64,000 bases of DNA from Paramacrobiotus metropolitanus (Eukaryota > Tardigrada > Eutardigrada > Parachela > Macrobiotidae): positions 1,736,001 through 1,800,000 of the forward strand of contig NW_026570227.1 of NCBI RefSeq assembly GCF_019649055.1, given 5' to 3'. Under the pieces are notes generated by a model, which ran no database searches, was not told the origin of the DNA, and saw only the letters and a program-made list of their open reading frames with translations. The translations under genes and the position numbers were made by a program. Below are positions 1 to 64,000 of the stretch, piece after piece; the first letter of the stretch is position 1, and each line of letters opens with the position of its first letter.

Positions 1-415
1 TCATTTTTTTCAATCAATCGCTAAAAAAACGAAAAGCGAGACAGCTTTCGCAGAAACAAAAAATTGCCGATATATCTAATAGCAATTTGACGAACAGCAG
101 CGGATAAAATGACAAAAATGAAGGAAAAAATCACTAATTTTATTCATGCCATCGCTGAAAATCAATACTTTTCGAAAAAACGGAAGTTCTCTGCAACTTT
201 TAAAAGGCTTTAACAGGAAACGATGGACAAAAACGAGCGGTAAAATTAGTTTTGATTCAGCCCATGACTTAAACTCGAAACGTTCTCGGAAAATTACCAA
301 TATCACAATATGTTTCAGAATAATTACTCAAAGGTTTCAAATTGAGTTTCCACTTTCTTTCAAATCAAATGCATTTAAAACAGCCAGGGATTTCAAGGCT
401 CCATTGCTTACTAAC
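1..415 (-). other. Intron of the PPM1G-like gene running off the left edge
   Basis: AT-rich sequence downstream (minus strand) of the exon ending at 416. The donor reads GTTAGT starting at 415. I see no further exon before the window edge, so the rest of the phosphatase lies outside. Confidence 0.6.
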
Positions 416-1417
416 CGGATGCGTGGGCCTCATTGTCGGAGTCGTCCTTGGAGAGGGCGCGCAGGATCTTCTGGACGTGGGGCTCCTTGAGGGTGGCGTC
501 GAAGGAGAGGAAGGCCTCCTCCAGGGCCTCCTCGTACTTGCCCTCCTGATACTTGGCCAGGGACTTCAGATGGTTGGGCAGGTACTGCGCGGCGTACTTG
601 GCCACTTCCGAGCCGCCGTGCCCGTCGAACACGGCGAACAGCATGGCGCGCCGCTCCCGGTCGAAGTCGGGAAGGGCCAGGTGAGCGTCCTATAAATCGC
701 AGTCAATACCGTCATCGCTGTTCTTTTATCAACATTTCAATATTTTCTATAGCAAGTCGCGTTAATCACTGTGCTTTCTAAAACAAGAACGGTATGAAAC
801 ACCACAGATTCGAATTAATAAAATCATTACAAAACTTCAAACGAGGCTCCGAGCATTCAAAATGTTCCGAATCGATCGTAATTTTTAAAATTGTTACTGC
901 TATAAATAAGGTGAAAAAATTATACGTCTACTCAAGAAGATGCAATGATAAATGTTGAAAATGACGATGCATCGATAAGTAAATTCGGAAAATAAATGGC
1001 AAAAACCCCGCAAAATATTTTTTAAAATTCGGAAAAATAGTTTATGCAACTTGTTTAAACTCGGAAAATAAATTTGACAAATTCATTTCCTAAATTTCAA
1101 ATATTCTTTAAAATTACTTCAGTTTTAAATCATGTGAAAAACGCCGAAAACGGCTAGAATTTTAGCCTAGCTAAAAAGGACGGGCAAAAAGGCGGGAAAC
1201 CTCGATGGGTTCCCCGCCTTCTATGACGAACTCTGCGGTACACCGTCGAAAAACTAGTAGTTTTGATGGCTCAGAAACAGGAGGACCTCAAAGAGAAACT
1301 AACCTCTTGAGAAATCCGCCAGCCCTGCATCTCGCACGTGCCAATACGCAGTCCGCTGGCGCCCGTGGCGTCCTCGGAATGCTTGTCGCGAACGGGTGAA
1401 GACAGGTACGAACCCAT
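416..1417 (-). CDS. PPM1G: PPM1G-like PP2C serine/threonine phosphatase, 5' part
   Basis: Metal-dependent protein phosphatase, 5' portion only. Exon 1 is 1417-1304 (38 codons, begins MGSYLSSP, ends GWRISQE, phase 0, donor GTTAGT). Exon 2 is 689-416 (begins DAHLALPD, donor GTTAGT). Across the junction the two make the PP2C metal-binding E38-D39, followed by the catalytic D60-GHGG motif. The order MG-x-YLS, then GWR-x-S-x-ED, then DGHGG, then KYLP...EGK...ALE-x-AFL is that of PPM1G (PP2C gamma), a nuclear splicing and chromatin-associated phosphatase. The acidic region and remaining catalytic core are beyond position 1. The start is firm because MG-x-YLS is the conserved N-terminus. Upstream it faces the KAT6-like gene across a 1.8 kb spacer. 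Confidence 0.88.
1189..1220. repeat. GC-rich hairpin in PPM1G-like intron 1
   Basis: Arms of about 13 nt (GGCGGG-A-AACC facing GGTT-CCCCGCC) around a TCGAT loop in otherwise AT-rich intron. No feature type assigned; it is not a bacterial-style terminator in this context. Confidence 0.4.
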
Positions 1418-3186
1418 CGCAGATCACTTTCAGGGGCAGTATAACTATACACGCTACGCTAGGGATGTTAGTTCAGACCAGCGATGGTGCAGGAATGTAC
1501 AGAGTCCTCGCAGAACCCGCTTCCGCACGAATTCAACGATTCCTCACGCACAGACTGGGCTTTCGAAGGAAATCACCACAGACGAGCTCGTGATCATCCT
1601 TCAACGTTTCACTAGCAAAACCGTTCACTTTCGCAACAATTAACGCAGTATCAGATTATTACGTCACAAAGGTAGAGTGAAAATTAATCCTAGTGGTTGG
1701 ATGACTAATAAATCAATTAGAACGCGGAATGCGGCGGGAACAGGAGAAAAGCGTGTTTTCCGGAATGTGGAAAAAAGATTCACGATAGAACGCGTTCAGA
1801 TGGCGATGGATACGCTGTGGTGTGCCGCGCCGGACAAACGCCGATGCAGTGTGTCCAATTCGCGCGTGCTGATTGGCTGACGTCAGAATGCGGCTTGAAC
1901 GGCCTGCCACAGACCATTGTTGCAACGTTTCTATGGCTTATCGATCGGCCTGTCAGACTGTGACGGAGAGTTTCGACGGACAACGGTTTTGCATGCTGCC
2001 TGGCCGAAAATTACGAAGAAGGGACGCAGTCACGCGTGGTTGTTTTTCCAGCACGTGCATGACATTTTATTACGTTGGGTTCGCTGTTCCTTAAACCGCG
2101 TTTGGGGGTTTCATGCATATTTTGGGGACCGGATCGTGATTTCTAGGAAGGATTTTTAGTTTTTAAGCGACGCGGGCAGAAAATAATCGTTAGCTGTGTC
2201 TGTATGGTGGTGTCTGGTTGACCCAGTTCGGTGTGACGCTGCTTATCTTGATCGCATAATTTCGGTCTCTGAGTTCATCGTCAATCAAGGCCGCGAGGAC
2301 CTTGCTGCTTTCTGAACGGGGTTCCTGGATATTTGCCTCGGAAACGGGAAAACTTGATAGATACTTGCTCTATCTCAAAGCAGGTGCGTGCTGTGCATTT
2401 GGATACGTACAAGTTACTTTGTATACGAAGGAATCAAAGCGTAGAAGTATTCGGATTCAAAGCGCCCGACTGATTTTTGATGTACAGTACTTCGTCGTAG
2501 TGCATCAAAATTCATTCGGGCGCTCTCACTTTTCAGACTTTCTAAATTTAATGTTATTTTGGATTTTGGTGATTTAAATTTTATTTCAGTAAGTATTTTA
2601 ATGTCATTCTAGCCGGGAATGGGCTATCGGCTCTGTTATGATAATTCAAAAACTTGAAAAGAGAATTTAATGCTAATAATTGAGAAGCCGTTATTTTAAT
2701 TCAGTAACGGGTAAATTAAATCAAAATAAATTCGATAATTTAAAAAGCGACAATTTAAATCAACAAAACAAAATAAAAGCAAAAATATCACGCTAATTCA
2801 AAAGCCTTACGATAGTTCGACAAAGTAAAATGTAAAAATGAATACGATATTTAGAAAGCCGTGACGTTGTAATTTTATTCGATAAATTATTTTTATCGTA
2901 TTAAAAACGAAGACCCGTATGATAAATTTCAAAATCGTTATGGTATAATTGCATAAAATGAAAAATAAATCATTCATGCAGTGCCTAACTTTTAAAAAAT
3001 CGAATGGTTATTCGTATACAGTAACCGTTTAATTCTTTATAATTTATATGTTATTGTTAGGCACTGCGTGAATTATTTATAAAAAAGTCAGATGAATTGT
3101 CTTTTGTGTATGTTATTGTTAGGATTTCATTTTATTTTCTGTTTGATTTGTAATATTATTTGTAGTTCTCGTGTAGATGCGCGACG
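1418..3186. promoter_or_regulatory. Divergent spacer with inverted CCAAT and palindromic CRE
   Basis: Shared upstream region of two head-to-head genes (PPM1G-like on minus, KAT6-like on plus). At 1872-1876 is ATTGG (inverted CCAAT) and at 1878-1885 the full palindromic cAMP-response element TGACGTCA, one base apart, within a GC-balanced island about 1800-2330. The rest (2560-3090) is AT-rich with no exon I can support. A bidirectional promoter is an inference from spacing and motifs. Confidence 0.45.
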
Positions 3187-4255
3187 ATGGGCGGCAGTAA
3201 GATCAGCCCCAGCACCCACACCCCCTCCTCCGCCGGCACCCTGCCCCCCGCGCCCCCGGGGGCCGACGCGTGTCCGCTGCTGTCCAGATTCAAGGAGGCC
3301 ATCCGGCGCATCAAGGAGCAGAAGCAGCGGCCCGGCTTCGACCGCATGCTGCAGACGCTGAAGACGCACCACGAGGTGCACGACGCAAAGGAGGTGCGTC
3401 GCCAGCTGGAGCTGGCCGTCAGCACGGGGCTCTTGCTCACCGTGTACACGAAGGGCCTGCAGTGCTACAAGGACCCCGACAGTCTGCTCGGCCTGCGCCG
3501 CTTCAAGATCGACACCGTCAACACCCGCAGCCGGGTGCAGCGCGCCGTCAAGGCGGCTGTGCGGGAGATCGGCGATCCGGAGGGCTCATCGCCGGAGGAG
3601 ATTGAGAATTACGTCCGCCTGTCGTTTACGTAAGGAACTCTGGTGTTATTTTACTCAAAATATAAAAATAAGAAATAAATCGAAAAATAAAAATACGCTT
3701 TCTAGAAAAATTCCCGCCAAAATTTGAATTTCTAGATTAAAATCCCACGTTTTTAGAAACATATCCCACTACATAGAATTTTTAGAAAAAACCCGTTTTT
3801 AAAAAAAAAATAGAATAAACAATAGAGGATAAAATCCCGCTTCTTTATCCCGACTCCCAAGTTGTCATAGCAACAGGGATTGTGTGTAGTGAAAACGGCG
3901 AATAGAACTAATCGTGTTCACACAGAAAGTACATGTTTATGATTAATCGATTTGAATTCTGCTGGCATTTTATTTGTCCAAAATTCAGCGTGATCTGTGT
4001 GTTTGTAGCGTGAGCATTCCCGCCTGGCCGGTGCCGACCGCGTCACGGCCCTCGCAAGTAGTCTGGTCTCCAAGGTGCAGCCTCGTGCGCGAGAAGGTGG
4101 CCGGGAAGATGGTGCAGTGCAACACGTGCAACTTCCGCACCAAGGTCCTGGAGAAGATGACGGCGCATCTGCAGCGGCACAACTGCCATGAGGGCCGATC
4201 CATTCCGTCGTGTCTGCTGTCCTGTAGCAACTTCCACAATGTCGTCGTCAAATAA
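3187..4255 (+). CDS. KAT6-type winged-helix protein with C-terminal C2H2 finger
   Basis: Exon 1 is 3187-3629 and exon 2 is 4009-4255 (donor GTAAGG, acceptor TTTGTAG, phase 2), giving about 229 residues. After a Pro/Ser-rich start, residues about 35-100 match the first winged helix of MYST acetyltransferases KAT6A/B (RIKEQKQRP, then QLELAV, then KGLQCYKDPDS), a domain that in KAT6A binds unmethylated CpG DNA. The next stretch (RAVKAAVREI...GSSPEEIENY) looks like the start of the following H15-like helix bundle. Exon 2 in the joined frame does not continue H15. It encodes one C2H2 zinc finger, C-x2-C-x12-H-x3-H, then stops at TAA. No PHD or MYST domain follows within 2 kb. It may be a lineage-specific KAT6-derived DNA-binding protein, or exon 2 may belong to another isoform. 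Exon 1 is secure; the join is moderately secure. Confidence 0.62.
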
Positions 4256-6465
4256 CAGGTTGGTTAGACCGATTTAAGACCTTTTTTTCTCAAATTATCG
4301 GAAATAAAATGGATTTTATTCAGATTTGCAATTACTACACCGAGTTTTGTTTTTTTAAAAAATACCTGCTTAGTTCTTGTTCTGCTATAAACAATGAAAT
4401 TTAATAAAATAGACATTTACTAATAATATCGTTGTTTTCAGCAGCTACTCCAGTGTATGGTATTAGATCGACATTTAATTTGAACTATTCAAATAAATAT
4501 TTAAATTTATTTATTTCAAATCGTGGCCAATACGCGAAGCCCGGTTTGCTTTTGGAATACAGTTTGTTTTGAAATAAATTGAAATGGAAAACTAATTTTT
4601 ATTATTTATTGTCCGAATACCTTGGCTGCTATAAATAAAGAGATTAAATGATATAATAGTATTCCTTTTTCTTACACGGTTATTGAAGCGTAGTTTTTTT
4701 AAGCCAGAATTCTGATTAAATTCTCCGCCTAAAATTATCAAATAATAATTGTAAAAAATTGAGTTTCCAGTGCTCGGAGCTTCAGCTCGGTGTAATAAAT
4801 TGGATTTCTTTTTAATTTGCAGCGTTGAAATGTTAATTTTAGCCTTAGAGGAAGGAAAACCGGATGGATCTGCACGCGCCGTTAATGGATCTGGACTGCG
4901 CTACGGTTTTGTTGTTCTTGGATTTTTTTGTGGCATTTCTCCTTGTTGGACCAGCACGGATGGTCGCTTGTGTTTGTAAACTCTGAGCCAAATGATGGGA
5001 GTGCATTTAATGAGAATTTCTTCCAGTCTGCCGTCTCTCGCTAATCCGGAATGAGCTGCTCGTCTCTGCATACGCACTGGATTTTCTTAATTTTTTAATC
5101 TTTCACTGTACAGGCCCCAATGATCCAATCCCTCTGCTGCATTTTGTTGTAATGGTTTTCACCTGGTTGACGCTACGGTACAGGCCCGTTTTATGCTGTA
5201 TATCGGTGTTTAAAGTCTTAATGTATTCGTGCATTTTGTTAATGTTTGCATCGCGTGTTTGGTAATTGGAATTAAATTGACAAGGCAACGTCAAAGTTCG
5301 TTTTAGCAACGTCAAAGTGATATGTTCGCTAATGACACTGGGACATTTAAATATTGCTAATTAATTTAAACAATAACTATTCAATAAATAAATAATATTA
5401 AAATTTTTATTCATATTTATATTAAAAAATTCATTGAATATTTATTGTTCAAATTAATGTCAGAGGCGTACGACTGCGCCTGGTGCGTACGGTCCACACT
5501 GGACGTACTTGCACCATTGCTTGCCGTTATCACCTCTCTCGCTGTACGTACGTGTGCTGCTGCACTGCACTCATCCGCTGAGGCGGATATGCGCAGCGCA
5601 TACACTGAGCCACACTTGCTCTCTCGTTCCTCTCTCGCAGTATGACTCAGCGTTCATACGCTCGCGTTGGATAGAGTCCAGTCTGCGCATCATCACACAG
5701 CTGATGGCACACAGCACGTGCTTGCCGCCGGTTGCTTCTTTTCACGCCATGGGACGCTCAAGAACCTTCCTGGCATCAACTTGCTAGATTTAGCCATCAG
5801 TGCTTTGTTCTGGCTTTCCTGCTATTACGCAGCATTGTTCCCACTTGATTGGTACAATAAAGCTCACTCGTGATCTCCTCGTGCTTGTCTGTTACATTAA
5901 TTAACAATATTTTAGTGTATATATATATATATATATATATATATTCATAATATATGCCTTTTTTATTCATAATATAGGTTTTGTAAAAAATATTTACACC
6001 GCAGATTGTTTTCTAGACACTTATGTAACAGACAATTCTAATCGTATTAATTAAAAATTAACTTTATTAGTCATCGAAATAACAAGTGTATTTTGTGAAT
6101 GATACTCGCATTTTTATGAATGTACGAGTATTTTCGAAGGTATTACCGATGCGCGAGTAGGTTGTACCGCCGTGGGTCCTTGTGAATAAAATAACTCGGA
6201 ATAATAATACGTGACCGGCTATTACGAAGCAAACAGCCGAATTATTTTTGGCCGGTATGTTTATGCGCTCGGTAAAAACAAAAATTCTTCATTACTGTGC
6301 CAGCGAAAACAGCAATAATATTTAATTAATTAGCAGGTTTTCCGGCGAATCAAGCCGGTATTTTCCGGGCTCTGGGCGGATGTCTTCATTGACGAGTAAA
6401 TAACCGGTCAACAACGCTGGGAAAACAATCAACAAAGCGCGTGTTTGTTGATGCCGGCGCAGCAG
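4256..6465. other. Intergenic spacer
   Basis: Mostly AT-rich. A 40-codon open frame (4864-4986) has a hydrophobic middle but no other support. A GC-balanced block (5460-5880) has no convincing exon. A (TA)n microsatellite lies at 5919-5946. I call no gene here. Confidence 0.5.
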
Positions 6466-6473
6466 TATATAAG
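6466..6473 (+). promoter_or_regulatory. TATA box of the 8-Cys peptide gene
   Basis: TATATAAG sits 81 bp upstream of the ATG at 6547, leaving a 5' UTR of roughly 50 nt if transcription starts about 30 bp downstream. GC-rich sequence precedes it. Confidence 0.6.
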
Positions 6474-6546
6474 CGCCCCAACTGGTACACGCTTGTCAGA
6501 TAAATTCCCACCAAATTATTACTACAGTTTGCTAATTTAATCGACA

Positions 6547-6765
6547 ATGAACCGCAGCGTGATGCTTGTATGCTGTGTCGCCATGCTGGCCGCCCTGGTG
6601 GTCAGCACCGCGACGGCCAGCGGATCCCGGTGCGGCTCGGACGAGAGCATCCCCTCCAAATCCTGCCAGCAGTGCGGCAGCAACTGCAACAAGGGCGTCT
6701 GCGACCGCAAGATCGGCAATGACTTCAGCGCCGCCAACTGCCGCAATTTCTGCTGCACCAAGTGA
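6547..6765 (+). CDS. Small secreted 8-cysteine peptide, single exon
   Basis: A 72-residue precursor. Residues 1-25 form a clear signal peptide (hydrophobic core LVCCVAMLAALVV, Ala-rich cleavage zone ending ATAS). The mature part of about 47 residues has eight cysteines in the order C-x10-C-x2-C-x3-C-x4-C-x12-C-x3-CC, which predicts four disulfides. Gene architecture is complete: TATA box at 6466, short 5' UTR, stop TGA at 6763-6765 and an AATAAA signal near 6898. The terminal CC resembles many small defence, venom or signalling peptides, but the spacing does not let me name a family. The spacing differs from the C-x8-C peptides at 35-57 kb and there is no intron, so I treat it as unrelated. 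Function unknown. Confidence 0.8.
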   Translation: MNRSVMLVCCVAMLAALVVSTATASGSRCGSDESIPSKSCQQCGSNCNKGVCDRKIGNDFSAANCRNFCCTK

Positions 6766-7072
6766 TAGAACCTACCTGCCGTAGTGTATCTATAGACTAT
6801 AGTAGAATCATTTTGCTGTTATTTTTATATATAAAGATTTTGGTTGTTTCTTTCATGTGTAAACTGCTTCTTATTAATGTGTCTATGTGCGAGCCTGAAT
6901 AAAGATTTGTATATATGTACTGATGTGAGTGATGTCAGTGTAACGGCGCAGGATGCTTGACCTTCTGTTTAGCTTTATCAATCAAGACTTCTGTCTAGCT
7001 TATCAAATGACCGATACCGTAACGTTGTTATCGACTCCATGCATGTCTGTCAGAACTGACTATTGCAATTAA
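6766..7072. other. 3' flank of the 8-Cys peptide gene
   Basis: Holds a probable polyadenylation signal AATAAA at about 6898-6903. Nothing else recognised before the palindromic element at 7073. Confidence 0.5.
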
Positions 7073-7719
7073 GGGAAGTGGGTCGGTACATGGTAACAAA
7101 TTCCTGTACAGGCACGAAAACTTGCACTTTCGCGCAATCCCGGAAACACATTGTTGCTTCGGTTTATGGCATTCTGTACTCGTAGCCAGAAGATTTGTAT
7201 ACGCTGGTGTGAAAACCGTTTGTGCGCGCAACATCCGATTCGGCAGTTATAGCCGTTAGGAAATCCCAAAAAGTGTAAAAGCATTCATTTGTACCAAAAG
7301 TCTCATTATGGACCGATCTCCCTCAAATTTTGCACGTAAATGCACATAACACGAAGATCGTTTTTACACCGATCCACTGTTCTAGCATGTTTTCAAATTT
7401 TAAAATGAATTTTCAAAAATTTTTAAAATTCATTTTCAAATTTGAAAAAAATGATGGAAGTCTGGATCGGTGTAAAAGCGATCTCGGACATGCGCATTTA
7501 CGGTAGTAACGGTACGTGCAAATACATCTAAACTTTTTAGAGTTTTGTAACAGCTATAACTCCTGAACCGGATGTTGCGCGCACAAACGGTTTTATACAA
7601 ATCTTCTGGCTACAGAATGTCATAAACCGAACAAAAATGTGTTTGGGAGTGCGCGAAAGTGTAAGTTTTCGTGCATGTGTACGAATAATAATTTGTTACC
7701 ATGTACCGGCCCACTTCCC
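7073..7719. mobile_element. Palindromic MITE, full-length copy A
   Basis: A 647-bp near-palindrome. The left end starts GGGAAGTGGGTCGGTACATG and the right end is its near reverse complement. The arms stay complementary for about 300 bp each, meeting in an AT-rich centre near 7400-7440 (TTTTAAAATGAATTTTC and its complement). It is flanked by a 3-bp direct repeat TAA (7070-7072 and 7720-7722), consistent with a target-site duplication. No coding capacity. Related copies occur near 8.1, 46.2, 51.2, 52.4, 55.1, 59.7 and 63.2 kb. This looks like a foldback or MITE-type non-autonomous DNA transposon. Confidence 0.85.
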
Positions 7720-7722
7720 TAA

Positions 7723-8869
7723 AATGCGGAAATGATCGTTTGTGTGACTATGCAATACCTGTATTGTTTGCTGGCATGTACATGTACGTATTCGTTGTCT
7801 GATGGCAACGTTTTTATCAATCGCCGGTACGAGTACTGTATGCGTATGAACATTAAGCAGGGCAGGTAGACCGTGTACATGTACCGATTGTTAGCCGGTG
7901 TTAGCAATAGTCTACAGCCGGCTTCTGAATTTACGGAACAAACTCAGTTTATTTACGAGCCACTACGCAGTTCGTTCACGGGAAGAAAAAGTCTGCGCTG
8001 ATATCGACCCTATTTAAAATGATCGACAATTAATTCCTGAAGAATCAACCACAATCAGTATTGGTATTAATGGTATATTATCTATATATATTATTTAAAG
8101 TCTCAAGGGAAATACAGTATACCGGTAATATAGCCCCGAATTCGGGTACATACACGGGAACTGTCGCTTTCCCGCACTCCCGAACACTTTTTTTTTTGCG
8201 CCGTTTTATGATATCCTGTAGCCAGATGATTTGTATACATCGGCGTGAACGCCGTTTTTGTTTCAGGGACAGGACAGGTGCATTAAGGGAAAGATTGAAA
8301 AATCGCAGGTACAGGTGTACCGGGCAGTGGAGGGCACACTTCTCTTAAGTCGCGCATTAAGCAAAAATTAACAAGCACTCGGCAGTATATGATTTCCCAT
8401 TTCCCATAATAATAATTATGTGGTTGTACTTGTAAATTTCCGGTCAAGTCGGCTCGCGATGACAGACTTGGTCGGTTTTGTGGTCCAGACTGTCGAGCCG
8501 GCTAGCCGTCGTATCTCTCTGCTGTCGTGTTATAAAACTGTGTGATTCATCCCTAGCGGGTTAGTAGGTCAGCACGAGGCCAGTGTCTTGCACTGCGCGA
8601 CACCATATGCTCCGCAACAGCTGATCATGAGCGAGTGTTCACTTCACAACATCAGCATGTTCTTGTTTGGTTCAAATTGATCTGGGCAATCGCAGTTCAC
8701 ATCGTGTATGTTTTGGGAGAACTTTGTAATTCGTGATCTATATTCCCATTTAACACGGCTATACCGGCATTATCGGCATATAATTATTTATACGAGTTCC
8801 AAGGGCCGCATTTTCCGACGGTGATATATAATTATTTTACTTGCGGATTTTGTGGATCACTCCCGCAGG
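7723..8869. other. Upstream region of the F-box gene with MITE fragment
   Basis: Contains a truncated left arm of the palindromic MITE at about 8140-8265 and a TATAAAA at 8531-8537. Two short upstream ATG frames lie between that TATA and the F-box start at 8870. An acceptor-like CCCGCAG ends at 8868, just before the ATG, so a 5' UTR intron is possible. Confidence 0.45.
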
Positions 8870-11863
8870 ATGCTGAGTGGGAATGACGTGTACCGCTGGA
8901 ACGCGGTGGACGTCCGTGACGACCCGGACACCCCCGTCCGCCACGGTTTCGTCGTGGACACCGCCGCCGCCGGGTTCCTGGTCGACTTCACCACCACCCG
9001 GCAGCTGATCCCCTTCCCACACCTCCGCCTCTGCGTCGACGTCCAGCCCACCACCACCCTCCGCGCCATCAACACCGCCGCCGCCCGCACCACCTCCGAC
9101 CTGCTGGAGGCCCTCCTGCGTACCCCCGCCGGTCCGCGGCAGTGGCGGCCGGCCACGCTCCTGTGCCACCGCACCCACCACTTCGCGTTTGTCGAGGTGC
9201 GGACGCCGGAGGGCGGCGTCGTCCGGGAGGTGGTGGCCAGTGATTGCGTGCGGACGCGGGTGGCGTGGATGGGGAATACCGTGCGGGCGTCGGATTTCGT
9301 CAAACAGCTGGTGATCCTCCCGGGCGATGTGGCGTGGCGGGAGGATGTGGTGGGGTTGTGGAACGCCGCCGCCCAGCAGTGCCGGTGTATGGCGGTGGGG
9401 CGGGTGGAGGGCCGCGGGGTCCTGGTGCTCCGGGGACGGAGACGGGACTGCTGGAATCACGTGGGTGATACACAGTTCTCATGTTTTCTTGTGTTTTCTC
9501 ATGTTTTCTTATGGTTTCTTATACTTTTATATGTCGCTTCTTTATTGATGAAAACCGAAACACAAAAGAGCCAGTAAAAAAAACATTGAGAGCAAGCGAA
9601 AAAGCTACACTTTATAACATCCAGAGTTCATTTAACTTTTCCGCTTCCCCCATTGTACCCATGACTGACGCCGCATTGCCCCGTTGTATCTCCAGAGAAA
9701 GTCGCTGTCGGAGGAATTCATGCGAGCGTTTTTCTCCTGTGTGGTCCCGCAGGCGCTTTCCTAGCTCCTTGATAAGGGCGATAGCCGATGGTCCCCACGA
9801 CCCCATTGTTTCGAAAGCTATCGGGGCGAAAATGTATCTGCCGTTCAAATACAAGTACGTTCTTGACTTCTTTTCTTCCGCCAGAATAGCGGCCGCTCCC
9901 GCCTTTGTCGAAGTGGACTTGACATGGGAAGCAGCGACAGTATCGACGCATGTGACATCCCACGCCAGGCACATTCCCCTTTTCCACGCGAAGGTTGTAC
10001 AACCATCCGGACGTCGTTCACTCGTGTGAGAGGTGCCGCGTGGTTCAAGTTTAGCTGGGATGCCAGCCGAGACGAAGGCGCGGCATACAATACTGTTGAG
10101 AGCACCATGGCGCGGATGCCTGCCAGCCGAAAAAAGGCACGATAGGCCGTGATGCGCTTGTCCATCAACTGGTTTGTGGCACTTCATACATTCATGCGGA
10201 TCACAGATCACAGCACCAAGTCTCAGTCCGACAGAGATTTTGAGCGTATCATCGTCAAGTAGGTTGCCAATATGAGCGGAGGGCAGCGCGTTGAGCCAGA
10301 CACCAGCTTCCGGCGTTGACTGGGCAAGAAGGCGGGCTTTGTTGATCTCGTCGTCGTGAAACAACTCAAGTAGACTGGACAGAGACGTGTTACACAAAGG
10401 TAGATCCCAAGTTTTCTGCAATTTGCGAAAGCCAAGTTCGGGCAATTCGGCTTGGCGAGCTTTCGCCTTCCACATCTCCTGAGCTTCGGTGACATCCACC
10501 GCCGGTCGTTCGGGAAGCAGCAAGGATACTAAGCCGGTTACGGAATGAATCGAGGCCAGATAAGCCGGGAGCGCTAATTCTTCCGATCGACGTATACCAA
10601 TACCACCTCTGCTAACCGGTAAGCTTGCTTGCCGCCAGCTCGGATAATCATCGTGATTGGTTCGGACATTGCACAGCAATTGGAAGCAAGAACGTAAAAC
10701 TTCATCGATCTTGTACAGTTGATGCGGATACTTCCAGGCATTGCAGCACCTTAACATGTAAATGATCTTAGGCGCACCAAGGCAATGTCTCAATAAGTAT
10801 AGGGCATGGTATATACTTTTATATATATACCAATGCCCGGTTTTATATATACCGATGCCTTTTATATATACCAGTGCCCGTTTTTTTAATCAGTTGCTAA
10901 CTCGTAGGTGAACGATCTATATGGGAAACTGGCGGAATCACGTGACCGCAGCTGGTGTCTCACCACGTGCGCGCCGGAAGTTATGGAGCCGGTGTGCAGT
11001 ATTAATCGCTTCCTGTCCAACGAGCTCTTCCTCCAGATCTTCGGTTTCCTGGATACCTACGAGCAGAGGCACCTCCGGCGCGTCTGTGACCTTTGGAACG
11101 CCCTCCTCACCTCCCCTTCCATCCTGCAGGACATCCACCTCCGGCTGTCAGACCTCCAGAGCGGATCCGCCGCGCACTACCACGACATGCGCCGTCTCGC
11201 CACCTGCGTGCACCGATGCGTTCTCCCTTCCGGAGGCCGGAGCCTCCTAGTCGAAGGCTGGGGCGTCATCACCTACGGGGACGCCGTCATCCCCATCCTG
11301 CAGATGATGCTGGAGGCCTGCGGCTACCAGGGCGTGCGCCGTCTGGTCCTCTCCACCATGATGCTGACCCTGGACCCCACCGACCTGTGGACGCGGGTGG
11401 GGGCGGTGTGCCGGGAGGGGGCGGTGCTGCGGAACGTCGTCCTGTGCTACTCCGCGGGAATGACCCAGTACGACTATTATCCCGTCGACGGGAGGGTCCC
11501 GGTGGGGCCGGACGTCGGGAGGGGGTTGTGGAAGGTCGTGGAGCGGAGTGTCGGGGGATTGAGCGGCGAGGAGATGGAACGGTTGACCGCGTGGGTCCGG
11601 AGTGATGCCGCAAGGGTCCGGGTTGTCGCGGTAAGGAGATGACTGACTTCCGGTTGGGTTGTATATATGAAATGAAGTGTTTATAGGTGTTGGAGGCGAT
11701 GGAAAAGGGCGGGGTCATGAAAGGAAGGCGGTGGACGGCCAGTGACCTTAGGGAGTTGGACGTCCGGAAGCTGCCGAAAGTCATGCAGTACACGCTGATC
11801 AAAGAGATGGTCAAGGTGCCGGGTGCGGCCGGCAACCACCCGTTGCTGGCTGCGTACGCGTGA
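8870..11863 (+). CDS. F-box protein with N-terminal beta-rich domain
   Basis: Exons 8870-9460, 10908-11630 and 11687-11863, all phase 0, total 496 residues. Residues 1-120 (NDVYRWNAVDVRDD, then HGFVVD, GFLVDF, RQLIPFPHLRLCVDV) read like a small beta-barrel (Tudor/SH3-like, inference). Residues about 229-270 are an F-box (INRFLSNELFLQIFGFL, then RRVCDLWNALL), the Skp1-binding motif of SCF ubiquitin ligases. The C-terminal half, with hydrophobic strands such as RRLVLSTMMLTL and VLRNVVLCYS, would be the substrate-binding part but shows no clear LRR or WD repeats. The donor of intron 1 is weak (CAC|GTGGGT) but is the only one that keeps frame. Intron 1 hosts an antisense LINE fragment and intron 2 is only 56 nt. 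I associate the N-terminal plus F-box arrangement with tardigrade or crustacean gene families; this is unverified. Confidence 0.8.
9612..10793 (-). mobile_element. 5'-truncated non-LTR retrotransposon (LINE) 3' ORF
   Basis: A 393-codon open frame antisense inside intron 1 of the F-box gene. It matches the C-terminal part of LINE-type polyproteins: a reverse-transcriptase thumb-like segment (SWRQASLPVSRGGIGIR, then ALPAYLAS), a Cys/His cluster (CMKCHKPVDGQAHHGLSC, a C-x2-C-x9-H-x4-C-type finger) and a restriction-like endonuclease-type stretch (ERRPDG, AWDVTC, then K-x(n)-K-x-YLYL). The catalytic palm is missing, as expected for a 5'-truncated insertion. The frame is uninterrupted, which suggests recent arrival. 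Matching 3'-terminal fragments lie at 46727-46872 and 47125-47235. Confidence 0.82.
10800..10880. repeat. Short tandem repeat in F-box intron 1
   Basis: Three or four imperfect units of about 26 bp sharing TATATATACC and a TGCCC tract, between the LINE fragment and exon 2. Confidence 0.6.
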
Positions 11864-13694
11864 CCGTTGCTCCTTATGCACCACTGGAATTGACCACTGT
11901 AGTCAATGTATAATTCTGCCGTTTTGTGTACTATATGTATAATAATTCTTTTGGTTGTACGTCTGTACTCTATATTGTACCTTTTAATGATAATTCTGTT
12001 ACTTTGCACTTTTCATTCAAGGCAGTTAATAAAGTACTTTTAACTTTACTTTATAGTTCAGTTTTAAACATTAAAAAACAGCCAAAGTACGTACTCGTAT
12101 ATTGTCTGCTTTCGGGTTAAAACGTTTCGGAGTTTTACGATCTCTGTCCCAAAATAAGGAGGAATTAGTTAAAAAAAAACATAATATAAATAATGAAAAC
12201 CCGGCGAATTTGACTTCGTTTATTAATATTTATTGTTTATTGCGACGGTAGGCAGGTAACCCATTAAAAACTAGAGGATCGTCATCTGGTGGGGGAATTT
12301 TAAACCTGACTCACAAAACATAAACTGTACATGGTGAGGAAGGTATAAGCATTAAATGGCAAACACAAAGTAATATTAATGCGAAAAACGGAAGCTATGC
12401 AGCAATTTTAACACGTTTCCATGCGTTACGATTAACAGTAAGCTGTGCGGTTCCCGTTTAATACGAAGGTTATATGAACGGGACGACTGCTTCACGACGG
12501 TCATCGCGCGGTAGTGCGGCACCCGCGGAACTTTTCAGGGTGCAAAATTTTATACAGCCAGGTTGCTTCCTGGTTTCCGTCGCTTGAACAGTGGCGAATT
12601 TCCATATTGTGCCATCAACTGGGCAGCGGATGTTTCCGGTAACGTTGCAATAGCCCGTATAGCTTTTTTTTGCGCGTCAGGCAATGGCTCCAGCGCGGAC
12701 GCAGGCGCACCACTCCTTGCGATGGAGCAACGGTCCAGATATGACTGGACAAATGCGCGATAAAGTCCAACGCGTTGGGGTACCGACCGTGCGTCTTTAA
12801 CACTGCTAGGCATTTTTTTGGCCTTTTTAATTTGATCAGTCCATTTAAGATGCTTATCAGTTATCACTCCCCAGTGTTTTACTAACTTTTCCGGTTCAAG
12901 CTTATGCCCATTCCAATCAACCGTTCACAATTGCCGGGCATACATTCGGGCTGCAGACAGTCCGCTTTCACCGTTTTCCTGGATGACTGCACCGCAACTG
13001 CCTGCCACTTCCGGTCGGTGTGTTGTTCCACGACCGCAGCGCGTACGCGTACGTAAACAAACACACACGCAACGTCAACACGCCGCCGCTTCCATTGACA
13101 CGACGCTGCTGTAAGCCCCGCCCCGACTGTCTCGCTCCACGTCGCGTGCAGCCAATCAGCGCACGCCGCACTTTTCAACCCGGCTTTGGCTGCAGCGATA
13201 CAGTTGCCGATCAGTTGTTCTTTGCGGCCGTTTTAATACGATAACACGCGTAGTCCTGAATAGCGCTGTGCTGGCTGATCATCAGCTGATGACGGATCAC
13301 CATGCTAATCCCGCCGCGTAATGCACAGCCGGCGCTTAGTGCTGCGCTCTTGTCTTAATCAGCCATCGATCACCCCGCGCACTAATCTCCCCCCGATCAA
13401 GCCAGTTGCCCGAAAGGTCATGATCGCGCCAACGGGATTATCCTGACCTTGCCCTGGGGATTTATTATTTTTTATTTATTTTTTGAATTTTTATTGGGGT
13501 GAAGAAATTTTTATGTAATCTGAGAAAGAATTTTTATATAACTGAATTATTATTGGATGGAGGAATAATTATATATAATCTTGAAAGGAGTTATTATTAT
13601 TGTCATTATTATTATTTCGGCACCAGAGCGGAAATAATCCCCCGGCTGCGCGCTGCACCGATGCCGGCGTGCCGGTCGTGCAGCGGCTGTGATT
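11864..13694. other. Spacer between F-box and colmedin genes
   Basis: An AATAAA lies near 12029, a plausible poly(A) signal for the F-box gene. A LINE fragment occupies 12550-12900. The GC-rich block 12990-13420 contains CCAAT at 13152-13156 and is the likely promoter region of the colmedin gene. Confidence 0.45.
12550..12900 (-). mobile_element. LINE reverse-transcriptase fragment
   Basis: Minus-strand frame reading KLVKHWGVITDKHLKW, then a segment with LYRAFVQSYLDRCS. This is the pattern at the end of the RT palm/thumb of Jockey/I-like LINEs (LGV-x-LD-x-L-x-W, then ALV-x-S-x-L-x-YC). About 110 codons remain. It is a different region from the fragment at 9.6-10.8 kb, so the two may be pieces of one family or of two. 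Confidence 0.7.
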
Positions 13695-16600
13695 ATGAAG
13701 GGTCGCGCCTACGATCACCGCTACTCGCCCGCATCCACCGCCTCCACGCCGCCCGCATCCCCCGCCAAGCCCCCGTCGCCCGCATCCAGCCGGCGGCGCT
13801 GCACGCAGCTGCTCCTGCGCATCCAGCTGCTGGGCCTGCTGCTCGTCAGTGTGGCCGCCGCCACCGGCTTCTTCCTCTTATACCGCGAGCTGACCGACAA
13901 AATCAGCAGTATGCTGAACAGTTGGCGGCGCTGACCGGCCAACTGGAGGGCCTGCAGCGCGATGTGCGCGCCTTCGCCAAGCAGGATTTCGTGGAGTTTG
14001 TCACCAGTGAAGTGGTGGAGGAGGGGGAGGAAGGGGAGGGTGGGGACGGGGCGGAGGGCGAGGGTGTCAAGCCCAAGAATACGCGCAGTGCCGGCTTCGG
14101 CGGGGGCCGGAAGAAGGGCGTGGCAAAAGGTCACGCGAAGGGTCATTATGTGGAGATGCTCAAGAAGGCTCCCCGGAAGCGCATCTCGCATCCGGTGGCT
14201 TATAAATACCGACAGGTCAGGTTTTACCGAAAAAATACGTTAATATAAAATTATTACCGCAGCGCATGCTGGCATACATCACTCGATGTCACCTTAATAA
14301 TCTTTTCTACATTTGTAAGATGGCAAAAAATTGGCGAAAAATTATACTAAAATTGTTTTGATAAAAAATAGAAAATAATTTGTTATACGAAAACACATAA
14401 TTATATTCTACGGTAAACAAGATTATCTCAGCGTGTGCTAGCACTCATCGCTCGATGTCACACTAAAAAAAATTGTTGGAAAATCATCTGTAAATTATAT
14501 TTTGTCGAAAAACTGAATTAGTTTATTGATTTTATTTTTTGTTATAATTTATAGGAAACTACGACCGTGTCCGGGACGACGGATGTGGCGTACGATCCGC
14601 AGTCGAACGTGGTGCAGAGCGACACGGAGTATGTTTGGCTGACCAGCCACAGCAGGATACCGGTAATTACTGGGCTTGTAACACGCTGCGCGCACCTTCT
14701 GACAGCCGCGGCTTTTTATTTACGCTCATGGCCACAATCACCTGGCTAATCGCTTTTCCAGCTCTTTCTCGAGATTTATGGCTTTTCCGCTCTCCAATCG
14801 AAAAATCATCAACTCGATACACAACATTTTTCACGAAAAACTCCGGTTCAATGATTCCTGCGTTAGGGAAAAATTCATCAGGAAAATGGTGATTTTTTTG
14901 CCGGGGAATTTTTTTTGCCGGTTGGTAATATTCGCTGAGTGAAGTTGCGGGCGAAAGTGATTATCTGGGGAAAGTGAGCGACAGATGCGTTATGGTTATG
15001 TAATTGATTAGACGCGATACGTATCAGCGTCTCTAACCGGGGCTTCGGCTGATCTAGTTAGGTGGATGCGAAGAACACTGCGCGCGGATCAGCGTGATGA
15101 AATGGACTGTCAGACACGTCCAAGCGGCTCATCACCGCCCGCCCTTCGCAACGCCGAGTTCATCATCGGCTAAGCTCCGTTGTACAGATAAATGTCCCAT
15201 TATCGACCGCGTCTAGCGACATTAATTATTGTAACATCCTCGTCTGCGGTTCCCACGAAGTGCGTACGTGGGAAAATATAGAAAAATTCTAAGTTAAAAA
15301 TGTTACCGCAGTGTGTGCTGGCACACATCGCTCGATGTCACGTTAACCGTCCTTTTGTTTGGCACAAATGAAAAATCAAGGACAAAATATCAAAACCATA
15401 ACGTATAGGTCTCTTTAGGCAAAAATTAAATGAATTTAAATAAGTGGAGTATTGCTGCAATAAATATCCGTGTTAAAACTGAATCTTTGCCAGGAAGTAA
15501 ATACGTGGGAAAATCGGCAGAAAACTTATTAAATTAGGGATATCACCGCAGCGGCTGTTAGCACACATTGCTCGATGTTACGTTAGTTATTCTGCGTTTT
15601 CTGCATAATTCAGCCAAGAAAGTTAAGGAAAAATAAAAAAGAATCACAGGCATTTATTAGGTCGGCAGTTTATTTTTCGGCAGTGATTAAAACATTTTAT
15701 TACGGAATTTATTTTTTTTATTGCCGGCGTATATGGCTATAATAATTTACTATTTTGCTATAACTTCTTGTGATTGATTGCCGGTTAATTATGCGGGAGA
15801 AACTAAGAGTAAGTGGCGCGAAGAAAGCGGGATCTGGTTGCGGCACTCGAATGCGTTCTGGTGCCTTTTGCGTGCTTGACGGCCGAAAATGGGTGTCAAG
15901 TAATATCGTTGTGATATTTATTGTCTGCCAAACAAGCCACTTGACGCGCTCACAAGTATTTATGCGCAACGGCCCAAACTATGCTACTGACACCTTCTCA
16001 TTACACCTTTGATCGACGCACTACCTGCACGGCTGCACCTGTTGCCGGTTGCCAATTTCGGTTGCTTGTTGCGGCCAGGTTTAACCTTATTAAATTAACC
16101 CGTCAACTTCGCCAGCGACAACCGGTAAACAACGATGCGTCTTCATTTTGCGGCTAATCCTTGATTATTCTAATCTTTTTTCCGTGAGACGGTTGTCTAT
16201 CACGTGCGGCAGCTGACGTGACCTTTAGGGTGACCTTCAAAATTATGACTGATTTATTTCGAATGTTTTTATCGTTTTTCTAAACAATTTTTTAAAAAAA
16301 TTCACTAAGAAAAGCGTGCAATTTTGACAATATATTTTAAAAATTCAATATATATTCAAATTTTGTTTTTAGAATTTAAAAAAATATAATAAGTATGGTT
16401 AGTATATATGTATAATATTTTTAAAAAAATTATTTAAGGCTGGTTGACGTAAATTGGGCGCGTAAAAGGCCAGAGTGTTATTTAATAAAATGTGCGAACG
16501 ATGGTCATAAAGCTTTGAAGAGTTAAATGTGTTCCGCCGGCAATAAAAGAGGAAGATTGCTGTTTTGACACTCGAGCGTCAAGCGGGAAAGAAAACAGCA

Positions 16601-19600
16601 AAGAACAGCTGTACATTTACGCTCCGCCGCGCCGGCTGTATGGGCCGCATTGTGGCATGCTGGTCGGCAAAAAATAACTCCCATTCACAGCAATTTGACG
16701 CCCTGTCACTGTTACCATCGTTCGACTAAATGCAGGCGTTCCAACTTTATTAAATTATTTTTTTATACGACGCTGGTTATTTGCCAATAACATCACCATT
16801 TGCCGGAAAAAAACAATTTTAATTAACTAATAAAAATTTACGATGTGCATGTTTATAAAGAATTTTATGGGCTGTGAAATAAATATTTTGAAAAAATCAT
16901 TGTGGCGCCAGGAAAACCATAAATGTTTTAGTAATTAAATACGAAAATCATTAAATATTTATTTAGAAAAGCCATTAAATATTTTTATTAATTATGTAGA
17001 AAAAATTTAAAGGTCTTCAGTAATTATATAGAAAAATCATTAAATGCTTTATTAAATAAATAAAAAAAAATCGGGAATTTTTTCTGCTGGTATCCGTCGA
17101 TTTTTTGCGTAAGAATATAGATCGGAAAACGAGCATTGGATTGTTAAGAAAACAGGGAAAATGTGGTCTTTTCTTGTCGGGGAAATCGATAGTTAATCAA
17201 AGACGCCGTTTACACAATGCCATCGCCGTTTTAATTTCCCGCAAATACAGATACACGTCGAACCGGCAACGCACTGCGCTAAACGCTGAAATGCCGGTTG
17301 GCGTTTTTTGCATACGCTTTGAGCGGCTAATGGCAGTGCTGAACTGCTGATCGTGGGAAACAATTAGAATGTGCATAATGTTGCTTAATCGCTTGACAAT
17401 TGTGTGCAATTCCCAGCCGGAAGTGATGCGCGGCTTGAGAGCGGCGTGTGTGTGCCGGTTAGGGTAAAACGATCCCGGCGTTTTAAATTTAGACGACAGA
17501 CCCAGCCGACCGTTTAGCATAGCAATGCGCGCAGCTATTACTCGACAGATCCCGTTGCAATGTGACCCGGCACAACGGAAAAGAGAGAGACGGAAGTTTC
17601 TTAGTTAATCAGCGATGGATGCCAGCGTCCCAACGCCAATTTGTCCGCGAACATTTATGCCGGGGAGTTGCGTAATGCTAACGAAGTTCAGCGTAATTAT
17701 TCGGCTGTTAGGACGTTTAAGTGCACTGCTCTTATAAGCATCGTTTTACGCACTTTGCATTTCCATAACAGATCAATTTTAATGGAATTTAAAAGCCGAG
17801 TTTATGCCTCTGAATCAATAGCAATTCCTACAGATATAATATATATGTTTTGTATATAAATATTCTTATATTTACTGCATATGTATAATTTATTTTCCAA
17901 TATATTTTTTTTGTATAATTTCCCTTTATTGCATGTATTATAGATTTTTATACATTTTTCGTAGAAAGGGCAGTTAAATATTTTTCTGCTTTTTAAAAAT
18001 ATAATTTTTTTTACAAAGTGTACATCAATATTTTCATATGTTTTACGTATATATTGCCATAGATAGTTTTTGTGTATAACGTAAGACATATATATTTTTA
18101 TGTGTTTTGGTACACAGCGTTCATTAAATTTTTTACACACATAGTTTTGTATGTACCGGTATACGCATATATATAATGTATGTACATAATTTTTTATTTT
18201 CGTATTAAGTTATAAATTAAATATTTTGTGTTTTGACTGGATGCAGAATTCTGTCAAACAATATTCTTTTTAACTTGAACAATTATTATTGCTATTATTC
18301 AGTACCAAAGAAATTAGGTTGTGTTCGTCTTTCTATTTAAAGGAAAAAACATCTCGTAAATGAAAATGAATGGTAGTGTAGCAGATGGGGTATGTTAACG
18401 GGACAGGAAAGAGACAGTCCTGACAGATTCCTGAAATACTCCTGTCAGGCCTGTCGGTACGCTTACAAACTCGCTAATATTAATGCGGTACATGTGTATG
18501 TGGGAATAGCAGCGGAAGTCGTGCGGGCTGCTGGTTATTTCCGGCACAAGGCAATATTGCCCTGATGTCAATTATGCCGGCAATTAGCGGCGGCATCCCT
18601 ACAACGTCTGCCGGCTGTGATTAGCCGCGTGCCGTCCACTGACGAGCCCAGCCAGATCCCCGCCAAACAAAACAAATTACCCACACGAAAGGTCAACACT
18701 GACAATTTTGACGGAAGGGGAGTTTTTTCAGTGCCGCTGTTCGTCGAAAAAAATTCTTAAAATATTGCGGGAAATTACTTTGTGTTTTCTACAGCTTTAA
18801 TTTTACTGAATTTAAAAATGACATGCAGTAATTATTCCACTCATACAGTTTGATATGTTAAAAAAATTCAGTAACAATATTAAAAATTGAATAATAATGC
18901 AGATATTCCCAGCTAAATTAATAATTTTATAAAATAAAATTAAATAAAATTAATTTGTGAAAATATAAATTAAGAATAAAAGCGCTAAAAATATGTGAAA
19001 AAAATTCTGGCTGATACAAATCATGAGAAAAATGTGGAAAACGAGAGTGACAGTATTTGAGTGGTCTGATTGAGCCGCATCAAGTGGCGACACACTTGCA
19101 AGAATAATATAATACTTAACTACAGAGGATAATTATGGAGCTGTTGGAAAAGTCGTTTATCACGCCGCTCACTGATGATTTTTGCTCTACTTGCTAACCG
19201 GCTATCGCTTACTTACTTTCTTTATAATTTCCGTCAAATGACCAGTGGACAGTGGCCGGTGCTGAAACGGCAAAATTAATTAGCGAATTTGTTTTTGTTG
19301 CAGTTGTACGCGCTGAAAGAATTCTGCCAAGCGACCCGGGCACACTGTGTGCAGGATTTGGAGGCCTTCATTAAAAGCCCGGAAGGTCAGGCCAAAATCA
19401 ATTATTAAATATTAAACCGAACTAAGAACAAAATCAGTAACAAAATATCTATAAAAACCGTATATCGATAGCGAAATATCAGCAATAAAATGTAATAAAT
19501 AGTAAATTCTGTATGACTGATAAAAAAGCGAAAATTCAACCAAAAAATTAACTGTATTAACCAGTACGTTCTCAAGTCAAAAACCCCTCGAATAAAACGT

Positions 19601-22600
19601 GAAATATAATATTGTCCATGTGATTTTTAAAATTTTATTTCGGGAAAGAAAACTGCCAAAAACCAGTAATTTTAAAAATTATAGTAAGTAATCTGTATAA
19701 GCGCAAATATAATTTATTTCCCATTTCTATATCTAGTACACTGTTATATACACTGTTATACGTATATCTAATACACGTATTTTCCTGATTAAAATATTAT
19801 TTAACAATTTTTATTTTTTTATTTTCCCACGAAAGAAATCCGTGAGAAAATCTGCAGACATAGATATTTTGCTTGTTTGATTACTGAATTATCATTGGGT
19901 GCGGCGGCGCATTTTCGATGTAGAAAAATCCGGGAAATTTGTTAAGAAAATGGGTAGAATGGTTTCTTTGGAGCGGAAGAGCGGGATGCTAATTAAAAAG
20001 TGCTTAGCGTGCAGCGCGCTGTCAAGTGAAGCGTTAGGTAGAGAGCAACCCGGCGCTGTGTTTGCGCATCCCATTGAGCAGCGGCCGGCGTTTGCGGCCA
20101 CCGGCATTGATGGGAGTTTGATGGTTTTTTTAATGCTTTTCATTTCCGCCCCGGCACAATGCTCGCCGCTAACGTCCCGAGGAAATCCGATGAATGTCGC
20201 TATACGACACCGACGTCCTGCATCAAACCGGCTTTTTAAATCGCCCTTCGCAGACAGAAAATCACCTTGATCATTTTCGGTGACAGAAAGACAGGAGAAT
20301 TGATTGTGATGGCACGTGCGGGCGGGTGGTGTGGCGGTTACGTGAATGGGGCGGCTAACGAGCGTCGGAACACCCGCTGTGCTCTTCGCGCCGTTGACTG
20401 TCAGAATTCTCTGGTATCGCAACAAGCCGCGATGAATTACGAAATCTGGTATTAAATTTTGAAAATTAAAATATATTTTGGAAATTGTATAATGTGCATT
20501 CCGGACTGGCAGGCGTCCGGAACTGCACGGCGCAGGGTTTCGCAAGCGTGGCGCCACATTTTCCCATCACAGAAATTCGTGGGAAAATTTGGGGATTTAT
20601 TTTTCGGATTTTAAATTTTACTTTCTGATTTTTTTTCTCCGTTTTCCCAAGACAGAAATCCGTGGGAAATTTTTATTTTCGAGTTAGGTTTCTAGAATTA
20701 AGTTAATTTAAATTTTTCTCAATTTTTCCACACCTGAAATCTGTGAAAATTTAAATTTTCTGATTAGTCCGAGTTAAGATTTGATTTTCGGGTTTTTGTT
20801 TCTGTTTTCCCACAACAAAAATCAGAGAGAATTTTGTTTTACAATCTCTCCAGCGCAGAAATTTATAGGAAATTAATTTTCGAATTTAGGATTTTATTTC
20901 CCGAATTTTTTCGGTTTTCCCACAGCAGAATTTCGTGGGAAAATCTCGTATTAGTAAAACAATTAAATTATACAAATGCCAGCACGATGAAAAAACTACT
21001 GTTTTGTCAGCTCTTGGCCAAGTGGCATTGTCGGGTGGAAAATAAATGGCCGGTGTTTCTCTCTTGCTAACGATGCGCATTATTTTTTCCTGACAGTTTG
21101 GTGAAGCGACAGGTGCGACGATTGATCAGGGCAGCTTAGCGTTAAGTGGATTGATCAATTGCTGACGACGGTGTCTGTGTTACCGGTATCTGTTGCTGTT
21201 TGTGCTTAGAAAAAATCGGCTGTTTTTAATAAGCAGTGACAAGTCAACATTTGGGTTTATTGTGCCGCTTTAATTGTGCCGGGTATATTAAACGTGTGAT
21301 CGTGTGAGCCGGGTTAATAACAGTGCCTATCAATACACTGTCAGATTTCTATAATAATAATATTGTCTGGTGTGTTTATGCCGTTGACTCGGTTGGTATT
21401 GTTGGCGCAATTTGGACGTGTCCAGATTGTTGGAGCAGCTAATCAATTACGCTGCCAATAAGCAGTTTTATTCACATTAATTCTACCGACGATTGTTCAT
21501 TGCGTATTCAGTTTTTTTCTAGTTTTTACTGAGCTGAAAAAAATAACAACAAGCGCGACCTTTTTTCGGTATCGCCAGCAATATTTTATTTCGCTGCTGA
21601 AAAATCCGGCGGATTTAATTTTTTAATTTAGCATCATTATTTTGATATTTTATTTCCGTATTCTATTCTTCTTTATTAATGCTTACTTTTTGTAAAATCG
21701 TTCAACTGTAATTACTTGTTTTATGTAATAAATATTCGGTAATTTTGATGGCCGACAGCCTTTCTTTACATTTAAATTTGCTGCGAAATCGCAGGAGTTT
21801 TATGTTGCTATAACGTATTTATTACCTTTGGAAATTATTTTTGCAGTTGTAATTCTGCGGCAATTTTTAAAAATATTATTTTCATAAAATAATATTTATT
21901 TATTACAAATCTTATATTCCTAATATTCTATTTTATATTATTGTTTTATTCTTATATTTTTTTACATAATAAATAAGGCGTAATTATTAGCATTCACAAC
22001 CGGCATTTTTGGTGCGCCGTTTACAGCGGCACGAGGCAAAACGCGAATACTGTCCGCGGCCGGAAGCGGCTATTTGACGCCGTGTGTCGCCCGAGCCCAC
22101 TTCCGCTCCACATATATTGCCCCGATAATCGCTGCGTCTTCCACAAAAGAGGCTTCAATGTTTTTTGTCCACGACACAAGAGCACAAGAAAGGCTCTGCA
22201 GCGGTTACATAAGGCGCGTCAAGTGCGCGATTAGCGGAGAGTGGAAAATAATGAAAATTGATAGTTACTGTTTCTCCTGTCACCGCGCGCTCTCCATTGA
22301 CCCACAAACGCACGCCGGCCATTAATTACTCTGTACTGATCTATACAGATACGGACCGTGTCCGTATATATCCGATCCCGGCCGTTGTAATTCAATTATC
22401 CAACCGGCGTTTAATAATCTTCCGCGGCGCGGTTTTAATTATCTCGTGTCACTGTCAGGATCAACAATAAACAGCCCGCGTTTATTGCAGCCCGGCTTTC
22501 TTACCGCCGACTAATTGTATATATAGAAAAAGGCAGGGTTGTGTAAGATAAACGCTGACGTGGCTTTCTTCGACTGACAGGGATTAAATACTCTTGAAAA

Positions 22601-25600
22601 GGCTCGTTTTTCGACAAGCTTACAACTCGGAATTTTTTAACGCCTATTAAATAATTTAATTCAATACATTATGTAACTAAAATTCTAACAATTTCTTGAG
22701 CAAATTACAATTTTTAAAATCTTAAGTAGAAAAACGTTTTCGTTGCCTTTTTACTAAATCAGTAAAGCGGAGTTAGGTTGCTTCGGCTCTGGAATTTTTT
22801 GGGAAGTGTGACATTAAGCGATTCCGAGTTATCACGAATAATAAATACACTAAACAAATGAATCTATAATATTTAAGCAGAAAGAAATTATATATGATTT
22901 AATTAGAAATCATAAAATTTAATTCTGATTTCTAAGCAGCAGTATCTTGTTGTAACCATGAAAATCGTAAAAATTAAATTAATAAAATCCCATAAATACC
23001 GGTCAAATGGAGAGTAAACAATTTTATTAAAATTAGACAAAAAAAAGCGGATTTCGTTTTTTACTAAATCAGTAAAGCGGAATTTGGCTGGCTTCGGTCT
23101 TCAAAAAATTCCGGCATGTTTTCGCGAAGGTTGCCGTTGAGGGATCCGGGGTCATAATGAACAGTTGATTAAGGAACGAGCGTTTGTAATAATGCGGGCC
23201 TGCTTTGACGGGGGCAATTGATATGCAAATATTGTATCGCTAAATCGATCCCGCTCAGCAGCCGGGTCAGCCGCGGTCCCGTGGGGCCACTTTGTGGAGC
23301 GGATCCGCCGCGGCGGAACTGCGCCGGCCGTCCGCGCCAGGAGTCACGCGGGCCCGCTGTGCGCGGCGCTTGTCGGCGCAGCGGGCGCTGTTGTGCCGAG
23401 CAGCGTCACTATGCATTATGCATATAATCAGCGCGGCAAAAAACACACTACACGACGACATTACAACATACCGAATTATTACGTGAATATTTTATCCAGT
23501 AGACCGGTATTTATTGTGGGATTTTTGAGTGACAACATGAAATTAAATTTAAATTTATTCGGTGTTTTATATAAGGCATTTCGTCTTGGCTCCCGTTACT
23601 GTCTGCATTATGTACCAAATATAATAATAAAAAATCACAAACCTAAATATTAAAATACTAAAATTAAAACAAAAATAAAACACGAAATAATTACAACGAA
23701 GAATAAATAACGGTCCTCAGTAATTTTTATCGCCACCAGAAAAATAATTATTGCCAGATAAATATAATTTTATTTTTGGATCTGGCCTTAAAGGAAATTC
23801 AGGAAATAAAAACAAAAAATTCCTGTTTGTTAAAAAAATTTTAAAAAATTATGGCAAAACCGAAAATAAATTATGGCAAATAAAAAAAAATTTCCGAAAA
23901 ATTCCACGACGATGATCTTTTGTGACACGTGATTTTCTAGAGCGGCAGGAATGCCGAGTAATTCGGGCGTGTATATATCAGAAGGGATGATATCCAGAAT
24001 GACGAAGGGGATTATATCAGAATAAGAATGACGATGGGGATGATATCAGAAAGCGGGGGAAACGGGAGCCGCTATCGGCTGTTGCTTATCGATCCGCGTC
24101 GCCGCTCGCCGCTGGAGCGGAACGGGACGCTTGATCAGCCAGGCCGATCATGATCAACTACAGTAACCGAGTAACATGCCCAAGTGATGCAGTAAAGCGC
24201 TATTCAATTGATTACGCATATTGTTATCATAATGCACGGCGATATATATTGAGAAACGGGGTTGGGCATAATCGTGAGGATATCGTGTATCCCGGCTGCC
24301 AATCATCCGGGCCCGCATTGAACGGCCGGATGCGGTAGCAGCCCCGACAAGGGCCCATTACGCCGAGATAACGAGCCGGCTGATTTCACCGCGATCAGGT
24401 TGCACGGGCAGTGTCCAGACCGGGCAATTTGTCATCCATTCAGCGCAGATTGACAATGGCTCCTTCAGAATGGTTTCGCTTTCAATGGGGAGTTATTGAG
24501 CTGCGCAAACACAATCTTCGAGTAAATCCTGTATTTTCACAAAGCACGGTGTTGGTATTTCTCCTAACACTTTCACAAGAAACCGGTGCATTTATTAAAT
24601 CATAACAAATAGTAGAGAAGTGTGATATTCAGAGTTTTTAGTAGCATGGAGAGCTTTGACCACCGTTGACAAAGTGGCGGATGTTTGATGACCTTTACAT
24701 GTACCTTTTTTATATATTCTTTGTACATATACAAGTACATAAAATATGTTAAATGACCTTTACATATATCCTTACATATATACGTGAATGAACACGTTAA
24801 GTGACTTTTACATGAATGTTATACATGTCTTTTATACTATATATTTAGGTTATATAAACACTATATCTGTATATCCTACATATAGATTCTTATACAAGTA
24901 TATGAATTATCTGTTGTGTATAGACATCTGTTTATATACCCCCTGACCTTTCTTATACGTACATTTGTACGAGTATATCGTGCTGCGGTTGTCAGTGTTT
25001 AATAAAATATGTTTTGCAAATGTTGCAGTGATGAGAAAACTGCGTGGAGAGAAAGGCGAACGCGGCTACCCGGGACCGCCCGGACACTGCACCTGCGACG
25101 TCAGCACCGCGCTGCGGCGTTCGATTTCCGGTGAGTCAATGAATAGAGAAATTCTTCCTTTTCGCTCCCGTTAACACGTTTCAATGGTCCACCCGGCAGG
25201 CACCGATACGGTGATGGTGGGCCCGCGCGGACCTCCCGGACCCCGCGGCGCCAAGGGCGACCGCGGCCCTCCAGGTCCGCCGGGGGTGTGCGCCATCAAG
25301 TGCCTGGACGAGGACATCCTGCCCTACCCCTACCAGACCCGCGACCGTCTCCCGGCCACCGCGTCGCAGCAGGCCCTCATCCCCACCACGGAGAACCCCT
25401 ACCTGGCCGTGCCCAGCACCACCTCCACCTACTACGACGTGGAGACCTCCACCGCCCGGGTCGTCGAGGGGTACGGCTGTCCGACCACCTCCAAGGTGTA
25501 AAGGTCACGGTTGACTGGTTGTAGGGAGATGCAGCTCCCGGAACCCCCGTCCATCTGGAGCCAGAAGGACATGACCAGCACGCCGCGTCACACTACCACG

Positions 25601-27442
25601 ACGCCGACCACCACCACGGCGGAGGTGCACCCGACGCCGGCGCCGCGCGGTCCCAACGGGGGACTGGTGGAGGAGGTTGATCTGGACGAGGTGGAGCCCA
25701 GCCATGTCCACATTAAGAACGACATCCCGGCCCGGAAGCGGAGTACGTGCTTTTGGCTACTTCCGGTGTCCCAAATTTATATAAAAATATATACATAAAA
25801 TTTATATATAGAAAAAATAAAAAAATATATATTTATTACTGGTTGTTTTATAGATTGTTTCATCGAGGCGATCGGGAAGCCGGTACTCCTGCGCAGTCCC
25901 CCGGAGAACGACCACATCGCGGCGTGGGGCGCCATTATGCGGGACGCCCACCCGCCGGGCGTCCGCGACGGCGACAAGTACTACATGACGGAGCAGTTCA
26001 GCGGACGGGAGCTGGTGGAGTACGGCTCGGCCGAGGACTTCAAGAGCTACACGCCGCGCATCAAGTACTCCCTGCCCAAACCGTTCCGCGGCGTCGGCCA
26101 TGTGGTGTACAACGGCTCCTTCTACTACCACGTCGATGCGCAAGTAAGTCAAGCCGCACTCGTCGACGCGGTCAGCATTTGTCGAGGTCTCTCGACGCGC
26201 TACGCTAGCTAATTATAGAAGTACATATACAAAAATGCCGGTATTAACATAAGTTTATACGGCAGCATTTAATTACGTACGTTTATATAAAGATTTTTAC
26301 ACGGAAAGATTTTTTTATTTATGCTTATATTGATATCGGGAATATTAGTGTATTTCTTTGTAGCCGACAATCGTGAAATTTAATCTGGCCAAGGAGCGCA
26401 TCGTGGCCAAGAAGAAGATGGAGGGCATCTCGCACCGCAACGGCCAGCACATCTACAACCTGCACAAACGCTACGACTACATGGACTTTGCCGTGGACGA
26501 GCACGGGCTCTGGCTCATCTTCTCCATGCAGCACAGCAACGCCACCATGGTGGCGCAGTTGGACCCGCAGACGCTCGACTTTATCTTCGTCCGCAACGTC
26601 TCCTACAGCCACTTAAACATGGGTACGTAATGTGAACCTAGTAAAATTGCTCTTTTACTACCGACTACCGACCGGCAAACTTTTAAAACTATTCCCTCGA
26701 GAACATTCAACTCGGAATTTCCGAAACAGGCACTTAATGACGCAACGTGGCCATTCTAGCCTGTGGTTTTCGACCTTTTTTATACAACGTACCATTTTAT
26801 TTTGGTTTATGTACACATATAATTATGGTTTTTGAGTGACCTTTACATATAGTTACCTTATTAATTATTCTGTATATAAATCGAAACTTTATTGGAACTT
26901 TAATTTGAACCATATATATGTATGCTACAGTATGCATATGTGTAAGTGTTTGCTGTGAGTGACCTTTATATCTTTATATATCATTTGATTTATACGTGCA
27001 TGTAACCATGTACTTACTTAATTATACATGCATTAATAATAAATGTAATTTTTTATAGTACATGCAGTTAGATATGTCGCTCTGTATGACCTTTATTAAT
27101 AATTTGCGCCGCGTTATGACTGTTAACAGTTTTGAACAGTATGTCGTTATAAAAGCGTGATCTTTTGCACGATTATCGGCAGGCAACGCGTTCGTGGCGT
27201 GCGGCGTCTTATACGGCATCGGGACGGTGCACTTCCCCTACACGCACGTCGTCCTGGCCTACGACCTGCTGACCGACCAGCACTACGAGCCCCCCGCCGG
27301 CGCCCTCTTCACCAATCCCCGCCAGAAGACCGTCATGCTGGACTATAATCCGCGCGACCGCAAACTGTACAGCTGGGACGGCGGCTGGCAGCTGATGTAT
27401 CCGCTCAAGTTCGGCACGCTCGAGCCGCCCAAACTCGACTAG
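13695..27442 (+). CDS. Colmedin/gliomedin-type collagen-olfactomedin membrane protein
   Basis: Exons: 13695-14215, 14555-14662, 19304-19385, 25029-25130, 25200-25470, 25525-25742, 25854-26143, 26364-26622, 27183-27442; about 700 residues. It is a type II membrane protein: Pro/Ser-rich cytoplasmic tail, TM about residues 39-62, then a coiled-coil segment. Next comes the colmedin-typical VWLTSHSRIP, then LYALKEFCQATRAHC, two short collagen Gly-X-Y runs (GEKGERGYPGPPG and GPRGPPGPRGAKGDRGPPG), a Thr/Pro-rich linker and a complete olfactomedin domain (CFIEAIGKPVLLRS...GVGHVVYNGSFYYH...YSWDGGWQLMY). Known relatives (gliomedin, UNC-122, COF-2, insect colmedin) act at synapses and in axon or node organisation. 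The exon 5/6 junction has two options: a 54-nt intron 25471-25524, or a 39-nt intron 25496-25534. Exon 1 has a one-base frame break near 13902 (see findings). Confidence 0.87.
14252..15587 (+). repeat. Four copies of a 45-bp double-palindrome repeat in colmedin introns
   Basis: Copies at 14252-14300, 14421-14465, 15302-15347 and 15542-15587. The shared core is ACCGCAG, then GTGTGC-TG-GCACAC, then ATCG-CT-CGATGT, then CACGTTA. The third copy has two perfect adjacent inverted repeats (GTGTGC/GCACAC and CATCG/CGATG); the others vary at a few bases. Confidence 0.75.
14663..19303 (+). other. Giant colmedin intron 2 (4.6 kb)
   Basis: Bounded by exon 2 (ends ATACCG|GTAATT) and exon 3 (GTTGCAG|TTG), phase 0. 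It mixes AT-rich stretches (17.8-18.3 kb is extremely AT-rich) with GC-balanced islands near 15.0-15.25, 15.75-16.2, 17.1-17.65 and 18.4-18.7 kb. Open frames there lack codon bias and splice context. The islands are candidate enhancers, by inference only. Confidence 0.5.
20559..20945 (+). repeat. Degenerate ~82-bp tandem repeat with TTTTCCCAC...GTGGGAAAA hairpins
   Basis: Imperfect inverted repeats of the form TTTTCCCA-n(10-12)-GTGGGAAAA start at about 20559, 20641, 20722 and 20804 (spacing 81-82 bp), with weaker versions at about 20842 and 20913. Isolated relatives occur at about 19825, 15255 and 15490. Confidence 0.7.
22735..23110 (+). repeat. 60-bp direct duplication in colmedin intron 3
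   Basis: The block TTTTTACTAAATCAGTAAAG followed by CGGA, TTGG and GGCTTCGG occurs at about 22745-22795 and again at about 23055-23105, roughly 310 bp apart, with scattered differences. It includes a small palindrome (TTTACT...AGTAAA). Confidence 0.6.
24689..24960 (+). repeat. TGACCTTTACAT-rich low-complexity block
   Basis: TGACCTTT occurs at 24689, 24754 and 24944 within an ACATATATAC-type simple sequence. The same word recurs at 26837, 26960 and 27087 in colmedin intron 8. Its reverse complement, TAAAGGTCA, is an extended nuclear-receptor half-site. Confidence 0.55.
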
Positions 27443-27991
27443 GGGGACGCGCGTATCTGATTAACCGGCAAAGCAACGAATGACGCGATGGGTGATGATG
27501 ACGACTGATAGGCGAGAAAGTGGAGTAACGGTTTTTATACGACGCCCCGCGATGGGATCGCGGGGCCCGGTTTATTTGATATGCCCGGCAGTACTTAACA
27601 CGGTGGTTGCGTCGTTTGTGCTCTTTTTTATTGTCCGCGTGGTTACTTTGATATAACAATATACTATACTTATTTTTGTTGTACATGTCTTCCAGTTTTG
27701 GTTGTTCGTCGAACTCATATTTATGGCATTTTCTCTAGAGAATAAAACTATTATATTTAATTAGAAAGGTCATATAATCAGCTATGATTACGATTACCAG
27801 AATTGCGAAACACAGGATCACCATGCGAATTTAATTAGAACGTCCCATACAAACGAAGGAACCAAAACTAAAGTTCAGGTTTACAAACAGCTTGACCGGC
27901 TTCCGATAAATGAGCGCTCATGGTAATCTGGTCAGAACAGTTAGCCACAACATAGTGAACCGTTTTAATTTAATCTCGCCGGCAACCTCGT
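27443..27991. other. Convergent 3' spacer
   Basis: Between the colmedin stop (27442) and the minus-strand gene's stop (27992). An AATAAA lies at about 27741 on the plus strand. A short GC inverted repeat (CCCCGCGAT...ATCGCGGGG) lies at about 27545-27567. No gene. Confidence 0.45.
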
Positions 27992-30479
27992 CTACATGTC
28001 GCGCGCGCCGGTCTTAGACTGGAACATGTGCACAAGATTCTGTAGCAGCGATGAATCGACGCCCTTCAGTGCGTCCATCAGCGACTGCAGGCGTTCCGCC
28101 GCGCGGGCCGTCTTATCGCCACCGCCGTTGCCGGGACCGCGGCCGTGGATGGCCTCGCAGTTATTGTTGCCTCTACCGTTGCCGGAGTTGTCGTCGGTGG
28201 GGTCGCGGTAGGCCGACATGGGGAAGCGGGCCACATACGCCTTGTAGATACTGCAGTTGCGGTGCAGTTTCATCAGCGTCGTGTTCAGCTTCTCCAGGAT
28301 CGCCGGGTCCGCTGTTCATCAAAAAGTTGATCTTCTGAACGCGTAATGTAGCCGTTCATTATAACATATTCTATGCTCATGAACTTGTCTGGCTGATTAC
28401 TGTGCTACTTCCCTTGTCATTCTCATATGCATGTACATGTATAATGTGCTCTTGTATTCGCTACATCATCTATCGTTCTAACTACGATACATCCGCGTTA
28501 ACATGTGTTCGTAATAAAGCCTACGAAAAGCCCCGTTACAGGACTGTTAGTTAAGCAAGTGGACTGACCTTTGGCGCTCTTGCTGACACCGAAGCTGGAG
28601 ACGGTGGTGTGGCCGAGGTTACTGATGCTAAGCAGCGGATACTTGAGCACCATCTTCTCCAGCACCGGCGTCCGGCCGACGAAGATGGACTTCTCGTTCT
28701 GCACGTCGTCCAGCGCCTTCTTCAGATCGGCCGGTTTACCGCCGGCGCCGGCCGCTCCGCTAGCCTGCTGGTCGGGCGGCAATTTCTTCACCTTGTCCGG
28801 ATCATTCTGCAATCACAGGCATAAACATTCAATACTATATACAGAGTATATCACTATCTTCCAGTATATATATGTCATAAATAGTGCATTTTTTGATATG
28901 TACACTTTTAATTTCTCAATATGTACAAGGCAAAGCTCGCCTTGCTCAACAAATATGATCAAATGAAGAATTTGCCCCAATTAACATGGGAAGGGACTGT
29001 GTACAATACACTCATAGCATTACCACGCATAATCTCCAAACGTCAACGTTGAAACAAGTAGAGTGAATCTCGCCCGTCCTCAAAAACAACTTCTTACCGA
29101 TCTCGTTATAACATTTTTAATTTTTACATATGCAATACATAATCATATACGTATATATGCATATACGTCGTCATATACAGAGTACAATATCCATGTATTG
29201 AAGCAGAGATTAAGCCTAGCCGTTGTAAAAAAAAACGCTGCTGCCGTTTTAGGCACAAGGAATATGCGTCCTAGAATGCCTGCCAGCGCGAACGAGTTTG
29301 GCTGTTTTTTTAACATTTAAATTGGAATATTTTTTAAGCAGTAATACGCGAATGCACCTTTTGTTATCTTGTTGGCGTTGTGCCCAAGTAAGAAATGTAA
29401 TTTTGAAGAAAACGTACGAAAGTATAGCGCTACGAAATTCAGGAAAATGTCACCGCAGACCGGGGCGGGGTTACCCACCGCGATGGTATCCTGGGTGTTG
29501 GTGAAATTGAGCGTACTGATGCCCAGCTTCAGGCGGTTCTTCTCCGCCATGATGGGCTTAAACACCTGCACGTAGTCAGCGATCATGACCGGCACGGTGA
29601 AATTGATCTTGTCCTTGTAGACGCCGTCCTTCTCCACGGCGCCCAGGAAGATGCCGGTGCCCTGTGTGCAATACAGTGTCAGTTCTCTTTCCGTCGGAAA
29701 TATATATATATATATATATATACACATGTATGTACGTATACATATACGTATACAGTGGCAGTAAGGTACATATAAATATACGTACGCTGTGTAGAATTGT
29801 TAGTTATCGTATAGGTAATATACTGCAAATTCGTTGTTTGTAGAATTGTTAGTTATCGTATAGGTAACATACTGCAAATTCGTTCATTTTCTTAATGGCA
29901 TTGTCGAAGCTGTCTGGCTTGTCGACCTTATGCACGTCAAAGTCGTAGCCCCAGTCGTCGATGATCAGGTCCAGGATGTCGCGGAAGAAGCCGGCGTCCG
30001 AGTTGCCGCTCTCGTCATGATCGGCCCACAGCTCGTTAATCTAGCCGCAACACACAGTCATGTCAACAGCTGTATATGCATCGCCAGTGTAATCCAAGGT
30101 ACAGCTAAGTAAAGTCGGAAAAATTGAACAATCACATCAACAAGCAAAGTGCAGCAGGAGCATAACCAGTGCACTTCAATTGCCGGCACTGAGTACGAAC
30201 AGAGAAGCGCTTCTTGACGCACTATATGCGCAAAAAACGCAGCGTCTACTCTGTTGGTCGCCCGTTTTATATACACTTATGCTGAATAGGAAGTAAAGGT
30301 CACAAGTATACTTTGACGGTGAAGAAGCGGATATTGTCGGGCAACTTCTCCTGCTTGACCGGCGGAGGCTTGGGAGTGGGAGGATCCGGTTTGGGTGGAG
30401 AAGGATCTCCTGCGGTGCAGCTGCCCACCAGCAGGGCGCTGATAACACTCATGACCAATAACGCGACAGATCGGGCCAT
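27992..30479 (-). CDS. Secreted five-exon protein with EF-hand-like loop, unknown family
   Basis: Exons on the minus strand: 30479-30312, 30040-29873, 29661-29479, 28806-28569, 28311-27992; 358 residues, introns phase 0,0,0,1. Residues 1-23 are a signal peptide (hydrophobic ALLVMSVISALLVG, then SCTA). A Pro/Lys-rich linker follows (PPKPDPPTPKPPP). Residues 63-74 form an EF-hand-like loop (DHDESGNSDAGF), acidic at positions 1, 3 and 9 but with F instead of E/D at position 12. Several N-glycosylation sequons (NFT twice, NTT, NCS) agree with secretion. The C-terminal exon has a Gly/Asn-rich insert (GNGRGNNN) and ends with helical segments. I do not recognise the family. The start is the first ATG, directly before the signal peptide. 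The exon 2 donor is duplicated (see findings). Confidence 0.75.
29822..29885 (-). repeat. 49-bp tandem duplication spanning a 5' splice site
   Basis: The sequence ACTGCAAATTCGTT recurs at 29822 and 29871. The 49-bp unit includes the last nucleotides of exon 2 of the minus-strand gene and its GTATGT donor, so a second near-identical donor (GTATAT) lies 49 nt downstream. Confidence 0.75.
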
Positions 30480-31802
30480 TGGATTCAATGTTGTGCGTGT
30501 TGAAACTAGAACTTGATGCTAATTTCTCCCCGCTGGACTACTGTATAATAATAATCCGTTATGTATACAGTTTTCTGTCTTTGTTAATAAAAGATGTGCA
30601 GCTTGCGAGAGGGAAGAAGCTGGTCAGCAGAAAAAGCTGTGGAGGTGGCACATTCTTTCCGGCGGCTAAGCAAATCGCCGCCAGCGTAATCGGGACCGGC
30701 ACTCAAGTGCCACTCCACCAGGCAGATGACAGGAAGAGGGCTGCGCGTTACGCGTTACGCGCTCATCGCTGCTGCAGTCACGTGCACGTGACGGTGCCTG
30801 GGTGTGCGAGCCCCAATACCGCGGGATTGGGTAGAAGTTGGCCGCATTCGGGTAACCGCCATCTGAGTATGCGGTCGTCATGTAGCACTAGCAATATCGG
30901 TTGATATTTTCCTAGATGTAATTTTACTTCTCACATGTACAAAGCGATCTTCGCTCAACAATTATAATCAAATATTTTCCTTTTCTTCGAAGGTTTTCCT
31001 TAAAGCATTGCATTCTCAGACCTGGTGCATGATGCGCTGATTCATATCCGGCAAGGAATGTCCATGGTGTGGGAACGGAACAAGTGTTGTATCATGAATA
31101 ATCACCGGTATTGCTACAGATACTCTTGTGAGTGATGTTGCCGGTTATGCAGTGGTTTGTTATTTGTATCACGCTTGAACTCGTATCTTTGCAATGATGA
31201 GTTTTTACGAGTATGTATAGTAATTTCATAGCTAGCTTGTATGTTCTTGCAAAACCACGACGATTCATTCGAGTTAGAAACATCTTGGCAGTAAAGTCTC
31301 ATTAGGAATCGTTGTTTCTACGTTATGAGTATGTAGTAACACATAGACCCTATTAAGTACAAGATCTATACTACGCGCGGCGCCCCATAGTTTTCAGATC
31401 TCCATAACCAAACCGTTTTTTTGAAAAACTGACAACGCCAGTGGATCGGCCTTGGTCCAGAACTGGCCGACATGATTTTCTTTTTTAAATTCGTTCGACC
31501 AGAATCGTGCCGGCACGATGCCGAAAGCGATCTAACCCGCTTTCAAGGTGACCTTGGGACTTAGAAAAAATTTGCTTGGATACAATACAATACTTAACAT
31601 AAACTGATAAATACACTAATTAAACCGAAAAATAATTCAATTGTACGAGTCTAAATAAATAAATTAATCTCGTACTTATTTTCGTGCACCACCACGCACA
31701 AAATTAATAAGAATTTATTTAGCCTTCCGGTTTTGGTTGTTGGCACTTTTATACGTTATTTCAACGTTCCAACTATACTAACAAGTTTCAAATAATACTA
31801 AG
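30480..31802. other. 5' flank of the minus-strand secreted gene
   Basis: GC-balanced at 30600-30900 (possible promoter, minus orientation) and AT-richer afterwards. I see no supported gene. Confidence 0.4.
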
Positions 31803-31897
31803 ATGATCGGGATGTTTGATTTTGCTATAAGGTGAAGGGATGTTTGATTTAGATCGGGATGTTTGATTTTGATGATCGGGATGTTTGGTTTTGCCGT
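31803..31897. repeat. Short GATCGGGATGTTTGATTT repeats
   Basis: Three to four imperfect copies of an 18-bp unit immediately before the 51-bp minisatellite. One copy is joined to the minisatellite unit. Confidence 0.75.
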
Positions 31898-32745
31898 TAG
31901 GTGAACTAGTGACCGAGCTACGACTACTGTCCAGCGCACACAGCCCTTTAGTGGAACGATTGACTGAGCTACAATTACAGTCCAATGCTTAGATCCCGTT
32001 AGGTGAGCTAGTGACCGAGCAACCAATACTGTCCAGTGCACAGAGCCCGTTAGGTGAACTAGTGACCGAGCTACCACTACTGCCCAGTGCTTAGATCCCG
32101 TTAGGTAGATGGGTGACCGAGCTACAAATACTGTCCAGTGCACAGAGCCCGTTAGGTGAACTAGTGACCGAGCTACCACTACTGCCCAGTGCTTAGATCC
32201 CGTTAGGTAGATGGGTGACCGAGCTACAAATAATGTCCAGTGCACAGAGCCCGTTAGGTGAACTAGTGACCGAGCTACCGCTACAGCCCAGTGCACACAG
32301 ACCATTAAGTGAACGCGTGACCGAGCTACCACCACTGTCCAGTGCACAGAACCCGTTAGGTGAAAGAGTGATTCGAGCTACCACTACTGTCCAGTGCACA
32401 CAGCCCTTTAGTGGAACGAGTGACTGAGCTACAATTACTGTCCAATGCTTAGATCCCGTTAGGTGAGCTAGTGACCGAGCTACCACTACTGTCCAGTGCA
32501 AACAACCCTTAAGGAGAACGAGTGACTGAACTACCATTACTGTCCAGTGCTTAGATCCCGTTAGGTAGATGGGTGACCGAGCTACCAATAATGTCCAGTG
32601 CACAGAGCCCTTTAGTGGAACGCGTGACCGAGCTACCACTAATGTCCAGTGCACGGAGTCCATTAGATAGATGGGTGACCGAGCTACCAATACTGTCCAC
32701 TGTCCAGTTCATAGAGCCCGTTAGGTGAACGTATAACCAAACTGC
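31898..32745. repeat. 51-bp minisatellite, about 16-17 units
   Basis: The phrase GTGACCGAGC or a variant recurs every 51 bp from 31909 (31909, 31960, 32011, 32062, 32113, 32164, 32215, 32266 and onwards) to about 32730. Two alternating unit types differ around CTTAGATCCC versus CACAGAGCCC. As 51 is a multiple of three, long open frames appear on the minus strand with a 17-residue period (HWTVVVARSLVHLTG type). A one-base insertion near 32370 splits that frame. No splice context, signal peptide or promoter makes it a gene. Confidence 0.9.
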
Positions 32746-33605
32746 AATTACTGAAAAAATAGTATTGAGCTCGCTAAGTTGTTAGTTTGTGATCAAACTG
32801 GCACCAGTGTCCAAGTCTGAGCTTTCTTTTAGTTTGTAATGTAGTACTCTCGTGGTTGATTAGATTCGGATGGTTTACAAAAATACCTGTAAAAAACAAA
32901 GTACCTGTAACAAAAATACCTGTAAAGTCAAAGTAAATGCGCTCGAGTGCACGAAGCTAAAACATCTATTTTTTTATATAATTTTTGTTTTCGGGCTTTT
33001 CGGATTTATCCATTCTGTTTAAGGGGTTAGCTGATAAACTGATCCATTTTAAGTTAACAATCCGCAAACCGGCCGTGGAGTTTAGAACCCAAGAAACGCG
33101 GAGGCGAAGCCGAGGCTGTTTCTTGTAAATAATATAATTATCACAAGTTATCGCACTATTGCGGAGCTCTCGTGTGGTCACCGGAAGTTGGGAGAACTTC
33201 ACCGGGAGTGTTGCCCACTTGGCAGAAAACGCCAAGCGACGGAATTACGCTCACTGGAAAATCGTTTTATCCATTAATCGTTGAAAAGTTGGGTGTTGTC
33301 GGCCCGGCTTCAAGCGAACGATCGCAATTCATGGGCCGGAAGATTTGTGATTTGACTGGAGAGGCGGACTAATGTTTAAGAGAAAGGCTAAATGACTGCC
33401 TCAACTGCAAGGGTTTGTCTGCTCAATGAATAAACTAAATTAAATTAAACTACTGATGTATTGAGTATTTTGCCGTTTAATCCGCAGGAAGATACCGGTT
33501 TTGGGTGTTTTTTTTCAGTTTTCAAATCTTTAAGTGTGAATTAGTGTGCCCAAGCCGGCAATTTTCGGAAAATTGGCGATTATTGCCTGCTGAAGTGCAC
33601 ATATA

Positions 33606-34510
33606 CAAAGGGCGTACCAAAAGTAAGTTTCCCTCTTTTGCCTCCTTGCCATTTGAAGCAATAAACATGTGATATATTTTTTGTTGTATAAGTAATTATG
33701 TAAACTAACTAGGGAAATAAGAATCAGAAGATTCAATGAAGAACTGGGAAGAGGAAAAATAGAATAGCGAGACCACTTATACATCTCTCTCCACGGGTTT
33801 TTTTGAAGCTGTTTCTTTTTATTGCCACTTCCGTTCTTGTTATAATTTCGAAGTTAAATTTAAAGTGTTAGTTGCAAGTACTGTTCTCAATATTACTACG
33901 ATGACAAAACGGTTTGAAAAATTCACGAAGTGGAGCAAATACATTTTTTCTTCATGACGCCAGAATTCCCCTTTTCTGCCTTCCTGCTGATATGAATCCC
34001 AGGTTCTTTGCATCAATAAAAAGAAAATTTCATGCGCAGTCATGCGCAACTTAGACACCAATAACTTCAAGTAATACCGACAATAATAATGTTTTAAAAG
34101 AAATTTTCGATTTTTTACCGTGTGGCACCTTGAGCAGCTCCGTGGTTTTTCCACCTAGTCATCGATAGTTTTTAATTCTTTGCAAAAGCATTATGAAAAA
34201 GTTATTTATGTCGTACTTGGAATTAGAACAGAAAAGAATTTCTGATTTGATAATATTTTGCGCTTTGCGAAAAGTAAACAGGAAGACTAAGAAAAATATT
34301 AAAAACTGTCTGGGTAAAACACGTGGCAACGTCCGGAACACCTTTGACGGTTTTCTCGGCAGTACTTTCCCATTTGATAGTAGTTAGGTACAGTTATATT
34401 TTACTTCGGTTCGTTAATGAAGGACGTTTCTAAAATATGGTTCATAAGAGCTAAAAGCATTCAGGCCGGGAGATACAAAATAGGGAAACTTACTTTTGGT
34501 ACGCCCTTTG
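33606..34510. mobile_element. Tc1/mariner-like element remnant with perfect 29-bp TIRs
   Basis: Left end 33606-33634 starts CAAAGGGCGTACCAAAAGTA; right end 34482-34510 is its exact reverse complement over 29 bp. Both ends abut TA dinucleotides (33604-33605 and 34511-34512), the target duplication typical of Tc1/mariner. Length is 905 bp. Inner frames (up to about 104 codons on minus, 33840-34154) are short and I cannot identify a transposase or DDE/D motif. It is a decayed or internally deleted copy. Confidence 0.85.
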
Positions 34511-34512
34511 TA

Positions 34513-35148
34513 GTATAAACTATTACGATTATAATATAATGACAACATATGCTGTACACTTAAACTGAATACAGGTAAGAGACGTACGATGGTGAAGAAA
34601 AAACCTTGAAGAATGCCTCGCGTGTTAAGAGGCTGATTCATCGCCAGCCGGAAAACGGTGCGGCCAGGAGAATCCGGTTTAGCAGCCTTCAGAATTAAAT
34701 TTCCTATGCATGCAACCGATCGTCTGACGAATACCTGTCACCTACGTATACGTTTCGACGAGGTGCGCGCTAAGAGTTTGGAGAAATATGCAGAGTTTTC
34801 ACGCTGCCATGCGGCGCGATGATTCGCCAACAGGTGCGCGCCACTACGCTGCATATGTGATAAGGCAGGCAGTTAATATACAGCAACTGCTATAACGGGA
34901 TGTGGTGCGGAAAATTATCGCTCCCGTCATATTAACAGTATTATTATCCACACTACAGTAATCCTTTAACTGGATATCTGCTGGAATTTACCCGCTGTGC
35001 CGGTGTATACATGGTTATTGCGCGGAGATCCTGCAGACTGCAACCAGGAGAATATCGCGGGATTGGTTTAGCTGACCGGTATTTATGAGGGACGAGCTGG
35101 TCTTCTGACCGACTGCCCACCGCGGCGGTTATTCTCATCCTTGTCGCC
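34513..35148. other. Upstream region of Cys-rich peptide gene 1
   Basis: No exon seen. GC-balanced from about 34640. There is no clear TATA box, unlike most other members of the peptide family. Confidence 0.4.
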
Positions 35149-36037
35149 ATGCCGGCCGCCTGCCTCTGCTGGTCAGCCGCAGGCACCACCCACTTCCTCC
35201 TCTCTCTCCTAATCGCTCTCCATGTATTCTCCTTCGCCTCTGCCGGCCTGTTCACCGCGCTTTTCGGCGGAGAAGATCCCAGGTACGATACACCTGAAGC
35301 ACATCTGTCCTTATTCCTTATCCATTAAACAACTTCCAATTTGCTACGGTTTCGGTTGTTTTTTCAATGTAAAAATTTCAATCAGTTTGATTAGAGTACA
35401 TCCGCGCATGTATACACATATACATATATAGACATAATTATATTAAATTATATATACATATATTAAATATATATACATATATACATATATTAAATTATAT
35501 ATACATATATTAAATATACATACATATATTATATATATACATATAGTTACATATACATATATATATACATATATACATATATATACATTATATATCTATA
35601 TACATATATTTGTTACTAGAGCTCATAAGTCAACATGTTTAGTCAAGTCTTCCAGATTCATTGACGTAACATCCGGATAATGATACAGTATATAGGCAAT
35701 CCCATGTAGCGCATATGCATATGTACAATTTGTTTGTTTTTTTTTTGCTTTGCGTATTAAGACACAGATGCACACTACTGCCAAGTTGGCATATTTACCG
35801 TCTGTTTTGTGTTCTTTGTACAGGTACTGCTCGTGGCACGGAACGGCTCCCTTCTGCAGTCCCTCGTGTCCCGCCGGGAAGGTTAAAGCGGAAGGCCGGG
35901 AGACAAAGTGCGGAAGCAGCAGCATCTTCTGCTGTCTGACCGGCCAGAAGATCGTCTGCTGTCCCAAGGACTTCGATTTCAACACACAGCCTGTCATCTT
36001 CGCCAAACTCCCGCCCGAAGCACCCACTGCCCCTTAA
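35149..36037 (+). CDS. Cys-rich secreted peptide family, member 1 (divergent)
   Basis: Exon 1 is 35149-35282 and exon 2 is 35824-36037 (phase 2), 115 residues. Residues about 15-32 are a hydrophobic signal (FLLSLLIALHVFSFASA). The mature region has the family framework C-x8-C-x3-C-x13-C-x6-CC-x7-CC, beginning RYCSWHGTAPFC. It departs from the others in three ways: YC replaces HC, GSSSIF follows Cys4 instead of GPN-type, and the C-terminus ends in a Pro-rich tail (LPPEAPTAP) instead of the AMAIAK block. There is no second intron. The intron carries a long (ATATAC)n microsatellite. As the most diverged and outermost copy it could approximate the founder of the array, by inference. Function unknown. 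Confidence 0.82.
35399..35612. repeat. (TA/TACATA)n microsatellite
   Basis: About 210 bp of TATATACATA-type simple sequence inside the intron of peptide gene 1. Confidence 0.9.
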
Positions 36038-37012
36038 ATTAAACGCCCCCTTCTTTGTTCCCATTTAACAATGCACACCCTTGCTGTTGGCTTAATTTAT
36101 TACTATCGTTTATTAGAATTACTTTTATTCGCACAATGAACACAAATTAAACAGAAAATTGTGCCTCGACTGGTGGTTTGTCAGATGTGTACTTTAAATC
36201 CTTCATTTTTATTAGAGATTCGTGCTGGGAAATGTAATACAAGAGTATCAGTTAACAACAAAAAAACGCATAACAGTAATAACACCATTTCCGTTCAGCC
36301 AAAGGAAAGGCAAAGTGCACTTGTAAAATTTTCCAATAGCCTGATAAGATATCTCCGTTAATGCAATTTGACAACTGTAGTGAGATTATTATAATACTAT
36401 CAATATTGTTGTTTAATTATATACAACATATATTTTATATACATTTACAATATATTTATATACATTTATTTTATACACATTTTTTATATACTGAGCCGAT
36501 TTACATTAAATAAATTGATTTAATTTTAAACCATGAAAAAACACCCAAAATTGTCAGTGTCATTCGGGATCTTAGGACGTCAGTGTGACTAAAAAAAGCC
36601 CCTTTTTTCTCTAACAGCTAGATTGTTGAATTATACTGCGCTACACCGTTGACCGTTGTACGCTGAAATTTGTGCGTATCTTCATCTGATTGATTTTATT
36701 TATTATCGATAAAATTATTTAACACCGCACACCGCTGATTACAATCACCGAATCGGTATAAGCAAAACAATCTTGCCTTTTGCCACTATACACGATCTGA
36801 TTAGCGTGCAGCGTCTACTTCGAGGAATTTCGGCTGTTTTTGGCAGTGGCTTCCCGTTAAATTAAGGTGTTGATATGACTGTCCAACATCAGCGGTATAA
36901 ATATCTCAGCAATCGCAGAAACCGACAGCTGACTGCTGTTAATTATAGCGCCGATCGCCGTTGCGTACTTAGTTATTTTGTGAGGATTAGCGTATTTATT
37001 CCCCGCTGCACA
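36038..37012. other. Spacer between peptide genes 1 and 2
   Basis: AT-rich. TATAAATA at 36895-36902 is the probable TATA box of peptide gene 2. No gene seen. Confidence 0.5.
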
Positions 37013-37763
37013 ATGAATAAGTTTGTCATGTTGACCTTTGTGGCGGTCTGCGTGCTGGTCACCGTGCTGGAGACGGAAGCCAAACCCAAGTAAGCGCACA
37101 TTTTTCTACCTTTACATAATATATAGTTTCTACGTTATAATGTATTTTAACATCGGCATATGTATTTATTTTAAAGTAATTATGTAATCGTACTATCACG
37201 GTATTTCGTTTGTTTGCAGGCACTGCACATGGCACGGAACAGGTTAGTCTGCGTATGCAGTGCGATTATTAATAAATATTTATCCCAAATAAATACAAAT
37301 AAATTCAAATAAATTATTATAGAAGCAAATAGACAATAATAAATGGTATAAACTGCAAATTGTGGCGCTTACATTTTACATAATACACATAAACATATAC
37401 AATATATATTTACATACATACATAATACGTGTATACATGTTTGTAAACATATTTACATATATACTGGCTAATATAAAGTGTTATTGTTTTATTTGTTATT
37501 ACGCGTAACTAACATTTATTAATTTTTGACTTTCGTATAAAATGAAATCTTTCAGTACTAGTCATTATACTGAAAACGTTGAATATTTTCCAGCGCCGCT
37601 GTGCATGCCGTCGTGTCCGAGCGGGAAGAAGAAGATCCCCGGCACAGAATCCAAGTGCGGCCCCAACACCGTGGCCTGCTGCGTGACCAACAAGAAGTTC
37701 GTCTGCTGTCCCAACGACTGGCAGGGTAACGCCGCCAACGCCATGGCCATCGCCAAGGAATAG
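37013..37763 (+). CDS. Cys-rich secreted peptide family, member 2
   Basis: Three exons: 37013-37089 (signal peptide, phase 2), a 23-nt micro-exon 37220-37242 encoding HCTWHGT, and 37594-37763. Precursor of 88 residues. The signal runs MNKFVMLTFVAVCVLVTVLE; the mature peptide has eight cysteines in the family spacing and ends with the conserved block WQGNAANAMAIAKE. The micro-exon donor is ACAG|GTTAGT, so the second intron interrupts the Ala codon after HGT. TATA box about 118 bp upstream of the start. Lys-rich between Cys3 and Cys4 (SGKKKIPGTESK), so the mature peptide is probably cationic there. Confidence 0.87.
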
Positions 37764-38328
37764 CCGTTCACTCCTTAATCCCGCCACCGTTGTACGAACC
37801 ACTGCTCCCATGCCTTTCTGTTTTGAACTGATTTGTAACGCGTCATACTACCATCAACATGTAACGATTGCATACCATAGCGCATTCTAACTGACGCTAT
37901 TATCGCTTAATGTGTACCTAAAAAATCTATGTTTAATTTGCTGTGAAATGCGACGTGTACTGCAATTTGTGAATCGGGAAGCAAATTATGCATGTGCGCG
38001 TCCTGTGCTCTGAAATTGCGTAGATGAAATAAAAAAGGTCGAACATCGGTGCTGCGATGTGATGTTGTGGAAGAGTAATATTTCCCGACCAACAATCGGC
38101 GAGGTCATTTTTAATTGAATCTCACACTGGTAATATAAACAACAATAATGCTGATTATCCAAGCATCAACTACTCTGTGCAAGTTAAAAGGTCATGATCG
38201 ATCACGAAGCGAGTAATCAAAACACAGCAGTATTGGCAAAAAAAGCCGTCTATTTCGCAGCAAACTAGAGTATGTATAGTAATTTTCGGAGATTTGCGTT
38301 TCCACAGCAGGTTGTTAAAAGGGCGTAA
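37764..38328. other. Spacer between peptide gene 2 and inverted copy 3
   Basis: No feature beyond an extended nuclear-receptor-like AAAGGTCA at about 38187. The two genes converge here tail to tail. Confidence 0.4.
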
Positions 38329-39085
38329 TTACGTCTTGGCGATGGCGATGGCGTTGGCGGCGTTGCCCTCCCAGGCCTTGGGGCAGCAGACCAGCTTCTG
38401 GCCGGTGACGCAGCAGGCGATGCTGTTGGGGCCGCACTTGGACTCCGTGCCGGGCACCTTCTTCTTCCCGCTCGGACACGACGCCATGCAGCTACACACA
38501 GACACACACAATCAGTGACCTTTTAAATTAAGCATTTGTCTACGCGTGCGCGGGATGCACTTACAAGGGGCCGTTCCGTGCCATGTGCAGTGCCTGCAAA
38601 GGTCAACAAGCGATATACATAATTCATCTTCGTCAAGTTCTTATATAAGGACGTAGTTCGTATCGAACAGCGAACCACATAATTAAACAAGTGCACACTA
38701 CGTCACAGTTCAAATTTTAAACATTGAAAAAACAACCAAAATCTCTATCCTCCCGTGGGTTAAAAAATAGCGTACTTGGCACACCCGTAGCGTATTATTT
38801 ATGCCATCAAGTTTATATAGGTAGTATATTTATGTCAAGGTTGTATATTATTTGTATAAGTTTATATATGAATATTATTTATAAAATATATTAGTTGGTA
38901 AGAAAACAAATTACGAAAACAATATTAACTGATAATTAAATAATTAAACAATAATAATTAAATATTATAGAAAATCCATAATAAAATTGGTAAAATGCGT
39001 TCGTACTTGTTGCCCCAAGCGTCCGCGGTCCAGCTGCCTAACAACACCATCCCACCCACAAGAACCAGAAAATCAGCTTCTCCAT
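38329..39085 (-). pseudogene. Cys-rich secreted peptide family, member 3 (inverted, broken)
   Basis: The only minus-strand family member. Pieces: signal-like exon 39085-39007, small exon 38593-38565 (29 nt, HCTWHGTAP), and last exon 38491-38329 with all later cysteines and the AAN-x-A-x-AIAK tail. Two breaks are visible. The first exon is 79 nt where 77 or 80 would keep phase, and it meets TAG after 15 codons. The 29-nt exon leaves one base, yet the last exon supplies only one base before its Cys codon, so that junction is also out of frame. Splice signals (GTACGA, GTAAGT, CAG, TAG) are intact. Reading: a recently disabled copy, or two assembly indels. The third exon itself is undamaged. Confidence 0.72.
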
Positions 39086-40105
39086 AATAGCGTTCCGGAT
39101 GGAAGATTCCAACGAGAAAAATAGAATGAGGAAATTAAAGGAGATTAAACTTGGCGCGTGATTTTGACTTTTGGACGTGGCAGCTACTCGTAAGTCGTAC
39201 CGAAAGAATGGCCGTTATATAAAAACGCTGGAGCAAAGAAAATTAATGCACTACGCGTACGAGTAGTACGTTTTGATTAGTGCATACAAAGTGAATACTG
39301 AAGAGCGTCGCAACGATCCCTATCAGTCTTTTAAGCCGCCTTTGATGGCCATAGGAAAACGGGGCGGGATAAAGGTCAAGTGCAGGATGGAATTCGGTTA
39401 AGCCGCGCTTATCCGTCATCAGTCGTCTCATCCGATCTGCCATTTGCAAGAAGTGATGACTAATTACGTATACCCAGGCTGGATAATACATTACCGATTA
39501 GCGGTTGAAAGGTACAGCGGCGCCCTGATTTTGGCTGGAAATTACAGCCGTCTGATTACTTGCGCCAGCTTTCTTAGGTTTCTTAGGTTTTCTTATGCTT
39601 CTTATTTCATTTCCCGAAATTGCCCATAAACTGTCGGGAGATTATGAATGCGTCCCGACGCGTAGTATAGTGTATTAAGGTTTCGTGACTGTTTGCCGGT
39701 TTTTCAAGTGCAATTTGGACTTTTTAACGGCGTTCATAATAAACAGTTATCGACGTAATGTTTTTACGGCCAGTTGCTTGCAGTATAAATTCTGTGTATA
39801 AAGATTAATTCGGTATAATTCGGTATATACGCGGTAATTAAAGACACAAACCGCGTACGAAACTGTACGTACCGGCAAGTATTTTATCAAACTGGCGGCA
39901 CAAGGTTCAACTGGCTTATCGCTGTCGCACAGCTGTGCATGCGTACGACGCATCATCCGCTCGGTTGTTTCCACAGCTGACTGGCACAAAGCTTAACAAC
40001 TTCGTCAACAACTTTTGGCTGTTGCTCTGTTTATCACAACCATAACACTGATTTTCTCCTTACAAGGTACAATTTTTTGCTGAATTTATTTTAATTTTCG
40101 CGAAA
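39086..40105. other. Spacer upstream of the amidase gene
   Basis: Holds the likely promoter of peptide copy 3 (TTATATAAAAACG near 39215 on plus, i.e. TATA-like on minus). No exon seen. Confidence 0.4.
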
Positions 40106-42708
40106 ATGGCGTGGAAATCGTGGACATGGCGGGATTGGTTGATCCACCTCCTGCGTTTATATATTGATTTTATTTCCGACCTCTTGTTCGGCGTGTACTA
40201 CCGCTTCTTCGGCTCCCACCAGCGTCTGCCGCCCGTCCGCTCGGACCTCCTTCGTCTGAGCGCCACCGCCCTGGCGCGGCGCATCCGTGCCGGGCAGCTG
40301 TCCAGCGCCGACGTCGTCGACGCCTACATCCAGCGCATCCAGGAGGTCAACCCCGCCATCAACGCCGTCGTCGCCCAGCGCTTCGAGCAGGCGCGCCGCG
40401 AGGCCCGGGACCTCGACCGCCGCCTGCGGGACACCGGCTTCGAGGGCCTCGACGACGGGGAGTTCGCCGAGTCCCGGACGCCCCTCCTCGGCGTCCCCAT
40501 CACCGTCAAGGAGTGCCTGCAGGTCCAGGGCATGCCGCAGACCTCCGGGGCGGTGGCGCGCCGGCATGTCGTGGCGGAGGCCGACGCCGAGGCCGTGCAC
40601 CGGCTGCGACGGGCCGGGGCCATTGTCCTGGGGGTGACCAACATCTGCGAGGTGTGCATGTGGTGGGAGACGGATTGCAAGGTGTACGGGCGCACCCGGA
40701 ACCCGTATGATGTCAACCGGACGGTGGGCGGGTCGTCCGGCGGGGAGGGCGCGATTATCGGGGCGGCGGGGTCACCATGCGGGATCGGGTCGGATATAGG
40801 CGGGAGTATCCGCATCCCGGCGTTCTTCTGCGGGGTGTTCGGGCATAAACCCACGCGAGGGCTGACACCGTTGACGGGGAAGTTCCCGGCTAGTAATGAG
40901 AATACGGCTCGGTTTAACACCGTCGGACCGCTGTGTCGGTACGCGGAGGACCTCCGACCTTTCTATAAAGTATGTATTTGAAAATAATAATCTTATGTAC
41001 ATAAATTATAGTAAAAAACTATTTACATATAAATAATTTATATATGCAATTATTTATATATAAACACATCCATAAAAAACATATATACATAAACATATAT
41101 GCGTATTATCAAGTACTTACTATAGTGTGAGGAGGACTACCGTTTGACGTCATCATCTCGCATACACTGGAGGGCGGCTGCCATGGTGACAGATGCGCGT
41201 TTTTTACGGTTTTTGTTAGTTTTCTCAGCATATTTCTTTTCTCTTCTATTTCTAGCCCCTCATGCTTGGGTTTCTAAATTCAATATGATCTGTTAAAAAT
41301 ATCAGAAAGCTTCAGAGGAGAAAGGAACAATAAAAAATATCTTAAAAAGGGACAATAAAATCTGTGGGCCTATGGTAAGCAGTAGCACACCAGTGCATTC
41401 TGTATGCGACAGTGATGACGTAGTCGACCGTTGCAGAGTCGCTTCCCAGTCCTCTACCTATAGTAAGTTCTTGGTATTATATAAAAATTAATAACAAATG
41501 GAAATACACGTTTTTAGTAAATATTAGAAAATTTAAAAGCGAGCATTTTTATTTACTTTTACTTCTGTGGGTATTTTATATTTATATTTTTCTTTACAAA
41601 TAATTATAATTTCAGGTTGTTTTGGGACCGGAAGCGAGGACTTTATCCCTGGATACCAAGGTGGACTTGTCGAGGTTGCGCGTCCACTACATCCTGCAGA
41701 TCGAGCACCCCTTCATCACGCCGGTACGCAGCTACATCAAGGAGGCCGTGCAGAAGGCCGCGAACCACCTGGCCTCCAAGCACCGCGCCCAGATCGTCCC
41801 CGAGGCGCCGATCAAGGAGCGGCTGGCGGCCTTCCGCTACACCGGCGACTTCTGGACGTCGGAGATCATCCACGATCCGAGTCATTCCTTCTCGGCGGAT
41901 ATGCTCAACGGCGCCGGGGAACTACAGCCGCGGGCGGAAGCCCTCCGCTGGATTAGTGGGCGGTCGGAACACACGTTGCCGGCGATTCTCCTGGCCGCCA
42001 TGGAACAGGCCACGCCCACCGACCAACAACGGTAGCTGTGAATGATTTTACCGTGTAGTTATCGAGATCTGAAAAGCATGTCAAAAAGTCGGTTTTCGGT
42101 AACTTCTCACGGTAAAATATTTAAAAAATTAAAAATAATAAAATAAAAAATACGCGTCAATGCATTTCAATTTCATTTCAAAATTAAAAATAATAAAATA
42201 AAAAATACGCGTCAATGCATTTCGTCAATGCATGCCTTGGCGTTTACACCGGAAACGGTTGCAGGAAACACTGGAGTAAAGTGCGCGATGAACTGGAGAA
42301 CGAGATCGTGGATATTCTGGGCAACGACGGCATCCTCATCATGCCGACGCATCCCGCACGGCGCCCTATCAAAACCAGCCCAAAGTGATGCACCTCAATA
42401 TTCTCTACACCGGTATGTACCGGTCGACTAAAAAAATCATAAACAAATTTACGCTGGTCTTCAGCAAAAATCACAATTTATTTTCTAGTAAATAATAAAA
42501 CGTTTATATAATATCAGCGGAAGTTGTCCATTATATAGCGCTCTTCAACACCCTGGGCCTGCCGGTGACGCATGTGCCGATGGGCGTGGACGGGGCGGGG
42601 CTACCGTACGGCATCCAGATCATCAGCAGCCATTACAACGACCACCTGACGCTGGCGGTGGCCTGCGAGCTGGAGAAGGCCTTTGGCGGCTGGAGGGAGC
42701 CCAGTTAA
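40106..42708 (+). CDS. FAAH2: FAAH2-like amidase-signature hydrolase (exon 3 frame break)
   Basis: Exons 40106-40969, 41616-42031, 42265-42412, 42518-42708; about 540 residues. It is an amidase-signature serine hydrolase of the fatty-acid amide hydrolase 2 type, which cleaves lipid amides such as anandamide on membranes. A membrane segment (about residues 11-35) precedes the domain. The Ser-cis-Ser-Lys triad is readable as K135 (ITVKEC), S210 (GGSSGG) and S234 (DIGGSIRIP), with the FAAH spacing of 24 between the serines. The last exon has NDHLTLAVA...LEK-x-FGGW, as in FAAH2. Exon 3 is 148 nt where 149 is needed: the frame changes between PTHPA and YQNQPKV near the CGGCGCCC tract at 42357-42365. 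Read literally it stops at 42388. The rest is under clear coding constraint, so an assembly indel or very recent mutation is likely. Confidence 0.85.
42126..42225 (+). repeat. 55-bp tandem duplication in amidase intron 2
   Basis: AAATTAAAAATAATAAAATA followed by TACGCGTCAATGCATTTC occurs at 42126 and again at 42181. Confidence 0.85.
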
Positions 42709-43634
42709 GCCAGATGGAAAAGGTCATCGGATGCCGCTATGCCACCGTTATTTACATGAGGCGCTAAGTTGCCCCTGAATTGTTTTGCAGTAAAAAAAAT
42801 AACATTTGTTATGGTGTGCTGTGTGTGCTAAACTGTATAGACTCTACGGTTTATGCCGGTTTTCCGTGTTGCCCACGTCCAGGGCCGTGTTTGTTGTTTG
42901 CCGTATGCCGGTGGGTGTTTTGGCACTCGCTGCTGTTTTAGTGTTTTTTTACCTCGATGCTGGTTTTTTACGACTTTTTTTCTGATCCTGCTCACCGCTA
43001 AAATCAGCAGCAGCCTGTGCTGTATTTCTAACACGGATTCGCGTTGGTGTTTAAAAAAGTAATGTTAACGTACGTTACAGAAAAATATTGCAAAATTTTG
43101 TGTTAAATAAAATTTACTGCGAGAACAAATAAAAAATTTTTAAAAAATAATGGAATTTTTAAATTACAGTTTATGATTAATTGAAGAAGTAAAACGTAGC
43201 GACCAATTAATATTAAATTTTTAATTACTTAAACGAAAATCGATTTAAAATCGAGCAATTTCAACCTTTTTTCGTAACTTAAGAGCGCGCATTCGTGAAT
43301 GAATATGCGAGCTAAAAATTTGCTCGCATTTAAAAAACATTAACGCATCTTTTCTCAGAAAAATTACAAAAATTCTTGGGATCAGGTCCGTTGCTACTGC
43401 CTGATGATTTTGTCCGAAAAGCACTGATGCTACGATTCCCCATCAACGTCCGCAGCGCCGGAAAGAAGCTAAACTGCTTCGTCATGGTTAAAGTAAAAAC
43501 AAAACAAGCAGGTTATAACTTATAAGGTAAGTAAATTTCGGCGTAGTTAAGAGTTTTATGTCACTTCTTGGCTAGCTGCAAGCGAGGAAGGATACCGCAG
43601 TGCGCTAGTGTATGTACACGTACTTAACAATCCG
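42709..43634. other. Spacer between amidase and peptide gene 4
   Basis: A GC-balanced portion (42.8-43.05 kb) is followed by AT-rich DNA. No gene seen. TATATATAA at 43635-43643 is the probable TATA box of peptide gene 4. Confidence 0.45.
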
Positions 43635-43748
43635 TATATATAAATGGCCCGGCACCGGCGCTAAGGGACAGTCAACCGTTGCCAGCTCTTACCGGAACAC
43701 ACCGCGTTTTTCACCGGATAATCGCCGAGCAAATAATTTTTAGCGAGA

Positions 43749-44548
43749 ATGAACAAAATTCTGTGGGTGACCTTGGGCGCGCTGGTGCTGGCCGGTCTCA
43801 TCTCCACCTCGGAAGCCCTTTTCAGCGGCAGCAAGTAAGCCATCATCTCCATGCTTTTCGCAAAATATTTTATAATAATTCTAGCGTATTTTAATTATTT
43901 TTCTATTTTCATATATCATAAACATCTTTTAATGCTTTATAATGTAAATAAATGCACTGGTGCAAATACGTCTAATTATTATTTCTAATTATGCAATTTC
44001 TTTTGCAGACACTGCACATGGCACGGTACGTAGCATCCCGTAAACGAGACACGCCTGACACTGGAATAACGCCTACTATGAATCCATTATACGTACATGT
44101 GAATCTATGCGGAAGTTGATTATACAATTAAATTTAAGCTTTTTTTTAATTTTTTATTTTTTTTTATTGCGCGTTTTTTTATTTTGGTTAAAAAACGCAG
44201 CGTCTGAGGCAGGTTTTTGCGTACTCAATTTTCTGATTGTCTAATTAAAGCAAAGCGTTGCGATGGCCGGTGATCGGTGTTGACGCAACAACAAATTTGC
44301 GAGATGACCATGGATGAATGTGCCGGTTTATGTGCACCGGAAGTGCAGCTGCATATTCCTGTCTAATTACAGGTACCGCCCCGATCTGCATGCCCTCGTG
44401 CCCGAAGGATAAGAAGAAGATTCCCGGCACGGAGTCCAAGTGTGGTCCCAACGCCGTGGCCTGCTGCATCACCAACAAGAAGTTCGTCTGCTGTCCCAAC
44501 GAATGGCAGGGCAACGCCGCCAACGCCATGGCCGTCGCCAAGGAATAA
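43749..44548 (+). CDS. Cys-rich secreted peptide family, member 4
   Basis: Exons 43749-43834 (signal), 44009-44025 (a 17-nt micro-exon encoding HCTWH plus split codons on both sides) and 44373-44548. Precursor of 92 residues. The signal is MNKILWVTLGALVLAGLI, with a pro-like SEALFSGSK end shared with member 5. Eight cysteines in the exact family spacing; Lys-rich loop KDKKKIPGTESK; ends NAANAMAVAKE. The micro-exon is flanked by TTTTGCAG and G|GTACGT, and the last exon by ATTACAG|GT. TATA box about 114 bp upstream. The mature sequence is closest to member 2, although the micro-exon ends six nucleotides earlier. Confidence 0.87.
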
Positions 44549-45094
44549 ACTGCCCTAACACACCGAACTCGATCCTGGATAACATGCAATCTCCTTTCTA
44601 CTTCTCCTTCTCCGATAACCATGACCGGCGTACTTTGCGATTGCTTTATTCGGCTGGTTGTTTCGATGTCTTATATAATTATTGTGCTTTCTCGGTTACT
44701 CAATTGCATTGTCTTCATTAATGTCAACGGTTTGTACTACAATTTACCGCTCCTTGTTGGAGAGAAAGCGTAAAATAAATTTTCTCAGCAACAGGTTTAT
44801 CAGGTTGGCTGTCGTCCGCGTGTATGTATATATTTAAGCCGGCTCGCGTAATTAACGCGGAATGAGTATGGTTGGTTAGGGGAAAGTGATATTAGTATGC
44901 AGCCGGAAGGGAAATACCGTCAGGTACTCGACAAGTAGCTCGTTCATAAAGTTATGCTACATGCCCGAATCCGGTATATAATTGCCGACTGCTACAAAAC
45001 GGCGCTCTGTGCAGAGAGCTTTTTTACTTGGCGCCTTATTTGTTTGAAGTGAGATTTATTTTACCGCCGTCAAACTTCCTTATACACCGGTATA
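44549..45094. other. Spacer between peptide genes 4 and 5
   Basis: TATATAA at 44975-44981 is a likely TATA box for member 5. An AATAAA lies near 44774. Nothing else seen. Confidence 0.5.
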
Positions 45095-45763
45095 ATGTGG
45101 AAATTCTGTTTGGCCGTGATTGTCGTGGCCGGGCTCATCGCCAGCTCGGAAGCGCTCTTCAGCGGCAGCAAGTAAGATTTTTAAAAATTAAATTTCATAT
45201 TAAATCGGCCATCAGCCGGTATACCAGTAAACAAATATGTACATATAAAATCTATCAAAAATCAAATATTAAATTTTAATTTAGCCACCTATATTGATAT
45301 GTCTCGTCTCAATTTTTCAAAAAGACGCTGATTTTGTTTTGCAGGCACTGCACATGGCACGGTAAGTAAACGTAACGGAAGACGGCGTTAGAGGAGAAAT
45401 TCTTGGATCATCGCAAGATGAAACTGGTTGGCGCACACACTTTTACCAAGAGTCTTCTGGTTAATTTAAAATAAAATTGTTGTTGGAAACCCGGAAACCG
45501 GTTAGGTGGCTGTACGGTATCAGCCGGAAGAATACTTCTTAATGTAATGACCAGAATGGTTATCGATGTGTTTAATTAACCAAACAGGTACGGCGCCCTT
45601 CTGCATGCCGTCCTGCCCACGTGACAAGAAGATCATCCAGGGCACGCAGTCCAAGTGCGGACCCAACACCATCACCTGCTGTCTAACCGGCCAGAAGCTG
45701 GTCTGCTGTCCCAAGGAGTGGGAGGGCAACGCGGCCAACGCCATGGCCATCGCCAAGACATAA
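45095..45763 (+). CDS. Cys-rich secreted peptide family, member 5
   Basis: Exons 45095-45171, 45345-45361 (17-nt micro-exon) and 45588-45763; precursor of 89 residues. The exon-1 end SEALFSGSK and both intron positions are identical to member 4, so these are a recent tandem pair. Its loop between Cys3 and Cys4 is RDKKIIQGTQSK-type and the segment between CC pairs is LTGQKLV, closer to members 1 and 3. Ends AANAMAIAKT. TATA box about 120 bp upstream. Confidence 0.87.
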
Positions 45764-46185
45764 ATCGATGTCTCCTGGAATTAGCGGATTAAATATATAC
45801 AGTCAGATGCCTACGACGTTCGATGTATTCGAAAATAATAAGATTTTAATTGCATGCCTTTACTAGACGCTACTCTAGTGATGCATCGGTACATTCATTA
45901 GAATGCCTGTTCTTATAAATTACCGGAAGTATGCGTAACACCGGTATACCGGTATGGTTTTGCTACAGTGCCAAGTGCTATTAAAGCCGCAGGTTAATTA
46001 AACTAATGGTTGAAGGATTCTGCCGTATAATGCGCTGCCGTATCGTTTTTATAAGAGACCTAGCGCACCTAACCACAAAGAAACAGAAAACACTTAGTAA
46101 AGCTCCGAATCTTCCTATACCGATAGTATATACGGTTTATATATTTCCTATACGGTTTATATATTTTTGAAATGATACACAACAA

Positions 46186-46395
46186 TGCGTTTAAACTTTT
46201 TGCCCATTTTAGTTCGCCATATCTCGGCAACCGGATGATGCGCGCGCAAACGATTCTCAGAACAATGTATACAAATCATTTAGCTTTAGAATGACATAAA
46301 GTATTGCAAAACAGTAATTCAGAGTGCGCGAAAGTGAAAGTTTTAGTGTATCGGTGTATGCATCCATTTTTGACACCAATATGTACCGGGTGTCA
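46186..46395. mobile_element. Palindromic MITE, right-half copy C
   Basis: Shares with copies A and D the ordered words TTTAAACTTTTTGCCCATTT, ATATCTCGGCAACC, GCGCGCAAACG, ATGTATACAAATCATTTAGC, GCGCGAAAGTG and the TGTACCGGG end. Left half absent. Confidence 0.75.
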
Positions 46396-46726
46396 AAATA
46401 TTGTACAAATCAATCTGGCGTAATGCTGAACGTCATTACGTGTGCCAAGCGCCGGCTGTAAATCGTGTACTTTCCTGATAATCAGGCGGGATGCGGCTCT
46501 GTGGCGGCGGCAACTAGTTAAATCCAGGAATATCGAAATCCAGAAAACAGACGGGAAAAATCATCCAGAGTGCTGTTGCGGTAGTTTTCGCTTAATGCGC
46601 TGCTCACCATATGATTAGTATAGAAAATTGTAGGTAGTTGATTTGTGAGCAGAACATAAAATTTATTTGTACCTGATAGGCAGATTCATATTTGCACCGA
46701 TAGCTTTCGTAGTAGTGGCCCCACTG

Positions 46727-46872
46727 GGAAGACGACTGGAGTAACACACAGGCGAAACCCGTTCCCATGAATTTTTACGTCAAAGATTGTCACTGGAGAT
46801 ACAGCGCGGTAACCCGGCATCGGTTATGGGAACGATCGGAGGAGCGGAAAAGTTAATGAAATTCTGATGTTG
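46727..46872 (+). mobile_element. LINE 3'-terminal fragment
   Basis: The plus-strand frame gives HEFLRQRLSLEIQRGNPASV and then MGTI, nearly identical to the C-terminus of the antisense LINE frame at 9.6 kb (HEFLRQRLSLEIQRGNAASV). It has an in-frame stop upstream and nothing 5' of it. A severely 5'-truncated insertion. Confidence 0.82.
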
Positions 46873-47124
46873 TAAAAAATGCCGGTTAAACGCGTACTAT
46901 ACTACTCGAGTACAGATACATAGTCGGTGCTGAGTTTCTCGGTAGCTTTTTAATGCCTCGCTTTCCATCCCGTTAATTTACGTATACATTATGCAAAATT
47001 TTGTACATAAGAATTTTGTACAGTTTACATACAATGTGTAACAGTCTGAGCGGGGTACTGTTTGATGGCAGCAATCGGACTGCGTTGTAATAATGTACTG
47101 CTATCAGTCGTGCGAGTGCTCTTT

Positions 47125-47235
47125 AAGGAAACTGGAAACCGGCAAAGTACGAGCGTATTTGCGTCAACGGATCAGCATCGAAATCCCGCGAGGAAAACGC
47201 AGCATCTACATATATAATGCGAGCAGCATCACCGA
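47125..47235 (+). mobile_element. Diverged LINE 3'-terminal fragment
   Basis: The frame reads VRAYLRQRISIEIPRGK and then continues ASSITDGEF, related to the same LINE C-terminus but more diverged than the copy at 46.7 kb. Confidence 0.55.
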
Positions 47236-48133
47236 CGGCGAATTTATACGAAATTTTTTCGATTATTCTACCGCGCTTTGTGTGCAGATGTCGCTGTGTA
47301 TCCTGTCATACCGTTTCCAACGAGATCAGAACGTGGAAAAATCGGTTATCGAAAATTAATTAAAACAATGGTTCTTTTCCACGGTGAAATTAAATCTATT
47401 AATAAGCCCAAGTGTAAATTACAACGGCTGTGCAACTATTGTAAACTGGCAGCATCTGCGACGGTTGTAAGTTGTAATTGAAAATATTTATACGGATTGT
47501 ACCGAAGTTACACTTAGCTAGAAAATAAAGTTAGCAGTTAAATCAACCAATGTTACAATTGCAATTAGTTTATACCAGCGCAGTCTGTCTGTTATGTGAA
47601 ATGGATATTGGCCGAATAAAAATATATGTCATAATGTCAATACACGTCGTAGGTTTCTGCGGCGAAACTTTCGCCGGTTTCCTGGTATCTACACTCATCA
47701 ATTCCATCGAATAACGAAAACCACAATATTTTGGACCGAAGCACGCTTCATCTCCCGTACACAAACATCTGCATACCGGGAGTTTTACTTGAAATTCCAA
47801 GGCGGCCGTTGTAAATATGCAAAGTCCAAATTGAAACCACAGCATTACAGATCGTACACATGGTTATTTAATAGTCCATTTTTGGCGGAATTCGGCGGGT
47901 GGGGAGACCGGTTTTTTCCTCACTCAGCGTACTTGGAGTATCGTGTGTCGTTATTGGCCGGCGCACGCGCACACCTTTCCCGTGAAAGCTCTTATTAATG
48001 AATCATCTCTTTCTACTTGAAACGACGCAATTTCCTTGGGCATTGTATGCACAACGCACGCCGCACTAAGGAGGAAAACAACGGTGATCTGTGCATGTCG
48101 GTGTGTCAAGTACGCGGGGCGATCAGCTGGGGC

Positions 48134-48157
48134 TATATAAACCGATGGAACCGCGAT
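48134..48157 (+). promoter_or_regulatory. Conserved core-promoter block of peptide gene 6
   Basis: TATATAA at 48134-48140, continued by ACCGATGGAACCGCGATA. The same block precedes gene 7 (50981) and, with two changes, gene 8 (53039). It lies 123 bp before the ATG. Confidence 0.75.
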
Positions 48158-48256
48158 AACCCGGCATTACTACAAATGCTTTTACCGGAAACAGTGGTTT
48201 TACTTGCCATCATTCCTGCAAATTATTTGAATTAGTTTCACTTATCAGATTGAGAA

Positions 48257-49158
48257 ATGGAGGCCAAGATTGTTGTATTTCTCTGTGTGCTGGGATTCTT
48301 GTGTTCCGTGGAGGCGTGGGGCAACAAGTAAGCGAGTAGCAAATTAACTTACTGTTAGCAGCGTTCAGATAACAATAATTATGTGCAAAATATTTACATA
48401 TACTGTAGTCTCGTATAACTTGGGAGTTGTTTGTTGACTTTATAATTCAATTTTCTTTAAGAAAGCAAAGTGCAAAAATGACCTCGTACCCAACACGCCA
48501 GTTTCTTTACCGCAGTTTATTAAATTTTTTTTGCAGAAAATGCGCATTATAATTTTTATTGTGAAATTAATCGGCGACGACGGTTTTTGTTCCAGTTTTT
48601 TTCCGGTATTGATTTTTCAAACCTGTCAGGTGGGCTTTCGCCGAAAACCCATTTATTATTATTTCGACTTTATTATGAACACAGGTTAACGCGGACGTAT
48701 CGTAGATAAAAGGAGAGATGATCTGGCTGTTAATACAGCTAATAATAACATACGTAGAGTATCGACACATATAAAGGTGATCGTGATATAGTTCATGGAG
48801 ATAAATGTGTATGGTACTCGTATAGTACACACTAATATTCAGTTTCGGAACTGCAAGCCATTTTTTGGTCCTACAATGTAAAATAAAAATATAGACGAAT
48901 TAACTGCATGCGTTGTAAATTAATAGCATATTTATTAACTGCAGGCACTGCGTGTGGCATGGATCGGCGCCGTTCTGTATGGCCAGTTGTCCCAGCGGGA
49001 AATTCAAAGTGGAGGGCACGCAGTCCAAATGCGGACCCAACACTATTACCTGTTGCATAACCGGCGAGAAGTTCGTCTGCTGTCCCAACGGCTGGGAGGG
49101 CACCGCCGCCAACGCCATGGCCATCGCCAAGACCAAATTCTTCAACTCCCTCCACTAA
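48257..49158 (+). CDS. Cys-rich secreted peptide family, member 6
   Basis: Two exons: 48257-48327 (signal peptide MEAKIVVFLCVLGFLCSVEA, ends WGN plus split codon) and 48945-49158. Precursor of 94 residues. The HC-WHG motif, here HCVWHGSAPFC, is fused to the Cys exon with no micro-exon. Eight cysteines in the family spacing. After AMAIAK the protein continues with TKFFNSLH, a tail unique to members 6-8. The three-gene subfamily (6, 7, 8) shares intron position, tail and promoter block, and so arose by recent tandem duplication. Confidence 0.88.
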
Positions 49159-50980
49159 ACCATGACAATTACGTGCCGACTCATCGTGCTCAAGAAGAAT
49201 GACAATCGATCTGAAGCGTAGGATCCGGAAGCTGGATATTGTAGTAATTCCACGTTTTGCTACAATGTTCAGTTCACACTGCAACAGTATTGTACATTAT
49301 TTTTTACAGTGCACACTTGTAGAAATGGGTGGCTATACGCATGTTGGTGTTGTTAATGTTTGTTTGTTGTTGGAATACAATGTCATAGTGCTGCTATACA
49401 TGTATGGATGGTTGGTGAACCTTGAATGGGACTCGATGTAAATTAAATTTACACAACATTTACCGGCATTGAGCATCGTCCTCGTATCTGCACTTATAGT
49501 GCACTTCAAAATTATTCCGGGAAGATAGCAAATTAGCGTAGATTGGTGCACCGGTCCACAGGAAGGCTCTGTCGGGTGAAAATTTCATTTTCAGCATTAT
49601 CATGGCTACCTTTCCGTCCTTTCTTCTAAATTATACTTAATGCACACTTGTACACAAGTATTATGAGTTGCAGTACATATTTTGCTCGCAACGATACTAT
49701 CTAACCACCATATATAACCACGTCGGCGCACCCAATTTTAATGTCAACTGATCGGTTTCTCCGGCGTTCGGCGTGATCTTCCCGGGAGGGGGAATAAACA
49801 ACACGTGCCAACAAGACAGACAATTTGCAATTCGTGTCCTAACCATGTGGTCTGCACAGTAGTCAGAATAATAGCAGTTAGGGCAGGTAATTAATGTGGT
49901 TGAGCGAAGGAAGAATCCGGCATTACCGGATGGCATGCCTGCAGGCTGGTCATACACCGGCTGGCCAGACGCCGCGTCCAGTAATTATACTGTCATTCCC
50001 ATAAATCATTAGAATTAATATAATACAGTCAACCGTTTTCTGCAGAATATCCAGGGCTTATTTGACAGTCAAACTGGTTGGCCTGTCGTACAAGGACGGC
50101 CGGGCAGCAATGTGTGAAAGAACGGGGAACGGCGTCCGTGCGCATTATGTGAACATGTACAACACCGTTATACATAATTATGCGCAGGTACGTGCATACC
50201 ATCTGAATTCCGCCCTGTTCGGTTTTCGGCTTCGACTACTTAACTAATTTTATGCAGGGCCGGCGTTCCGGAAGCGGTACTTGTGGATGCGACGATCCTG
50301 TAATATCCGTAGAAATAACGGGATCCCGCTGTATAGTTATGTACTGCATTGCGCATTTCCGGTTTCGGATATGAGAGTCACTTTAATGGGTAAGAGCCAC
50401 CAAGGTAGAATAACGGCAGATTCAATACGGGTGTATGCGCATACCAAATACAGAAACATGCGAGAAACAAACAAAATAATTTCACAAGTAATATGTATGT
50501 AAACATATTACTTGTGAAATTATTTTGTAAAATTTCCCGGCCGGTCGCCAGCAAAACTGTCCAACATTCTGGCAACCTACCCCCATCGTGTTGGCCGAAG
50601 AGGCCCCATCTTTATAATCCTGAAGTGCAGTGGTATCACTCAGATGGAGATGGGCCAATCATGAACCGGTTAGCTATTTACTAGATCGTCACTTCAAAAC
50701 AATAATGGAATGCTAGTTGTTCTATCGAAAGGATGTACATACATATTGTGCACTTTTACTTTTCGAGTAAATTTACAGTTTACTTGTGTAGGTAAGCTAC
50801 GATTTATCGGTCTTACAAATTCGAAATAAAAAGTGTGCTAATAATACTTAAGCACCATTTCCGATGCCAATCAATGTCCAATAGTACGTAGAGTGTGGCG
50901 AGGACCGATTGGTACATTACTCAGCGGAATCAGCTGTTGGACGCCGATTGGGAAAAACGGGCCGTGTAGCACTGCAGAGA
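49159..50980. other. Spacer between peptide genes 6 and 7
   Basis: No gene. Holds a perfect 26-bp-arm hairpin (50471-50528) and a GC-balanced region upstream of gene 7. Confidence 0.5.
50471..50528. repeat. Perfect 26-bp inverted repeat with 6-nt loop
   Basis: The left arm 50471-50496 starts ACAAAATAATTTCACAAGTA; the right arm 50503-50528 is its exact reverse complement; the loop is ATGTAA. Flanks are not complementary. It resembles a single small hairpin transcript or a palindromic insertion scar rather than a known family. Confidence 0.9.
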
Positions 50981-51005
50981 TATATAAACCGATGGAACCG
51001 CGATA
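50981..51005 (+). promoter_or_regulatory. Conserved core-promoter block of peptide gene 7
   Basis: TATATAAACCGATGGAACCG followed by CGATA, identical to the block of gene 6 over this length. It lies 147 bp before the ATG. Confidence 0.75.
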
Positions 51006-51127
51006 TCTTTGTCAAAACAGCACATACCAATCTGTTGCAAACACTTCACCGAAAGTAGCAATTTATTCACTGGCTATCAGTTGTGCAGTGTAATTATTGT
51101 TGAGCGAGGTCATATTCTTCATATAAA

Positions 51128-52060
51128 ATGCATATTAAAATTGTTGTATTTCTATGCGTTCTTGGATCCTTATGTTCCGTGCAAGCGACAGGCAACAAGT
51201 AAGTTTACAGAGAAATTAGTGAAATTAACCGGTATTAAGGGAAATGGCCCGTTGTACATGGGGTGTCAGAAATGGGATACATACACCAAAACTTTCGCTT
51301 TCGCGCACTCTGAATCACTTTTTCGTAATACTTTATGTCATTCTAAAGCTAAATGACTTGTTTGCAGTGTTCTGAAAACCATTTGCGCGCGCAAAATCCG
51401 GTTGCCGAGATATCGCGTACCAAAATGGGCTAAAAGTTTAAATGCATTGCTGTGTACCAAAAGTCTGGTCATTACCCGATCTTCTTGAAGCTTTGCTGTA
51501 AAAGACACAGGGCCATAAAGTCGAAAGTGAACCAATTTCAGATCCATAGCATTTTTTTCCGATTTTAAAATGAATTTCAAAAATTCTAAAATTCATTTTT
51601 AAATTATGGAAAAGTGCTATGAACCAGAAATTGGTTCACTTTCAAGTTTCAACTTCATGGTCATGATTGTGTCTTTTACAGCAAAGTTTCAAGAAGATCG
51701 GGTAATAACCAGACTTTTGGTACACAAATATACATTTAAACTTTTCGCCCATTTTAGTTTGCCATATCTCGGCAACCCGACGTTCCGCGCGCAAACGGTG
51801 ATTCGGTGTGCGCGTATTCAGTAATCAGCGGTAATAATTTGTGCAGGCACTGCGTGTGGCACGGGTCGGCGCCGATCTGCATGGCCAGTTGTCCGGCCGG
51901 TAAATTCAAGGTGGAGGGCACCGCCTCCAAGTGCGGTCCGAACACCATCGCCTGCTGCGTCACCGGCGAGAAGTTTGTCTGCTGTCCCAACGGCTGGGAA
52001 GGAACGGCGGCCGACGCCATGGCCATCGCCAAGACCAAGATCCTCAACTCTCTCCACTGA
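51128..52060 (+). CDS. Cys-rich secreted peptide family, member 7
   Basis: Exons 51128-51198 (signal MHIKIVVFLCVLGSLCSVQA, ends TGN) and 51847-52060. Precursor of 94 residues, family Cys spacing, WHGSAPIC core, tail TKILNSLH. Its single intron is largely a palindromic MITE (copy D), so a transposon has landed in a gene of the cluster without damaging the splice sites visible here (AACAA|GTAAGT, TTTGTGCAG|G). Neutral and acidic residues replace many of the lysines seen in members 2 and 4. Confidence 0.88.
51239..51815. mobile_element. Palindromic MITE, copy D in an intron
   Basis: The left end GGGAAATGGCCCGTTGTACA and its arm run to a centre of TTTTAAAATGAATTTC-type at about 51565-51600, then the complementary arm runs to about 51815, where the terminal part is missing. 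Lies wholly within the intron of peptide gene 7. Confidence 0.8.
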
Positions 52061-53038
52061 TCGCGAAATACCTTTCCCCTCGCAGCATAGCAGGCCGGTA
52101 ACCAGCGTCCCGCGGGATAATGCGGGCAGATGATGGGCAAAGCATTATTTATGCTGATTCTTTGCACTGTTTACGCCGTTCTTGATTTCATTGCACTGGT
52201 TCAAATGTAAACATATCCAACAGTATTTTGTTGTTATTTTGTACATGCTACGTGTGCCGGATTGTATAAGTGTGCTAGTTGATACTTATGAGATGAAGAA
52301 GGCTAAAACATTTTGCAGGACTTCCGGTAGAATTCTTTTGAGAAACATATCGGCATTTGAGAGCTACAGGCGATCAGTACAGAATGATATCTGAACGTTC
52401 TGAGATTCGGCCCGGTACATAGCACCAAATTCGTGTACATTCCACGGAAACTTCCGCTGTCGCGCACTAACAGACACTTTTTTGCATTGCTTTATGATAT
52501 TTTGTAGCCAAAAGATGTGTGTACGTAGGCGTGAAATCCGTTTGCGCGCGCAACATCCGGTTCGGGAGTTATGGCTGCTAGAAAATTCCAAAAAGTTTAA
52601 ATGCATTCAGGTGTGCCAAAAGTCTCATTACAAACCGACATTCTTCAAATTGTGCACGTAAATGCGCATTAGTACTGTATATAAAGATCGTTTTTACACC
52701 GAACCAAATTTTTCCATCATTGTATTCAAATTTTAAAATAAATTGCAAAATTTGTCAAATTCATTTTAAAAGATATTGGAAAAATTTATTTCTTTCTGGT
52801 TCGGTATAAAAACGATCTTCATGGGTACATGCGTTTCCGCTGTATAAATGGTCGAACTTGGAACATTTAGCAGCTAATAATACTCCCTACCGTGGAATTT
52901 TTACCACGCTTCCTCTAATCAAAACGAAACTGCTGATAGTACTGCTGTGTATCGATCCTAATCAGCGTCCAATAGCAACACGTGGCCATTAGGAAACAGA
53001 ATAATTTTCCTACTAGAAGGAAACAACAAGTTCAGTTG
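52061..53038. other. Spacer between peptide genes 7 and 8 with MITE copy E
   Basis: A diverged palindromic MITE occupies about 52408-52840 (CCCGGTACATAGCACCAAAT; GCGCGCAACATCCGGTTCGG; paired AACGATCTT motifs), with the right terminal part missing. No gene otherwise. Confidence 0.65.
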
Positions 53039-53060
53039 TATAAAAGCCGACGGAACCGCA
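53039..53060 (+). promoter_or_regulatory. Core-promoter block of peptide gene 8
   Basis: TATAAAAGCCGACGGAACCG plus CA, a two-to-three-base variant of the block at genes 6 and 7, 136 bp before the ATG. Confidence 0.68.
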
Positions 53061-53174
53061 CTTATCAAAACTGTCCAACCTACATATTCCGAAAGCTTTA
53101 CCGGAAACTGCAGTTTGTTTTCTTTTTACCCTGTACTTTGCGCTCCATCGAGGTCATACTCTTCATTAAAAAAA

Positions 53175-54161
53175 ATGCAGACGAAAATTGTCATATTTTG
53201 CTGTGTCCTTGGAGTCTTATGCTCCGTAGAAGCCTACGGCAACAAGTAAGTTGACCAAGAATCTGCCGAAATTAACCGATCTTACGTATACGCCATACGT
53301 CCTGGGATATGACGTGCACAGATTAATTATTATACCTGCAGCTTTACTGCATAGTTTTACGTTAGTAAACACTTTTTAGAAGGGATAAGCGTAATACTCG
53401 TACATTCGTACTAATCATTATTTTATGCCGTTGCTTCAGAATCTTACCAAATTCTAACCATCGGCAGAAATTCAAGTTATTCAAACCAATATTTGTACAT
53501 TTGGAAGAGCGGTTGATCTGCATTACAGTACATCCGGCCCAGATTCGTATTCCTCATTATATTTTTCTTGTGGGAATTAATCGGTGTTATACTGCAGAAT
53601 CCTTGAGCGACGTTTAAATATTCTAACTATATTCGTTTCCAGTAATGTTTTTAATCCTGGCAATAGAAAATCAGCAAATAAAGCAAGCCTGCGCTGACAG
53701 ACACTAATTAAAATTTTCGAATTTTTTTTACGGTATTTTGCACCCAGTGACCAATACATATAATATATAAAACTAATCCTTAATTACGCATTTTTTTCCT
53801 CAGTAATTTCAGTTCGATTCGACCAATAAAAGCATCCACATATATAAAAATGTGTACTGTATCTAAAGCGGCCACAATATGCGGAAAATAAAGTATCGTT
53901 GAAGAAGAAAACGGCAGCATAATTAGTAAACATTCGGTCAATTGCAGGCACTGCGTGTGGCATGGATCGGCGCCGTTCTGCATGGCCAGCTGCCCGGCCG
54001 GTAAATTCAAGGTGGAGGGTACCCAGTCCAAATGCGGGCCCAACACCATCGCCTGCTGCGTCACCGGTGAGAAATTCGTCTGCTGTCCAAACGGCTGGGA
54101 GGGCACCACGGTCCAGGCCATGGCCATCGCCAAAACCAAGATCTTCAACTCCCTCCACTGA
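53175..54161 (+). CDS. Cys-rich secreted peptide family, member 8
   Basis: Exons 53175-53245 (signal MQTKIVIFCCVLGVLCSVEA, ends YGN) and 53948-54161. Precursor of 94 residues with the family Cys spacing and tail TKIFNSLH. In the block before AMAIAK it has TTVQ where the others read TAAN or TAAD. The extra Cys-Cys in the signal is removed on secretion. Third member of the two-exon subfamily. Confidence 0.88.
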
Positions 54162-56115
54162 ACGCCGACACGCTTTCCCAGCCGCGCCCTGATTATGCTT
54201 GTCGGTCGGTCTCAGAGAAAGCCACAGATGTACACATGTTATTCGTCGTTCGTGCGGTTTCGTATAAGCAAGTTTAGGAAAAATTTATTTTTTTCCTGTG
54301 CCCCGTGGTGCAAGTGACGCTGGCCTGCTGTTAACGTAACTGCTGCTGTTTATCTTCTTGTTAATAATATTGATAATAAATTTTATTGGACACGATACCG
54401 GTAAAAACAGGATATATGCTTAATTTGTGCTGTCTGTGATTTTTCAAATTGCCATCTGCACCGTGTATTACAAAATGTCGTCCCAATTGCTAATGCACAC
54501 TGATGATAATTTTTAATTAATGTAGCAAAGCACGCATAGCACTTCCGGCTTAATCCGGGCTTCGTTATGTAATTCGGCATTCAATAAATTAGCAACTGTA
54601 GCCTGTAGTGTAAATATCGGATCTGATAAACGCCGAAGAACACTGAAATATATGGCAAAATCAAGATAAGGACACCGTCGATGGTGGATCGGAAAATGTG
54701 GGTAGCACCACCGTATAATGACCTTTACCCGGGCAGATTCTTGTAATTGCGTTTCTTGAGAAAGCATCGTACGAATACAGTGCATGCCGGTGTTATTACT
54801 GACTTCGTTTAGTTCGTTATGAGTTTCCAGTAATCGCGGCAAACTACAAACCAACCTAAAAACAGACATTTCCGCCATAGTACAGCTAGGACAAAGCGCT
54901 TGTTATTTTGGCGGGATTTCTGTGTTCTCTTGCACGTGAACTCAGCTGCTGCGTTTAAAATAAATCAATTTAGAAATAAAATACAGCCATTATGAAAAAA
55001 TAAATAATTTAGTTACTTAATAAAAAAATTTCTGTACGTTAAAGCAAAATTAGGCATGCGGCTGTAGATGCTAAATTTATTGGGCTTGAAAACATATGAA
55101 CTCCTGACTTGTCCGCTCGAGGAAAATGACCCGATACATGGTGTCAAAAATGGTCAAAAATTCGACTTTACGGCCATGTTCCTTTTACAGCAAAGTTTCC
55201 TGAAGATCGGGTAATAACCAGACTTTTGGTACACACCAATGCATTTAAACTTTTTACCCATTTTTTTTCGACAGCAGCCAGTACATATAATAATGCGCCT
55301 GCGCGGGTTTACACTAATAAAAATTTTTACCCATTTTAATACGCTATATCTCGGCAACCGAATGTTGCGCGCGCAATCGGTTTTCAGAACAATGTATACA
55401 AATTATTTAGCTTTAGAATGACATCAAATATTACCAAAAAGTGATTCGGAGTACGCGAAAGCAAAAGTTAAGTGTATGTATCCCCTTTTTGACACCATGT
55501 ACCGGGCCGTTTTCCTTCAATGAACCGACAACGAAGGCATCCTTAATATTTTGCCGGTATATCCGCATTGTTCCTTGAGTCAGAGTTTGTTGGCCGCGCG
55601 AAGCACTTGAGAATTACGCTAAACCGAACCACGCGGCCAACCTGGTTTCGCGCTGAATATCTTCTTCGAAAAACAGTGACCAAGGCGGCAAACCCGGCCG
55701 GATATAACGGTGATTATTCGAGAAGTGGTGTGGTATGATAATATTAGAAGAAAACGGCTCATTTGCCGGCGGTGCGGTGTCATGTTGAAAATCCACTTGA
55801 GCCGGCACTTTCCGCCGGGATTACAAACACACCCGGCCATTCTTCCGCCGGTGTGAGTAAACGCTGACCGGGGCGCGATTTCTGTTTGCCAGAGGCATTC
55901 ATTCAGGTGACGCCTCACTGCCAAAATCCCCTATATCAACATTCCACCTTGGTGCCATTTTTTTTAACAAAATCCTTTCCAGTCTGAACCGTCACCTGCT
56001 GCACTGCATTTGCGTTGCGTTTCCGGCTGGGATATTCGCTGAGATATTTTTTCCCTTAATTCCGCGGCGGCAGTTTCCGGTTGTGTAATTTTTCATAATT
56101 TTTAAAGTTGCGAAA
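54162..56115. other. Spacer between peptide genes 8 and 9 with MITE copy F
   Basis: MITE copy F lies at about 55121-55515. Its left end GGAAAATGACCCGATACATG and right end (CATGTACCGGGCCGTTTTCC) are both present, but most of the left arm is deleted and an 80-bp GC-containing insert sits at about 55265-55330 between duplicated TTTTTACCCATTTT words. A CTATATCAA near 55930 is a weak TATA candidate for gene 9. No other gene. Confidence 0.6.
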
Positions 56116-56651
56116 ATGAATAAACTTGTGGTTATCGCTGCTGTCTGTGTGATGTTCCTGGTTGCCGTGGATGCCGCTTCCAATATGTAAGCCGTTAATT
56201 AAAATTTCGCTCCCATATTTTTTTTAAAAAAATTTTTCTTGTAGTCACTGCACTTGGCACGGAACCGCCCCCTTCTGCATGGTACGTTAACAATTATGTA
56301 CTCTGATGTTTTAGCATTCGAAACGGTTCGGAAAAAAACATAGATTCGTAGACTTAGCTGTACCATATTGAGATTATCAGCTCATGCTCTGCCGTTGAGT
56401 AAGGTCGGTAGGATAGATTATTACGGTAATTATTCCTCGTACTGATCTCTCCGTCATACTTTAAATATATTGACCGGTCAATTGTATGTGTGCAGCCGTC
56501 GTGTCCGAAAGGCAAGAAGGCGGTGGACGGGACCAAGTCGAACTGCGGCCCCAACAAGATCGCCTGCTGTATAACCGGCAAGAAGCTGGTCTGCTGCCCC
56601 AACGACTGGCAGGGCAACGCTGCCAACGCCATGGCCATCGCCAAGACCTAA
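56116..56651 (+). CDS. Cys-rich secreted peptide family, member 9
   Basis: Exons 56116-56186 (signal MNKLVVIAAVCVMFLVAVDA), 56245-56281 (37 nt, HCTWHGTAPFCM) and 56496-56651; precursor of 87 residues. Cys spacing as in the family; loop KGKKAVDGTKSN; ends NAANAMAIAKT. The second intron is here in phase 0 after the Met codon, ten codons beyond the start of the HC motif, a different site from members 2, 3, 4 and 5. The first intron is only 58 nt. Exon 3 is in frame to TAA at 56649. Confidence 0.87.
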
Positions 56652-57378
56652 ATCTCCCCGCCATCATCGCGTTAATTTTCGTTTTCGCTATACATTTATT
56701 ACCGGTTCGACGGGCAACCGGCTGGCTAACCGGCAGCACCGGCTTTTTTGTGGGCGGTCATGAAATGTGCGCATGCCGCGTCTTCCTTGTAAAGTATTGC
56801 TAAACGGGTTATTTCCTATACTTTGAAGCACAGACACTGGTGTGGACCAAGCTTCGGATTATACTTGTTTGACTGTATTTTTCCTGTGTTTTTGTCATTA
56901 TTCGCGCTTTATTGAAACGGTCGATATCGTCTTCGGGTGTATTTCGCGGATAAAGAGACTCGTAATTTTCCACACTTGAAAAATAATGTTTCCGGAATGT
57001 GAGTGTTAATATACTGCCGGTGTTTGTTATCACAAAAGTGCTAAGTAAAAAAAATATGCACACCCACAGAAAACTTTCCATGCTTCGCCGAACGGTATCC
57101 ACACCGGAATACACAAATGCGGCAATATCAACAGTGCGGCGATATTTACATAATTGGTCAGCAGTTTTCCGTTACAAACGATCGACAAGCAACGTCAACG
57201 TCGGTGTGTAGATACATGCATCAGGCTTTCGCTGAAGCTGCTCGAGCGGGTAATAACAACGTTCAACCGGCGAACAATGGGACACGCTGTATAACCAATG
57301 CGTGTCCCTTCCGCGGGAAAACGCTACAAGCATGACTGGCAAACAAATTACCTGTTGACACGCAGCCTACGCTGCCTT
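56652..57378. other. Spacer upstream of the Kazal-like gene
   Basis: No exon seen. TATAAACCGACG at 57379-57390 is a TATA region resembling the block of the peptide genes. Confidence 0.5.
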
Positions 57379-57390
57379 ATAAACCGACGT
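57379..57390 (+). promoter_or_regulatory. TATA box of the Kazal-like gene
   Basis: TATAAACCGACG, sharing the TATAAA-CCGA core with peptide genes 6-8; 122 bp before the ATG at 57501. Confidence 0.6.
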
Positions 57391-57500
57391 GCTGCGTTCG
57401 TAATAAATCATATACAGTGTCAAGCATCATAATATTCTGTGTCGCAACACGTGTACTTCATGATTTTCTTGTACAAACTGTAAAACGTTCTCTTGCCAAA

Positions 57501-58451
57501 ATGATGGTAATAACGGGAGTACTCCTTTTAGGTAAGATACCGTGACCTTTAGTTTTTTTTTTCGATTAGCGGATTGTGTAATTGGTCTGTGAAATAGTGG
57601 CATCGGTGACATGGGCTCAAACGACAACGACAACGAGCACAACGACACCGACGACATCCGCACAGCCGCTGACTCCGCCTAACTGTGACTGCGGTGACCA
57701 GGATCAGAGCGACAAGATGCAGGCGTCGTCCGGTAAAAGTAATTGATGCCCGCACTTTTCTGCACGCGGATACCATTTGAGCGGTGGTTTCTAGGTTTCG
57801 GTTGGTTTCACCGGCGCCCCATGATGCCGCACAACAAGACCATCTGTGGAACGAACGGCCAGACCTACGCCAACCAGTGTCTCTTTATCAACGCTCAAGC
57901 GCAGGATGACAGTACGCTATCCCTATCTTTCGGTTGCAATGCCGGGCGTTTACGCTTTTTTTTAAAAAAAAAACAGGTTTGGGAATGCGACCATGTTTCA
58001 ATGACACCGCGGATAACAGTTGGTCGTCCAAGATGGAGCAGTGGAACGAGGACCGCGACGGATGGGGACGGGGACGCGGCCGCTTCGCTGGACGCTACCG
58101 TACGCTGAAAATAAATTTCTTTTAATGATCTGCATAGTTTATATAACCTGACATTGTAACCGCAAGAGTCTTATGTGGTTTATTACTCTGTCTGCAGAGA
58201 TGATGCAGAAGAGCTTCTGTATGTCCGACGGCAGCACATTCAACGGCACCATGACCGACAAGCAGCAGTACCTCCAGCAGAATCCCAGTACGTCTTTCCG
58301 TCGGTTATCGTTCGTATTAATTTTCATGTTAATGTCTGCGTCGTGTAATACAGATGTGGGCGTTCGCTGCCACGGCAGCTGTCCCTGCCAACTGCAGTGT
58401 CCGCAGCCGCGCGGATACATCCAGGAGTTCATCCTGTTCCTCTGGAGATAA
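57501..58451 (+). CDS. Secreted Kazal-like protein, two atypical domains
   Basis: Exons 57501-57531, 57598-57732, 57795-57911, 57977-58099, 58198-58287, 58354-58451; all five introns are phase 1; about 197 residues. Signal peptide MMVITGVLLLVASVTWA, then a Thr-rich linker (TTTTTSTTTPTT). Domain 1 holds NCDC, then the Kazal signature ICGTNGQTYANQC, then RPC. Domain 2 holds FCMSDGSTFNGT, then RCHGSCPCQLQC, resembling the C-terminal GPCPC of Kazal units. Kazal domains inhibit serine proteases through the loop around Cys2. Here domain 1 lacks one expected Cys and domain 2 lacks the Cys after the Y/F, so inhibition is uncertain. A basic Gly/Arg patch (GWGRGRGRFAGR) separates the domains. Very short introns (62-98 nt). 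Confidence 0.78.
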
Positions 58452-59058
58452 TGCCTCTCACCGCACCTTAACGAATGGAATCTCACCGAAATTCTGCACA
58501 TTTATTATTTATGATTTCTGTTTTCACAAATGCTTGGTGTACGTGCAATGCACCGAATGACTGTACAGATTTACAAGCACTGCTCTTAACGCTTCCGTCC
58601 TTCCTGAATGAAATTCGCCGATTATGTACCTGGTACATATACAGTACATAAAACAGTTGGCTAAAAATGTCATTATTTCTGCGCGTAAAAGCCGTGCATT
58701 CGTTCACTGTTAGGGTTTCTGTGAAAATGACGCATATATCCTTTGAATACTTTAATAAGGTTAAACAGCGCCAATGTAGTCAGGCCCATTAGGGCGGCAT
58801 ATCCATGTAGCCGTAGGCTTAATTAGCTGTAAGTCTTTTTATTAAGTGCACGTAATGGAGTGCCGACGCCCACGCAGACACTTTCCTATCCTTTCTGCTC
58901 GTTTCTTCATCCGCTACAGAGCAAATTAAAGGTACACAGCGCAGAAGTCTATTGGCTTCGTGACCTTTATCTTCGACGGCGAATCTGCATCTCCAACATA
59001 GTTCGACCAGGCTTGAAGCTTCGGGGTTATCTGTTCTTGTGCCGTAATAATAATAATA
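58452..59058. other. Spacer upstream of the GPCR gene
   Basis: No exon supported. An (ATA)n-type tract directly precedes the GPCR start codon. Confidence 0.45.
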
Positions 59059-60783
59059 ATGAATGTGACTACTCCGCGGTTCAACCAAACCCTCCCGCCG
59101 TTCCCGCCGCTGCCCAAACCGCCCTACCCCGTCCTCCTCACCTGGCTCATCCTGGGCGTGACCCTGGCCATCCTCTCCGCCCTGCTCAGCGGCCTCCTGA
59201 TCCTGGTCATCCTGCGCTCGCCGGCGCTCCGCCGCGGCGCCGGCGCCATCATCGCCTTCTCCCTCACCATCAACGCCGTCCTCTCCGGCATCCTCCAGCC
59301 TGTTTATTTCCTGCAGGTCTTCTTCGTCCAGACCGACCGCCCACTGAATTTACACTGTGGAGTCTATATGCTGCTGCGACTGAGTTTTATTTACACCGAA
59401 TACTGGACATCGTTGGTGCTGGCGCTTAACCGGCTGGTGGCCATTGCCGTGCCGCATATGTACCGGCGGTTAATCCGCCCGCCGGTGCTGGTGGTCGCCA
59501 TGGGTGCGTAAAATATTTGCCCATATTTGCACCGTCGGTCATAACGATACTTTTTTATACATACGATGATACGTTGTTATATTTTGTGCCAGTTGTACTA
59601 TAACTTGTCCCGTAATTTCTATCGGGAAGTTGCATTTAACACGTATTTAAGAGATTTGGCCTGGTGCCGTACGTGGCACCAAATTCGTGTATATGTCTTA
59701 CGCGCACTCCAAAGCACTTCTCTGCCTTGTTTCATGACATTCTGTAGCTACCGGTTCGGTCGGGAATTATGGTTCAGTTCGGCTCGGTTCGGGAATTATG
59801 ACTGTTAGAAAATTCCAAAAAGTTTAAATGCATTCAGGTGCACCAAAAGCCTCGTTACAAACCGGTCTCGTCTAAAATCTACACATAAATGCACATAACT
59901 TTGAAGATCGTTTTTACCCCGAACCAGAGTGGCACCATTTTTTTCCAAATTTTAAAATGAATTTCGAAGATTTTAAGACTCATTTTAAAATTTGAAAAAA
60001 ATGGTAGAACCGTGACTCTGTGTAAAAACGCTCGTCATGCATCTTTGTGTTTCCATTCTCAGTACCAAAAGTCTACCTTGCAGGTGTCAGTGTGACAGTG
60101 CCGCTGCTGGTCAACATGCCCACGCTATACAACACTATCTACTTATCCGGCCGCTTCCCGCCGTTGATGGCGTGTACGATGAAACCGTTGAACGACACGC
60201 TGATGATCATAAACGCGACGGTCGGGACGTACTTTCCCATCACGTCCCTAGGCGTGATATATGTCTTCATCGCGGGTTACGTGTTACTCCGAAAGGTCAC
60301 GGATGCCGGGCGGCGGATGGCGCGGCGGGTGGCCGTCGCCAAGATGCTCTTCATCTCGTATCTGATCTACGTGGTGTGCTTTCTACCGGTGACGATCTTA
60401 GCCACCTTTTACCCCTTCATCCTCTTCCGTAGTCCCCAGATGATGATGTGGATGGTGATGATACAACTGGTTGGATTCGCCGCGGCACCGGTAAAAAATT
60501 CTTCGATGTTGTTCGTTAGTTTTGTAGCGCGCTTATGTGCTATTTGCATGTCCATTGATTGCTACCTGGTTGATCTTGCCAGTAATCATATGCTTGTCTG
60601 AAGGTGCGGCTTTTGTAGGTGATCTATCTGGTAATGAACGAAGAGTACCGGAACTGCATCAGCGTATTGTGCGGTAAAGTGCGCACCGCGCCGGAAGTGT
60701 CCGCTACCATTAGCTACAGCAACACCCGCTTCGCGACCACCAAGAAGATGACGAAAGCAGTCGATTCAAATTTTGATGATTGA
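59059..60783 (+). CDS. Rhodopsin-class GPCR with altered DRY and NPxxY motifs
   Basis: Exons 59059-59503, 60063-60490, 60619-60783; 345 residues. The N-terminus carries two sequons (NVT, NQT). TM1 is about residues 25-52 (LTWLILGVTLAILSALLSGL), TM2 about 61-85, TM3 starts after Cys100. The DRY position reads N124-R125-L126, followed by VAIAVPHMYRR, a class A-type intracellular loop 2. Exon 2 gives TM4-TM7. The TM7 motif is APVIY instead of NPxxY, completed at the exon 2/3 junction, then a short helix-8-like NEEYRNC and a Ser/Thr-rich tail. The seven-helix layout is clear but the ligand is not inferable; both changed motifs fit a lineage-specific divergent family. Intron 1 contains MITE copy G. 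Confidence 0.84.
59656..60045. mobile_element. Palindromic MITE, copy G in GPCR intron 1
   Basis: GCCTGGTGCCGTACGTGGCA and ACCAAATTCGTGTATATG start the left arm, the centre CAAATTTTAAAATGAATTTC is near 59947-59966, and the right arm is cut at about 60045, about 17 bp before the GPCR exon 2 acceptor. Confidence 0.75.
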
Positions 60784-61274
60784 ATGCTGTTTACTAACCT
60801 TAGTAGCAGTGTTCGTGCATGAGCAAAAAAAACTAGTGTATGGCATATTTGCGCAAGAACTGAAGTGTTTCGTGTTTATTGATCTTATATAGAATTACTA
60901 GTATAGCATGCCGATGTCAGTCTTTTGCAGTATGTTTCGCGGTTCTTTTTTTCACCGATTATACAAGTAAATGGAGCACAATTATACATGTTACTGAACG
61001 ATACGTCCGAATAAATACAGATACAGATACATATAATTTGCTTGGTACATTATACCATTTCTTAATTTGATGGTATTTTACAGAGCGACGCGAATAATTA
61101 AACTTTATCAGACGTTATCAGACACGTACGGGTTATTCACGCTAACTTAGGTTAAACGCAAAATTACGCAGTTCATTATTTCAAAATACACTTCATCCAC
61201 TGTCTTACCGATACAAACCGATTCCTGAATACAAGCAGCGTTACCTCGCATTAAAGCAACACTATTAAGATCTG
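60784..61274. other. Convergent 3' spacer
   Basis: Between the GPCR stop (60783) and the minus-strand CUB gene stop (61275). Nothing recognised. Confidence 0.45.
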
Positions 61275-63107
<1,833 letters not shown>

Positions 63108-63236
63108 CTGGGCCGAAAGAAACAATACATTCTTGCGTGCGATAATGTTTAATAAGACCTGCTATGAGAACGAGGTATGAGAATAAGTACTGTAGCGCAC
63201 ATAGTTTGTCTTGATGGGATAGATAGATCCCGGGTA
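63108..63236. other. Intron of the CUB-like gene
   Basis: Upstream (minus strand) of the exon starting at 63107, acceptor CGGCCCAG. No further exon recognised before the MITE. Confidence 0.45.
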
Positions 63237-63863
63237 GGGAAGTGACCCGGTACATGGTACCAAATTCATATACATCAATCTGTACTTGTACGCATGCGTT
63301 TGGGCGCGCAATATTCGCTTCGGGAGTTATGGCTGCAAGAAAATTTCAAAAAGTTTATATGCATTGTGTTATACCAAGTCTCATTATAAGCGGATCTCCT
63401 TTAAATTTTTCATGTACATGTAAATGCACGTAAATTGTAAAGATCGGTTTCACACCGAATCAAAGTTGCACCACTTTTTTTAAATGTTAAAATGATTATT
63501 AATTTGTAAAAAAATGTAATAACCGTGGTTTTTTTGTAAAAGATCTTCATGCATATGTTGGGTTTGCAAGAAAAATTTGTAGGAGATCAGTCCATAAGGA
63601 GGCGTTTGGTACAACAGAATGCATTTTAACTTTCTGGAATTTTCTTACAGCCAAAACCCCCGATCTGGGTGCTGCGTGTATAAACAGTTTTCGCGCCTAT
63701 ATATTATAAATCATCTAGCTACAAAATGCCATAAAACAAAGCAAAAAAACTGTTTAAGACTGCACGAAAGTGAAAGTTTTCGTGCATTTACATGTACACG
63801 ACGTTGGTATCGTGTTGGTACCAACGACGTGTACCGGGTGACGCTGGAACCGGGTCACTTCCC
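63237..63863. mobile_element. Palindromic MITE, near full-length copy H
   Basis: 627 bp; the left end GGGAAGTGACCCGGTACATG is matched by the right end (ACCGGGTCACTTCCC) as an inverted repeat. It has the same internal words as copy A (GCGCGCAATATTCG, GGGAGTTATGGCTGC, AAAAAGTTTA). The target duplication is not clear. Confidence 0.82.
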
Positions 63864-64000
63864 ATAATAAGACATAAAGAAAGTAGCGAGTTTTTTTTTC
63901 TTATAGCAGTGAATCGTTGCTAGAACTTAGTATATAATTAATTTTATCGTTAGTAAATAACTGTACGATCTTATACTTTTTTTCGATAACTTGGTATTTA
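63864..64000. other. Right edge of window
   Basis: AT-rich; nothing recognised. Confidence 0.4.

What the first reader, a model, noticed from the sequence alone, without database searches (positions are those of the whole stretch)
35149..56651. Tandem family of nine secreted 8-Cys peptides with an invariant framework
Members at 35.1, 37.0, 38.3 (inverted), 43.7, 45.1, 48.3, 51.1, 53.2 and 56.1 kb. Every intact copy has a signal-peptide exon ending in a phase-2 intron, then HC/YC-x-WHG-[TS]-AP-x-C and the spacing C-x8-C-x3-C-x13-C-x6-CC-x7-CC. Most then carry a conserved Ala-rich block around AMA[IV]AK. Spacing is constant while loops vary from Lys-rich to neutral, the pattern of a diversifying secreted peptide scaffold. 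The WHGTAP-x-C core faintly recalls small Cys-rich domains of nematode and arthropod secreted proteins, but I cannot name the family. Role (defence, cuticle, signalling or other) is open.
Basis: partly seen in the sequence, partly recalled or inferred. Interest (0 to 1): 0.9.

Follow-up and report, generated by a model that had tools for sequence, protein, structure and literature searches.

The report
Tardigrade array of secreted 8-cysteine peptides
A water-bear genome carries a row of copied genes for small, positively charged, disulfide-braced secreted peptides, built on a protein scaffold shared with fungi and bacteria that we could not find described, which makes them good candidates for microbe-binding defence peptides.

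Summary
The window is from the tardigrade Paramacrobiotus metropolitanus: five of my eight spliced models equal its annotated 'uncharacterized proteins' letter for letter. Eight intact genes and one inverted, probably broken copy carry the stated framework; a tenth member and four more distant loci lie elsewhere in the genome. The framework is not private to this array. It is a form, longer by two residues in two loops, of a secreted domain (C-x-W-x-GTAPFC-x3-C...GDGACCWTGYK-x2-CC) found in other tardigrades, Artemia, amphioxus, many fungi and bacteria, with no family in the Pfam, NCBIfam and PDB copies searched. Correlated cysteine loss predicts two disulfides, C1-C8 and C4-C5. Some bacterial relatives carry ricin-type or tachylectin lectins or polyglycine-hydrolase-like repeats, pointing to a binding module. 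The tardigrade branch is cationic (core +2 to +6 against a mean of -1 elsewhere) with a predicted C-terminal helix. Array members are constrained in every loop, so 'diversifying' is not supported. Best guess: secreted microbe-surface-binding or antimicrobial peptides. Function is untested.

The parts
35149..36037 (+). M1: exons 35149-35282 (signal) and 35824-36037 (8-Cys domain); lacks the AMAIAK tail
   Evidence: splice model; identical to P0005, LOC129582293
37013..37763 (+). M2: exons 37013-37089, 37220-37242, 37594-37763; second intron in the Ala codon, phase 1
   Evidence: identical to P0003, LOC129582218
38329..38593 (-). M3: inverted copy; exon-2-like 38565-38593 and exon-3-like 38329-38491; no signal exon found, joint out of frame: probable pseudogene
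43749..44548 (+). M4: exons 43749-43834, 44009-44025, 44373-44548; second intron in the Gly codon, phase 1
   Evidence: identical to P0004, LOC129582221
45095..45763 (+). M5: exons 45095-45171, 45345-45361, 45588-45763; second intron as in M4
   Evidence: identical to P0002, LOC129582222
48257..49158 (+). M6: exons 48257-48327 and 48945-49158; no second intron
51128..52060 (+). M7: exons 51128-51198 and 51847-52060; no second intron
53175..54161 (+). M8: exons 53175-53245 and 53948-54161; no second intron; its mature region was used for the structure model
56116..56651 (+). M9: exons 56116-56186, 56245-56281, 56496-56651; second intron after the Met codon, phase 0
   Evidence: identical to P0001, LOC129582283

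Best explanation
Shown: a tandem array, largely one P. metropolitanus clade, of cationic single-domain peptides with signal-type exons, built on a domain that also occurs in fungi, bacteria and a few other animals. Inferred: four disulfides, two of which can be assigned (C1-C8 closing the domain, C4-C5 stapling the long loop), hold a small beta-rich core, followed in the tardigrade branch by a C-terminal helix. Most likely mechanism (inferred): the peptide is secreted into body cavity, gut or cuticle surface, where the rigid core binds a surface polymer of microbes, as lectin-linked relatives in bacteria suggest. The added positive charge favours anionic microbial envelopes, so that it opsonises, agglutinates or kills. 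Duplication raises dose or divides tissues, since the sequences are constrained and not diversifying.
For: Signal-type exon in 8 of 8 intact genes. Homology to the widespread domain: 60 of 104 candidates at E<=1; 224 of 1534 at E<=0.01, 120 listed; a profile of the tardigrade branch alone reaches a fungal protein, P0154, at 5.7e-11; 26 bacterial loci. Co-loss of C1 with C8 (124 both, 41 neither, 2 exceptions of 167 domains) and of C4 with C5 (120 both, 41 neither, 6 exceptions), not across the pairs; it holds with one domain per 60% cluster (C1/C8: 24, 7 and 1 of 32; C4/C5: 11, 18 and 3 of 32). Bacterial proteins with Ricin_B_lectin (L059), Tachylectin (L062) or BTRD1 repeats (L046, L047): 4 of 10 scanned, of 26 available; BTRD1 also in P0106. 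Core charge +2 to +6 in 16 of 16 tardigrade WHG peptides scored, against mean -1.0 (range -4 to +4) in 108 other CC-ended domains. Model mean pLDDT 81.8 with strands and a helix at 54-68.
Against: No expression, infection or activity data were reachable. No credible match to any antimicrobial family. Cationic charge is only suggestive; Lys-rich secreted peptides can be structural. Six of the ten bacterial proteins scanned had no Pfam partner above cut-off, and I picked the ten by eye from 26. Many immune effectors show positive selection (recalled); these do not. The best AF2 model is confident but the other four average 64-70.
Confidence: 0.42

Rival explanations
1. Structural or matrix role: the peptides are secreted into cuticle, mucus or egg shell and cross-link or pack polysaccharide there; copies serve dose and life-stage.
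For: Purifying constraint rather than diversification; lectin-linked relatives suggest polysaccharide binding; tandem duplication is ordinary under dose demand (inference).
Against: No low-complexity or repeat character in the mature peptides; the tardigrade cationic shift is not needed for a packing role (inference); no expression data.
Confidence: 0.25
2. Signalling or regulatory peptide (hormone-like, or a protease inhibitor as the automatic label WAP implies).
For: Small, secreted, disulfide-rich; UniRef names some relatives 'WAP domain-containing' (P0009, P0013, P0014 in the listing).
Against: No WAP match in Pfam at E<=10 and different cysteine order; the single-domain form is shared with fungi and bacteria, unlike animal hormones.
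Confidence: 0.15
3. Protection in drying: secreted stress peptides of anhydrobiosis.
For: Present in three eutardigrades.
Against: Compact disulfide domain, unlike the disordered or lipocalin-type tardigrade protectants (recalled); Hypsibius, a poor anhydrobiote (recalled), has at least nine members.
Confidence: 0.08

Closest known systems
Eutardigrade WHG peptides (Hypsibius exemplaris BV898_09192, _16693, _01819, _02078, _11838-11840, _12865, _15254; Ramazzottius RvY_14620, RvY_02070, RvY_02071)
   Same: C-x-WHGTAP-x-C core, eight cysteines, C-terminal A-x-A-[IM]-A block in most; cationic core in the eight scored; consecutive locus numbers suggest small tandem groups
   Different: C3-C4 loop is x11, not x13; they fall outside the array clade M2,M4-M9 (support 87/95)
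Fungal and actinobacterial GTAPFC small secreted domain (e.g. P0016 Jaapia, P0025 Xylariaceae, P0034 Actinoallomurus)
   Same: Eight cysteines in the same order, GTAPFC, CC-x-TG-x-K core
   Different: Loops x11 and x4, on average slightly acidic, no C-terminal AxAIA block
Alpha/beta defensins

Membership tests
Widespread GTAPFC secreted domain (name mine; no library family found) | G-x-A-P-x-C-x3-C ... C-x-T-G/N-x-K-x2-C core | tested here: met
   8 of 8 intact models; profile links to fungi, bacteria and amphioxus at E 1e-8 or better (that profile includes this genome's outlier domains), and to a fungus at 5.7e-11 without them
Widespread GTAPFC secreted domain (name mine; no library family found) | C1 with C8 and C4 with C5 present together | tested here: met
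   all eight intact array members have all eight cysteines; family-wide co-loss
Beta-defensin (automatic label on P0007) | match to Pfam defensin profiles | tested here: not met
   0 of 14 domains list a defensin model at E<=10 (HMMER filters drop most hits above 0.1)
Beta-defensin (automatic label on P0007) | six cysteines, C-C-C-C-CC | tested here: not met
   eight cysteines
Alpha-defensin | defensin fold | tested here: inconclusive
WAP four-disulfide core | Pfam WAP match and WAP spacing | tested here: not met
   no match listed at E<=10; two CC pairs, different order (spacing of WAP recalled)
CC domain PF04942 | Pfam match above cut-off | tested here: not met
   1 of 14 domains, at E 0.18
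CDGSH iron-sulfur domain | C-x-C...C...H ligands (recalled) | tested here: not met
   profile touches 3s2r at E 0.027; array members have C-x-W and a Cys where the ligand His would be
Antimicrobial peptide (functional class) | kills or binds microbes, induced by infection | not testable with these tools
   needs expression and assay

The most novel reading that the evidence does not exclude
An undescribed four-disulfide extracellular domain shared by bacteria, fungi and a few animals was turned in tardigrades into the phylum's own family of cationic antimicrobial or opsonising peptides, expanded in tandem: the missing effectors of an immune system that apparently lacks parts of the canonical Toll pathway.
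Probability: 0.28. Interest if true: 0.72.

Novelty: new variant of a known kind. Interest (0 to 1): 0.55.

Why it matters
A 2020 survey of tardigrade immunity (PMC7056985; [quoted passage not shown] This array gives concrete, testable candidates. Separately, a domain found in fungi, bacteria and animals, with predictable disulfides and some lectin partners, has no family entry in the Pfam and NCBIfam copies searched here; naming it would annotate many 'hypothetical' secreted proteins.

Tried and rejected

The single-sequence fold (pLDDT 61.9) was superseded by the alignment fold. Automatic names (Beta-defensin, WAP, Carbohydrate-binding) were treated as leads, not tests.

Considered: the second introns as copies of one introner element. 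The five share no sequence with one another at E 1e-3, though that of M2 matches the AT-rich first intron of M1 at 72-81%. That of M4 found only itself in the genome (a search that skips simple repeats and very common words); that of M9 holds a genome-wide repeat; those of M2, M3 and M5 were not searched. So one introner family does not explain them all.

Literature: motif and locus searches gave no paper on the family (one search listed one lasso-peptide paper, not opened). Wider searches gave listings. Opened by 'find', passages only: PMC11191345, PMC2835947, PMC7056985 and, PMC9912923. This is absence in the open-licence library only.

Full report
What was checked. The nine loci were read base by base and spliced (M9, one base off there, corrected). 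Eight are intact: a signal-type exon, a phase-2 intron, then the cysteine domain. All eight match C-x8-C-x3-C-x13-C-x6-CC-x7-CC. Five models (M1, M2, M4, M5, M9) equal annotated proteins of Paramacrobiotus metropolitanus letter for letter, which names the organism and supports the splice sites. M6, M7 and M8 were not among the proteins returned. M3, inverted, has no signal exon of the scanned type on its strand and its two domain pieces do not join in frame by my reading.

Where else in this genome. The window is 1736001-1800000 of contig 7 in a 169.8-Mb, 533-contig assembly. A tenth member of the same subfamily lies on contig 28. More distant domains lie on contigs 39, 32, 114 (two domains in one protein) and 8 (two exons). 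These outliers already show the link to the broader family: G-x-x-P-F-C and G-x-K/R-x2-CC remain, and those on contigs 32 and 114 lack both C4 and C5. On contigs 39 and 8 the C1 codon would lie on or across an exon I did not model, so they are not in the cysteine counts.

The wider family. Profile search of the protein database found 60 of 104 candidates at E<=1, among them seven Hypsibius and two Ramazzottius proteins, an amphioxus protein, many fungi and some bacteria. A second search found 224 of 1534 at E<=0.01, of which 120 were listed, adding Artemia and two-domain fungal proteins. A third, with the tardigrade branch alone, found 53 of 906 at E<=1, bringing Hypsibius to nine and Ramazzottius to three WHG members, with consecutive locus numbers (BV898_11838-11840; RvY_02070-02071), and reached a fungal protein at 5.7e-11. 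The prokaryote scan gave 26 bacterial loci.

Disulfides. In 167 distinct domains from 145 proteins, C1 and C8 are both present in 124 and both absent in 41, with 2 exceptions; C4 and C5 are both present in 120 and both absent in 41, with 6 exceptions. C1 against C5, as control, shows no link (p 0.69). The search pattern itself required C2, C3 and C6, so nothing is learned about those. The domains are related by descent, so p-values are inflated. With one domain per cluster at 60% identity the link remains (24 both, 7 neither, 1 exception of 32 for C1/C8; 11, 18 and 3 of 32 for C4/C5); the C1/C5 control has p 1.00 there and 0.06-0.48 in the other five groupings. I infer C1-C8 and C4-C5; the other two pairs lie among C2, C3, C6, C7.

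Partners in bacteria. Each of the 26 loci gave an ORF with the motif (mechanical starts); 9 of 26 ORFs hold two domains by my pattern. Of ten ORFs that I picked for a scan, two carry five BTRD1 repeats each, one a Ricin_B lectin, one Tachylectin repeats. Six had nothing above cut-off, three of these with sub-threshold hits (GDPD once, SOK twice). Pfam describes BTRD1 as a polyglycine-hydrolase-like structural repeat; for the N-domain of such an enzyme, built of five repeats, a part in substrate positioning or exosite binding has been speculated (PMC9912923, passages). This supports, without proving, a binding module in secreted proteins.

What is special in tardigrades. All 16 WHG peptides scored (8 here, 7 Hypsibius, 1 Ramazzottius; the contig-28 copy and P0147-P0150 were not scored) have a core charge of +2 to +6; 108 other CC-ended domains average -1.0, range -4 to +4. 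Most share a C-terminal A-x-A-[IM]-A block (M1 does not), which the model renders as a helix in M8. In a 25-protein tree M2 and M4-M9 form one P. metropolitanus clade (87/95), M6-M8 a tight subclade (100/99), M1 stands apart, and the contig-28 copy groups with Hypsibius and Ramazzottius proteins (85/90) (whole proteins, some long branches). So most of the array looks like a lineage-specific expansion.

Selection. All 21 pairwise core dN/dS values are 0.04 to 0.44, with dS from 0.54 to 2.13, so some are near saturation (M1 left out as most distant). By loop, pooled pN/pS is 0.23-0.49 over the seven; within M2, M4, M5, M9 it reaches 0.75 and 0.84 in the x6 and x7 loops, which may be relaxation.

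Function. Nothing here measures function. Secretion, disulfide bracing, lectin company in some bacteria, and a cationic shift in tardigrades make microbe-surface binding or antimicrobial action the most likely single reading (0.42), followed by a structural matrix role (0.25). Work on tardigrade immunity asks for such effectors (PMC7056985, passages).

Novelty. At least five of the genes are in public annotation as uncharacterized proteins. The domain is not in the Pfam and NCBIfam copies used, and I found no paper on it in the open library. I file it as a new variant of a known kind: secreted cysteine-rich peptides on an apparently undescribed scaffold.

Noticed in passing
37243-37593, 38492-38564 (-), 44026-44372, 45362-45587, 56282-56495: A second intron splits the WHGTAPFCM stretch at different places: Gly codon (M4, M5), Ala codon (M2), near Pro/Phe (M3), after Met (M9); it is absent in M1, M6-M8 and the contig-28 copy. 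The intron sequences are unrelated to one another. Looks like repeated intron gain within about 20 bases of coding sequence.
   Followed up: partly
56339-56457: The M9 second intron holds a ~118-base stretch repeated across the genome (39 other places scored, of 172 candidates, 89-93% identity), in eight cases as same-strand pairs 3.5-4.3 kb apart, like ends of an LTR-type element.
   Followed up: partly
40052-42708: An amidase gene (Pfam Amidase, E 2.5e-67 on its first exon; fatty-acid-amide-hydrolase-like and extent by eye) sits inside the array between M3 and M4.
   Followed up: partly
46173-46351, 51281-51525, 51668-51799, 52443-52575, 55161-55469: Interspersed direct and inverted repeats (73-89% alike) lie between and, at M7, inside array members and could have helped unequal exchange.
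   Followed up: no
62303-63019 (-): Open frame rich in Cys-Pro repeats, possibly a secreted protein.
   Followed up: no
31778-32377 (-): Open frame made of a tandem repeat of about 18-20 residues.
   Followed up: no
10908-11642: F-box-like protein (Pfam E 1.9e-7).
   Followed up: partly
L040, L042, L043 (Nitrosospira): The domain ORF reads in frame from what looks by eye like the end of an insertion-sequence transposase.
   Followed up: no
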